Source: Gaeumannomyces sp. JS-464
Lineage: Eukaryota > Ascomycota > Sordariomycetes > Magnaporthales > Magnaporthaceae
Length of the DNA: 64,000 bases
NCBI GenBank assembly: GCA_002197995.1
Contig: NGZR01000006.1
Coordinates: 1,787,001 to 1,851,000 of the forward strand
Direction of reading: 5' to 3'
The notes under the pieces are model-generated. The model did no database searches. It worked only from the letters and a program-made list of their open reading frames with translations, and had not been told where the DNA came from. Of this stretch, positions 1 to 64,000 are shown piece after piece (positions within the stretch are counted from its first letter, which is position 1; every line of letters starts with the position of its first letter). A program made the translations under genes and the position numbers.

Positions 1-394
1 AAAAGTTTTTTATCGTGGATTTAGTAGTTTAATTTAAATCCATATAACTTTTGCGAAAAAACCGTATAAAAGTACAACCGCTTTTAACTGTTTCGCTTTC
101 CGAGTTAACCGCCGATCGTATAATTTAACGCGTTAGTTTTAACTTTAAAAGGTTTTTTTAAGTTTAGGAATGTTAACATTAGTTTTTTTAACACGGCGTT
201 TCGTAATTGTTTAAAAGCTTTTTATTTTTGCTTTTTTTAATAAAGCTAGTGGTTATTTTTAGTAAAGTTTGTATATAGTATAGCGATTTTGTTATATTTA
301 CGGATAAACCGTTTATAAAAGTTTAAATTTTTTAAAAACCTGTGTATTTCCGTAACGTTTTTAAGTATAAACCAATTTTTAATTTCTTTTACTT
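1..394 (-). mobile_element. Ty3/Gypsy G1, left fragment (RT C-terminus / RNase H start)
   Basis: On the minus strand this piece aligns base for base, in the same orientation, with 47,428-47,824 inside G2. Differences are mostly RIP-type transitions. The corresponding G2 stretch translates with stops to the RT thumb and the start of RNase H, including a TNASDYAIGG motif (family TDASxxAIGG, with D changed to N). The match stops at about 394, and the next part of the same element resumes at 41,608. This fragment and 41,608-44,097 are therefore read as two halves of one element split by an insertion. It continues beyond the left window edge. Confidence 0.8.
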
Positions 395-429
395 ATAAAA
401 TAAAAAAGTCGCTGTTAAAGCCGTTAAAG

Positions 430-1050
430 TCGGCGGGTTTTAGCACTGTTCTCGGCGGCAAATGCAGTTAGCGGCGCTTGGACCAAGCAGGTACCCAGCC
501 AGGTATTAAGTACTTCGACGGCCTGCATTAAGGACTTTGCCAGGACCTTAGCGGTGGCCAATTAGGACCCACTCCTTACAACCCTAAAAGTGTCCAACTT
601 TTGGAACTTGGCGGTTCGGATTTGGCCAAAGCATTTTCGACTTTAAACGACGAACCGACAGGAAATTATAGCTGCTATTCGCTATAAATGGCGGCAACGC
701 CCTCGTCGGCCTTCGCTAACCTTCGTTAATCTTCCATGCCCCATCCGTTAAAAAGTCGCTTATACAACCGCCGTCCGCCCCCCCACGACAAAATCGCACA
801 CGCAATAACCGAGCCATTTCCATAGCGCAGCTTGCGACCGTTGCCGTTCGCCAACCCGGCGCTAGCGGCCCTTTTAACAACCATGCCCACTTTTTTGCGC
901 AAATTGCGAAGCGAAAGGCACGCAAAGGAGTCGATAAGCGACCAGCGCCGCTGTCCGCCGAGGAGCATGCAACGAACCGAAAGCGATTAGAGCGCGCCTT
1001 CGTTAAGCCCGTTTTAGCTAAAGCAAGCCAGATTAACGTCGCTAGCATTT
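430..1050 (+). pseudogene. Possible Zn(II)2Cys6 zinc-cluster fragment, RIP-damaged
   Basis: This segment is richer in GC than its surroundings. On the plus strand, near 829-915, it reads AACDRCRSPTRR, stop, RPF, stop, then QPCPLFCANCEAKGT. Cys-x2-Cys followed by Cys-x3-Cys-x2-Cys and basic residues resembles the N-terminal binuclear zinc cluster of fungal transcription factors, but one expected cysteine is not visible and the spacing is imperfect. The same frame continues with stops to about 1,045. No start codon or downstream regulator domain is recognised. It could belong to the following DUF3435 locus or be independent. Bases 430-800 contain nothing else I can name. An open minus-strand frame over 716-1,048 has no recognisable motif. 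Confidence 0.3.
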
Positions 1051-1059
1051 TTAAAAAAT

Positions 1060-3400
1060 AAAAACGGTATATTTTACGACCTTAATTAAAATACTATCCG
1101 CTAACTCCCGGGCAAGGTATTGCAAGGAGAAAAACGTGGGCAATCCGAAAGCGATTTTAAAAAGCTTGCAACGAAAAACGACGATGGATTTTTTCCTTTT
1201 CGTTTGCGGGAATTACATTATTAGGTTATAAAGCACGACGCACGTATATATCCGCCAGTTTTAACAGCTATATACCGTAATTACGGGCCGTTTTATAAAC
1301 CGAAATAACGCAAAGGAAATTTACAAAGTATTACGAATGCTTCCTTTTACGCTTAACCTTTTTATATTTAACCAGCGCTAACATATTACGCTTAATACTA
1401 TCGTTATGTTTTAATCCTTTGCTTCGGCTTCCCGGCTTTTAATATCCACGGCAAACTAGTTGTTAACGTGGCCGAGCTGCGTATTATCCTAACGTTTAAT
1501 ATCGCTTACGATATAAGCATTTTCCCCGGCGAACGGCATTGCATTAACCTCGCGGGTTGCTATATAATTTAATGCTATACCGGGGTTAAGCCCACCGAGT
1601 TTATTTATAACGAAAAAACCGAAACCTAAAGTTGCGAAAAAGCTTTTCGGCTGCAAAATCGTTTTTTCGTTTAGCGCCGACCAGGGAAAAAGCGAAAAAA
1701 GGTATAATAAGTTAAACGATGCGGCGCTTAATAAAAAGTCCCAGCGGGTAAACGAGCTATTTTTGCGAAAACCAAAAAACGGGGCCGGCCGAAAGCTTTT
1801 TGCTACGAAAATATTTTTTTAATAATCGTTCGCCATTTAGTAACGCGTTAAGCAACCCTCGCGATAGCTATTAAATTTGTCCATTACAAAGGTTCGAATA
1901 ACAAACCAAAACTGTAAGTATTACGCCCGCCGTACGCGATTTATGTAATTTTATTATTTTAACTATCGCAAAACCATTTTTTATTTTACGCTTATTAAAA
2001 AATTAATTTTCTATTTTATTAGTATTATTATCGCGCTCGCGTTATATAATTACGCTTTCGACGCGCTAAGTTTAATAAACGCTTCGCAAATGCTTAATAC
2101 GAATATTTCGGGGTTTAAAAAATGCATGCTTTTGCGGTAAAAGCAATTTATGTTTAAAATCCCCGTTTTTCGTCGCTTTAATTATAACGAAATCCTTTTC
2201 GATATTAAAGCTATGCTTTATGCTAAGCTTAAAAATAATTTGGGCTAATAAAGCTTAAAAGCGGGATTTAAAGTTTGTTAAATTTTAAAGTTTTTTCGTA
2301 AAAGAACCGCGAACGTTGCGAACGATATAGCCCATTTAAAAAAAATTAACCAAAAGCTTAAATAATTTAGCTAAAGGAAACCGTTAACTTAAATCCAAAA
2401 AACGCTTTAAACGTTGTTCGAAACTAAATAATGCGCTATAATTTTAAGTTTTTCACTTTTTACGGCGTTTACTTTAACGAAAAGGTTAAATTCGATTTGC
2501 AAAACACCTTTTTCGAAAAAAAAAAACGGAAAATTAGTTATATAAATTGTTTACGCACGTTAATATTACCCGCGACCTTCGGGCGAAACGTAATATAGTG
2601 CTAGCCGAAATATGGGCAAACCTGCTTTTAAACCCTAAAATTGTCGAATTAAAAAAGTAATAAATAGCGTTTAAACGAGGATAATATCGTATTTACAATC
2701 GGGAAAACGAAAAAGCGGTTCGCGTATTTACCGAGGAAATTAAACGCAAACGAGCGTAACGCGAAAATAAGGTTATAAAATAATATCGCGAATATTACTT
2801 TTACTACCGGCTAATTTGGGATATTAAAAAGCAAGCATTAAGCGAAATGGGAAAGGAATATAAAAAGCCCAAAATGGAGCTTAACATTTTTAAACGCGCA
2901 CGGTTTACCGAAATTTGGTATAACTAGTTTAATAATTGGTTTAACGACGAAATTTTGCGCTACCGTATTAAAGCTATTAATTTAATGGTGTTTTTTTGCA
3001 ATAAGCGAAAAACCCGTCGGCGCGACCATATCCAACAGCGAAAGCAAATCGAACCTTTTATTAAGCAAAAGTCGCCGAATTTTTCGCTTAAACCCGATTC
3101 GTTCCCGCTTTTAATAAATCCGAACTAATACCCCGATTGCATTAGCGACGGCCGGCTTTCGACGGTGGAACGGACATTTACGTTTTCCCGTTCGATTATC
3201 CGAAACGACCATTTCGATAACCAGCATTTTAAAGCACGCGAATTCGTTTAGCGCCGTGGCGATCCCATTCGTTATAAGCACCTTAAATATGTAAACGTAA
3301 AACTAAAAATATTGGATCACTTTCGGAACCATATTATAGCTGTTTATAAGGTCGCATTTCGACCGGCGGATTAGGCGAAAACTTAACGACGTAAAAAAAC
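1060..3400 (+). pseudogene. DUF3435 / FluG-domain tyrosine recombinase-like pseudogene (captain candidate)
   Basis: The plus-strand reading, interrupted by many RIP-type stops and a few frame changes, follows fungal DUF3435 (FluG-domain) proteins. The N-terminal part shows NDDGFFLFVCGNYIIR and HVYIRQF near 1,180-1,250. The middle shows FDALSLINASQMLNTNISG near 2,060. The catalytic-like segment shows MRYNFKFFTFYGVYFNEKV near 2,430-2,490, where the Tyr before FNEKV could be the recombinase tyrosine. The C-terminus shows LFTHVNITRDLRAKRNIV (2,549-2,603) and the family tail STVERTFTFSRSIIRNDHF with a His-rich end (3,160-3,290). DUF3435 contains the captain recombinases that mobilise Starships. 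It is the first recognisable large gene inside the insertion edge and points inward, the captain position. No functional start can be chosen. Non-captain DUF3435 proteins also exist. Confidence 0.65.
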
Positions 3401-6265
3401 CAAGCATTGCAAAATGGCTCGGGTGCAAAAATAAAAAAGGTAAAGCAGCTCCGCGGGCTAGCATTGCCAGCTTGCTTTTTCCGGTCGTAGCTTTAAATTT
3501 TATATTGCATATAACATATTTTACGTTAGGCATTTTTTTTTAAAAAAAAAAAAAATAATAGTTCGCTATCCGTTACGCGGTGTTACGATTACGAAATACA
3601 AGTGTACTTATTCCAAAGTAAAGTGCTTTAAATCGAAAGTAGTAAACCAAATAACTTTGGGGTTTTAAAAAATAAAGCTCGATAAATGCAGTTAGCAAGT
3701 GGGTAAATTAAAATGCAAAATAAAATTAGCTTATAGCGAGCTTTAAATATTATTAATTAAGGTATTTGTACGTAATAAACCGTATATTTATAATTAGCGC
3801 GCTATAAAAAAGTGCATTCTTAAAACTAAACGCAAAATAAGAAAAAAAGTTTGCTATATGAGAACGTAGCATGGGAAAGCAATATGCTGCCTCGTATAGC
3901 TTTAAGGTAAAAGCCAGCGTCCAGGCTGGTTAACACTTGCAGCGTTATACTGCTTAGTGGTGCTTATGCTGTGCGTACAGCCGTTATTAGCATGGATAGG
4001 CCATGCGGCGAAGCCAGGAAACACCATTGTTTATCTGCTTATAAGCGCCCCCTACCGTCGCCGTGGCGGCAATCCGCAATCGCCTTGCATAACACTTTTT
4101 AAAGCGCGCTAATCGCAAGTATAACCGCTTTGCAAACGGACGAGGACCTAGCGGCCTTACCGTAATGCTATCTAAATCCACCAGGCTAGCAGCCACCGCC
4201 GCCGACGTCCTCTTTACCCTTGCTGTATTTTAAGCCGATATTTGCGACGACCCTTTTAACGCGAATCGCTAATGTTATAACGATTATCGGCCACAGTTTT
4301 AACCGCGGTGCCGCCATTTCCCGGGTTTAATCGGTTAAACATTTATATGGGTGCACTTTTAACGTTAGGTTTCGCGGGGAGCAGAAATCCGCGGGCGTTA
4401 CGCTATAGCCCGATACGCACTAACCGCATACGTAAAGGATAAGCACGGTACGATATAGCAATATAAGCGATTATTACCCCGATGCTTTAACGCTAAAACG
4501 ATATGGGATAACAAACGCCCGATATTATATAGTATAGTTATAAAAGTTAAAGCCGGTAAATAAAAATGGGAGCCGAAATATTAAACGTAAAAGCATTGCT
4601 TTTGGTTACCATTTACACGATGGTTATTAAATGGTGTATTTCGAACGACGCTTATCTAAATATATTAGCAATTAAAAAACTTTCCCGCTTTACGAGCCAC
4701 GTACCGATTCGCTGGTAAACCGCATACGCTACGGTGCCGGAATCGCTTAAAATTTACCGTAGTTTATTCGCTTTGCGTTTCGCTATCGGAGGAATATCGT
4801 AATTAGCATCGGCGGTTCGCGAAGCGGCGAGGAAGGGATTTCCCGATTGGTAGCTGGTATTCCCGATTTAAACGTGGGCGTTCCTAATAACGCTAGGATT
4901 ATTAATTGCGTTTAACGCTATGCTTTTGCTTATACCTGTAAGTACCGGTGCGGTTAATTGCGTTATTCGTATGTGCTGGGCATTAAATCCCCGTTAAGGT
5001 AAAACGACGGCGCTGCGTTAGGTTGCGTCGGCCGCGGGGCGTAAAGCAAGCGGCTAGTAATTAGGGATCCAGGCTTAGCTGCTTAAAGGCAGGGGTAAAT
5101 GGCGGGGTTATATAGTTGCATTTTATAGCGGGGCTGCGCTTGCCAATCGTTTACCCCGCATGCGGCTTTTTGTTTTGCAGTTAAAGGTTAGCGGCGCTAA
5201 TATGCGCTTTAAAGCGTTAAGCCCAGCGGGAATTGGCTTTACCAACCTATCGTCGCCTTTAACCGGACCGTCGTCCGGCGCCGTTTTATCCGTTTGGGGC
5301 AATTGCTTTACGTTAATAAAGCGGAGAAATATCGACTAGCATAGCCGAAATAAACGGACCTATTTTATGCAATTATCCGCCGAAACGGTATCGATAATTA
5401 TCCCTCGTAATTATGCCGATATAAACCACCGATTTGCTTTTAGCTGTTAATAAAATATGCATACCGCGATTAGGGTAAATGCTTCGAGGCTTTGCACGGC
5501 TCCCGTATTATATGGTGGCGGCAAAGCCCGTAAATTTTAAGGTCCAAAGCGGGCTAAAAACGTTGCACCATACGTTATGTTTACAACGGATAAGGGATAA
5601 TTACGAGGCCGTAAAAGCCCAAAATCGTTATTGCAAACTAAAAACGTTAAACGAAGATTTTTCCTCGTTAAATATAAGCGGTAGTTAAGCAAATACAACA
5701 CGCGAGTCGGGCGGATAAATATTGCAAACGTGGATTGATAAAGGCGATGGTTTGTACGCTTAAAGGGCTGTTTAAATCGGCGGTGTACTTTTTGCGAGCG
5801 CATTTGCGTTAGTTATAAAACGCATTTAAAAGGCTGCTAAAATGTTTTAATTAATTCGAATTGCGAACAAAGGTGGCATAAATTACTGGGAAGCTTTACG
5901 ACCTTTAAGGGAAAAAAAGCAGAAAAAACTATGTAGTTACTTTTATTTAAAGCAATAACCTATTAAAAGATAATATTCCTAATACAAGCGAAAATCCGTC
6001 ATTTTGTCCTCCTAACGTTTAAGGTGTAACTCCGTACTTTTGCAATGTTTATAGCTCCAAAATTCCTAAGGCTTTTTGTGCTTCTCGAATCGCGTTTTAA
6101 AGCCGATCCCGATCTACTTGATAGGTACGGACTGTTTTAAATCCCTTTGGTATGTTAATGCAAATCTCGTCGTCCATATACCAGCTAAAATGTTTATCTA
6201 AGCTCCTTTTTAGCCAAACCTTATACAAAGATTATGCATTCCAAATAAAAATATCTACTAAAAAG
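3401..6265. other. Unassigned RIP-degraded segment
   Basis: No confident gene is found. An A/T homopolymer lies at 3,533-3,553. Between about 3,980 and 5,950 a plus-strand frame shows partly protein-like stretches, for example SIGGSRSGEEGISRLVAG near 4,810 and KLKTLNEDFSSLNISGS at 5,634-5,684, separated by RIP-type stops. I do not recognise the protein. From 6,000 to 6,265 a minus-strand stretch reads MDDEICINIPKGFKTV near 6,170, also unassigned. Composition suggests degraded duplicated DNA, possibly old cargo of the enclosing 41-kb insertion. Confidence 0.4.
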
Positions 6266-6345
6266 ACCGCCTAGTTTACGAGGGTTTCGGCTGCGGCGCG
6301 TCGCACGTCCCAATCCTCGTTTTCAAGCCGTTTGGTTATGGCCTC
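6266..6345 (-). pseudogene. HEAT-repeat fragment
   Basis: Read on the minus strand from the LINE edge leftwards, the frame gives EAITKRLENEDWDVRRAAAE followed by TLVN and a stop. This closely resembles one HEAT/PBS-lyase-type repeat, as found in tandem in fungal NLR-like and other scaffold proteins. Only one repeat is visible. The upstream part is missing because the LINE abuts it, and the sequence on the other side of the LINE (12.7 kb) does not obviously continue it. Confidence 0.45.
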
Positions 6346-6364
6346 GAAAAGGAGGAGGAGGAGG

Positions 6365-7050
6365 AGTATATTTAACGTCGGTAAGTCGGAATTTACCAGT
6401 CCTTGCCTTCCGAAGGGCATACGACGTGCTAGCGCTACCTAAGCTAAATATTAGGCTACATGTTGCTATCCGGCGGCTAGCAGAGTTAAACCCGAAGGCA
6501 TACGAAGGTCGGGCCGTATTCCGGCGCTTTTTAATAGTAAGCGGGCGATCGGCTGTAAGGCGTATATATACGCCGGGGCGTTGTAAGCGCTGCGGGTGGT
6601 AGTAGTGCGTTCGGCCGGCAAATGTGCCGGAAAAGGGGGCGAGGCTAGGCAAAGGGTTTTTGGGACCGCCTTTAGGCCCGGCCGGGGATCGCGGGGGGCT
6701 AACGAGCTTATTGTTAGTTTGAAAGGTACAAAGGAAAAGGCGCAAATGCAAAGGAAAAAGGGAAAAAGGGAGGGAAGTGGGTGTAAAAAGTAAAGGGAAA
6801 GGTAGTTAAGTTATGTACGGGCTATTAGCCCTATTATTATCGCCCGGCGATAGTGTAATAGTTGGTAGCCTTGACGAATGAAACAAAAAGGGAGGGCTTT
6901 TGTAATAGCCGTTTCCAATACCCGGGCTTATCGAAAGTCGGGGCAGGGTCCGCTATAAGCCATTTGTTTTCCGTAGCCCTAGCTAATTTGCAAAATGCGG
7001 GGTGGAAAGGAGATTTGTTTTTCCTATAGCGGCACGGATTATCGTCCATA
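6365..7050 (-). other. LINE copy 1, 3' UTR
   Basis: The stretch is colinear with 36,100-36,736 (copy 2); its 3'-terminal ~350 bp also match about 37,500-37,852 (copy 3). An internal minus-strand frame encoding LGSASTSYA is shared with copy 3 and changed by RIP in copy 2. It looks like a translation of UTR rather than a real gene. The last conserved bases before the simple-repeat tail are the complement of AGTATATTTAAC (6,365-6,376). Confidence 0.6.
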
Positions 7051-7559
7051 TGTTTAAATTTTCGGTGGTACCTATTAAAGTTCCGTGGCCTATGCGTGCG
7101 GCTATTAACCGCTGTAATACTTTCCGGTATAACTGTAAAGCGTTGGGTGTGCGTTATGGTATCGGCGAAAGGCCTATATTTTATATCGTTCCGGGAGGTT
7201 TTTTTCGAACTAAGCGTTCCGGGTATCCCGGGATATTTTTCGGGCTAGTATTTTAACGCCGGCTATTATTAGTTTAATGTGCTGGGTATCGGAAGGGCTA
7301 TGCTTAGCTTCGCTTCGGCGTTGGCTTTTTCGTTTCCAGGGATTCCCGTGTGGCCCGGGGACTAACGGACGTATATTTGGTACTTATTTATAAAGCACTA
7401 AACCTTTTTAAAAGCCTTTTGCGAGCTATTAAAAGCCGTGCTTAAAAAGCCGTTGGCCGCCGAGGTGTTATTAAAGCATAAGTATATCAATTGCGGAAAT
7501 TCCAAACGGCTTTGCGAAGGCCTATCCGGGCCCTTTTCGTTTCGCTATCGAATACTTCG

Positions 7560-10500
7560 GCGGGGTACGCCAATTTGCCGTGCTTAAATAGTTTGCGTTG
7601 GCCGGCTTAGTATATTACCCAGCCGTAACCAATTGCTTCGTTTTCCGCTTTAAATCCGCCGTTATAAATTATAACGTCCGTAAAAAAAAGGGTGCTAAAC
7701 CACGCTATAAATGCTTTAGCGATTGTTTGCTTTTTTTATGTAGCCACCGTAAGCCTCGTATATTTATAAGGGAGGTAAGCCGGGCGAGTGCAAGCCGGCA
7801 AAAAATCGGCTATTTTTTATAAGCAGGTCGTTTGCTTGCTAAGTAAGCCCGCTTTAAGCCTTCGGGCGTTTAGCGTTAGTTTAGCCGCGGCGGTTAAAAG
7901 GTGGGCTTTCGGGATTATGTTAATGCGAGCTGCAAAACGAAAGCGGACTTATTTTAAAAGCGCTTCGGCGTTTGGGATGCCGGACTCGTAATGCAAAGCT
8001 TTTATCGGTATGGTTTTCCATGCTAATACCACTGCCCGAAAGGCCGCAATTAAAGCTTTGTTAACCCGTTTAATTAGGTGGCTTTGGCGGATATATTGTT
8101 ATTATGCGAGTTTATATAAATGTGGTTTAGTTTTGCCCTTATACTATACCTCGGCCCCGTATAGCGCTGTTGGGATAATTACCGTTGTAACGGCTTTATG
8201 CACCGAGTGCGCCGGTATCCCTCCTACCGAATAGGTAAGCTTTCGAAAATGGTTAGCAACGTTAAAAACTTTGGCGACCTTATTATTAATATATGGCTTA
8301 AAATTAAGCCTTTGGTTGAAAAAAACGCTTAACCATCGCAAAATTGCAAAGCTTTTAGGGCCTTTTATAGCTTGTTATATGGTTAAGCTTTCGGCTTTAA
8401 CCGTTGGGGTTATAAGGTTTTTTTGCTTGGAAAAATGCATAAGTTCGCATTTTCCCGGGTTAAAAGCAATTTTATTAGCCCTACCTTAACGGAAAATTTC
8501 CGTTACTATTGCTTTTGCTTTACGGAAGCACTTTTTTAAGGAGTTGCCCGTTACGCATATGCCTATATCGTTCGCGTATTCGTATTTAACCCTTTTGGCT
8601 TTAGGTAGGATTTCGGCCATATATAGCATAAATAAAACCGGTAAAGCCGGTAACCTTTGGGGTAGCCCGCAATCCGGGGAAAAGGGGGTTATTATAACGT
8701 CCTCCAAACGCATTTAAACTAGCCTATCCTTTGCGAAAAAAGATACTTACCGTACTAACGTTAAATCCCATTTTTGGTTTAACAGCCTCCGAAAAAGCCT
8801 CCGGCGAAAAACGGCGTTAAAAGCCCCTTATACGTCCATTGTAATAAGGGCGGCCGTTTTGTAATTTTGGAAAGCTCGTTTTACCTCGTAAGCTACGCAC
8901 GCCGTTAAATTGGTGGCGGCCTTTTTAAGGGTCGCTTTAGCGTGTTACGAGGCTATTAGCCCGTATTATAGGGCGAAAAACGCCATCCGCGAGGCTATTA
9001 AACGTTTTATCCCTTTCCCTAAGCACGGAAGCAGTGCTATCGGGCGGTATAACTTTAGGTCGGTTATATTCGATTTGTTTAGCTTTTTAAGCATAACCAC
9101 CTCCGCTGCACGGAAAGGGCTTAAGTGGTGCCCAGCCCTAAAGCATGCTTCGAAAAAAGCCCTAACGTATTTTCCTATTGCTGGCCATACCGTTGTAAGC
9201 AGCTTAACTAATAGGGAGTCGACGCCCGGGGCCGTGTTTGCCGTGCTAATAGTGCACTTTCGGCACTCCTCCAAAAGGACGTGGGGGTTCCACGGGAGTT
9301 GTGCGGTCTTTTTGGAAATCTCCTATTGCAACGGGTCTTCTTATAAGTCGTCCTCGGCCGTAAACCTACGGAGGATTTTGCGGCCTAATGCTTCCGCTTT
9401 TTCTTTTAGGGCCACTATCGCTTCCCCGTCGGTATTTAACGGGGGAAGCCGTATAACGGGTGTAAGTTTGTGCCATTTTACTGCACGGTATAACGCTTCC
9501 GGGGAATTAACTTCTTCCAACACGTTAGCCCAATGCTGTTTTTTGGCTGCCCGAACCGTTGCTTCCAAAGCGTGGGCTTCGGCCGCAACCAGCCCGCCCT
9601 TTGCCGTGGCCTTTGCCAAATCCCTTTGTGTGGCGGCGCACTTTTCGTTCCACCACGGTTAGCCTTTTCCTTTGGCTTTAGGCCTTTTGCCGAAAGTAGC
9701 CAGCGCACTTTTTAGCAGGTTTATTAATGCTTCGGCCGCTTGGTCCAAGTGAATTGTAGCATGCAAGCCCGCAAATGGTGGCAAGCTGCTAGCCCTTATT
9801 GCTACCACGTTTGCAAACATTGGTAGTTTTTCCCCGGGAAGCGTAATACGCCGGCAGTTTAAGGTAGCGTTAATTGGGTAAGGGATTTCGATCCGGATAG
9901 TGCGATAGTTTAAGTTAGTTATTAAATTAGGGTCGATTTCCGCTATTGCTAATGGGGCGTTAATAAAGGCAAAGTTTAGCACACCTTTTTGGTCGTGCGT
10001 GGGTTTGCCCGGGTGGGTAAGTAAAAATAAATTGCAAAAGTCGGCCTATTAGGCTATTTTTTTGCCCCTATTCCTATTGCCCTAAGCTGGGTCCCAAACC
10101 GTAAAAGCAGCGTTAAAATCCCCAGTTATAATGCATTTCGTTATTAGGCGTTAACGTAATAACAAGTTTAAAGCGGGTTTTAAAAAGTCCTATAAAGGCT
10201 TATATACGTTAACGAAAGTGCACTTAAAAATTGTAAACCAAAAGATATCTCGCGTATTGCTTGCTAGCCGGTTCGCTACTAGTTGCAACTTTAAGTCCTT
10301 TCGTACGTAGGTTATTACCCGAGGCTTAGTTTAATAATCGTACCAGCTATTTACCGGAGTAAATAGCTCGTATAACGGGTAAGTGCATAATATAAACTTT
10401 TTTTCCTAAGCGATGGGAAGCTTTTATATTAAAACCATATCGATTTTATAGCTTTAGCATAATTGGAACAAAATTACCGCCGTAACCCAGTTACGTTAAA

Positions 10501-10770
10501 CGTTCGCTTAAGCGGCGGTTAAAACCTCGCGGCGGCGTTTAAAGCATAGCCTTTAGCGTCGGGTTTTACTGCCACACGCTTTTTTTTAGTTAGCTACTGG
10601 CATAAATAAAAGTGGCATTGGTATATTAAGGGCTTTAGTTTTAAAGCTGTGGGCCGGCGGGAACGCCGGTATTTTTCGAGGGGTTTTCGGTTATTTCGAT
10701 AACATTTTTAAGCTCGGGGGGTTTAATTCCATATTCGCTAACATTTCGTATTAATTATTAAAACTAACCT
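7560..10770 (-). pseudogene. LINE copy 1 ORF2: endonuclease, reverse transcriptase, RNase H
   Basis: The sense is minus. The APE-type endonuclease occupies about 10,770-9,700, with a GDFNAAF-like box near 10,120 and an open frame at 9,659-9,982 covering its end. The RT occupies about 9,620-8,140. It contains NTAPGVDSL (9,230) and the YRPIALLPCLGKGIKRLIAS block (9,000-9,050). It also contains LPQRLPALPVLFMLYMAEIL followed by the catalytic box at about 8,560, which reads YANDIGI where YADDIGI is expected, a G-to-A change on the sense strand. An RNase H remnant near 7,690 reads YNGGFKAENEAIGYG, where copy 2 has YSDG. Stops and the two lost aspartates make it non-functional. Several plus-strand open frames here, such as 8,910-9,662, are antisense shadows. 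Confidence 0.8.
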
Positions 10771-10789
10771 TAAGCTTTTTAATAAAGCA

Positions 10790-12300
10790 CCTTTTTTTGC
10801 CGGCCGTACGGGCCGGGCCATTAAGGGCTGGCGAATCCCCCGGGTTTACCACGGCGGCCCCGGCGGCGGTGGCCGCAACGGCGGGAACGGTGGCGGCGGT
10901 AAGGGGGACAAAGGGAGCGGTGTGTCCAATACCGGCTGCGGGTCCCGCGGTGGTAGCGGTAATAGCGGCAATAGCAGTAGCGGCGGCGGCGGCGGCGAAA
11001 GCGGGAGCAACGGTGGCGGCGGCGGGAGCGGGAGCGGCAGCGGCGGCGGCGGCGGCGGAAACGGCGGTTTCCGCCGCTTTTATCGCCGCCCGGTACGCTT
11101 ATGCGCTTAGCTTCTTAACAGCACCTTTTTCCTTGTTAGTTAAGTGTTTTAACACTTCGTTAACCCGTATAAGCTTTACGGGGCAATTTAGGTAATTGGC
11201 TGGATACGGGCCAAAGCAGTTCGCGCATTGTAAAAGGGCCGTGCACGGTAATACGTGCTAAGAATCGTTTAATTTCCCGCAACGGAAGTACCTATTAGCC
11301 CGGGCACAGTTGCGAGCCACGTGGAAGCCGTGGCAGCCAAAGGTGTGTTAAATAACCGGCGGGTGTTTTTGCACGCGGCGTAAAAAAAACGTTATCCCTT
11401 AAAATTTAAATTAGGCTATTTGCGTATAAAAGGAAATTATTTACGAAAGTTGCCCTTATTCGTTTACACCGGTTTTAAAAGGCTTAACGCTTATAAGTTT
11501 TGTTTTTATTTAAGCTTTAACCTTTTCCCGAACCAAATTTTCCACTATTAGAACTTTTTCGCCAAATCCGTTCGCTAAAATAGTTGGGCACCCGGAAATA
11601 ACATAGTTATACCAAAATTTCGGCTTTTTAACCCGTTCGGCGTTATAAAAGCGGCTTAATTCCAAGCGGTGCTGGAAAAGCCGGTTTTATATATCGGCTA
11701 TTTTCGCTTTAAATACGAATCCCGTTAAGATTTGGTAAATTGCCAGGACGTTCGCTATAGTAAACGGGAAATCCCTGCTATCGGTAAAGGCTTTGCGAAT
11801 GCTAAAGCACGTTTATTAATTGGCTTAAACCTGCCTTTTTTCCGGGATTTTAATAAAAACCTGGAAATTAAGTTTAAAACCGGCGGGTAGGCGGGGCGCC
11901 CGGGGTGCCCGGGGTGCGAGTTACTGGAACTATTGGAGCCTCGTGCGGGCCGCCGCCGCGTAGGTGGTCGGGGTCGCGTTATTGTTAAGTTCGGGCGTTG
12001 CGGGGGCTTTTCCGTTTCCCTAAAAAGGGGTTGGCTAGCTTAACAGCGCTTCCTTCGCGTATTCCAGGAAACAAATCTTCCAGCCGTGCACTTCCCGCGC
12101 AATTTCGGGCGGTAATAAAACGATGCCGGCATTTATCGATTTGGTAAGCGTGGCACAAATTATGGCCGTTTAGCTTTATTTGCGCGTAAAACTTGCGATT
12201 ATTTCTTCCGCGGCCGTTACAACCGACCCGGGGGTTAAGCTTATAGGCCGAAAGGGGAGGGTTAAGCGCCATAGCGCGTATGGAGCTTGGAAAGGAGGTT
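10790..12300 (-). pseudogene. LINE copy 1 ORF1 (gag-like, CCHC knuckles, low-complexity tail)
   Basis: By colinearity with copy 2, where the knuckles read CHGFHVARNC and CANCLGPYFANHLNC, the zinc-knuckle region lies at about 11,200-11,400. It is followed in the sense direction by the low-complexity tail at 10,800-11,110. ORF1 of Tad1-type elements encodes a nucleic-acid-binding protein that packages the RNA. The ORF1 start cannot be fixed. An open minus frame at 11,985-12,362 may cover its N-terminal part. Confidence 0.6.
10830..11095. repeat. GGC-rich low-complexity tract inside LINE ORF1
   Basis: Long runs of GGC/GGT/GCG triplets would code Gly/Ser on the plus strand and Ala/Pro-rich sequence in the LINE sense (minus). 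The matching region of copy 2 (about 32,030-32,340) is still Ala/Thr/Val-rich but far less repetitive. The tract is almost pure GC in an AT-rich setting. Confidence 0.8.
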
Positions 12301-12796
12301 GGGAAAAGGAGGGGGAAGGGCGTCGTTAAAATGTGTGGTAAAAAGGGGAAAAAAAGGGGCACTTGTGTCGGTGCCTACGCCGAGGGATCCTTTTTGGCCT
12401 TGTGCGGGTTTTATCGCGTGTTGCGAATTTCGCAACGGGGACGGCGTGCGTATGTTCGGATGCGCTAAAATGCGCGGGGGTCGGGGCGGCGGCGGCGCGC
12501 TTTTCCGGGCCGAAGGGCCTATAAGGAGGGCGTGCGCCACCCCGAGGGGGGCCGTTGGCAGCGGCATGTTGCCGTTGCCAACGCCAGTGGCGGGCGTGGT
12601 GTTGGTGTTGAGTCGCTCAATTGGCGGGTGTTAAGGATTTGTGTGCAAATTGGCAGTGTGCACTAACAGCACCATGCCAAGAATTAGTGGATTCGAGGAA
12701 GGATGCATATAAGCATTGGATTGCAGTAAAAAGTATGGAAAACGGATCAGAATTGCGAGATCTGCGGCGAGTTGAAGACGTGGCCATATCTGAGGC

Positions 12797-13021
12797 AGTG
12801 GTGTCACGATCAGGGCGAGTAGGCTTCGCAGCCAGGTTCAATTGATGCTATGGACGAAAGACTCTTCTATGGGAAGGGAAAAGGGAAAGAGGCGCGTCGC
12901 GCCGAAGGCGCGATGCGGTAGAATAAGCGGTGCGGCATCTTATCGCACGGGCTATTCCGCGGCGCGTGCTCACGTGGATGCCTGTGGCGTGCGGTGAACT
13001 GCCCTGGGCCGTCACAAGTGG
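12797..13021 (-). mobile_element. Solo LTR (215 bp) with target duplication AGTGG
   Basis: The LTR spans 12,802-13,016, begins TGTCACGATC and ends GCCGTCACA. It is flanked on both sides by AGTGG (12,797-12,801 and 13,017-13,021), a perfect 5-bp duplication. It contains a GC-rich hairpin (GGCGCGTCGCGCC). A RIP-altered partial copy lies at 37,881-38,039 in the same orientation. This copy has normal CpA/TpG content, so it escaped RIP or is young. It lies about 250 bp downstream of the NLR-type gene's stop. The orientation is inferred from TGTAACGGC reading as the 5' end on the minus strand. Confidence 0.85.
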
Positions 13022-13499
13022 GCCCGTTTGGGGTGGCCGGAAGGGGGGTGGCCGACAGGGGGTGCACTGACTTAGAGCATAAAACGGTACGCAGCCAGTT
13101 AGGGAAACGATAATAAAAGCAAAAATCCCACATCCCAAAACCGCGGAAAGTACATAGCAAAAACGTTTCCCGAAAGGCATAACGCCGATCCGGAGGTAAT
13201 GAAGCGCGGCCCAGCAACCTAAAGAGAGATTCAGAACGCCAAAATTCGACACCAGCAGCCTGTTCATCCCCGGTCACTTTCTGTGAATTCGAAAGCACAC
13301 AAGAAACCCGAAGCGCAGGCCCAAACAACCATCAGGCCGAAGACTCCCACTGCCGGCGACGTGCCAAAATCCCTCCCGCATGGCCGATACCCTGGTGGAA
13401 GCCAAACCAGCTTTTTTCCCTGCAGTGTGATCCAGTTCATGTCCTCGCTGAAATCATAGTCTTGATGCGAGGCATTCGGCACCGACAGTTCTATCCCTG

Positions 13500-15215
13500 T
13501 AGGTCCCACCACGAACTTTCCTCTATACCCCCAAGCTCAGACCAGCTAGTAGATCTAGACAGCAGCATTTGCAGAACCTCGCCATTTGTCTGGTTGACCA
13601 GACGCTCGCCCGTGGCTGTGTCCCAGATCTCAACGGCTTGCTTGTCTGCGTCTCTTGCTCTGGGCACCGTTGCGAGCTGCCTGCCGTCTGGTGAGAAAGC
13701 GATCGCTGCTACTTCATCGCCGACACGAACTGGCTTTTCGGCACCCGTTGCCAAGTCCAAGATGGCAACCCTCGGACCGTAATATTTTGTAAGCGCAAGT
13801 TGCTGGCCGTCGGGTGAAAACACCGTCACGGACCCTCGGCAGTATTGACACTTGATCTTTCGTCTGGCTGCGACACCCTTGGGCCCCAGCTCCAGATAGT
13901 GACGCCGTTCTCGGTCGTTTGAGCTAGCAGCCTCCCATCAGATGACAGCGCCGTGTCATGAGTTGGGTACGGTTTGTACCTGCGATCAATTTGTAATTTT
14001 CTCCCGGATCGAAGATCCCACACAGTGAGGACAGTCGCCCACGCAGTGCCCGTCCTCACTGCTACTCGAAGACCATTCAGTGAGAACGAGATATGTTCGA
14101 TCGGTGCTGCGACGGCACTAGTGACTTGGCAGTCGCCGACGGCCGTATCCCAGAGTTGGATATGCCCATTGCTTACTGCTGTGGCGAGCTGTTGGCCATT
14201 TGGTGAAAGTCGAGCTGATAGAAACTCGTAAGACGCATTGTTACTCCGGTAGACGGTCGTTGTTCTTCCTTGCTCATGTCTAGCCTATAGGCACGTACTT
14301 CATGGGTGCCAGCCATCGCGAGCTGTCGGCCAGTCGAGGAAAACGAAACGCTTCGGCATATGTCAAAATGGCCTCTCAACCTCAGAGTCTTGTGCTGACT
14401 GGTGGCGAGTTTGTGAAGTTCAAGAGAATAGTCTCTCAGGATCGCGAGCTGCTGGCCGTCGGGGGAAAACTCCACTCGGACAAGCGGCAGGCTCTTTGCG
14501 ACACGTTGAATTTTCGACACCACCCAGGGAATATTTGGCAGTGGAAATTTCCCGGTCATAATAGCCGAAGCAACATCCCAAACGTGAACACCGTACTCAG
14601 GATGCACGACAGCGACCTGACGACTGTCGGGCGAGAAAGCGACTGCATCGCTCGAGAGATCTCGCGTCTTGAGTGTCTGAAACTCCTTCTTCAGGTTGCT
14701 TGTAGCCACGTCCCAGATCCTGACCGTTCCTCGGTATGACGACGCCGAGATGAGATTGAGGGAGTCGGGGGAGAACGTCACCGAAAGGACCCGGCTGCCG
14801 TGGTCCCGAAGTGTTTTAACTTCCTTGCCGGCCGCCACGTCCCATATCTTTACCGTCTGCTGGGACACAGACGCTAGCCGGCAGCCGTCTGGCGAGAACG
14901 CAGCTAGGTGAATCCAGTCGGTGTGCCCCGTCAACGCGCGCAGCTCTTGGCCAGTAGTCACGTCCCATACTTTTACAGTTTTTTCGTATGGTGACATAGA
15001 TGCGAGCTGGCTGTCGTCTGGTGAGAGCGCCACTTTGCAGGGCCCAGGAGTGTATCCGTCGAGATGTTCATGTGACCCGGCAGCGTGTGTAATTCTTGGC
15101 CAGTAGCCACGTTCCATATCTTCACAATCCCATCGTCTGATGCTGATACAAGGTGGCGGCCGTCTGATGAGTATGTCAATAAGCGGACAGGGTAATCGTG
15201 GCCCTCGAGTGTTTG
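13500..15215 (-). other. WD40 repeat region of the NLR-type gene
   Basis: Tandem WD40 units run on the minus strand. The first is HDYPVRLLTYSSDGRHLVSA followed by IVKIWNVATGQEL. Then come TVKVWDVTTGQELRALTGH, QTVKIWDVAAGKEVKTL, GTVRIWDVATSNLKKEF, YGVHVWDVASAIM, FSPDGQQLAILRD, LTVWDLRSGRKLQ, VTIWSWGP and VEIWDTATGERL. One open frame of 363 codons (14,173-15,264) holds about six units. Repeats are divergent rather than nearly identical, so this is not the rapidly shuffling high-identity WD40 type. WD40 propellers in fungal NLRs sense ligands. Confidence 0.85.
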
Positions 15216-16380
15216 CATGCAACTGTCCCAGCCACTTGCAGCAATTGGTGGCACCTCGATCCACCCTTCAAATTTGTCCCCTGTGACTTTCCTTCTGATG
15301 CCGCTTATTAGGGTGCTTGGTAGCGTGCTCTTAGTTTCTGGAATGACCGTCATAACCTTGACCCATCCCGGGTGGTCCTTCGCGAAAAGCTTCCTGGTGA
15401 TGCTTCCCGCAGGGCTCATGACAAGCCCCGATGCGTAGACTTGGAGCGGGCACCGCTCGATAGAGGATTTAAAGGTAAAGAGAAACCGCCGCATGTCGTG
15501 GACTAGATCGGGGAATTCGATGTTTCCCATCCCAATAACTCCCTTGCATTTCTGCTTGCCATCTCGGCTGCGTGTTCGGTTGGCGATGGAGTGGTTCTGG
15601 GGATCGTTCTGTTTCTTGGTGTTAGGATGAGATAACCTGGGCGGAGTCATGGAGCCGAAGAGTTCACGGACGAACCTGGACAAGGGAAAACAAAGTATGC
15701 ATGGAAAGCAGACCCTTGGGAAAGCTTCTCAGAATAGCGAGCGCTTCAACCCAGTAGATAAACCTTTCTTGAAGGAATTGTTTTACCTCGCCGTTTTCTC
15801 GAAGACCGTTGGAGGTTCGGGACTCCCGCAGGTGATCAACCCAGTAGACGCAGGAATAGGCTATCCGGACCAACGGATCTGGGTTGGGACGCTGACGTTC
15901 GAACTCGTCAGTCGTGAAGCCTGATGCTCGACGTCCATGTCGTCGGCTCATGCCATATAGGTCTTGTTGCAGAGTCCTAGACATTGCCTCAAGTGACGCC
16001 TCGCAGATGCCGCGATGCACACTCTCCTTGAAGGAGGGAGCGTTGAAGTGTTCTTTAAACAGGTAGTCTCGGGCAGACTGATGCACCCAGGAGACAGCCC
16101 CGGCCCGGACGCTCAGGAATGAACCACAAAGCTGGAGAAGTTTCTCCAGACGTTGGATGTCGCGCGCCAGGTTCCAAGTACGTGGAGTGATCGTAGCTAA
16201 CTCTGGAGAGACAAAGGCCGGTATGCAACTAGTGTTAAGGCGAGCAGCTCCTTAGATATGTCTGCCTCCTTTGAGCCAGAGATCTGCTGCATCATCCGGT
16301 CGTAGAGAGCGTCGAGTCCGGGAGGGAAACTTCCCAAGGTCTCCTCGAAGGTAACGGAGAATTGAACTTTCGAAAGCGCC
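15216..16380 (-). other. Helical linker between NACHT and WD40
   Basis: The minus frames show VSAAVEAFVHNKVKSLAEL, FPPGLDALYDRMMQQISGSK and VHQSARDYLFKEHF. They continue with MSRTLQQDLYGMS, NPDPLVRIAYSCVYWVDHL, FLQERFIYWVEALAILRSF and CPLQVYASGLVMSP, and end with CMQTLEGH just before the first WD40 unit. This is the standard winged-helix/helical stretch of fungal NACHT-WD40 proteins, spread over several frames. Confidence 0.75.
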
Positions 16381-17180
16381 TGGCAGAACCAACGCCATAT
16401 AGAAACGTGCACCTGGAGAGGAGCAGTGTCGCTCAATCTTGCTTCGGGTTTGGGGACTGAAGCGTTTTAGCTCGGCCAAGCTTTTAACCTTGTTATGAAC
16501 AAACGCTTCAACGGCCGCAGAAACCGTTGACTCGTTCAACTCAAGGGACAATGTGGTGGTTTGCACTGCGTCTGAAATCGCTCCTCGATATCAAGCCAGT
16601 TTCGGGGAGACAGACAATCATTTAACACTGGGGCACGTGGACGATGCCTTGTTTATAAAATCCAAAAGCTGATCCCGGCCTGTGTGCACTCATCAAGCGC
16701 GTCGATGATCAGGACGATGTCGCCCAGATCCGGGTCTTGTAAAATGCTGCGCATGATCTCCTCGAGGGCAAACCAGGCATTCTGACCTGGAAAAGCTGTT
16801 CCTGTGCGTCGTCGTACTCTTTCCTAAAGTGCTTAATAACTGAGGGACAAAGCCTGATAATAAAGTAGATAAGGCCGAGCAGGACAGCGGTGGCGTTGTT
16901 AATGCGTACATCAGCGGCTTGGAGGAAGAAGTAGGCGAGCCGTGTATCCGGCTCCGTCTGTTTGAAACTCGTTGATAATGCCACAAAGCAGCATCGTCTT
17001 GCCCTTGCCTGGATCTGCCTTGACCCAGAGGAGCCGAGCTTCATCACGGAGCGCCATCGTGTGAACTCGGGATTATCGAGGACCCATCGGAAAGCGTCGT
17101 GCAGCAGGCCGCCTTTGTCTTTTTCGATGCGCGCCTTGTCGTTTCGGGAATCGTGGAGAAGGATCTCAGCGCCGTTCTGC
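16380..17180 (-). other. NACHT NTPase domain of the NLR-type gene
   Basis: Before the P-loop the minus frame reads KDKGGLLHDAFRWVLDNPEF, typical of fungal NACHT proteins. Walker A at 16,995-17,018 reads ADPGKGKT, where the family usually has GDPGKGKT, so the first Gly is Ala. It is followed by MLLCGII. Next come LAYFFLQAADVRINNATAVL, then Walker B DIVLIIDALDECT (16,687-16,721) and a sensor-like SPRNWLDIEE. Frame changes lie near 17,040 and 16,790. The GK(T) lysine and the Walker B aspartate are present, so nucleotide binding was probably ancestral. Confidence 0.8.
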
Positions 17181-17372
17181 ACGCGTCGTTCTTGATTTGC
17201 TCAGGGTCTGGTCATAGTGATGAGCCATTAGTACATGACTGGCTCCAAGAAATTTCAAGCACATGGTATCAATGAGGCTCAATTGAACGACTATGGCGGG
17301 AAGGAGAAAGAGTAATGCGTTCATTATAAGAGACCAGTGGCCGCAAGGCCCGGCCATGTGAATTATTAACCT

Positions 17373-17515
17373 GACTTGCCTGGCCCATAGTGCTGTGTAC
17401 CTCCGACGTGAAAGTGGCCTGTGCCGGAGTTGACGTTGCTAGTAGTGTGGTCGCCTAACTGGTTGTGCTGATCGCCGGTGCCTTCGTAGGATACATGCGT
17501 CCCCGTGTTATCTCC
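17373..17515 (-). other. Gly/Asn/Gln-rich spacer between SesA-like and NACHT domains
   Basis: The minus frame reads GDNTGTHVSYEGTGDQHNQL, then GDHTTSNVNSGTGHFHVGGTQHYGPG. It shows repeated short Gly-x-Gly/Asn/Gln-His units with little hydrophobic content. Such spacers are common at this place in SesA-NACHT proteins, and some fungal NLR partners carry amyloid-forming Asn/Gly repeats. Amyloid function here is only inferred. The frame is reached by a one-base change from the preceding segment. Confidence 0.55.
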
Positions 17516-17559
17516 AACATATCATCTGGGGCTGAAGGCGGAACATTGTCCTCGAGGTG

Positions 17560-18003
17560 CTTAAGTGGCCCAATTTGTCAATTGTGATCCTGACCACGGC
17601 ATTGACCGCATGGTTTTGTGCCAGAAGCGTCACATCCTCCAAGATCTTTTTCAGGAGATCCTCGACGCGACCCTTTGTTCCCCAGCCGCGGATGATCGAA
17701 ACGTATCTCTCGAGGTTGAAAGGGTCGAGTCGTCGAGCTTAAGCTTGTTCAGGATGAGGTTGAGTTTTTTGGCTCTCTTCTCACACGACTCGATGACCTT
17801 GGTGATGGTGTTGCGTCTATCTTCTGGCGCACCGCGAACCTCCGCGCGGATCTGCTTGAGTGTATCGATGACGAGAGGGATCTTGTCGCCGACCTCGCGG
17901 AAGGCTTGGGGGAGGCTACTAATATCCTGGATGGATCGTAGATAGCTAACGTAGCCGAGAGGATGCCGATGGCACTCGCAATTGCACCAATCACCTCGGC
18001 CAT
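17560..18003 (-). other. SesA-like (NACHT N-terminal) domain of the NLR-type gene
   Basis: The segment starts MAEVIGAIASAIGILSATLA. After a one-base frame change near 17,935 it continues ISSLPQAFREVGDKIPLVID, then RDTFRSSAAGEQRV and GWGTKGRVEDLLKKILEDV. This is the pattern of the SesA / N-terminal NACHT-associated domain (Pfam PF17107 type), a predicted helical signalling domain. The family assignment is by recognition. The changes of frame at 17,935 and near 17,690 are seen directly. Confidence 0.75.
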
Positions 18004-20125
18004 CGTCGCCGCGCGGGGAGCTAGGGATGGCTGTCGCCCACGCGATGTGACGTCGTGTTCGCAAGGGGAAATGGTAGCACACGTTCCTGGTACCCCCCGG
18101 CTTGGGTGGAGAGATGAACAGCGTAATGAGAGGAGAAAACTAGTAAAAAAGGGCAATGAACTGGGCGCATGCAGATGAAAACAATTGCAGACACCAGCCT
18201 CGGAGAAAAACAGTGAGTGTGGTGTCTTCAGAAGAGGCTGCTCCCTAGAAAAGAGAAAGCAGATGGCTGAGCAAATGAAAGCGCCCTGTTTAGCAAAAAG
18301 CACCAAGCCCCAAAGGGCATGGAGCACGGCCGCCGCCAGCCTATCGAAAAAGGGGAAATAAAATAGAGGCGGCAGGCAGTACCAGCATTGCAACGACCTT
18401 CCCCTACTGGATAATATGGGAGGGTGGGGTGTCTATTCGCGAGGGCCAGCTAGACTCTGTGATTGCATGTGACTGCGATTCAGCTTGCTTGGCCTTTTGG
18501 CGGTGGATGGCGGCAACGGGGCGTATGGCTGCGACCCGCAGGCCATTTCGAGCCCAGCCACAACAACAGGAAGCCAGACCTGGTGCCACCGGGAAGCCTG
18601 CCGTTCGTTGCATTGGGGTTCACCGAAAGCCACCTGGGCTATGTACTATCGTACCAAGCATGGCCACGTAGTTTGGTTATATGTACCTACTTGTGCACAT
18701 TCTCGGGCTGCATTCCTGGAGGCCGTAATCGCGAGCGTTGGTCAACGAGTCGAGACAAGTGCATAAAACTGCGGCTGCATGTCAGTTGTCCTTGCTTTTT
18801 ACATTTGCACAGTATGGAGCATGGAGAATCTGGGCCGGCGACATAGGGGCCAATGGCAGATCATGATGAGGTTTCCAGTCGCACTCCCCCCCCCCCCCAA
18901 AAAAAAAAAACTTGCGAATGGATGGCATCCCGCACTACGAAGTATTGGCTCGGCGTTGACTTGAGGCTACCCACCCACCCATCCCACCCAACCCCTCCCC
19001 TTCTTTTGTTGAGGTGTTGAGGTCGACGAGCTGGCCCGCCAGGATCCCCAAGCTCCCCGTGCGGCATCGTGACTGGCTCGACTTTGGCATGGATGCTCTG
19101 GGGGTCGCTCTTCTGTTTGTAGAAGGAAAAACAAGGTCCCGCAGAATGTACGGGACGCCGGGGTACATGTCCTGGGACTTGTTTGACAAACTTGTGGGAA
19201 ACGTGAACCACTCGCTCCCGAACAGGTAACCGCCAGCTAATTTTCGGTTGCCGTCCCCCAGTTTTCTGCGGCCGCATGGCCGCCTGCACGCCAAGGGGTT
19301 CGTTCAGGCTCCGTACCTCACCAGCCCTGGTGGATGCCAAGACCCGTTTCTGAGGCAGCAGCGAACATGTGGTGACGCGTCGGTTATATGCCTTGCTGCC
19401 TAATTAGCAGTCGGCCGAGGAGCTCCCAAGGCAGAAATCATGCACGGTAATAACGCCATCCTAGCAGGTGCGCTTCCCGAGCAAACCACAGCGGGAGATT
19501 AGCGTGCATCCATGTGAAATCATGCCGTGCTGGGGAGGTCCGAGCCATATGGCACAACGTCCCCGCGCCGCTACCACACCGACCTGGCGATCCCATGCCT
19601 CACCGCTGTATGCCCAGCTGTAGGAAGTTCGAGACGGTCGGTAGGTGCATGTATTGACACGCCGCTCGCCGCGGCAGAAAGGCGTCGGTGTCGGACGGTT
19701 ACCCTATCCTCGCGTGCGTTTCCGGCAAAACCCGCGGCCACCCCCGTCCTCCTCGGGCGTGCCTGTAAGTTGCAGGGACCCGCTGATCCGGCCCTCGGCG
19801 GCGCCTGTCCCGCTGATGTTCCGCGTAACAACCCTGACACGGCGAAGGTGTTGACACGTTGCTCTTTTCCGGCTCGACGCTGATGCTGGAACGGAAGCCT
19901 GAGGGGGTGCGCCCGATCCGTCGTATCCGCCGGAATCAATCGACAGGGTCGAGTACTCGGACGAGCCCGGCCGCCATATAGGTGTCTCGTGGCCCTCGCC
20001 GACGGATAGCCGCAGGGGCTTGGTCCTTGCGTCTCAGATCCCGTTGGCGTGCATGTTGACCCAGAAGACGGCGTCGCCAGCAACGGACGGAACGCAACGC
20101 CGCCCGGGGCCGTGGGTAGGGTTGG
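18004..20125. other. RIP-free intergenic segment, no supported gene
   Basis: This is upstream of the NLR-type gene. Composition is balanced and CpA/TpG are present. A C-run followed by an A-run lies at about 18,886-18,911. Open frames on both strands, such as 18,463-18,846 plus and 18,861-19,340 minus, overlap antisense and show no domain I recognise. The plus frame at 19,014-19,229 contains DALGVALLFVEGKTRS and YMSWDLFDKLVGN, protein-like but unidentified. The first few hundred bases should hold the NLR promoter, but I see no decisive motif. Confidence 0.4.
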
Positions 20126-20129
20126 CGGA

Positions 20130-20312
20130 AACCCATGGGTCCTAAAATGGGTCCGACCCATTTGGGTCCAAAACCCATAAACAGGGGTCTTTTGGGTTTT
20201 TGGGTCCTGGGTCTTTGGGTTTGGGTCCATTTTGGGTCCGGGTCCAAAAGTTTGGGTAATTTTTGGGTTGAGTCCTTTGGGTCCTGGGTTTTTTGGGTCC
20301 AAAAAAAAGTCA
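20130..20312 (+). repeat. Degenerate TTTGGGTCC/TTTTGGGT G-rich tract
   Basis: Irregular repeats of GGGT and TTTGGGTCC run for about 180 bp on the plus strand (more than 15 GGGT units), with TTTTGGGT, CCTGGGT and GGGTCCGGG variants, then A-runs at 20,302-20,330. It is not a canonical TTAGGG telomere repeat. It marks the exact border between RIP-free and RIP-altered DNA. Confidence 0.75.
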
Positions 20313-20339
20313 AAAAAAAACAAAAAAAAAAGTAGAATA

Positions 20340-20678
20340 TATGGCTTTTCCAGCGTTGTAAATAATAAACATAATAGTTTTAACAATATTATACGGTATA
20401 ATAGCGATGAATATGCGAAATATAGCTAAATTACGAATGTTAATAATGTCGTTGTTATTACCAATGTTATCACCCTAAATATACGTTAAATAACGTTTGC
20501 GAATAAAGGGTTTTATTAGCTGCTAAATTGTTAATTTAGCAACTTGGGCGGAAAATAAACCAACGCAAAAGAATAAAAAAAACGCCATTTATGCCATCAA
20601 GCCATTATTTTCTTCATTAATCGTTCTCGTCGTTATTTTTGTAAAATCCCTGTCCACATATTAATTTTGCCAGTATTT
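20340..20678. other. RIP-altered flank of Gypsy B, no gene seen
   Basis: AT-rich sequence with TpA excess and no recognisable motif. It resumes to the right of Gypsy B at 28,842, as shown by the AAACC duplication. Confidence 0.5.
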
Positions 20679-20683
20679 AAACC

Positions 20684-20901
20684 TATTAGGGCTGTTGGGC
20701 AGGCAAGTAAACGTTGGCAGTAAAGTTGATTTTTTTTGTTCGAGAAAGGGAGGCCCGGAGGGCCCGACCTGCACAGAATTGGGGTATCCCCAATTCTGTA
20801 AGGGGCCGCTAATGGGGCCCGCCTTTATCTGCGATAAGGGCTGCGGGTTTCCACAAGCCCCGCACTTCCAGCTATTAACGAGGGCCCTATTGGCCGTAAC
20901 A
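20684..20901 (-). repeat. Gypsy B 3' LTR
   Basis: This 218-bp LTR reads in the sense direction from TGTTACGGCC to AGCCCTAATA. The final TA is probably a RIP-altered CA. It is preceded on the plus strand by AAACC and matches the right LTR with a modest number of differences. Confidence 0.9.
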
Positions 20902-21149
20902 AGTGCCGGCCTTTTAAAAAAACGGCATTGTCCTTAATGCTAATAGTACAGGTGAAAGGTCTTCCTTCGTTCCTCGAGCGTCCAAGTTTCCATTACGCCG
21001 CATTTTTCCGCGGTTTTCCTCGCCCGCGTTTGGCCGGTGCCGGCGCCTTTGTTCCACCGTCGTCGGCCATAAGGAAAGGTCCGGTAACGTTGGCTTTGCC
21101 TTATAAGGCGAGTAGGGTTTTTTGGGACCTTTCGAAGGCTTTAACGATT

Positions 21150-21300
21150 TTAGGGGCGTGCTTAAAATCCGAGGACCGCAGCCATTGGCCTTTGTGCTTT
21201 CCGTAACCCTTTTAAACCACGTAATACTCCACGGAGCCATTACGTTTAATCCTTTTGTTGGTAATGCGTTCGACCTTATACGATTAGTCGTTAGGGTTGC
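21150..21300 (-). pseudogene. Gypsy B chromodomain
   Basis: The minus frame reads YKVERITNKRIKRNGSVEYY, then VV, stop, KGYG and KHAPKIVKAFE. This matches a chromodomain (family pattern YEVExI...YLVKWKGY...W), with the Trp before KGY turned into a stop. In chromoviruses this domain directs integration to heterochromatin. Confidence 0.75.
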
Positions 21301-21749
21301 CAAAGTCGTCGAATTCGTCGGTCCTAGGAGCGTAATCGACCGGTCCGGGGGGCGGCGGCATACGTTGGTAGGGGTTGTTAGCGGCCTTATATTAAAGCAA
21401 GTGCTGGATAAAAATTACAGGGTAAATCCGGGTGCCGTTGCGGGGCAGGTTTAGCTCGTAAGCCAACGGGGAAACTTTTTTTTTGATGGTGTAAGGCCTT
21501 TAACGAAATGGGGCCGTTTTATTGTTTGTCGCGCCACCACGCGGTTTATAAGCCGTGCCCATCTTTAGCTAAACTTGGTTTCCAACGTTAAACTCCTTAT
21601 GGCGGTGTTTATTATTATAAATCCTTTTTATTTCGGAAGTAGCGAGGTTTATAACGTATTAGGCTTTTTATCGGAAATGCTCCCTAACGTACTGGAAATT
21701 AGGGGTGTTTTTAAGATCCGAGTTAATTAGGCGAGCGATAAGGCTTAAA

Positions 21750-22340
21750 AGCTTAAATCCGAAAAGAAACTCGTGCGGCGAACAGTTTATAGCCGATATG
21801 GTGGAGTTATTAATATCCCATTAAAGTGCTGGGAATATATCGACCCAATCGTTAAAATGCTCCTAAGCGTAAAAACGTAGGGCCAGTTTTACGAGTTGGT
21901 TTTTCTTTTCGGATTAGCTATTAACCTGGGGGTGGTAAGCTGTTATTATAGCCAGTTTAGTGCCAAAGCCTTTCCAACGGTTTGCTAAAAGGTGCCGGTA
22001 AATTTAGCGTCCTTATTAAAGATAATAGCACGGGGGCAAGGCTAATCGGCTATTAGGAAATGCCGTAATAAAAAGGATGCCTAGTATTTAACGCCGTAAA
22101 TGTTGTGGCCAGGGATTAGGATAATCCGTTTAAAGGTTTTATTCGTAACCGTTAAAAAAGCATTATAAGCGTTATAAGTGTTTAATTGCTAAAGGGTATT
22201 AGCTAACGGTACCGTAAGTAAAGCCGTAATAAAATCCATAGCCAGCACGCTTATCGGCTCCGTAAAAGCCTGGATAAGTTAAAAGGTTTTGATAGGCTTT
22301 TAATTATCGATTTGGTTTATGTTACAAACGTGGCAGTGTT
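21750..22340 (-). pseudogene. Gypsy B integrase core
   Basis: The minus frame shows QYIKHCHVCNINQID (end of the HHCC zinc domain), VLAMDFITALLTVPLANT with the first core aspartate, and IIFNKDAKFTGTF around the second (IIS/TDRDxKFT in the family, D to N here). Stops are frequent. Confidence 0.75.
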
Positions 22341-23339
22341 TAATATACTGATCGATTTGGCGTTTTTTAAACCGGAAGTGCACTTTTGCAAGCGCATTTG
22401 TCATTTTTTATCGGCCGAAGTGGTGCTTATAATTATAAGCTTTTTTTAAAAAGGTTTTTACCAAAAGGAAAGGGATAACTAAGCGTTCGATTCCGTCGTT
22501 ATCCCTGTTATATAATAGGCTATCGATAATACGGAAAGGGTGCCCGGGTTTCGAAGCATTTAGCACGTCCTTGTGCTTAAAAGGCTTTTTGCTAAAGCGA
22601 GGGGTTGCGAGTTCCCGGATTAGCTTATAAAATATTGGGTTTTTTTTATAATGTTTAATAAACTAAAAGCGTAAGTCTTTTTTTATAACTGCTTCGGCCA
22701 TTTACAATACGTGTTTAACGTCGTCGTTATTATCGTTAGGGCTTTTGTTTTAAAACGAGTCCAATATAAGCTCGTTAAGCTTAGCGCGAGTTTTAAAGTC
22801 CTTAATTACTGCGGGGAAGCGGGACAATGCGTTAGGCATAAGGTTAAAGCGTTTTAACACGTGGGAAACGTCCAAAAGGTAAGCGCTAAAATAAATGGAG
22901 GCGTTAATTAGGCGTTTATTGGCCCGGTCCGTAAAAACAGTGTTAAAGCAAGTCCTATTAACGATTTTAAAGGTGGTATTATGGTTCGTAAATATAACGA
23001 TACGGTTTTTGTTATTAAAATAAAAAACGGTGCAAAATCGTTTATAAACCCAAACTAAATAGGCTACCTTTAACTTTAAAAGTTCGTAATTAAGCTTAGG
23101 TATTATTAGGCATTAACTAAAAAATATAATCGGTTAAACCATTATTAACGGAATTATAGTTTTTAGTTTTTAAACGTATTCCGGTTTGGTTTAAAACATT
23201 ATAACTCCAAAGCCGCGTTCGAGGCTTTCGTTAATTTGTAAGTATAACGTGCGGTTTAGGTCGTGGTAATGCAAGCGCATTTTTTGCAAATGAACTCCTA
23301 AAGTGCTTTAAAGGATTTGATTTCGTTAAAAGTAGGCGT

Positions 23340-24760
23340 AAAGGTAATGCTTTTTACGTAATGCTAGCGTTAACCGCCTTTATTTTTGCCCTATTTTCGG
23401 CCTTTAGCTAGCAATAGGACTTTTCGCTTTTGCAAAAGTTTCGTAATTTTGGCGTAGTAAAGGATTATGAAGCGCAAAAATCCAGTGCTGCCGAGGTACG
23501 TTTCCAAAAACTTAAGCGTGTTAGGAAAGGCTAAGTTTTTAAAGCTTTAAACTCGTAATTCCGTAGTGGAAAATCCCAAGGCGTCGACGTAAAATCCAAG
23601 CAGCTTAACGTTGGAATACCCGACGAAGCTTTTTTCGAGGGAAATGGCGATGCTTTTATCTTTAAACATTTTAAAAATCGTTTTTAAATAACGTTAGTAG
23701 TTTTGGAAATTGTCCGAAAAAATAATAATATCGTCGACGAAACAACGGCAAAAGGATTTAAAAAGTTGGAAAAAGTTGTTTATAAACCGCTAAACGTAAG
23801 TAGGGCTATTCCGATATCCTATAAGGGCTATACGTAAGCGTTTAAAACCTTGGTGGCTTACGATCGTAAGCCGGTTTTAATGCTCCGGGTGCATAAAGAA
23901 TTAAAAGAAAAACGCTATTACGTCCACGGTTATTACGTATCCTTTGCTTTTAAAAGCTTTGATTACGTTTTGTTAAAAAGGCAAAAGGTAAGCGCTCGGC
24001 ATAGTAACTTTATTAAATTGGCGTAGGTTAATAATTATACGGCTTTTAGGCTAGCCGTGCACTATGCGCCATACGACGAAATAGGGAAACGTAAAAAAAG
24101 TAGCGTAATTAATTAGTTCTAATCGCTTTTGCTTATTAAACTTATTATAGGTTTAATTAATAACGTTTTTCTTTTTGCGGGTTACGGAATAGGGCTTATT
24201 AAGTAGCTTAGCATTTTAATTTTGCCACCCTTCCATAAAAGGGATTTTTATTTGCTTATTTTTAGGGATATTAATAGGGCTACGGTTCCGCTAAATATCG
24301 GCACGTTTACAAATGTTTTTAAAATGCGCGCTTTCGTAAGGTCGCCGTTATAAACGTGCACCTTGTTTTTCGTTAGGATGTAAAGTGTTTTACCAAATGC
24401 TTTAATTGCTAAGCGCTTTTTGGCACTTTAGGTAAAAACTTCGGGAAGTTAAGCATAGGGTTTTCGTAGTTAATATTAACGTTCGTTCCGGGATTTTAAT
24501 CTTTAAGGTTTTAAAAGTTTTAAAAGTTTTAAAAGTTTAAGGGTTTTGGTTTTTAAAATCCCGAAAGGTTAACTTTTTTAGTATTGTAAGCTTTTTTTAC
24601 CTTTGCTTTTCCAATATTATATTGTAAATTTAATCGGAAAGTGACTTTAATTGGCACGCCCGCTTCGCCGTAGGTTTTTAAACCTTGGCATTTACCCGTA
24701 AGTAATGCCTGGTTATTTAACCGTAAAAGGTTGTAAAAGTTATAGTTTAACTGCATTGCT
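23340..24760 (-). pseudogene. Gypsy B protease/reverse transcriptase region
   Basis: The RT active-site box on the minus strand at 23,703-23,753 reads CRCFVDDIIIFSDNFQ, with both catalytic Asp intact. Downstream are KSIAISLEKSFVGYSNVKLL and LGSTGFLRFIILYYAKI (thumb). A short open minus frame at 24,553-24,756 may be the end of the protease. The rest is closed by RIP stops. Confidence 0.8.
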
Positions 24761-25429
24761 TAAGTTATTTATTTCTTTTCGCTAAGGCCGGTACCGGCGG
24801 CGGTTTCGATAGCGGGGTTTTCGGCCGAAAGGAGGAAGGTCGAAAGGGTTTCGAAGCCGTATTCGGCGCCGTATTTTAGCTTAAAAGCCTTAAACCGCGG
24901 TGGTTAATGCGCTTACGCCCGTAATAACTTTAAAAGCGGTTTTAAAATCGAGCACCTAATGGATTTAATCCGCATGCTTTTTAATAGTGGTTATGCGTGC
25001 ATTTTTAGCTAGTTAAAAGGTTAGTTTAACGTATTATAAATTAAACAAATGGGCTTAGTTTTGTAATTAACCATAGCATTTAAAATAATAGGGTGGTCGC
25101 TTTTTAGTAAAAAACTCCGTCTTTTAGGAAAAGGGAAATACGTTACCGGGATGGCCACTATTTGTTAGGCCGGAATTACCACTGCTTTAAAGCATTTAAT
25201 TGCTCGCACGATTGTTATACCTCTTTTTACTATTATAATAGGTACGTAAAAGTGATTTAAAAGGAAGTTAATTAAATCGGTTGCGAAATCGATAAATGCA
25301 TTTCGAAGTTTAAAAAAGGCGATTCCGAGGATTATGCCGGCTATTAATTGGTTTATAATCCAAACGTAAGCCGTTTGCTAAATTACTCCGGGATTACCGT
25401 TTAAAAGAAAATCCGAAAGTGAAAACGTG

Positions 25430-28110
25430 ATTTGGGCGAACTTATTAGCACGTTTAGGTCGTTTAAAATTCCAGCCGGAAAAAATAGGCTATGCGTTAGG
25501 GTTTATAACGTCGAAAATCTTATATTCGTAATTGCGAAAGAAGTTTTTGGCGACGAGGTTTCGGCCAAATCCGGAATTAGCACAAATTTAAATCTTTTAG
25601 CCGTTAAAAAAGCCGGATTGTTATTTTGGCATATAAATATCCGCTTAAAAAAATTACCTCGGCGTTAACTTTAATGGTTTCTTTTACGACGTTAATCTTT
25701 TTAAATACGCGGGAAGTATGGTTTTCGTTAATTTAATAAATAGGTTCGCTAAAACAAGCCGTAAAGTAAGCGAAAAGCAAATTGCGAAAGGGTGTAACGA
25801 TACCGCAACGTTTGCAAGTTTGTAAATTAGCATAGCGATTATTAATAGCATAAATGTCATTTGCATCGCTTAAAAAGGCCTCGCTAACATCGTCGTTATC
25901 GTTAGTATCGCTATAAACGTTTGGAAAATCCTTTGCATTTACGTTACTATTGTTAACGTTATAAATGCGGTTTCGTTAGCGGTTATCGCGGTTTTTATCG
26001 CGGCGATTACCGTATTGTTAGCTCGCTTATAGTTATTTTTTACGATTATTACGAACCTTATACTCGTTACGCTTATTACAAGGTTTGTAATCGTTGCGAA
26101 GCTTATAACCGCAATTTTAATCATTTCGGCGGTAATTTTTATAGGAGTTTTAACGGTGTAAGTTATACCGGTTATTTCGATAAAAGTCGTAACGGTGCCA
26201 GTAACGGTTATTTCGGTGCTTTTCGCGAAAGTTACGGTTATTACGATGCTTATACTTACCGCTATAATCGTCGTTATAACCCTTTTAGCGGAGGTTATGC
26301 TTTTTAGCAATCGCGTTAAGATATTGCTTTTTAGCGATAACGATAAAAACGAGGTTATTTTTTTTAATAAAACGAAAGTACTTAATGCGAATTTCCGTAA
26401 GCTTAGAGGCTTGCAATTTCGTTTGGATATTTAGGTTTAAGCGGTTCCAAATTTGGATTATAGTGCCGTACTAATTGCCGCTTTGGGTAATGCCTATACC
26501 TTTGGCATAACGGAGCATTTTAAATACAAATTGGTGCAAAACAAACTCGTTTGCAGCTAAATTGCAGAAATTAAGCGTCGCTTTGGTAAAAAGCTTAGTG
26601 GCTTTATTAGCATTTGGGGCGAATTGTCGCTTTAGGGCCGTAAGGATTGCTATAAAGCCTTAAGCTTTTAAAGCCGCACGCTTATCGCGATCCAATTGGC
26701 TATTTTACCAAATAAATGCAAAGCTTCCCGGTAAAGTTTAAAAAAGGTTAAAAAGCTAATAGTCGACGTTTTCAGCCGTGTTTAGGTTTTTACGGAAGGT
26801 GTTAATACGCTTCGTAAATGCGTAAACGTTTGTAAAAATTGTTAGCTTTAAGTTAAAAAAAATGCTTTAATTTTTTGGGTTTTTTTGGTAAAGGTTAAAA
26901 ATGCCGATTATTTTTCGCTTAAAAAAAACGATCTTTTTAAGGCCGAATTAATACAATAGTATTAAGGGTTTATTAACGCCAACGGCGGATCGCTAAATCG
27001 TCGGTTTCCTTTCGGTTTTGTTAATAACGACGGTTATTTTAATCGCGATTTTTGCAATCCGAAACGTAAGGGTTGTTAAGGTTACGAGCCGGATTTTACC
27101 AAGGGTTATCGACGGGGGTGGCCCGAAAAGGTTAATAAATACGATGGCTTTTTTTAACTCGTTGGGCCGGCTGGGACTTTAGCGGAATTCCGCCCTAATT
27201 TTCGCTAAAATTTAAGTCGAAGTCGAAAAAGGCTTGTAAATTACGACCTTAATTGGCCGTGGCCGTGCGTAAAGTCCGGTTATGCTCGCGATCGGGCTTT
27301 TAAAAGCGGTGGCGATCGCTATCGGGTTTTTTATAGCGATTGGCCTTTGTAATAGGCCTAGTTATAGCAATCAAATCCTCGTTTTTCGATTTAGCGGCCG
27401 GCTGTTTATTTCGTTAGATCTTATTAAGCCGGCGATTAACCTTACGCAAGTTCGGCGAAAGTTAACGGGCACGATTACCGCTAACATTTGGGTATAATAA
27501 CGCTCGTATTTAAAGCGCCTAAAGTGCTTGCGACTGTTTTTAATGCTGCTTAACTTCGTTATAATTTGCTTAAGGGTATTGGTTTGCTTAAACTGGATGT
27601 TTAGGAATTGGCGTTAGCTTTTTCGCATTTGGTTAAACCGATCGAAAGCCCGATATAGTCGATCGTTTTGCTTTTTAATTTATGCCTCCATTCGGCGGAT
27701 AAAGTCGCTGTTAGATCCAAGCCTGGGACTTTCGTTTTTGCCGGCAACGCGTTAATACTCGTCGTTTTCGGACGAAGCTTAACGAGGTGCCTCGTAATTC
27801 GTTTTAAAGGGTTGCGAACGCGTTAATTAAGGTTAGCGGTCGAAATCGATCTTTCCCGAGCGTATGTTAAAAGCGGAAAAAAAGGCAAAAGTGTGGGCAA
27901 TAGCGGGCGTTTTGGTTAGCACCCTAATGCTTTGGGCAAAAGAAAAGGCTAATGCGCTAATTGGCTTAACGCGCTTAGCCCGCTTTAGCTGTACATTATC
28001 GTTATGCGATAGGTTGGTAGTGGCCTTATGCGGTATAAAGCTATCGGTTTTAAGCAAAAAGGATTTTGGCATCGCACCGGGCATAAGCGCTTTATTGCCT
28101 TAATCCTAAG
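25430..28110 (-). pseudogene. Gypsy B gag region
   Basis: The minus reading has an Asn/Arg/Tyr-rich tail (about 26,300-25,950), a CGYKLRNDYKPCNKR-like cysteine pair and an acidic stretch NDNDDVSEAFLSDANDIYA near 25,880. A minus frame beginning at 28,084 (MPGAMPKSFLLKTDSF) may be the gag start. The Ile/Thr/Val-rich 123-codon open frame at 25,939-26,310 is an out-of-frame shadow of the Asn/Arg/Tyr codons. Confidence 0.55.
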
Positions 28111-28318
28111 GGTGATTTTTAGGCGGATAAGGGTTCGCTATGGTATTTTACGGGTAGGGTAATAGCAAAATAACGGCTAAGTAAATAAGTAAGTAAAAAA
28201 CAGGGAATTTGAGGTTTTCGCCCGTTTAAAGCTTAACGTAAAAAGGGATTTGATATTTTGGTCGCGTTTGGCCTAACGAAGGGAACGACGATTAGTAGTG
28301 GTTAGTAAAGCGTTTTTT

Positions 28319-28560
28319 GCGCCATAAGCAGGTCGGAACGTAAAAATTAGCGTCGCTTTAAGCAAAGGCCGATTAAGGGATTAATTAGGGAAAATCGTCG
28401 CGCTATAAGCAGGTCGGATTTTTAGGGAAGCGGTGTTTAAAGCGTTCCGCGCGCCGCAAGCAGGTTGGAACGTAAGTACCAGCGTCGCTTTAAGCAAAAG
28501 CCGGGGAGGAATAAAAAGATCGTCGCGCCACAAGCAAGTCGGATCTTCGAAGGGGGGAAT
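28319..28560 (-). repeat. Tandem repeat in Gypsy B leader
   Basis: The motif GCGCCATAAGCAGGTCGGA occurs four times with small changes, starting at 28,319, 28,400, 28,451 and 28,525 on the plus strand. It forms two tandem units of about 125-132 bp that also share AGCGTCGCTTTAAGCAAA. It lies between the 5' LTR and gag. Confidence 0.75.
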
Positions 28561-28617
28561 GTAACACTTTCGCGGTTATAAGCGTCGGTCGCTTAGGTTT
28601 TCCGAGTTGCTACCATT

Positions 28618-28836
28618 TATTAGGGCTGTTGGGCAAGCAAGTAAACGTTGGCAGTAAAGTCGATTTTTTTTTGTTCGAGAAAGGGAGGCCTGAAGGGCCC
28701 GACCTGCACAAAATTGGGGTATCCCCAATTTTGTAAAGGGCCGCTAGTAAGGCCCGCCTTTATTTGCGATAAGGGCTGCGGGTTTCCACAAGCCCCGCAC
28801 TTCCAGCTATTAACGAAGGCCCTATTGGCCGTAACA
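28618..28836 (-). repeat. Gypsy B 5' LTR and primer-binding site
   Basis: This is the 219-bp partner of the left LTR. Two bases inside it, in the sense direction, the sequence TGGTAGCAACTCGG starts with TGG, as tRNA-primed binding sites do. I cannot assign the tRNA. It is followed outside by AAACC (28,837-28,841). Confidence 0.85.
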
Positions 28837-28841
28837 AAACC

Positions 28842-29916
28842 CCAATTTCTTAACTTTCGTTATTATTAGGGTTATAACTGGAAGTGTAACCGATTTTAAT
28901 CGCGAAAGTTCTTGTATTTTTAATTAGTTAAAAAGGTAAAAGTTTATTTTTAATAAAATAACCCAAATGCATAAGGTAAAAGCTTACGTGGGATAAAAAT
29001 AACCCATTATAATAGATTGGGTAAAGCCGATAAGCTTCATATCTTTTGCCTGGATAGTGATTCGCTTAGCGTGGATAGCGTTAAAATTGGCGGCTAAAAA
29101 AAATTAGTAAAATTTTGTAACATAATGTGGTAATAACAAAGGTTATAACAGCAAACATACTGGCGAAAATGCAAGTGAAATATGCTTTAGCAGCCTTTTA
29201 AAAGGCATTAAAAGCAATGCGCTAAATACGCATATCGTTGCCGAAAAGTAAGTTTTGCGTAATTTCCCTTATAACGCGGGCGAAAGGAGCTTTAGGGATA
29301 AAAAGGTCGAACGATTTCTAGTATTGCTTAATTTCGCGTAAAGCGACAGCTGGAAATAATTAGTAAAAAATGGCGAAAAAAAAATAAAAGGTAACATATT
29401 GCCAGGTTTCCAGCGACGCTTTTTACGACCGGCAATGGCGGCATTAACCTCCCGATTAGCTTTCGCAGCAAAGGCCATGTAAAGGCCTTTTCCGCTAACG
29501 AAAGAACGAGGCATAGTAAATGCGCGTTTAACAAAGCGACGGAAGCGCGGAAATGAAAGGTTGCGTAGGGGCGCCGGTAGTGGTAGGCGAAATAGCGGGA
29601 AAGCGATTTGGGTGCGTAAGGATTTGGGTAATAACGCGGGTAATAACAAAGGAAAAAGGCAGGAAAATTTAAGTCGAAAAAAAAAGGCGGTCGGGAATTC
29701 GAAAATGAAGGTAATCCGTGCAACATTAAGTTAAGGCTTAAAGAATTAACCTAACTAATTAAAATCGAGAAAATCCATATATATCCGTTTTCGAAAAGAG
29801 CGACCTAACCGCACATTTTAATAATTATTCCTACCAACCACCCGGAATTTCAATTCCTTCCACTACAACCTTTTAACCTCCCAATTACAGCATTTCGTTT
29901 AAATTCCGCCAATTAG
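28842..29916. other. Unassigned RIP-altered segment
   Basis: No recognised gene. It carries the site GTAATAAC-AAAG-GTTATAAC at 29,130-29,149. A long open minus frame (29,269-29,649, possibly to 29,726) contains MPRSFVSGKGLYMAFAAKA, but its neighbours in the other frames are as open and no family is recognised. Confidence 0.35.
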
Positions 29917-29936
29917 GTTATAACAAAGGTTATAAC
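29917..29936. promoter_or_regulatory. Double GTTATAAC palindrome upstream of the two-exon gene
   Basis: GTTATAAC-AAAG-GTTATAAC lies 42 bp upstream of the ATG at 29,979. A second perfect pair with spacer CCTT lies inside the intron (30,224-30,243), and a one-mismatch pair lies at 29,130-29,149. Repeated palindromes spaced 12 bp apart suggest a dimer-binding site, but RIP could also create GTTATAAC from GTTACAAC or GTTGTAAC. Function is inferred. Confidence 0.4.
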
Positions 29937-29978
29937 AGTGCCAAACGCCCGCGCGCGGGCGTCGCGATCGCTGCAGCT

Positions 29979-30437
29979 ATGCCGCCAAAAAGAAAACGCG
30001 AAACCGACAATCGGAACACCTTTAAATCGCGCAAGCGATTTGCGAACATGGATGCCGAAAAGACTGAATGGTACAATGCGTACACGCGATTTAATATAGC
30101 GAAATCGCGCGGTTTTAAAACGCTCCGAAAAACAACTAAGTACCAAACCGCTAATCCAGCGGAGCGCCAGCTTTTAAAAGCCGAGGTGGAAAAAAAAGTA
30201 GTTTACAAAAAGTAAATAAGCATGTTATAACCCTTGTTATAACTAATAACTAACATTATCCATAGGAAAGCTAAAGGCACGTATTTCGGCAACCTTTCAC
30301 GCTTTCGAAAGCACGGCTCGCTTCTTAAACATAAGGCCAATTGGGAGGATAGTTATGTGGGAAGCGATGACGAAAAGCATTGGGCTAAAGAAAATCCCGA
30401 CGACTACGCGAATAAATTCGAGGCCACTACGCTTTAA
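29979..30437 (+). CDS. Small two-exon gene of unknown function (134 codons, 3' end probably truncated)
   Basis: Exon 1 is 29,979-30,211. The intron 30,212-30,265 (54 nt) has GTAAAT donor, CTAAC branch-like site and TAG acceptor. Exon 2 is 30,266-30,437. The splice keeps phase and joins two open segments. The protein starts MPPKRKRETDNRNTFKSRKR (basic, nuclear-localisation-like) and continues with a Lys/Arg-rich helix-forming part. Exon 2 encodes GTYFGNLSRFRKHGSLLKH, then a charged acidic part (SYVGSDDEKHWAKENPDDYA). No family is recognised. After the TAA at 30,435 the frame stays open up to and into LINE copy 2, which starts at 30,477. The stop may therefore be a RIP-altered CAA and the gene may have been cut by the LINE. 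It sits inside the candidate Starship and could be cargo. Confidence 0.55.
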
Positions 30438-31049
30438 AAAGATAATCCGGGTGAAAAAAGGTATAAGCGCCCTAAACCTTCCTCGAATTCCCCAATTTTT
30501 GGCATTGCGCTGTTAATGCACACTGCCAAATTGCATACAAATCCTTAACACCCGCCAATTAGCGACCTAACACCAATAACCACGCCCGCTAACAGCGTTG
30601 GCGACGGCAACATACCGTTGCCAACAGCCCCCCCTTCGGCCAATAAGGTGGCGCGCGCCCTCCTCGTCGGCCCAACGGCCTGGAAAAACGCGTCGCTGCC
30701 ACCCGGGCCCCCGCCGCGTTAGCGCACCCGACTACGCCGTTCCCGTTACGGAATTAGCAACACCCAACAGGGCCCGATTAGGGCTAGGAAGGCTCCTACA
30801 ACGGCAGCACCGGCACAGGTGCCCCTCCCCCCCTCCCCCAACGCCGACGTACGCGCCCACCTGTCGGGTCGGCCGCGGCGGCCGCGGAGGAAATTATTGC
30901 GAGCTATAACCGCAAATAACAACAAACGGCCCTAATTTGCGCTACGCTAGCCCGATTTATTAACGCCGGCATTGCTTCCCTTTCGGCGGAAGCAATCCCC
31001 GAAGTTAACGGCTGGAAAAATTGCTTTATCGATTACGTTAAACAAGCCC

Positions 31050-32395
31050 TTTTCGGCCTACTTACGCCGGCCGAAAAGGAAAAAAGCTTATACGGGGCCC
31101 CGGAGCCCCCGCAACGCGCGCCCCCGGCTACTTACGCGTCGGTAGCTCGGGAAGGCCACTAATAACCCCAACAACCCGCACAAGCTTTTCGGGGCCGTAC
31201 GCTTTAAACTACCCGGGCACCCCGCCCATTAATAGGCTTTAAAGCCGACTTTCGGGTGTTCGTTAGGATCCCGGAAAAACGGCAGGCTTAGGCCAACTAA
31301 TAAACGGGTTTTAGCATTTGCAAAACCCTTGCCGATAGTAGGGATTTGCCGTTTACGACGGTCGATATCCCGGAAGCGTACCGATTTTTTACCGGATTTA
31401 TATTAAAAGCAAAAACGGCCGATATCCAAAACCGGCTTTTGCAATACCGATCCGAACTAGGCCGTTTATATAACGTTAAAAGGATCGAAAAGCCCGAAAT
31501 TTAATACAATTACGTAATTTCCGGCTGCTTTATTTTATTAACTAACGGCTTTGGATAATGCGTTCCGGTATCGGATAAATTGGTTTGGGAGGAAATGAAA
31601 GCTTAAATAAAGTATAAACCGTAAACGTTAAGCCTTTTAAAACCGGCGTCGACCATTAAAAGCGTATATCGTGGATTATATCCCTTTATACGCAAATGGC
31701 CGGGTTTAAACTTTAAAAAATCACTTTTTTTTACGCCGCGTATAACGATACCCGCCGGTTACCCAGCACACCTTTGGCTGCCACGGCTTCCACGTAGCCC
31801 GCAATTGCGCCCGGGCCGATAAGTGCTTTTAATGCGGGAAAATAAACGACGACCGGCACGTACAACCGTGTACAGCTCCCCCGCAATGCGCGAACTGCTT
31901 GGGCCCGTACTTTGCCAACCACCTAAACTGCTTTATAAAGCCCGTACGGGTAAACGAAGTGCTAAAGCATTTAACCCGTAGGGAAAAAAGGGCTGTTAAG
32001 AGGTTAAGCGCATAAGCGTACCGGGCGGCGGCAAAAGCGGCGGAAGCCGCCGTTGCCACCGCCACCGCCGTTACCGCTGCTACCGATAATACCTTTTCCG
32101 CAACCGCTATTATTACGGGCGGTTCCGCCGTAGCCGTTAATTTAACGGCAAACTTTACGACCGCTACCGCTATTACTGCGGCTACCGTTATTACTATTAA
32201 CGATACCGCTAATACAACCGATACCGCCGTTGTTAACCTTACGGCTAATACCGGTATCGCCGTTATTCCAGCCATTTTTATCGCCGCTGCCACCCCCGCC
32301 GCCCCCGCCGTTACCTCCGCCGTTATAAACCCGGCAGGCCCGCCGGCCTCGAAAGGCGTGGCCCGTACGGCCGGTAAAAAAAGCACCTTGTTAAA
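31050..32395 (+). pseudogene. LINE copy 2 ORF1 (gag-like) with CCHC zinc knuckles
   Basis: In the plus sense, near 31,760-31,910, the frame reads FGCHGFHVARNCARADKCF, stop, CGK, then PPQCANCLGPYFANHLNC: zinc-knuckle arrays of ORF1. An Ala/Thr/Val-rich tail follows (31,990-32,390), ending GVARTAGKKSTLLKN. The upstream region 31,050-31,700 is probably the N-terminal part but is heavily mutated. Minus-strand open frames at 31,731-32,386 are antisense. Confidence 0.7.
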
Positions 32396-32429
32396 AAACT
32401 TAGGGTTAATTTTAACAACTAATACGAAG

Positions 32430-35400
32430 TATTAGCGGATATAAAACTGGACTTCCCCGAGCTCGAAAGGGCTATCGAAATAACCGAAAACCCCCCGAAG
32501 GAAACCGACGGTACCGCCGGCTAACAATTCCAAAGCCAAAGCCCCCAATACATTAACGCCGCTTTTACGTATGCCAGCAGCTAACCGGATATAACAAACG
32601 CATGGCAATAAGGCCCGGCGTTTAAGGCTTCGCCCTGAACGCCGTGCTTTAACCGCCGTTTAAACGAACGTTTAACGTAGCTGGAAAACGGGGGCTACTT
32701 TATTCCAACTATTTTGGAGCTAAAATATTAACGTGGTGCTAATGTAGGAGCCTTTTAGCGCGTGAAAAAGGAAGTTTATACTTTACACCCACCCGTCGTA
32801 CGAGCTATTTACTTTAGTAAATAGCTAGCACGACCACCAAACTAAGCCTCGGGTAATAATTTACGTACGAAAAGACCCGGGGCTTCGGCCCGTAGCGGAC
32901 CGGCCGGCAGGCAGCACCCGAAACATCTTTTAGCTTACCGTTACCGGGTGCACTTTTATTAACGTATATAAACTTTTAAAAAACCTTTCGAAACCCTCGT
33001 TAAACTTTTTACTACGTTAACGCTTAACGGCAAAATGTATTATAGCTAAAAACTTTAACGCAAGGTTCCCGGCGTGGGATCCGGTTAAAGGTAATAGGAA
33101 TAAAAGCCAGGATATAATTTAATAGGCTAATATTTATAACCTTTTCCTACTTACCGACCCAGGTTAACCTACGTATAACGATAAAAGCGTTTTGGACCTT
33201 ACCTTTTCCAACGCCCTTTTAATAACAGCGGAAATCGACCCTTCGCTAGCAACCGATTCGGACCACCGCTCGATACGAATCGAGGTTTTTAAACCTAATA
33301 ACTCCGTTCCGAACTGCTAGCGTATTACGCTATTAAACGATAAACTACCGATTTTCGCAAACGCGGTAGCAACGAGGGCTGGCAGCCTACCGCCATTTTT
33401 AAATCCAAACATTACGAATTATTTGGATAAAACGGCCGAAGCATTAACAAACCTGCTAAAAAATGCGTTAATAGCTTTCGGCCGGGGGCTTAAAGCTAAA
33501 AGAAAAGGCCAACCCTAATGGAACGAAAAGTGCGCTAACGCCCAACGGGACCTCGCAAAAGCTATGGGAAACGGCGGGCTTTTTACGGCTAAAACCCGTG
33601 CTTTAAAAGCAACGGTTCGAACGGCTAAAAAACAGCATTAAGCCAGCGTGCTAAAAAAAATGGATTCCCCGAAAACGCTATACCGTGCTGTAAAACGGCA
33701 TAAATTTACACCCGCTATACGACTTCCCCCGTTAAATATTAACGAGGAGTTTATAATAGCCTTAAAAGATAAAGCGGAAGTATTAAATCGTAAAATCCTC
33801 CGTAGGTTTACGGCGGAGGACGACTTATAAAAAGACCCGTTATAGTAAAAGGCTACCTAAAAAACCGCACAAATCCCGTGGGACCCCCACGTCCCCCTAA
33901 AGAATGCCGGAAATGCACCGTCGGCTTGGCAAATACGGCCCCGGGCGTCGACTTCTTAACGGTTAAACTGCTTACAGCGGTTTAGCCGGCAATAAAGGAA
34001 TACGTTAAAGCTTTTTTCGAAACCTGCTTTAAAGCCGGGCACCACCCGGGCCTTTTCCGTATAGCGGAAATGGTTATGCTAAAAAAGCCGAATAAAACGG
34101 ATATAACGGACCCAAAATCCTACCGCCCGATAGCTTTGCTCCCGTGCTTAAAAAAAGGGCTAAAACGGCTAATAGCTTCGCGGATAGCGTCCTTCGCATT
34201 ACAATACGGGCTTATAGCCCCGCAATACGCCGAGGCTACCTCGAAAAAGGCCGCCATTAATTTAACGGCATGCGTGGCTTATAAAGTGAAACGGGCTTTC
34301 CAAAAGCATAAATCGGCCGCTTTCGTTACCATAAATGTGCAAAGGGCTTTCGACGCCGTACTCCGCTAAAGGCTTTTTCGGAAACTTTTAAAGCAAGGTT
34401 AGGATTTAACGTTAGTACGATGGGTATTATCTTTTGCAAAAAATAGGGTGGTTAAAATGCGTTTGGAAAACGCTACGGCACCCTCTTTTTCCCCGGACTG
34501 CGAGCTACCCCAAAGGTTACCGGCGTTACCAGTTTTATTTATGCTTTATATGGTTAAAATCCTACCCAAAGCAAAAGCGGTTAAATACGAATACGCGGAC
34601 GATATAGGCATTTGCGTAACGAGTAGCACTTCGGAAAAAGTGCTTCCGTAAAACAGGGGCAACGGTAATGGAAATCCTCCGCTAAAAAAAGGCTAATAAA
34701 ATAGCTTTCGACCCGGGAAAGTGCGAGCTTATGCACTTTTTTAGCGGAAAAATCCCACAACCTCGGCGGTTACGGCGAAAGGCTTTACCATACAATAAGC
34801 TATAGGAGTTTTACGGTAGTTAAAAGTCCTTTTTAACCAAAGGTTTAATTTTAAAACTTACGTAAATAATAAGGCTGCAAAAGCCTAAAACGTTGCTAAC
34901 CACTTCCGGAAGTTTACGAATTCGATAAAAGGGATACCGGCACATTCGGTTTACAAAACCGTTATAACGGTTATAATCTTTACGGTTTTATACGAAACCG
35001 AGGTATGGTATAAAAGTAAAACTAAACCACACCCGTATAAGCCGGCATAATAGCAAATTATTCGTTAAAACCATTTAATCGAACGGGTTAATAAAGCTTT
35101 AACCGCGTTTTTTAAAGCAATAGTTTTAATTTAAAAAACCATATCGATAAACGCATTGCATTACGAATTTGGCATTTTAAACGCCCAAACGCTTTTAAAA
35201 TAAGCCCGCTTCCGTTTTGCGGCCCGTATAAATACGGTTCCGGAAAATCACCCCCTAACCGCAACGGTTAAACCGGCTTTTAACGCCCGAGGGTTTAGGG
35301 CAGGCTTACTCGGCAAGCTTGCAACTTTTTTGCAAAAAACGGCCGGACTTTTTCCAGCTTACACCCGCCCGGCTTACCTCCCTTATAAATATATAAGGTT

Positions 35401-35640
35401 TACGGTGGCTATATAAAAAAAGCAAACAGCCGCTAAAGCATTTATAGCGTGGCTTTATACCCTCCCACTTACCGACGTTATAATATATAGCGACGGGTTT
35501 AAAGCAAAAGACGGGGCAGTTGGATACGGCTAAGTAATATACCAAACCGGCTAACGCAAACTTTCCGGGCACGGCCGGTTAGCGTATCCGGCGGAAGTAT
35601 TCGACGGCGAAGCGGAAGGGGCCCGAATAAGCCTCCGTAA
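32430..35640 (+). pseudogene. LINE copy 2 ORF2: endonuclease, RT, RNase H
   Basis: The endonuclease begins near 32,690 (NINVVLM, stop, EPF, family pattern xxDVVLxQEP). RT spans about 33,560-34,700, with open frames at 33,648-33,830, 34,070-34,369 and 34,448-34,651. They show MLKKPNKTDITDPKSYRPIA, LPQRLPALPVLFMLYMVKIL and the catalytic box YADDIGICVTS, which is intact. RNase H near 35,485-35,540 reads YSDGFKAKDGAVGYG. It is closed by stops between blocks. The function would be target-primed reverse transcription. Confidence 0.85.
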
Positions 35641-36770
35641 AGCCGTTTAAAGCTTCCGCAATTGCATTTTCCACTTATGCCTCGATAACACCTCGGCGGT
35701 TAACGGCTGTTTAAGCACGGCCCTTAATAGTTTATAAAAGGCTTTTAAAAAAATTTATTGCTTTATAAATAAATACTAGGTATACGTACGCTGGTCCCCG
35801 GGTTATATGGGAATCCCCGAAAACGAAAAGGCAAACGCCAAAGCAAAGTTAAAATCGGCCTTGCTAATACCCTAACATTTTAAACTAACGGTGGCCGGAA
35901 TAAAAACTTTAGCCCGGAAAACAGCCCGGGACGCCCGGAACGCATGGTTTAAAAACAACTTTCCGGATCGGTATAAAGCTATAAGCTTTCCGCCGGTACT
36001 ATAACACACGCTCGAAACGTTGCAATTGCACCGAAAGGTATTGCAACGGCTAATAACCGCACGCACCGGCCACGGGGATTTCGACTAGTACTACCGAAAG
36101 TTTTAACACGAAAACGATAACCCGTACCGTTACGGAAAAAACAAATCCTTTTCCCACCTTGTATTTTACAGGTTAGCTAAAACGGTAAAAAACAAATGGC
36201 TTATAACGGACCTTCCCCCGGCTTTTAATAGGCCCGGATATTAAAAACGGCTTTTTTAAAAGCCCTCCCTTTTTGCTTCGTTCGTTAAAACCACCAACTA
36301 TTACACTATCGCCGAACGATAATAACAAAGCCTAAAAAGCCTATATTTAACCTTTTCCTTTATATTATTAAAATTAATAGTAGGCTCGTTAATCCCCTGC
36401 ATTTTAGGCCGGGCTTAAAAGAGGTTCCGAAAACCTTTTCCCCCGTTTAAACCCGGCTTTACCCTTTTTCCGGCATACCCGCCGGCTAATAGCATTATTA
36501 CCACCCGCAGCGCTTTATAACGCCCCGGCGTATTTTTACGCTTTATTATTAATTGCCCGCTCGCTAATAAAAAGCGCCGAAATGCGGCCTAACCTCCGTA
36601 TGCTTTCGGGTTTAATTTGTTAACCGCTTTAATAGCAGCATATAGCCTAATATTAAGCTTAAATAGCGTTAGCACGTTATATGCCTTTTAAAAGGCAAAA
36701 ACTAGTAAATCCCGATTTACTAACGTTAAATATACTTATTTATTTACTTTTTTTCTCACTTTTTACTTTC

Positions 36771-37495
36771 CCCCGAAAAATTCTTCCTAACGGACCTACT
36801 GTTAATGGCCGTTAAAAAAGCCCGGCCATTTTTGGTACTAATTCCACCAAAATAAGTCGGAAACGCTATGTAAACGCTAACAAACTAATTGGCTTTATTT
36901 TACCCGCGTTCGCCGGCGTCCTTTTAATAACGACGATAACGACGCAACTGGCTAAAAGTGCAAAAAAAGTAGGCTGGCAAAAGTTCGAAGTGCCTATTGC
37001 TAATTAATAAAAAAGCTTACACCCTTTACAGCCCAAAGCGCGCCTCGCGCGCGCCGAAACCTTTAACAATCGGATTGCTCCAACCTCCGCGCATTACCAG
37101 GCTAACCGCCTTTCGACTTCCTTTTCGCTTTCGCTTCGCGCACCAAACCGAAACGATTCCGAAATGCATAAGAAAATTACAGGCCGGCAAGCAGTTAAAA
37201 TACATTGGACGAATAGCCGGCCCGGCCGCCGCCGTCCCCCGCCATTTTCGGGACTCCTCGTCCTTACCACCCACGCGACTCTTCCTCGGTCGACCGCACC
37301 CACGACACGCACGGCGCAAGTTTGGCCTGCTGCATAAGCACGCACGCGCAAGATTTTTAAAATCTTAAGCGGTTTTGTTTGTTACCCGTATCGTGCACGG
37401 CTTCGATCGTCCTACGATTGCGCAGCGTATCGTTAACACGCGATAAACACACAAGGAGCACTTTGGGCTGGGAATAGGCTCTTTAACCCCCGATT
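36771..37495. other. Unassigned segment with a GC-rich part
   Basis: The part 37,010-37,480 is GC-rich with CGCGCCTCGCGCGCGCC near 37,038 and shows little RIP. Open frames on both strands (36,997-37,368 plus; 37,026-37,351 minus) overlap each other and no domain is recognised. Confidence 0.35.
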
Positions 37496-37499
37496 CTTT

Positions 37500-37890
37500 T
37501 CTTTGGCCGGGCTTAGGGGTGGACCACAGCGGTACCCCCCGCTTTTGCACCTTCCCGGCACTTTGCCGGCCGACTGCTTTTCTCTACCACTCGCGGCGCT
37601 TATTGCGCCGCTCGCAACGCTTACAGCGCCCTGGCGTTTACTCGCCCTTTTGCCGATTGCCCGCTTACTAACAAGGAGCGCCGGAATGCGGCCCGAACTC
37701 CGTGTGCCTTGGGCTTGCCCCTTGGTTTAATTTGTTAGCCGCCTCGATAGCAACATATAGCATCGTGTTAAGCTTAGGTAGCGCTAGCACGTCATATGCC
37801 CCTTGGGAGGCAGGGACTGGTAAATCCAAACTAGCTGACGTTAAATATACTCTTTTTCTCTCTCTCTTTCTCTTTTTCACTCACTCTTTT
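37500..37890 (+). mobile_element. 5'-truncated LINE copy 3 (3' UTR only)
   Basis: About 350 bp match the 3' UTRs of copies 1 and 2 in the plus sense, ending TTAAATATACT near 37,851. A CT-rich tail (37,852-37,890) follows. It is a typical 5'-truncated insertion. It retains CpA and TpG where copies 1 and 2 have TpA, so it is nearer the unmutated sequence. Confidence 0.75.
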
Positions 37891-38039
37891 ATAAGGAAGG
37901 AAAAGGGAAGAGAGGCGCGGCGCGCCGAAGGCGCGATGCGGTAGAAAAAGCGGTGCGGCGTTTTATCGCACGGGCTATTCCGCGGCGCGTGCTTACGTGG
38001 ATGCTTGCGGCGTGCGGTGAACTGCTTTACGCCGTTACA
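37881..38039 (-). repeat. Partial, RIP-altered copy of the 215-bp solo LTR
   Basis: This aligns with 12,855-13,016 in the same orientation, ending GCCGTTACA at 38,031-38,039. The other ~55 bp of the LTR are missing, where LINE copy 3 abuts. Differences include C-to-T and G-to-A transitions. Confidence 0.75.
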
Positions 38040-39660
38040 ATCATTAGGTGTTGGTCCTAATTTACACGCCTATGGCAGCGCTTTCGGAGCTAAACCTTGC
38101 TTTTTTTAAGCCTCCGATAAACAGCAACCGGGGAAAGCTTAAGCGGGGATAAACTCAACTTTAAATAATACTAATAAGCAGCGATAAGGCTGCAAAGCTC
38201 CACTTTTAGTTACAGCCAAATTACCCGGCACCGGCTTTAACCAAAACGGCTTTCCCTAAACTTGTAAAGCTATTCCCAAAACTTTAATCGCGAACGCGGT
38301 TCTTTTACCGTGTTTATATCGTCGACATGGCCGTATCCTTATCGTTAACGACGACACCGCGTAGGCAAATGCTATGTCCTAAAAGTCCACTTTTTAGGCC
38401 GACCATGGCCGCGTTTTTTGGAAGCGGCGGGGCGGGCCGGTTATTCATTGTCGAAAGCGTCGACGAACTTTTAAACGTCCATAAAGTTCCAAAAGGGCTC
38501 CCACGTATCGTCCTCGGACCGTAATCCTTTTAACGCACGAGGTACTTTGTATTAGCTTCTTCCCCGTCGCGGCCAACGATCCGTTCGACCTTGTACCTTT
38601 TGTTATTAAAGTTTCCAAAATTCGCAAATTTGTTTGCCTTAGGGGCGTGCGTAACTAATTTAACCCTCGATCGTGGTAGGAGCTTTTATCCTACCGCGAA
38701 ACGTCTTTTGGTTAGCAGCTTTTGTTAACGGCTGGCGTTTAAGCTAAGTTGTTTGCGATGCCGATGGTAAAATGGCTAAAAGAATTGGATAATCGCGGTT
38801 ACCTCGCCGCTAATAGTCGCAAATTGAAAGTCCGCATATAAAAGTGGAAAATAGCTAAAAGTTGCACTTGTAGCTTTCGGAATCCCTTATACGGGTGGCG
38901 CGCTAAAAACCGGAACTCCCGGATTTGGTTTTCGGGCTTATCGTTGGAGCCGGGTGCTGCGTAAAGCGGCCTGCTGTTCGGCAAAGCTCTTTTTGCTACG
39001 CTTACATGGCGGCTGTGGACCTCCGTTATCCACGTTAAGTCCGCTACCTTAAAAGTGGGCAGCAGTGCTGTGTTAGCGATTTTCGTTTGCGTCGTGGTCC
39101 TTTTGCCGCTTCGCGTTGCGTCGTTCGAGCTCGTCATTGCTATCGTTATCATTGGTCGTTTCCTTGGCCGCTTTATTGCGAAAGGCTGCCTCGGAAATGG
39201 GCACCTCGCTACGCAAATATGGGGCGGCCTGTTTACCGCTATAGGTTATTAGGTATTATGCTAAAGGATACTCGGTTAAGGCAGGAACAAGGCTTAGCGG
39301 AGCTAAAGGGTAAGGTGACGCTAAAAAAAGCGTTTGTTACTGCTGGCTTGGCGGAGCTTCGTCGTTTACCTTTAGGACGTTGTAAGCTTCGTTTAACTTC
39401 GGCAGCTTATCGTTTAGTGTTTGGTTTAGCATATTCCTTATCGGTCCCGGCGGAAGGGTAAAACCAATCAAAGCTTCCGACGATTTGCCGGCGTCCGGCC
39501 GCGAACCATTCCTTTTAACCGCCGAATTTCCGGCCCTATTAACTTGGCCTAGCCCGTGGATAACGAAAGCCCTTACGGCGTTGCCACCGGCGCCGGACGA
39601 CGTATTGGAATCCTAGCTTGCCCGGGCGTGTTAGCGTAACGACTCGCCTAAAAATAAATG
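38040..39660 (-). pseudogene. Degenerate ORF ending in a chromodomain
   Basis: On the minus strand, from right to left, are GQVNRAGNSAVKRNGSRPDA near 39,540 and a charged stretch NDELERRNAKRQKDHDANEN near 39,110. Next come GGPQPPCKRSKKSFAEQQAA near 38,990 and finally YKVERIVGRDGEEANTKYLV, stop, then a one-base frame change and KGLRSEDDTWEPFWNFMDV (38,450-38,595). The last part is a clear chromodomain. It may be the end of a chromovirus whose RT/IN is lost, or a chromodomain cargo protein. No integrase motif is visible upstream, which mildly favours the latter. Confidence 0.5.
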
Positions 39661-41606
39661 GAAAATTATGTACATACCTCCACCGGTAACGTTACCGCGA
39701 TTATGTCCGGTAGGGAAAAGTTTTTCGATTAGCATAAAAAAATCGTCGGATTGGCCGTTTTCATTATTAAATTCGCCATCGCCGGGGATTTCGATTACAT
39801 TTGCCTTAAAAGGTAGGTTAACGCCGTATAAGGGATTATATGTAAATTGCCGTAATAAATTTAAATTTCCGGCGGTTAATACAAAAAGCTGCCCATATTA
39901 AGCTCGAAAACCTCGGCCATTAAACTTTTAATTAACCGCAATTTTAGGGTTATAAAAAAACTAACGATTTATAATACAATGGATATTAAAAAAGAGTTTA
40001 AATTTAATAAACGCAAAAGGCTTTGGGAAAATAACTAAAGTGTAATTACATTACAAACTAACAGCTTTAAATTTAAAAACACCGGGGGAACGAAAAATAC
40101 ATATATGCATATGCGAAAAGCGTAAAGTCGGTTATAACACCGGCAAACAAAGTACAAGCAACAGTTCGTGCTAGCCATCCATAACCCTTTATCCACAAGT
40201 TTTATCGACTTTCGATAATATATAACTTGCTGCTTTTAATATCGTTACAGAAAATAAAAAAGCGTCGATTTAATAGTTCCTCGTATTTTTGCCAATTATG
40301 CAATTGCCGATACGGGAGTAAAACAACTGGAAAAGGTAACCCCGTAAAATATCGTCGTCGTTACGAATTAAATCCCTAACCTAACCACACGAAATCGCCC
40401 ACGGCGTTTCCGAAAACTGCTTAGGATAACCCGACGATATAACATAAGCTCGTTATTTCCTTTTCCTGCGCTTTGTTTCGCCTTTTAAACGGGCTTGCCC
40501 CATTTTCCCTTTTTATGCCGCTCGACGCGCGCTAATAGCAATGCGGGACCTAACTGGCGTAAAAAGGGGTTTATAAGCGCCGTCGTTTTATCCCACCGGC
40601 TTTTTTCCAAAACTTGTATTTGCTTTACTATCGCCCAAATTGCGCCAAAGGTGCGAACCTATCGTTAAATGCTAATTAGTTTTTTCCGGCGTAATTCGCA
40701 AATCGCCGAGGGCAACATGCGGTATCGCCTCCGGATTCCTTGCTTTTTTTGCTAACTCCCTTACCGGGGTTTTCATTACCCCGTTTGCGGAAAATTAACT
40801 TATTGCTTATAAATTTTAAGCGTAAAAGCCGTCGAAACCAGGTTTTGCTTTTACCTCCCGTATAACCTGCCTTTTTGCATATTTCGTCGCGGTTATACTA
40901 ATCGGTCCGATTACGACAAATAAGCTGCAAGGTAGTGGAAAAAGGCCTCCCTAAAACAAAACACAAAGGGAAAAAAAGGCTTTTTAAAATCTTTGCATTG
41001 TTAGTAACGCTTGCGGCATTTTTGTAACTAGTCGGGATAGGTTGGTTTGCGAATTGCTCCGAGGATCCTTCGAAAATACCGAGGGTTAGGAGGCTTCGCG
41101 GACGAAGGGAAAAGGCAAAAAATGGCGGGCGGGGGCCGGGCGGATAGGATCGCACGTTTAATACGAAAAAAAGGCAGGTTTTTAATCGCTTAGCGTTAAC
41201 AAGAGTCGGAAATGTCCAGTAAATAAAGTTGCGTTCGGAATTAAAGCGAATGGGAAAGTTAATAATAAACGATAATAAAAAGGGGGACGAGGGCGCAGTA
41301 ATCGCGGGATACGACGTGATTTAAAGCTAAAGCTTAAAAGGAAAAGGGATAAAAAAGGGCGTCGTTTAAGCCCAAATAGACAAAGACTAGGATCGTGGTT
41401 AAAACGCGATAATATTATAGCCTAGCGAAAAGTAAGCGGGAAAAATAAGGATATAAAGTTAAAAGTATAACAAAAGGACTTTGGGGGATTGGAGCTTTAT
41501 TTATATCGCGGCCCGAAACGTCGAAAGCACGGCGCACTGTTTGGGGAAAGCGCTATACCCGATTAAAATGGGCGCTAAACTTGGAAGGGCAGGCAGCGAT
41601 TTCGCG
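39661..41606. other. Unassigned right end of the 41-kb insertion
   Basis: RIP-altered sequence without a recognised gene. Short open frames at 39,668-39,901 (plus) and 40,898-41,155 (minus) lack motifs. The last bases before the TTTACTT repeat contain the complement of AAATCGCTG, the possible right terminal inverted repeat. Confidence 0.4.
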
Positions 41607-41607
41607 T

Positions 41608-44097
41608 TTACTTTTTTAAAATCCATATAAACCTGTCCGGGTGTAATTACGAATTTTAAAATAGCAACCTTTTGCAAATTCTATTCGCATTTTTTTGGTT
41701 TAATGAAAAGCTTTGCATTAAATAGCTTTTAAAGCATTTTATATACGTGTTATTTATGCTTTTTTATCGTTTTCGAAAATATTAAAATGTTATTTAAATA
41801 CGCGAAGATAAAAATGTTAAAATACTTACGTAGCACGTGGTTAATTATTTTTTGGAATGTGGCTAAAACGTTAATAAACCCGAAAATTATTATTAAAATT
41901 TTATAGCATTTAAATTTTATTTTAAAAGTTATAAACCACTTTTAACCTTTTTTAATTCGTATTAAATTGTAAGCTTTTTTTAAGTTGAAAACCGTAAAAT
42001 ATTAGGTTTTACCGAGTTTATTTCGTAATTTATCGATAAAAAGCAAAAAGTATCGATTTTTAATAATGGTTTTATTTAGCGGGCGGTAATCGATGCATAT
42101 TCGCTTCGTTTTTTTTTTTTTTTTATTTATAAAATCCCGTATTTTATTTAAAAGTCGGACGGTTTAATATGTCCTTTTCGTAAATTTTCTTTTAATTGTT
42201 TTTTTTAGCACTTTTTATAATTAAAAGCTAAATTAATACAATTTTTAATACTTAAACTACGTTTTTAATTTAAATTTAATTTTAAAATCAAATTGTTTAT
42301 ATTCGGGAAACACCGTTTTTAAATCTTTTTTAAACAATTTTCGTATTTATAATTTTTTTTAAAACATTCGCAAGCCGTTTTTTAATTTTAATTTAATCGT
42401 TTTAATCGCTTTTTATTTTAAATAATCGTGTATTTGTTAATATTAAATGCGAAGGTGGATTGTTAAGTTTTGTTACCGTTATAACCTTTTTTCGTCGCTT
42501 TTTATATTTACGGTTTAAAGTTTATAATTAGTAAACCGTTTTAATTATTTGTAGCTTTTCCTTTTAAATTTAACTAATAATTTAGTTTATTTGTAAATTG
42601 TTTTTTTTAAACTAAAAAATTCCGAAATTAATATTTCCTTTTTTTATATTTAATTTATTTAATATAATAATAACGTTTTCTTTATTTTAAATGCGTAATG
42701 TTATTGGTTGTGTTTTTAATCGATTTATCCCTTATTATAAACGATAGGTATTTTTTTAACCGTTTTTAATTAGTACGGTTAATGTTTTCGTTTCGTAGGA
42801 ATTTTATACCGTTTAATTGTTTATAACGACATATAATCGTTTTATATTTCGTAATTAATTATTATGTTAACCTTTTTTTTTTTAAAATTTTATTTAAAAT
42901 GTTAATAAATCGTACGGTTAATTCGATTTTGCTATTACGAAAGTTTTTATCGGTTTTTTTTCCTTCCCATTTTATGCTTTTCATTTTAGGTAGTTTTTTT
43001 TTTTTTTTTAATAAAAAAAACAAATACGTACGTTCGTTTTTTTATCCGGGTTAAACGGGATATACGTTCGCGTAATTTTTTAATGCTAAATTTCCGCTTT
43101 TTATACCATATGTTTTTTTTGCATTTTATAATTTCGCACTTTTTTAATCGAGCATTTTAGTAACGTATAATATTAAATGCCGTTTGTTAAGTTTAAAAAC
43201 TGTAACGAATTTGTTATTTTAAACTAGTTCCTACCGTGGCAATTAAAATGCTAAACGAGGTTTAATTTTTAACTTTATTTTTTAACTTTCGTAGGAAAAA
43301 ATCGTGTTTAAGTTTAGGTTGTAAATGGAATTTGCACTTTTTATAAATACATTTTGCTTAAAATAAATGCAAATGTCCAGGGTGTTTTAAATCGATATTA
43401 AAGTAGTTTTTAGGTTTTAACGCAGCTTTTTTAGCTCGTTTACGTTGTCGAAATGGTAGTTACGTATTTAACTTTTATTAATTGTTAAACTACGATAAAA
43501 GTTAACCGTTATCCTTTTTTGCCGGGGTAGTGTGGTATAACAAGCCATTTAAGTGTTCGGGAACTTTAACTTTTTAAAAACATTTCGAAATATTAAAGCG
43601 TAAAAGCATATTAGTTTTTCCAGTTTGCTTAATTTTCGCGGATTATAAATATAAAGGTTTCGCCGTTCGGGCTTTTTGCTCGTTTTTAAAACTCGGTCGT
43701 TTCGAAGTTTTAACCGTTTTCGTTCATTTCGGCGTTGGTGTTTAACTTTTCGGGTTTGTAAAAAAGATAAGTTTAACTTAAAAGCTCTTTTCGAGTTTTT
43801 CCTTTTTCCGAACCACTTGCTAAAACTGCCTTTTGCTAGGTTTAACGAAAAGCGGCGTCGTTTTCTTTTCCAAATTTTTAAACCCGAAAACGATCCGCTA
43901 TTTTCCTTTATTATCGTAACCGACTTTTATAATTTTAAGCATAACAACGTTTTGTGGTTTCCAAAAGTACTATCCGGTAACCTTTTTATCGGATTAGTAT
44001 ATAACGCACATTTCGTCGTAATAGCACATTTAGCTAAACGCCGGCTTAAAGCATAGCCTTTTTTGCGTCGGGTTTTTTTGCGTTTGTTAAAAGTTAG
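41608..44097 (-). pseudogene. Gypsy G1, RT to gag fragment
   Basis: It is colinear with 47,820-50,300 of G2 in the same orientation. The RT box on the minus strand (about 41,770-41,835) reads FIFAYLNNILIFSKTIKKHK, family pattern YLDDILIFS with both Asp turned to Asn by RIP. It ends at GTTAG (44,093-44,097), the target site of G2, and resumes at 51,699. The left edge is the TTTACTT junction. Confidence 0.85.
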
Positions 44098-44545
44098 TAT
44101 TACAATTAAAGGTTTACTCCTAAGGTAAAACACTTCGGGGGTGGAAAAAACAGTATCGCTAATGCCGGTAAGCAGGGAATTACGTAACTTAAAAGGATAA
44201 TTTAATTGCTTACCCCAGGGGATGCTTAAAAGCTAACTTAAGTTAACTAATACCGAAGCCCCAATTAAAGCTATTTAAAATAATAAAATATTTATCCTTT
44301 ATATATACGCTACCTTTTACTTTGGGTTGGGTTAAATTTATAGCTTTACTATAAATCCATAAATCCCTTTTGGATTTGTTACTTTGTTACAAATCCATAA
44401 ATCCCTTTTGGATTTGTTGCTTTATTATAAATCCACAAATCCTTTTTGGTTTACGTAATTCTACGTAACCGGGGCGGGGCGGAGGCACCATTTCGGGGCC
44501 CCCTCCCGTTTTGCTGTTTTAAAGGCTTGCATGCTGGTCGTAACA
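44098..44545 (-). repeat. G2 3' LTR (448 bp)
   Basis: On the plus strand it begins TATTACAATT (a RIP-altered TGTTACAATT) and ends CGTAACA. It contains three copies of a ~38-bp unit around ATAAATCCCTTTTGGATTTG. Confidence 0.85.
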
Positions 44546-45216
44546 TTAGGTTTCCGCTTTTAAGCCAAATCCTTTTGGCCACGTTTTATCACCCCGCTTT
44601 TTATTATTAGTAAGTACTTTTTTTCCTTACCATTTCCCTTCCCCTTTTTGTTTAACAAAATGTTTGGCGCGCGTACGAAAACGTCCTTTCGCGAAAAAAA
44701 CCGTTAATTGTAAAAAGCTTTTAGCGATTATTTTTTTTCGCTTTTACGAAATGCCTTCCTATTCGTACTATTACGAGGTTTTAAAGCGTAAAAAGTGTAA
44801 AGCTTTTTTTTAAAACTCGTTTCGATGCGTGGAATACTTCCGGATTAATCGCTCGGGGTGCGATATTTTAAAAGCCCTCCTTTTTAAAGCTTCGGAATAT
44901 CGTTACATAATATTTTAAGCTTAAAGCTAAGCTAAAAAAGGCGGAAAAAAAGGTTTTCCGTTTCCGAAAACAAAAACGGATATGGCTAAAAAAAATGATG
45001 CGCGCGGTGCGCCGTGGTATTAATTCGGTAAAAAAGTTAAAGCGTATTAAGCGGGAGGAGGCCGACCAGGCAGCTTGCTAAGCTGCTTTACAATTTAAAC
45101 CCTTTATGGCTTTTTCCGTTCTTTTCGATTAGCGGGTGCCTAAAGTTAATTTTAATTTGGATTTGTTTGCCTTTTTTAACTAAGGTAAGCTGTAATTCCT
45201 TTTAACAATTTCTTTA

Positions 45217-45287
45217 GGTTTTGTGGCGCATTGGGCGTGGTTTTGGTCTTTTTACCGAAGTTTCGGGTTCGAATCCCGGCATAACCG
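45217..45287 (+). ncRNA. tRNA-like sequence (71 nt)
   Basis: The acceptor arms GGTTTTG and CATAACC pair in 6 of 7 positions. The A-box-like part is TGGCGCATTGGG, the anticodon arm resembles TTTGG...CCGAA with a T-rich loop (anticodon unclear, possibly UUU), and the T-arm CGGGTTCGAATCCCG is perfect, with B box GGTTCGAATCC. The oversized anticodon loop suggests a pseudogene or tRNA-derived element. It lies between the chromodomain and 3' LTR of G2, antisense to it. Confidence 0.5.
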
Positions 45288-45407
45288 TGTTAGGGAGGTT
45301 TTAATAAAATGTTCTGTTCGAGCTTTGCCTAGTTTTTTTTTTTTTTGCTAACCGTTCGGCGTAAACTTTTTTGCCTTATTTGGTTTCGGTAAGTGTTGCT
45401 TTTTTTT

Positions 45408-45478
45408 AACCCAATGGTAAATCGGTATTATTTATAGCACTTATTTTGTAAATCCCGGGTTCGATTTCCGGCTGGGCT
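45408..45478 (+). ncRNA. Second tRNA-like sequence (71 nt), degenerate
   Basis: The 5' end AACCCAA would pair with CTGGGCT if two G-to-A RIP changes are allowed. The T-arm CCGGGTTCGATTTCCGG is well formed. The anticodon region around TTTTGTAA suggests UGU, but its 3' stem is missing. It has the same length and orientation as the unit 191 bp upstream. An open minus frame here (45,406-45,621) is a shadow. Confidence 0.4.
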
Positions 45479-45599
45479 AAAGTTAGTCCTTTCCACGGTC
45501 GTTTTTCGTATGCCCGTTCGGGTATACGAATTAACGGCTGTGGTAAATGGCCCGCCTTTTTTCCTTTTGCTAACTTTTTTATAAATGTTTTTATTAGTA

Positions 45600-45735
45600 C
45601 TTTTTTAGGAGTTTTTAACAATGCTTAAAGTTTATTCCTTTTTCCTACGTGTTTTTTTCGTAGCCGTACCTTTTCCATTTAATTAGGTACTTTTTAGGCC
45701 TTTTTTTTGGCTTATAGTTTAAAATTTTTTTAATT
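45600..45735 (-). pseudogene. G2 chromodomain
   Basis: The minus frame reads YEIKKILNYKPKKRPKKYLI, then KWKRYGYEKNT, stop, EKGINFKHC. This is a chromodomain with the conserved KWK(G)YG core. Its place after integrase fits a chromovirus. Confidence 0.7.
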
Positions 45736-46319
45736 TCGTATTTTTATTCCGGATTAATTTCCACTAACTCGTCGCTTTTAAAGCCCGGTAGCGCTAATTC
45801 GAATAGGGAAATATAAAAAACCGGGTGGGATTTTATGGTTAATAGTAATCGGAAATTTATAGTTTACGTTCGAAACCTTTTTTAATATTTTAAACGGTTT
45901 TAATTTTTATAGTTTAGCTTATCGCTTAGTCGTTTTGTTTTAATGTTTCGTCGAAAAAGGTAAACGCTATCCCCCTTTTTAAAGGTTAGTTTTTCGATCC
46001 TTTTTTTGTTTGCTTAAGTAGTTATACGGTGCCGCAGCTTTTTTAGCTTTTTTTAAAAGTGTTTATGCAATTTAATAAGCTCCGTTATTTGTATTTTCGC
46101 TATTAAAGCATGTTTTCTTACCTTAGGTTCCTTATACGCCGTAAGCGTAAACCTGTAATTCGCATAAAACGGTACAGTTTTTATGCTTTCGTAAATTAAA
46201 TTGTTATAAGCGAACTAAACTATGGGAAATAGTTATACCTAGTTATTTTGTTTATAATTAACATAGTAACGTAAATATTGCTTTATAATTTAGTTCGTCC
46301 GTTTTATTTATCCATTTAT

Positions 46320-46860
46320 TTAAAAGTAGTAGGTTATAAATAAAAAGTATTCCGCTTTTAGCTTATTCGTAAGCCTTTTCCAAAATTTGCTTGTAAATAG
46401 CTTGTTTTTATCCGTAATTAAACGGTTCGGCGTGCCGTATTCCGCTATTACGTGCTTAATAAAAACGTATGCTAATTTAATAGCGTTATTAGTAGGAGTG
46501 TTACTCCTGTTAAAGGCCCGGAGCTTTCCCATAGTAACGCATAAAGATTTATAAATCTGGTACTGGTTTTTGTATTGTGCATGTTTTAGGAAGGAATTTA
46601 GTTACAGGAAGGAGATTGGAAAATCCCCTTTTGTAAGCTCGTAAAAGCGCACGGGCTTTAGGCCCGTTGCTCCACGAGGTGTGGAGTTTATTCCGGTGCA
46701 CGCGCTAATTACGTGGATTAACAGTTACTGCTTTTTTTATACGGTAAAAATAAGGCATATTTAGTAAACCTATCTATTATTACTAGTATATTATCGTATT
46801 TTACTCCAGTTATTGGTTTTTTAAATTAGGGAAATTTAATAACGAAGTTTATAATAATTT
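46320..46860 (-). pseudogene. G2 integrase core, interrupted by a solo LTR
   Basis: The N-terminal part (about 46,730-46,860) reads ITGVKYDNILVIIDRFTKYA, then LFLPYKKSS. The C-terminal part (46,320-46,480) reads AIKLAYVFIKHVIAEYGTPN, then RLITDKNKLFTSKFWKRL (second Asp region). The two are contiguous once the 46,490-46,723 insertion is ignored. Confidence 0.85.
46487..46728 (+). mobile_element. Solo LTR of the TGTTAGTAGG family, in the G2 integrase
   Basis: It shares termini with 54,684-54,954 (TAGTAGGAGTG at the left, ACA at the right). The right flank is GTTAC. The left junction reads GTTATTAGTAGG instead of the expected GTTAC plus TGTTAGTAGG, explained by loss of CTG. It retains CpA/TpG, so it was little affected by RIP. 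Its position splits the integrase reading frame. Confidence 0.65.
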
Positions 46861-49800
46861 CTTATTATACTTTGCTTAGTGCTAGCAAAGGTTGCAAAAG
46901 CCTATAAGGCTTATGTTTGCTAACCTTATTTTTAGCGCAGCTTTCGCAATTTTTTATTGCGTTTTATATTTCGGCTTAAGTTTTTGCGAACCTGTAATAT
47001 TATATATAACCGTTTTTACGTTTTAATTACGCTTTAATAGCCATATGCTAATTGGTTATAAACTTATTAGATTTTTTTTAGGGTTTAAACTTTTCCCTAC
47101 CAAACCGTTTTAGCGAATATCTTTTATGCCGAAATTAAAAATCCGTTTGGTTTTTTCCGTTAAAATTACTTATGTTTTTTTAGGTATTACGATTTAGTGG
47201 TTCGGTCGACGGCTTAAAGCATTCGCCCGGCCGTTTTTCGACGCTTTCCGGTATTCGATCCAAATGTCGTAATTTTACAAAAATTCGCTTTAGCAAATTT
47301 ATCGCTTATTTAAATTTTTACTAATAGTAAAATATGTTAGGTTTTTATAGTTCGTATATTATATAACTTAATGCTTAACTTTATAAAAATATGGTCGCCA
47401 CTTTTTAAATGCTTAAATAATTGCCAAAAGTTTTTTTATCGTAAATTTGGTAGTTTAATTTAAGTTTATTTAACTTTTGCGAAAAAAACGCGCAAAAGTG
47501 CAACCGTTTTTAATCGTTTTGCTATTCGAGTTAGCCGCCGATCGCGTAATCCGACGCGTTAGTTTTAACTTTAAAAGGTTTTTTAAATTTGGGAATGCTA
47601 ATATTAGTTCTTTTAATATAGCGTTTTGTAATTGCTTAAAAGCTTTTTATTTTGCTTTTCCTAATAAAACTAGTCGTCGTTTTTAATAAAGTTCGTAAAT
47701 AGTATAGCGATTTTGCTATAACCACGAATAACCGTTTATAAAAGTTTAAAAACTTTAAAAACCTTTATATTTCCATAACGTTTTTAAATATAAGCCATTT
47801 TTTAACTTCCTTAACTTTTTTGGAATTTATGCAAACTTATCCAAATGTAATTACGAACTTTAAAAAAGTGACTTTTTGCGAATGCTATTCGCATTTTTCT
47901 AGTTTAACGAAAAGCTTTGCGTTTAGCAGTTTTTAAAACACTTTATGCACGTATTAACTATGCTTTTTTATCGTTTTCGAAAAAATTAAAATATCGTTTA
48001 AATACGCAAGGATAAAAATGTTAAAGTATTCGCGTAATATATGGTTAATTATCTTTTAAAACATAGCTAATGCATTAGTAAGCCCGAAAGTTATTACTAA
48101 AAATTCGTAGCATTTAAACTTTATTTTAAAAGTCGTAAGCCACTTTTAGCCTTTTTTAATCCGTTTAAGCTATAAGCTTTCCGTAAATCCAAAGCCGTAA
48201 AATACTAAGCTTTACTAAGCTTATTTCGAAGCTCGTTAATAAAAAGCAAAGGATATCGATTTTTAACAATAGTTTCGTTTAGCGGTCGATAATCGATACA
48301 TATTTTCTCCGTCCCGTTTTTCTTTTTTTTTTATAAAATCCCGTATTTTATTAAAAAATCGAAATGTTTAACATATCCCTTTCGTAAGTTTTCTTTTAAT
48401 TGCTTTTTTAACACCTTTTATTACCGAGGGCTAAACTAATATAGCTTTTGGTATTTAGGCTACGTTTTTAGTTTAAGTTTAATTTTAAGGTTAAACGGTT
48501 TATGTTTAGGAAACACCGTTTTTAGGTTTTTCCGAAACAATTTTTCGTATTTGTGGTATTTTTTTAAAATATTCGCGAGCCGTTTTTTGGTTTAATCGTT
48601 TTGGTCGCTTTTTACCTTAAACAATCGTATATTCGTCGATTTTAAATGCAAAGCTAAATTATTAAGTTTTATTACCGTTATAACCCTTTTTCGCTGCTTT
48701 TTATGCTTACGGTTTAAGATTCGTAATTAGTAAACCGTTTTAATTACTTGTGGCTTTTTTTATTGGATTTAGCTAGTGGTTTAATTTATTCGTAAATTAT
48801 TTTTCCTAAGTTAAAGGATTCCGAAAATAACATTTCCTTCTTTTATATTTAGCTTATCCAATATAATAATAACGTTTTTTCCGCTTTAAGTGCGTAATGT
48901 TATTAATTGCGTTTTTTAATTAATCCATTTTTTATTATAAGCAATAGGTATTTTTTCGACCGTTTTTAGTTAATACGGTTAGCGTTTCCGTTTTATAAGG
49001 ATTCCATACCGTTTAACCGCTTATAGCGATATATAATCGCTTTATATTTCGCAATCGATTATTACCTTAACTTTTTTCTTTTAATACTTTATCCGGAATA
49101 TTAATAGGTCGTATAATTAATTCGATTTTATTATCGCGAAGGTTTTTATCGGTTTTTTTTTCCCATTTCGTACTTTTTATTTAAATAGCTCGTTTAGTTT
49201 TTTAATAAAAGGAATAAATACCGCACGTTTATCTTTTTATCCGGGTTAAACGGTACGTACGTTTACGTAATCTCCTAATGCTAAGCTTTCGCCTTTTATG
49301 CTATACGCTTTTTGCATTTCGTAATTTCGCATTTTCCTTAATCGAGCGTTTTGGTAACGTATAGTATCGGGTGCCGTTCGTTAGGTTTAAAAATTGCGGT
49401 AAATTTGCCGATCCGGGCTAATTTCTACCGTGGTAATTAAAATGCTAAACGGGGCTTAACTTTTAGCTTGCTTTTTATTTTTCGTGGAAAAAAAATCGTA
49501 TTTAAGCTTAAGTCGTAAATGGAATTTGCATTTTCCATAAATACATTTTGCTTAAAAAAGGTGTAAATGTTTCGGGTATTTTATATCGATATTAAAGTAA
49601 TCCTTAGGATTTAACGCAATTATATTTTAACTCGTTTACGTTATTAAACTTATAATTAGCATATTTAACTTTTTATTAATTGCTAAACTATAATAAAAGC
49701 TAACTATTGTTTTCGTTTGCTAAAGTAACGTAACATAATAAGCTATTTGGGTATTTTAAAACTTTAACGTTTTAAAAGCATTTAAATACGTTAAATAGCG

Positions 49801-51326
49801 TAAAAACGCGTTAATTTTTCCAACTTTCGCAAATTATAAATATAAAAGCTACATTGTTTAAACCTTTTACGTACTTCCAAAATTCGGTTATTTTAAAGTT
49901 TTAACCATTTTAATTTATTTCCGCGTTAATATTAAGGTTTTCCAACTTTTAAAAAAGGTGTATTTAGTTTAAAAGCTTTTTTCGGGCTTTTTTTTCCTTC
50001 GAACTATTTGCTAAAATTGCTCCGTTTTAGGTTTAATAAAAAGCGGCGTTATTTTTTTCTTTTAAATTTTCGGGCCCGAAAACAATCCGCTATTCCCTTT
50101 CGCTATCGTATTTAACCTTAATAGTTTTAAATATAGCAATATTTCGCGGTTTTTAAAAATACTATCCGGTAACCTTTTTATTAAATTAGTATATAACGCA
50201 TAGCTTATCGTAGTAATACGCCCAATTAAACGCTATTTTAAAATATAATCCCTTTTATATTAGGCTTTTTTACGTTCGTTAAAAGTTCGTTATTTAACGG
50301 TTATTATTTCGTTAAAAGTAATTGGTTTTAACGTAGCCGATTTAGCCGTATTTAAAGCATTTCCCGTTTTTTAGGTTTTGCTTTTGCTTTTTTACTACTT
50401 TTATTATTAGTAAACGGCTTTCGCATTAAAATTTATAAAGTTTAAATGCGTTTTATAAACCGTACTAGGTTATTACTTAGCCTTTTTGTAATTAACTTTA
50501 TTTTATACCGCATTTTTAAAATTATATCCTTTTTTTCTTATTATCGTTCGTATAATTTATCGCTAATGCGAACCGCGTTTCGAACGTAATTCGTAAAAAA
50601 CTCCGGGCGATTTTGCTTTGCGAGTTCGTCTTTTACGTTTTCGCGTAATCCGTTATAAAAGTGCAGCATTAACGTAGCGTCGCTTTAGTTAAATTTAATG
50701 CTAATTCGTTAAAAATTTGCAGCGTATTTGGTTACGGCTTTTCGTTATTTAAAAGCTAGCAAATTTTTTTCGGCGATTCGGGTTTCGTCGATTATTTCGA
50801 ACACTTTTTCGACCTTTTTTCCAAAAGTTTCGAAATTAGCGAAAATAATTTTAATAGTTTCTTAGCTATCCTTATACTTTTTAAAGTAATCGCTTTAAGT
50901 CGGTTAAAACTATTTTTTCACTTTGCCATTTAGCTTAATAGCAGCGTAAGCGATTTTTTATTTTTCGCTTACGAATTGCTATTCGTAAAACTTAAAATAG
51001 ATTTTGCATTTGGTAAAATACGTTTTAAATTTGCCGTTTTCCTTTCCGGAAAAGTCCGGAAACGGGAATTTGTACGCTTTAACCGCAATAGGTGCCTCGA
51101 AAGATACTAATTTCGTAGTAAACTGCTTTATTTCGGTTTAACTTTTGGCGATTTCGTCCGCTATAAGCTTAAAAAGGCTAGCCGTGTTAGCGGTTTTGTT
51201 AAAGTCGTATTTAATACCGTTAAAAGTAAAAACCGTGGTTTTTTCCTTTTTAAGCTTTTTGCTGCTACTCGCTATAGCTGTACTATTTTTTCCTTTTAAC
51301 GAAGTACTAAATAGGATTAGTTAAAA

Positions 51327-51698
51327 TGTTACAATTAGGGGTTTACTTTTAAAGTAAGGCATTTCGGGGGTGGAAAGGATAATATCGCTAGTGCTAGTAA
51401 ATAGGGAATTACGTAATTTAAAAGGATAATTTAATTGCTTATTTTAGGGGATGCTTAAAAGCTAACTTAAGTTAACTAATGCTAAAACCCTAGTTAAAGC
51501 TATTTAAAATAATAGGACATCCATTTTTTATATATACGCTGCCTTTTGCTTTAGGTTAAGTTGGATTTGTAGCTTTGCCACAAATTTACAAATCCTTTTT
51601 GGTTTACGTAACTCCACGTAACCGGGGCGGGGCGGAGGCACCATTTCGGGGCCCCTTCCCGTTTTGCTATTTTGGGGGCTTGCATGCTGGTTGTAACA
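51327..51698 (-). repeat. G2 5' LTR (372 bp)
   Basis: It begins TGTTACAA and ends TTGTAACA, a perfect 8-bp terminal inverted repeat. It has a single copy of the ~38-bp internal unit. The 76-bp length difference from the 3' LTR equals two units, consistent with loss by slippage or recombination after insertion. Confidence 0.9.
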
Positions 51699-52743
51699 GT
51701 TAGCTATTTAGCGGTTATTATTTCGTTAAAAGCAGTTTGCTTTAACGTAACCGGTTTAGCCGCATTTAAAACACTTCCTATTTTTCGAGTTCTACTTTTA
51801 CCTTTTTTACTACTTTTACTATTAGTAAACGGCTTTCGCATTAACGTTTATAAAGTTTAAATGCGTTTTGTAAACCGTAATAGGTTGTTATTTAGTTTTT
51901 TTCTAGTTAGTTTTATTACTTTATACTGCATTTTTAAAACTATATCCTTTTTTTTGTTATTATCCATATAATTTATCGCTAATATAAACCGCGTTTTTAA
52001 CGTAATTTGTAAAAAACTTCGAGCGATTTTATTTCGCGAGTTTATCTTTTACGTTTTCGCGCAATTTGTTATAAAAGTACAATATTAACGTAGCGTTATT
52101 TTAATCGAGTTTAATGCTAATTCGTTAAAAGTTTACGGCGTATTTAAATATAAGCTTTTATTATTTAAAAGCTAGCAAATTTTTTTCGGCGATTCGGGCT
52201 TTTATTAACTTTTTCGAACATTTTTTCGACTTTTTTTCCAAAGGTTTTAAAACTTGCAAAAATAATTTTAATAACTTTTTAATTATTTTTATATTTTTAA
52301 AATAATTAATCCAAATTAATTAAAACCATTTTTTCATTTTACCGTTTAACTTGGTAATAGCGTAAGCGACGTTTTGTTTTCCGCTTACAAACTGCTATTT
52401 GTAAAATTTAAAATAGCTTTTGCATTTAGTAAAAAACGTTTTAAATTTGCCGTTTTCCTTTTTGTAAAAGTTTAAAAACAAGAATTTATACGCTCGAACT
52501 ACGATAAGTGCTTTAAAAAACATTAATTTCGTAATAAATTGCTTTATTTCGGCTTAGCTTTTAACAATTTCATTCGTTATAAACTTAAAAAAGTTAACCG
52601 TGTTAATAGCTTTTTTTTAAGTGGTACTTAACACCGTTAAAAGTAAAAACCGTGGTTTTTTTCCTTTTTAAGCTTTTTATTATTATTTATTATAATTGCA
52701 TTGTTTTTTCCTTTAATAAAGTATTAAATAAAATTAATTAAAA
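51699..52743 (-). pseudogene. Gypsy G1 gag fragment
   Basis: It continues G1 after G2, starting with the duplicated GTTAG. It is colinear with 50,290-51,326 of G2. It ends at the G1 5' LTR (TGTTATAATTAAAGG at 52,744). It is more RIP-altered than the G2 copy. Confidence 0.85.
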
Positions 52744-52899
52744 TGTTATAATTAAAGGTTTGTTTTTAAAATAAAGCATTTTAAAAGCGGAAAAAACAAT
52801 ATCGCTAGTGTTTATAAATTAAAAAAAACAGGTAATTTAAAAGGGTAATTTAATTGCTTACTTTAAAAAATGTTTAAAAGTTAACTTAAGTTAATTAAT

Positions 52900-53086
52900 T
52901 GTTATAATTTCGTGCTAATAGCACGGGTAAATGGTTTAAAAGTTACTTTTAAACAGCTTTATACATATATAACTAGGGATAGCTTTTGTAACTAAGCCGA
53001 CTTTTTTCCTTCCCATTCCTTTTTATTTTACAAAATAACATTATTTAGCTTTTATTAGCTATTACTTATTAGTTTAGCATATTACA
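52900..53086 (+). repeat. G3 5' LTR (187 bp)
   Basis: It begins TGTTATAATT and ends ATTACA. It contains the hairpin CGTGCTAATAGCACG. It aligns with 60,332-60,520. Confidence 0.9.
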
Positions 53087-54678
53087 TTTTTGTAAAATCT
53101 TTTTTTAAACGCGGGATTATAATTATATTAACATTAATCCCACTTTCGTTAAAAAACGCTACAATTTCGGCTTTAACCTTTTACAACCATTTAAATTTAA
53201 CAGCTATTATCGCGGAATTATAAAAAGGTTTTGCCGGGTTTAAAAAAAATTTGGCCAAATTTTAAAACGATGTTAATAAAGTATTTATCGAATAACGTAG
53301 CGGATAAACCGTATTATCGAAATATAAAACGTTTAATTTAAGCTCGTAAACGCTTTGCTTTCGTTTTCCAAACGAAAACCACTTAAAAACCTTTTACCTT
53401 ATAACGGCGACGGGTAAAACTTCGACGCATAACGGAACGCGATTTAATATAAAATAACTCGAAACGCGGAATTTATCGGAAATTTACGCGATTATTATGA
53501 ATATATTTAGGCTTTTTTGGCTTAAACTAACCAAAAAGTAATGCGCTTATAATACGAAACCGGGGGCCGTTATAACGAATATAACCTATTGCAATTTTTT
53601 AACCACTTCCCTTTTATTTTTAATAATCCATATAAAAAGGCCGAAATTTTATCGAAATTAAAAGCGTTTAAAATAAAGCCGGGCTAAACGTTCGCTATTT
53701 TTATTACGAAATTTAAAACTTTATTAGCAGCGGTTAAAAGCATTGCATAACGAACGAAATTAAAATTAATTACTTTCGTTTGCGCATTTCGAATAAAATT
53801 CGATTAGTTGCAATTTCGAGCGAAAAGTAGCAATCCATATATAACGGTATGGTAAATATATATAAGCGTATCGTTTAAACGTTAAAAGCGATCGATATAA
53901 ATAACAAGTTAAAAAAAAACACCCACCTTTTACGCCGCATACCGAATTACAAGCGGAACGGGGGATATACTTATAACGGGTGCAAACGTAGCTAATACTA
54001 GTTCCGGGGAAGCGGGGAATAGGAAGCACGCAAACCTAAAGCGCTTTAAGTATCCCAGGAAATGTTTCGCTAGCAACGCGAAGCCGGGGCGGGCTTAAAC
54101 TGCGGTAGCTAGGAACATGAAAAACGGGCGTGCCATTATTAAAACGCGATCCATTTTAAAGCTATAACGGTATTAAAAACGGCGACGATAAGCATTAATA
54201 CGAAAAACGAATAACTTTTAACATAAATTTTAGTTAAAAAAAACGCCGCAATAACGGGATAAATTAACAATTAAGAAATTGTATATTAAAAAATGGAAAA
54301 ACGAGTTAAAAAAATTAAATATAATATAAATTGCTTCCTATTTTTAGTATTAATATTGCTTAATTCCGTTAAATTTGTAAACGTATAAGTGGATTCCAGT
54401 TGCGAATATTACGTAGCGATAAGCGAGAATTTCGCGGTAAAAATCGGAATTAAATGGTTATAACTCCGGACGTTACGCTAGTTTAGCTTAGTTTTAAAAC
54501 GTATACTAATAGCAATTAATTAAATTGCTAAATGCGAAATGAATTTAAACGGGTAAGTATTTTCCGTTGTATTTTACGTTATTTTAGGAATGTTTACAAA
54601 TGTTATTTTAAACTTATTATAAATAAAGCATAACCGCGTAAAGTTAAACGCGGCGGGGGGCTTTTTTCGAATAAAAGT

Positions 54679-54959
54679 AATATTGTTAGTAGGAGTGGTA
54701 CTTTTATAGGCACGGAAATTTCCTAAAAGGAAAAAACAAAAATCTATAGATTTAAAACTGGTGTTTGTAGTAATGCATGAAGAGGAAGGAGATTTAGCTA
54801 TAGGAGAGGGGGCTAACAGGCCCCCTTTTATCCGTGAAAGGGTTTGGGCTTTTAGGTTACGTGGGCCTTGTGGGCCTTGTAGGCCTTAGGAGCTTCCCAA
54901 GCCTCCCAGGCCTCCAAATCCTTCGAGTGCATGCGCCGGAATAACTATCCGACAAATAT
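54679..54959 (+). mobile_element. Solo LTR (271 bp) of the TGTTAGTAGG family with duplication AATAT
   Basis: The LTR 54,684-54,954 starts TGTTAGTAGGAGTG and ends CCGACA. AATAT precedes (54,679-54,683) and follows (54,955-54,959) it. It is GC-richer and less RIP-altered than G3 around it, so it inserted late. Its relative at 46,487-46,723 has similar ends and a diverged middle. Confidence 0.8.
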
Positions 54960-55485
54960 AAAGTATAATGGTTTAAAAGCGCCCGGTTAAATAATAGCGA
55001 ATAATTAAACGCGGTAATTAGTAGCGTTTTTACGGCGGCGTGTTAAAAATAGCGACGAAACCAAACTTAAAAGTACGAGTTCGACGCTACGTTATTAAAA
55101 AAAATAACGCGAATTTTATTAGCAACCCGCGATAATTACGAAAAAAAAATCAATTATATTTAAATTACTTTTAAAATTGCAAAATTTTACGAACTTATTT
55201 AATAAAAGCAAAGCATTAATTTTGCTACCGTATTAAAAAATTATAAATTATTATATTCGATTTAAAATAAATAGTATTAAAAATAAACCGGAATTATTTT
55301 ACAGCCGATTATATAGCATGTTTCGAAACCAGCTTTTTAAATTACGTTAATAAATTATAAACTTAATAAATAAAAGCTGGATTTAAGCTAGCTTTTTTCC
55401 AATAGTAGCGCTAATGTTAATAATAAAAAAACTAATAAACAGTTAACGTTTATACGTAAATTACAAAACGTTTAATGCGATTACG

Positions 55486-55790
55486 TTGCAAAACCGTTAC
55501 CTATTCCCATTAGTAAAAAAAACCTTCCGATTTTTAACCAAAGCGAAATGGTTTATTTTAATAAACGTTAAATTCGCTTTTTATAAAATCCGAATAATAA
55601 AAAAAGACGAGCATTTAACGGCTTTTCGCATTAAGTTTAGCTTATTCGAATGGCTAGTATATCCGTTTAGGTTAGCAAGCGTTTTAGCTACTTTTTAACG
55701 TTATATTAATAACGTGTTAAAAAACATCCTAAACGATTACGTATTAGCATATTTAAACAATATGTTAATTTTTTTCGGGCACGCGTAAAG
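55486..55790 (+). pseudogene. G3 reverse transcriptase core
   Basis: The open frame 55,486-55,698 encodes NRYLFPLVKKTFRFLTKAKW and AFRIKFSLFEWLVYPFRLAS, typical Ty3/Gypsy RT. After a stop the frame gives YVLAYLNNMLIFF near 55,740, where YLDDILIF is expected, so both catalytic Asp are lost. Confidence 0.85.
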
Positions 55791-57029
55791 CCCATATGGT
55801 TAAAATTCGAAAATTTTTCCAGCGATTACGCGAAACCGGGCTAAATTTAAATTTGGATAAAAGCAAATTCGGAATATAAAACGTTAAAATTTTAAGTTTT
55901 ATTATTAAAATAAAAAAAGGAATTTAAACGGACCCGGAAAAAGTCCGCGCTATTTGGGAATAAAAAGCGCTAAAAAAATTTCGAAATTTTTATGGTTTTT
56001 TAAACTTCGTTAACTTTTACCGAAATTTTATCGATAAATATTTTAACTTAACAGCGTTATTAATAGCGTTAACGAAAAAAAAGCCATATTTAATTAGTTC
56101 GAATAAATTAACGCGGCTTTTAAAAAGTTTAAATTAGCTTTTATGCAAACTTTAATATTAGTGTAATAAAACCCCGATTTAAATACGAAGGTTAATGCAA
56201 ACTGCTTAAGCACCGCGTTAAAAGGGTGCCTTTTTTAACGCGGCAAAAACGGGATTTAACGCTTAATCGCGTTTTATTTAGCTAAATTTAAAAATAGTTA
56301 ACGGAATTACGCAATTTATAATAAGGAACTTTTAACGGTAATTGTTTGCGTTAAAACGTTAAAATTAAAATTTCGTAACGTGCGAAAGCCATTTTTAATT
56401 TAAATAAACCATAAAACTTTGGAATATTTTTTTAACCTTCGGAAAGTTTTTAAACGGTAAATGCATTAAACGAAAACGCTATTAAAATTCGATTATAATT
56501 TGTAATACAAATTAAAAAAATACGCCATTTTCCCAAATGTTTTATTACGAAAAAAACAAGATAAATCGATAAAGCCTCGCAAAATAATAGTTTTATACCT
56601 AGCTTACCCCGCGATAACTTTAATTTTAATAAAAACGCTGGAAAATATAATATTAAAAGTGATAAACGCTTATTTTAAGTCCTGTATTTTGCCAGCTAGC
56701 AAACTGCTTTTTTACGAAATAAACATCGCAAAACTTTAAGAAAAAGCTCTGCGTTAAAACCCTAATTATAAAGCGAAATTTAATATAATACGGGCAAATG
56801 TATAAAAGTTTCCCCACGTTATCGATACGAAAGCACAAATTATAAATTGCGCTATTAGCGTATAAAAAGCTTTGCAATATAAAAAACGTTTGTAATTACC
56901 GGTATAAAAACCATTAATAATTATAATAACTTAAAAAATACACGCGTTATTTATCGTAAAATACGCGGGTAAAAATAACACGTTTAAAATATTATACCGT
57001 AATTATTATTAAAAAGGGATGTTATAAAA

Positions 57030-57800
57030 CGTGGCGCGTTTTATGCGTAATTGCAATACTTGCCGATAGTCCCGGCTTTTAAAACTAGCGAAACAAAGCT
57101 TTTTACGCCCCTTTCCCGTACCGAATTAATATTAAAAAACCATTTTTATCGATTTTATAACAAAATTGCCGGTAAACGAAAAAAAACTTAAAATATTTAA
57201 TAATAATTACGAATAAACTATTAAAATACGTTTAATTCGAAGCAATGCATATTATAAATGCTAAAAAAATATGTAATACGGTTCCAAAACATATGGTAAA
57301 AAGTCCGGGGCTTTCCTAATTAAATTATTTCCGATAAAAGTTCGAATTAAATCGGGGATTTTTAATTAAAATTATGCTTTTAAATGGGTATTAATTAACT
57401 TTTATTAATAGTTTTCCACCCGCAAATAAACAAAAGTATAAAACGGGCGAATTAAAAAATATAACATTATTTGCGTTATTTTATCGTTTTTCCTAAAAAA
57501 AATTAAGCTTTTATTTAAACGCTTATTAATTAGCCTTAAATAATTAAAATTTTACCGTAACAAGCTTTATTCGAACTGGTTATTATTAGAATTCGATTTA
57601 ACCCCGTGTTAAAAGTACATAGTATAATAAAAATATTAGTAACGAGTAAAAAAAACGGAATTGCGGCGTTTTTAACACATTTAAAAAAGGTTTAAAAATA
57701 GTTATAACCGTAGCATACGCTTAATAATAATAAAAGGTTAACGCGAATAAATTTTAGCGCTTAGCGAAAAGTTTAAAATAAGCGATAAAATATAGCTTTA
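57030..57800 (+). pseudogene. G3 integrase
   Basis: The plus frame reads VARFMRNCNTCR, stop, SR, then LAKQSFLRPFPVPN and FIDFITKLPV. This is the end of the HHCC zinc domain and the first Asp of the DDE core. The rest is broken by stops. Confidence 0.7.
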
Positions 57801-60331
57801 TTTCGTATTATAAAAATAAATCGTTTTAATAAAAAGCTAAATTAAATGGTAAATAAATTCGAAAAAAATAACGGTATTAAACCCATTTAATATACATTAA
57901 ACGTACTAAAAAGCATTTTTTAACTTCCAAGTAAAATTAATATAACGTATAGCAAATAGCCCGCTCCCAAATTAAAAAAATAAAATACGTAACCCGGTTT
58001 AATGTTAATACTATTTCTAAAAACGGGAACTTAAAACGAGTTTTTAATGGAAAAAATCAGTTATAAAAACGGAAAAGGAAAAGGAAAAAATAAGCATTAG
58101 TAAAATAAACCGCTATAATAAAACAAGTTAATATTTTTTAAAAAACTTTATTAAAATAACGGCGTTAAAAAAGTTTAAAGCTTAATAAAATAACGCGTGG
58201 AAAAAATAACGGCTTAAGTTTGGAAAGTAAAAAGCCGTAAAAAAGGTAAAAAAAACCCGTTTAAAAAAATAATATAACTAAATTACGCGGTAAAAAAAAA
58301 CAAAAAGGAAAAAGCGTAAAACGTTAATACCGGGAAAGTTTATAAAAGCAAATTAACCTATATTAATGTTTAATAAATACGAAAACGCTAAACTTAAACG
58401 CCGAACAAAGTAAAAAAAAAGCGCGCCGGTTTTAACCAAAAGGGGTACGCCGGCCCGTTACGATAAAAACAAAAGCAAAAACCCCAAACGCTACTATAAT
58501 AATACAAACCTAGTTACGCTTTTAACGGCGGCTAGCACGAGCGTTATAAAGCTTGCTTTCCCCGTTGTTCGAGTTCGTTTCGCCGCCGTAAGTTAAATCG
58601 ATATAATAACAACGCGAGCAATATCGTTTTTATAACGTAATTGCTCGCCGGCGGGGTAACCCCGGCGCGAGCGAACATCGCGAGCTTAAAAAACGTTATT
58701 AATCGAAAACGACGAGCAATTACAAAGCCGGGGCGTAAATATTATAATGCCGCGGTTAATAAAAAGCGCGGGGCGTGCCGCGGCCGGTAGGATAGCACGA
58801 CGCGCAAAAAGCGCGGGGCGTTTATTAGCGCTTTAAATATATTCGGTAAATAAGTTAACCGCGGAAAGCAAACGGTCCGTTAACGCTTTTTAACGGCGCG
58901 AGGCCTTTTTATTAACACGTTAGCCGAAAATTAACATTAAAACGCGCAATACAAAAATAAAAGCCGGAAACGTAACTTACGTGGATAAATTAAAAACCGC
59001 AAATAAAATAATTTTGCATTTGTTAATTATTAGGTTTACGCTGCGAAAAAGTTTTAAAAATGGCGGGAAAAAGCAAAGTTTTAATTAAAAGCCGACGTTT
59101 ATTAAACTTACTATTAAGTTTAAACCTGGTTAACCCGGTTTAACTTTCGCTATTAACGTTAATAAGCAAAAAGGAACTCGCGGGTTAAAACAAAACGTTA
59201 ACCTTTGCCGAAAGTAACACTTTTATATTTATAATGCGTATAGCCCGCGGTAAAAGCAAATATATCGCGATAAGCACGTCGTAAATTTAGTAAAAAGGTA
59301 TAAGTTTTATTCGAAATAACGCAAATTTCGCTTTTACCGCGACGGTAATAATCGTAAGTTTAATTAAAACGGTGTTTACCGTAAACCGTTTAGCCCGTAA
59401 TTTTAACTTTTAAAAAACAATTATTACATTTAAATTCGATATAAAAAAAGCCGCGTACTTTTCGTCGTTTAAATTTTTAAAAAATTCGTTCGTATCGGCC
59501 ATATAACAACGGTTAAAATCCTTTTTATCGCAACCGTGCTAGGGTAAAAACGGGTTAATAACGGTAAATTAATAAAAGTAAAACGAACTTACTTTATTAA
59601 AAAGGTTTAAATTGCTAAATTAGCAACCCGAAAGGTTACCACCGCCGGAACCAAATGTAATAATAAGTATAACAACGGTAAAAAAAGGTTAAAAACGAAT
59701 AAAAGCGCAGGAAAAGCAGGCCCGAAAAAGCACGAAATTAAAGTCGTAATAATTAAAAAACGGGCGTAAAGCGAAAGGGAAACGGGCGCGAAATCGCGGA
59801 AAATTGTTAATATTACGGGCGGAAATAGTATACGGCGTTATAAAAACAAAAGAAAAAAAAGCGCGACGTGGGAGGTTTTTATAAAAAAACGCGAAACCGA
59901 AACGGAAACTTATAAAAAGCGTAAGGGAAAAAAACTAAATATAAGGCGGGGTTATAACGATTTAATAAAAACGGTAAGCGCATTTTAATTTATAAGTAAC
60001 ATTTAATTAAAACGGTAACAAATAGCAAACAGCCGGTTAAATAAAACGGGACCGATAACGTTTCGAAACGGCGGTAATTAACAAGCAGCTAATTAAGTAA
60101 AGCAGCATTAACAGCCTTTCGTTACGGCGGCAACCACCGGGTAGCTAATTAGGCTAAGCAAAGCTAATAGCTTTTAACCCGGTAATATCCATTATATAAC
60201 GAGCTAAAATAAGTTAACCGATAGCTTTGCGATATAAAAATGCTAGTTGGCAACCGCGATTTAAAACTAGCGCATTCGCTAATTTAAAAGCAATAATTTA
60301 AAACGCGGTTAACGCTTAGAAAAAGGGGTTA

Positions 60332-60520
60332 TATTATAATTCCGTGCTAATAGCACGGGTAAAAGGTTTAAATGTTACTTTTAAACCGTTTTTATGCATA
60401 TATAACTAGGGATAGCTTTCGGGATTAAGCCGACTTTTTTCCTTTTTATTTTTTTTCATTTTACAAAATAATATTACCTAAGCTTTTACTAGCTATTACT
60501 TATTAGCTTAGGTTATTACA
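60332..60520 (+). repeat. G3 3' LTR (189 bp)
   Basis: It begins TATTATAATT (the initial TG altered to TA) and ends ATTACA. It carries the same CGTGCTAATAGCACG hairpin as the 5' LTR. Confidence 0.9.
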
Positions 60521-60814
60521 TTAATACGGGAGCTTTAATTAAAACTATTTAAAATAATAGGAAACCTATTTTTAAATACGCGTTATTTGTTTTTAATAAC
60601 TTTTTTAAATTTGTAGCTTTATTGCAAATTTACAAATTTTGTTTAAATTTTTACTTTATTATAAATTTATAAATCCCTTTTGGATTTATTGTTTTGTTAT
60701 AAATTTATAAATCCTTTTTGGATTACGTAACTTTACGCGTTTTAATGCGGGGTAAGGCACCGCTTAAAGCTTTTCCCGTTTTGTTGTTTTAAAACTTGCA
60801 TACTAGTTGTAACA

Positions 60815-62381
60815 CTTATTAACACTTCGAAAAGTGATATACTTTTTAGCAACTTATGCGGGAATGTTGTTTAAACTAGGTTAAGAACAAGTAAAAAGGT
60901 TAACTAGTTATTTTAAAAATGGTTTATAAATAAGCGTAAACGTTAGTTTAAATATTGGTTTATAATTTTGGTTTATTTTGTTAATTAAAAGTGGTTAAAT
61001 AAAAATAGCTTTTAATTTACGCTTAAAATTTTTAACAACTTGTTAGTAAAATTAAAAACGGATTAGGGGCTACGATTAAATTTAACGGTTAAAGTAGCTT
61101 GTACACCCGGTATAATCCTTCGTAATATAGCTTTGCCGCTATTAACTTTATAACCGTCGTATTGTAAAAAATTATTTATAAACGCTTAATTAAATAATCC
61201 ATTATTACTAATGCGTTATTATACCCCTTTTTATTTTTAAGCATGCTTTTAAAATTAACAATTATATATTGCTAAACGCGTATAAAAAAAGGAAAGGGTG
61301 CAATAACCCGGGCGTTTTATCTTTAAATACTTTCGCGAATTTACAATTGCAATTAGCTACGAACTAATTAACGTTTGTATTTAAACCGAACTATTAGTAC
61401 TTTTTATTAACAAACTTTTTCGTTTTATTACGTCCTAAGTATGCGGCCGTAATTTAGCCGTGTGCTTTCGCGATAAGCTTCGCTAGTTATATTGCGTTTT
61501 TTAAATTAAAAACGATAAGCTTATCCTTATAAAAAATATATTAAAAGTTTGGCTTTTTCGAATCGCTAAGTAAAATCCACACTTGTTATCCTTTTTTAGC
61601 TTTAACTCGGTACTTTTTTAAAAAAAAAATGCGTTTTAAGGTTTGCTTTTAACAATTAATTCGATAAAATCATTTCGAACAGCTTTTTTAGTTCCGTTTT
61701 TTTAAAATGGGTATTTTTAATACAAATAGCAAGTTTTCCGAGCTTTTTTTAATGCTAAAATAAATATCGCTCGGTGCCGTTTAGCTTCCTTTTTTTCTTT
61801 TTAGAACTTTATTTCCTTTGTTTTTTTCGTTAACGCGTTTGCCGCGGCATTTTCGGATTTAAAACGATAAGTAATTTTAAAACGGTAATGCGAAAATAAG
61901 TTTAACTAAACGGCTTACTTAACGTTTAAATGTTTTTTTTCCCGAAATACTTTAAAACCTAATAGTTTGTAATAATAAGGAACTTTTTAACTTGCAACTT
62001 TACAAATTTCGTTTTTTAATGCTTAAACGTTCGCATTATTACTAGTAGCTTTTTATCGTAAATAGGGTAGTTAAGTTCGGCCCCGTACATCGTTTCGGAA
62101 AAAAACGGTGTTAAATGCCACCCGTCCTCGTGCTTTTAAAATAGCACGTTTGTTAAAACCCCGTCGAAAGCATCCGTTTCCCACCCGGGTTTACCAGTTT
62201 TATTCGTATGCTAAACACTAAGGCGTATAAATAATTAGCGTTTAAACTTTTTAAAAGATTTTGCTTTTAGTTTTATTTATTTAAACGCTTCGCTTTTTTT
62301 CGTTAAGCTGGTTAAAGGTTTAAAAATTTGGCTATATTTTAAAACGAATTTGCGATAAAAATTGCAAAAGCTAAAAAAAAC
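60815..62381 (-). pseudogene. Fragment of another Gypsy (RNase H and integrase)
   Basis: The minus frame at about 62,190-61,960 reads WETDAFDGVLTNVLF, stop, KHEDGWHLTPFFSETMYG, then AELNYPIYDKKLLVIMRTF. This is the RNase H of Ty3/Gypsy elements, a family distinct from G1-G3. Downstream (61,560-61,080) is the integrase zone, too mutated to place. Its RT part would lie to the right but is replaced by the pogo element. Confidence 0.7.
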
Positions 62382-62383
62382 TA

Positions 62384-64000
62384 ACGTGGTTTACAAGCGA
62401 GTCGCGCATATAAGCGAATCGCGCACCCACACCCGACTTCCGGTTAATCGACGCGCATGCTAACTTAATAACGCCAGAAATCCATTTAAACTACTCGGAA
62501 TTGTATATATCGAACATTTTTACTTTTTCCTAACAAATGCGCGCATTATATCCGGTTTTACCGCAAATGCCACATCGCCGACGAGTCGTTATCGCTTTCC
62601 TTTATTAACCCCATAATCGCGCATTTTTTACTGTAACTACCCATTTAACTTTTCCTAATCCAGGACATTACGTATTTTTTCGATAGTATGTAACCCTTTT
62701 TATCGAACACGTGTTTTTTTAGCCTTCCGGGTTTATTTAATGCCTCGTTCGCCTTGCGTAGTAAAGCAACTTCGGCTTTAAAAAGGGCCACTTAATGCAT
62801 AATCGAACTCGTCCTTTTCGCAAGCTGGTTTACAACCGCTAGCATAAGTAACGGAAAATTACTCCGGTAATTGGAAATCCGAGTTTTAATATGTTCGAAC
62901 TGCGAAATTGCTTCCTTAGCTGTTCGCGGCGTTTTAAAAGTCCAAGGTTTGGCGTCGCTTAAAAGCTCCCGGGGGAGTTGGAATTCGTAGCTTTACATTT
63001 AGCTTTTCCAAAACCGAACCCGGATTAAAAAAAGCAAAGCTAGCCTTTCGGAAGCTTTTTCGAATGTTTTTTTCGGTTATAAAGTTAAAAAATGCCGCTT
63101 TAAACGCCGAAAAAAACTCGACCTTAATTACGTGGTTAACGTGTAACTTTATTAAGTTTTCGATTTGTTAACTGTACGCCTTTTTTAGCGGGCTAAAATA
63201 TTTAACGTAAAACGGCTAAAGAAGTAAAACGAATGCGAAGGTATGCAAAGCGTAATAATATTATGTTTTGGCAATAAAGCTTAAAATCCGTCGAGTGGTA
63301 GCTTTTATGCCCGTTTAGCACTAACAAACGATGGGACCCTTTCCTACGAGCTGCAATGTGTTTATCGAAATGCCGAATCCATTTTAAACCGAGCTCGTTC
63401 GTATTTCACCGTTAAAACTCGTTAAAATAACCCAATCGCGTGGAAAGTCGGTTTCCGAATACCAATTGGCTAAATGGTACTGCTTTTTAACGATAATAAA
63501 AAAAGGAATCGCCCAGCCGTAACAGTTAACCTTTTAAATAATTATAGCCCATTCCCGGTTGCTAAGCTAAACCAGCTTTGCTTTATTACGGCCTTCCAAT
63601 GTTATAATAACCATAACGGCGGCGATTATACTTATAAAAAAGCCGGTTTCGTCGAAGTTATAAATATCGTTATCCAAAATGCCATATTTAGCCACAATAT
63701 TCCGTATAAAGTCGAACTACGTAAAAACGAGTTTAGGATTTTCGCATTTGGCCTTTTAGTAATCGTACTTTCGAATTTAGCGCGTGCCGAGCTTTGCGCG
63801 GCGCTTAACGAAGTTCGCGACCTAGTTTTTGCTAACGACGCCCGCGTCGCGTTTAGCGAGCAGTCGGTTGGCTATATTTTTAATACCAAAAGGCCGGGGA
63901 GGGAATGCTCGCGAATTTAGCTTAAGTATATATTTAACAAGCGCTTTTTTTTCGGATTCCGTTAATTTCCGTAATTTAGGCATGCTGTCGCGTCGAGCAG
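62384..64000 (-). mobile_element. pogo/Fot1-type DNA transposon (cut by window edge)
   Basis: The left end is a TA target dinucleotide (62,382-62,383) followed by ACGTGGTTTACAAGCGAG, with the subterminal motif AAGCGARTCGCGCA twice. It is on the minus strand and carries a Tc1/mariner-superfamily transposase of the pogo type. The right end lies outside the window. Confidence 0.7.
62690..64000 (-). pseudogene. pogo-type DDE transposase, partial
   Basis: The minus frame from the window edge shows RDAGVVSKN, stop, VANFVKRR (end of the CENP-B-type DNA-binding part) and KYGILDNDIYNFDETGF (first catalytic Asp intact, about 63,636-63,686). Next come WAIPFFIIVKKQYHLANWYS and KWIRHFDKHIAARRKGSHRL, then LVLNGHKSYHSTDF (second Asp turned to Asn, near 63,300). 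The C-terminal tail runs to about 62,700. Frames change and stops occur. The plus-strand frame 63,474-63,920 is antisense. Confidence 0.8.

Follow-up and report, generated by a model that had tools for sequence, protein, structure and literature searches.

A derelict, RIP-mutated Starship with recurrent termini inside an older repeat copy of Gaeumannomyces sp. JS-464

What fills the 41 kb lying between two repeat fragments in the 64-kb window analysed here (C31:1787001-1851000, part of a 53.0-Mb genome of 34 contigs that was searched throughout): one element that arrived as a unit, or a heap of unrelated insertions? A preliminary description of the window had proposed that a single repeat copy, G1, is split when compared with an intact paralogue, G2 (47426-50290, plus strand), and had called both of them Gypsy elements, a label that is that description's own. 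The self-comparison of the window bears out the split. The left part of G1 (1-394, plus strand) aligns with 47426-47817 at 84% identity, and 41607-44098, which takes in the right part of G1 (41614-44098, plus strand), aligns with 47811-50290 at 76%. The two copies are collinear on both sides, and the alignment breaks at the insertion junction, where G2, the uninterrupted copy used as an empty-site comparison, has TAAC instead of TTAC. An empty-site query made by joining 200 bases of each G1 flank at the proposed site returned 450 candidates from the whole genome, and all 40 copies that were scored align straight across the junction. The flanks are therefore the halves of one repeat copy and not pieces of two different ones, and 395-41607 (41,213 bp between the target-site duplications, read on the plus strand) is a precise insertion into an older repeat copy, as judged against paralogous empty sites within one genome. 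We regard this insertion as a derelict Starship, one of the giant transposons of fungi, with a probability of about 0.95. The same interpretation had been offered before, and it is supported by the precision of the insertion, by ends that recur in the genome, by the remnant of a captain gene, by the pattern of RIP (the defence by which the fungus mutates its repeats) and by the existence of other copies. Directly after G2, the window also holds two copies of a 1.2-kb sequence (50280-52899), 80% identical and spaced by 1.4 kb.

The ends of the element are not private to this locus. Searching the genome with its first 3.0 kb gave 15 matches and with its last 3.5 kb 11, the element itself included in each case, and many matches of both searches stop at the same terminal bases. 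A left-terminus pattern, allowed up to three mismatches, occurs at seven genomic places including the window, and a right-terminus pattern at ten. Reversed-pattern controls for both termini found no match in the whole genome; as both patterns were derived from known ends, these figures speak for their specificity rather than for the completeness of the counts. Starship copies that share these termini, and that have the captain within their left end, stand at other sites in the genome. Three left-right pairs share contig and strand and have equal duplications: the window element itself (41 kb, TTACTT), a pair about 127 kb apart at C30:3268822-3395716 (TTACTT) and one about 89 kb apart at C23:4586186-4675544 (TTACTA), the two larger relatives being known from their bounding ends alone. 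The joined flanks of the 127-kb pair had 35 matches, of which 13 span the junction in full, 20 are partial and two are the pair's own flanks; among eight of these empty-site copies that were aligned, TTAC is in register in five, one base off in a sixth, and neither in the other two.

Seven of the ten right ends and four of the seven left ends have no assigned partner, and three right ends match over their last 118-186 bp only. The C12 left end at 1312322 might belong with the right end at 1471178 or with that at 1563264, a choice we leave open since the duplication is not comparable: at its junction this left end falls three bases short of the others, and TTAC is missing from one of the two right ends. 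Right ends outnumber left ends by ten to seven, and this imbalance, together with the partial right-end matches, could be imagined to reflect a swapping of end modules within one target specificity, the captain end or the cargo being exchanged among elements that keep one right terminus, as opposed to decay of left ends; we consider such swapping improbable. Less than 25 kb from the end of the window's own contig there is a two-piece copy of the family's left part (C31:19620-24798), beyond which the right-terminus pattern search found no right end.

At the window locus the target-site duplication is TTACTT, at 389-394 on the left and at 41608-41613 on the right. The junctions had been said to share TTTACTT, which is true of the letters but not of the duplication. 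A duplication of 7 bp was rejected in favour of one of 6 bp because the T preceding the right-hand TTAC is present in all nine right ends that have TTAC, whereas the base preceding the left-hand end varies among the seven left ends. Both window junctions fit the motif TTAC(N7)A, as had been claimed. Genome-wide, TTAC is found in nine of ten right ends (the exception is C12:1471178) and in six of seven left ends (C12:7211336 has ATAC), and position 12 is an A in seven of the nine right ends with TTAC, the window's included. Inside the edges lies a terminal inverted repeat, AAGTCGCTG at 406-414 (plus strand), which is conserved in left ends, and CAGCGATTT at 41594-41602 (minus strand), which reads CAGCGACTT in less RIP-mutated ends. 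This repeat had been described as short and imperfect; it is present, but in better-preserved ends it is exact over 10 bp (GAAGTCGCTG, one C12 left end compared with one C12 right end, two termini that may come from different elements).

The captain, which reads inward from a point about 430 bp within the left end, is a full-length, RIP-mutated pseudogene of a DUF3435 tyrosine recombinase (828-2888, plus strand). Its Pfam match to PF11917 (DUF3435) at 1994-2335 scores 32.5 bits against a cut-off of 25.8 and contains four internal stops; the whole genome has 21 PF11917 matches. A protein search with reading pieces of the C12 captain copy as query found 57 proteins, 54 with PF11917 and three without any listed Pfam domain, the best of them being RB596_004496 from Gaeumannomyces avenae (P0001; 58% identity over 99% of the query). 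In a tblastn comparison, residues 3-596 of the 597 of P0001 are matched in six blocks and three frames (best E 6e-94), and the DUF3435 pseudogene that had been placed at the 5' edge and pointing inward is thus upheld by domain match and protein alignment alike. Every captain copy examined has decayed to a pseudogene. Some of the frame changes are intron-like (near P0001 residues 83 and 325) and others are private to one copy; we looked for frameshifts common to the captains, which could point to movement in trans, and claim none. An AlphaFold2 model of P0001, for which 25 of the 57 proteins were aligned, is of low confidence (mean pLDDT 46.7), and a profile search of PDB sequences for the captain gave no match up to E = 1, so that it is the Pfam family and published work that speak for a recombinase fold. 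Further inside the element, 5654-6223 resembles C29:1695375-1695942 (72%), near another DUF3435 match at C29:1697324, and this segment is possibly common to two Starship lineages.

The preliminary description had also called the insertion RIP-degraded, and both the kind and the context of the changes agree with this. The composite RIP index (CRI), taken in 1-kb windows, is above zero in 56 of them and below zero only in the eight between 12 and 20 kb (-0.24 to -0.83). Compared with other Starship copies, the window element has transition/transversion ratios of 9.2-19.3 in seven of eight comparisons; the comparison with C30:1913203 gives just 3.3. Among the 17 segments measured were ten other left-side or right-side copies with a family end, and CRI is positive in all but one of these. 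The exception, the right end at C23:6741358 (minus strand), with a CRI of -0.02 and a GC content of 0.55, is the least RIP-mutated right end; no left end could be assigned to it, and the listed DUF3435 matches include none in its vicinity. Against it, 129 of the 154 differences in window 40621-41611 are C>T or G>A. The changed cytosines, counted on both strands, are 42 of 92 at CpA and 49 of 112 at CpT, compared with 23 of 171 at CpC and 15 of 166 at CpG. By triplet, the figures are 9 of 10 at TCA, 12 of 15 at TCT and 0 of 47 at GCG. RIP in this genome touches CpT as often as CpA, peaks at TCA and TCT, and hardly affects GCG; changes at CpT beside those at CpA are described for Magnaporthe grisea in the available extracts of PMC2621366. 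Taken with the Gaeumannomyces relative of the captain, this pattern suggests a host within or close to the Magnaporthales.

Much of the interior consists of nested elements. It had been described as later filled by LINEs and a Gypsy element, and two copies of one long repeat, in opposite orientation, and one LTR element do lie inside; that they came later is what we infer. The first long repeat (6364-12702, minus strand) is an inverted, 73-77% match to the second, which extends over 30477-37877 (plus strand) and consists of the repeat proper (30477-36764) and a second copy of its terminal piece (37656-37877). A reverse-transcriptase piece (RVT_1) in the second copy, at 33986-34366, has an E-value of 4.1e-6 and a score of 27.1 bits, below the cut-off of 29.6, and for this reason we call the two repeats probable LINEs. 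The LTR retroelement (20684-28836) has LTRs of about 220 bp that are 94% identical, and it is flanked by the 5-bp duplication AAACC (20679-20683 and 28837-28841). Adjoining it is a repeat of about 570 bp (20100-20680), whose copies elsewhere in the genome reach 93% identity. A short LTR-like repeat at 12802-13016 has many copies in the genome, several of them paired about 5.7 kb apart, and a partial second copy with an 89% match at 37883-38040; the former flanks the island described below and the latter the right backbone. Without its nested retroelements, the 41-kb element would measure about 19-20 kb, with one NLR gene aboard. An Rfam search of the 64-kb window at gathering scores found no match.

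Within the element lies a single-copy, RIP-free island at about 13.0-20.1 kb, which carries a SesA-NACHT-WD40 gene (13273-18003, minus strand). A genome search with 12703-20680, in which 40 of 72 candidates were scored, found relatives elsewhere for about 12802-13016 and about 20100-20680 only; among the scored candidates, the island between these two repeats matched itself only. Pfam recognizes a SesA domain (4.7e-18) and WD40 repeats (3.3e-26), and a match to NPHP3_N (NACHT-type; 1e-4) falls just under its cut-off. The NLR-type cargo reported in the preliminary description is thus an NLR-type gene by Pfam, with a broken frame: compared by tblastn with Gaeumannomyces and Magnaporthiopsis homologues, it shows about ten frame changes, and it is therefore probably a pseudogene, introns and assembly error being not separated in this count. 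At three other SesA loci, nearly the whole domain is matched without a stop, which makes a generally faulty assembly a less likely cause of the frame changes without settling the matter. The homologue search gave 2,530 hits, 120 of them listed, and the full-coverage matches among those listed include Magnaporthiopsis poae MAPG_10160, Gaeumannomyces proteins (36-40%) and others. At C30:1859782-1860107, about 53 kb inward of the left end at C30:1913203, a SesA domain is split over two frames, which may mean that a broken SesA gene is present in this other copy of the Starship family, too. DUF3723, a common Starship cargo according to extracts of PMC12134995, occurs in the genome at one place only, on contig C33.

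Whether the island is cargo at all deserves to be asked. It has nested repeats around it and shows no RIP, the CRI being negative in 8 of 8 1-kb windows between 12 and 20 kb, as might be the case if it had arrived after the backbone had been mutated. However, RIP targets repeated DNA, and a stretch that matched nothing but itself among the scored candidates would have been spared in any case. In the available text of PMC11623301, moreover, a derelict Starship is reported to be RIP-mutated except in its cargo cluster, and a sesA-NACHT-WD NLR is reported in one Gaeumannomyces Starship (PMC12134995, likewise in extract). We consider a later arrival unlikely, and the gene probably original cargo. 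A more radical alternative denies the Starship itself: the 41 kb would be unrelated transposons heaped up between the remains of two different repeat copies, and its DUF3435 gene a solitary one that had no part in moving it. Nested retroelements do occupy more than half of the interior, DUF3435 genes often stand alone (PMC12134995, in the part available), and most of the family's termini lack a partner. Such a heap is very hard to reconcile with joined flanks that cross the junction in every one of the scored copies, with the recurrence of both exact termini elsewhere in the genome, and with a 127-kb pair that has the same anatomy and its own empty sites, and we give it hardly any credence.

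If the element is a Starship, as we hold, it could belong more specifically to the Hephaestus family, for which TTAC(N7)A is the canonical target (PMC12153272, in extract). The seven A residues at position 12 among nine right junctions with TTAC would arise by chance with P = 0.0035 at the mean A frequency of the window; by our own arithmetic this becomes about 0.025 at 40% A, which is closer to the AT-rich flanks. Against this stands the TTACTA core that extracts of the same paper report in the Phoenix elements Janus h2 and h3, so that TTAC by itself is not diagnostic. The label, which the target motif alone suggests, is plausible, and we rate it at somewhat less than even odds.

The following course of events would account for these observations. 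A captain of the DUF3435 tyrosine recombinase type, located inside the left end and reading inward, would move the element as a unit, as the captain recombinase is described to move a whole Starship in the part of PMC12134995 available. By recombining the element into a TTAC-type site of an older repeat, it would have placed TTACTT on either side. The existence of several copies with the same ends would then have exposed their common backbone to RIP, and the captain would have been destroyed in the process. The NLR stretch, being single-copy, would have escaped RIP, its frame nevertheless being broken. The nested elements, a pair of LINE-like repeats and an LTR element, would have landed inside and likewise become RIP-mutated. 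That it was the window's own captain that moved the window copy, that the NLR gene was carried from the beginning, and in which order RIP and the nested insertions followed, we infer from the arrangement of the sequence.

These observations show that recurrent termini and paralogous empty sites within repeats allow a Starship to be delimited from one genome even when its captain is no longer a readable gene. Searches based on the captain gene may miss such wrecks, and a search based on termini could show how many Starships have accumulated in fungi with active RIP. The element is also a clear example of single-copy DNA that RIP left untouched within a mutated Starship.

The element is of a known kind: RIP-mutated derelict Starships and an NLR-bearing Gaeumannomyces Starship have already been published, and the 41-kb element adds a new member. 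According to extracts of PMC11905480 and PMC12134995, Gaeumannomyces Starships have a DUF3435 captain in first position, as here, and one G. tritici type A Starship is gene-poor and extensively RIP-mutated, like the window element; the Starship Gt-23d_s00107 has a sesA-NACHT-WD40 NLR (PMC12134995), again as here. The family described in this study differs from these in that its captain is a pseudogene in all the copies examined, and in that its bounds were set by termini and by paralogous empty sites of a single genome. With the Nebuchadnezzar element and other Hephaestus Starships it has the target TTAC(N7)A in common; in the available part of PMC12153272, the target of Neb h1 and h2 is TTACA(N5)AAT. 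A further parallel is the derelict Prometheus Starship with the ssf cluster, which, as far as the extracts of PMC11623301 go, combines heavy RIP of the backbone with RIP-free cargo and has a nested LINE in one host's copy, much as the window element combines a mutated backbone, a spared island and nested LINE-like repeats. The spared segment is the ssf cluster in Prometheus and a broken NLR gene here, and several copies of the window family stand in one genome.
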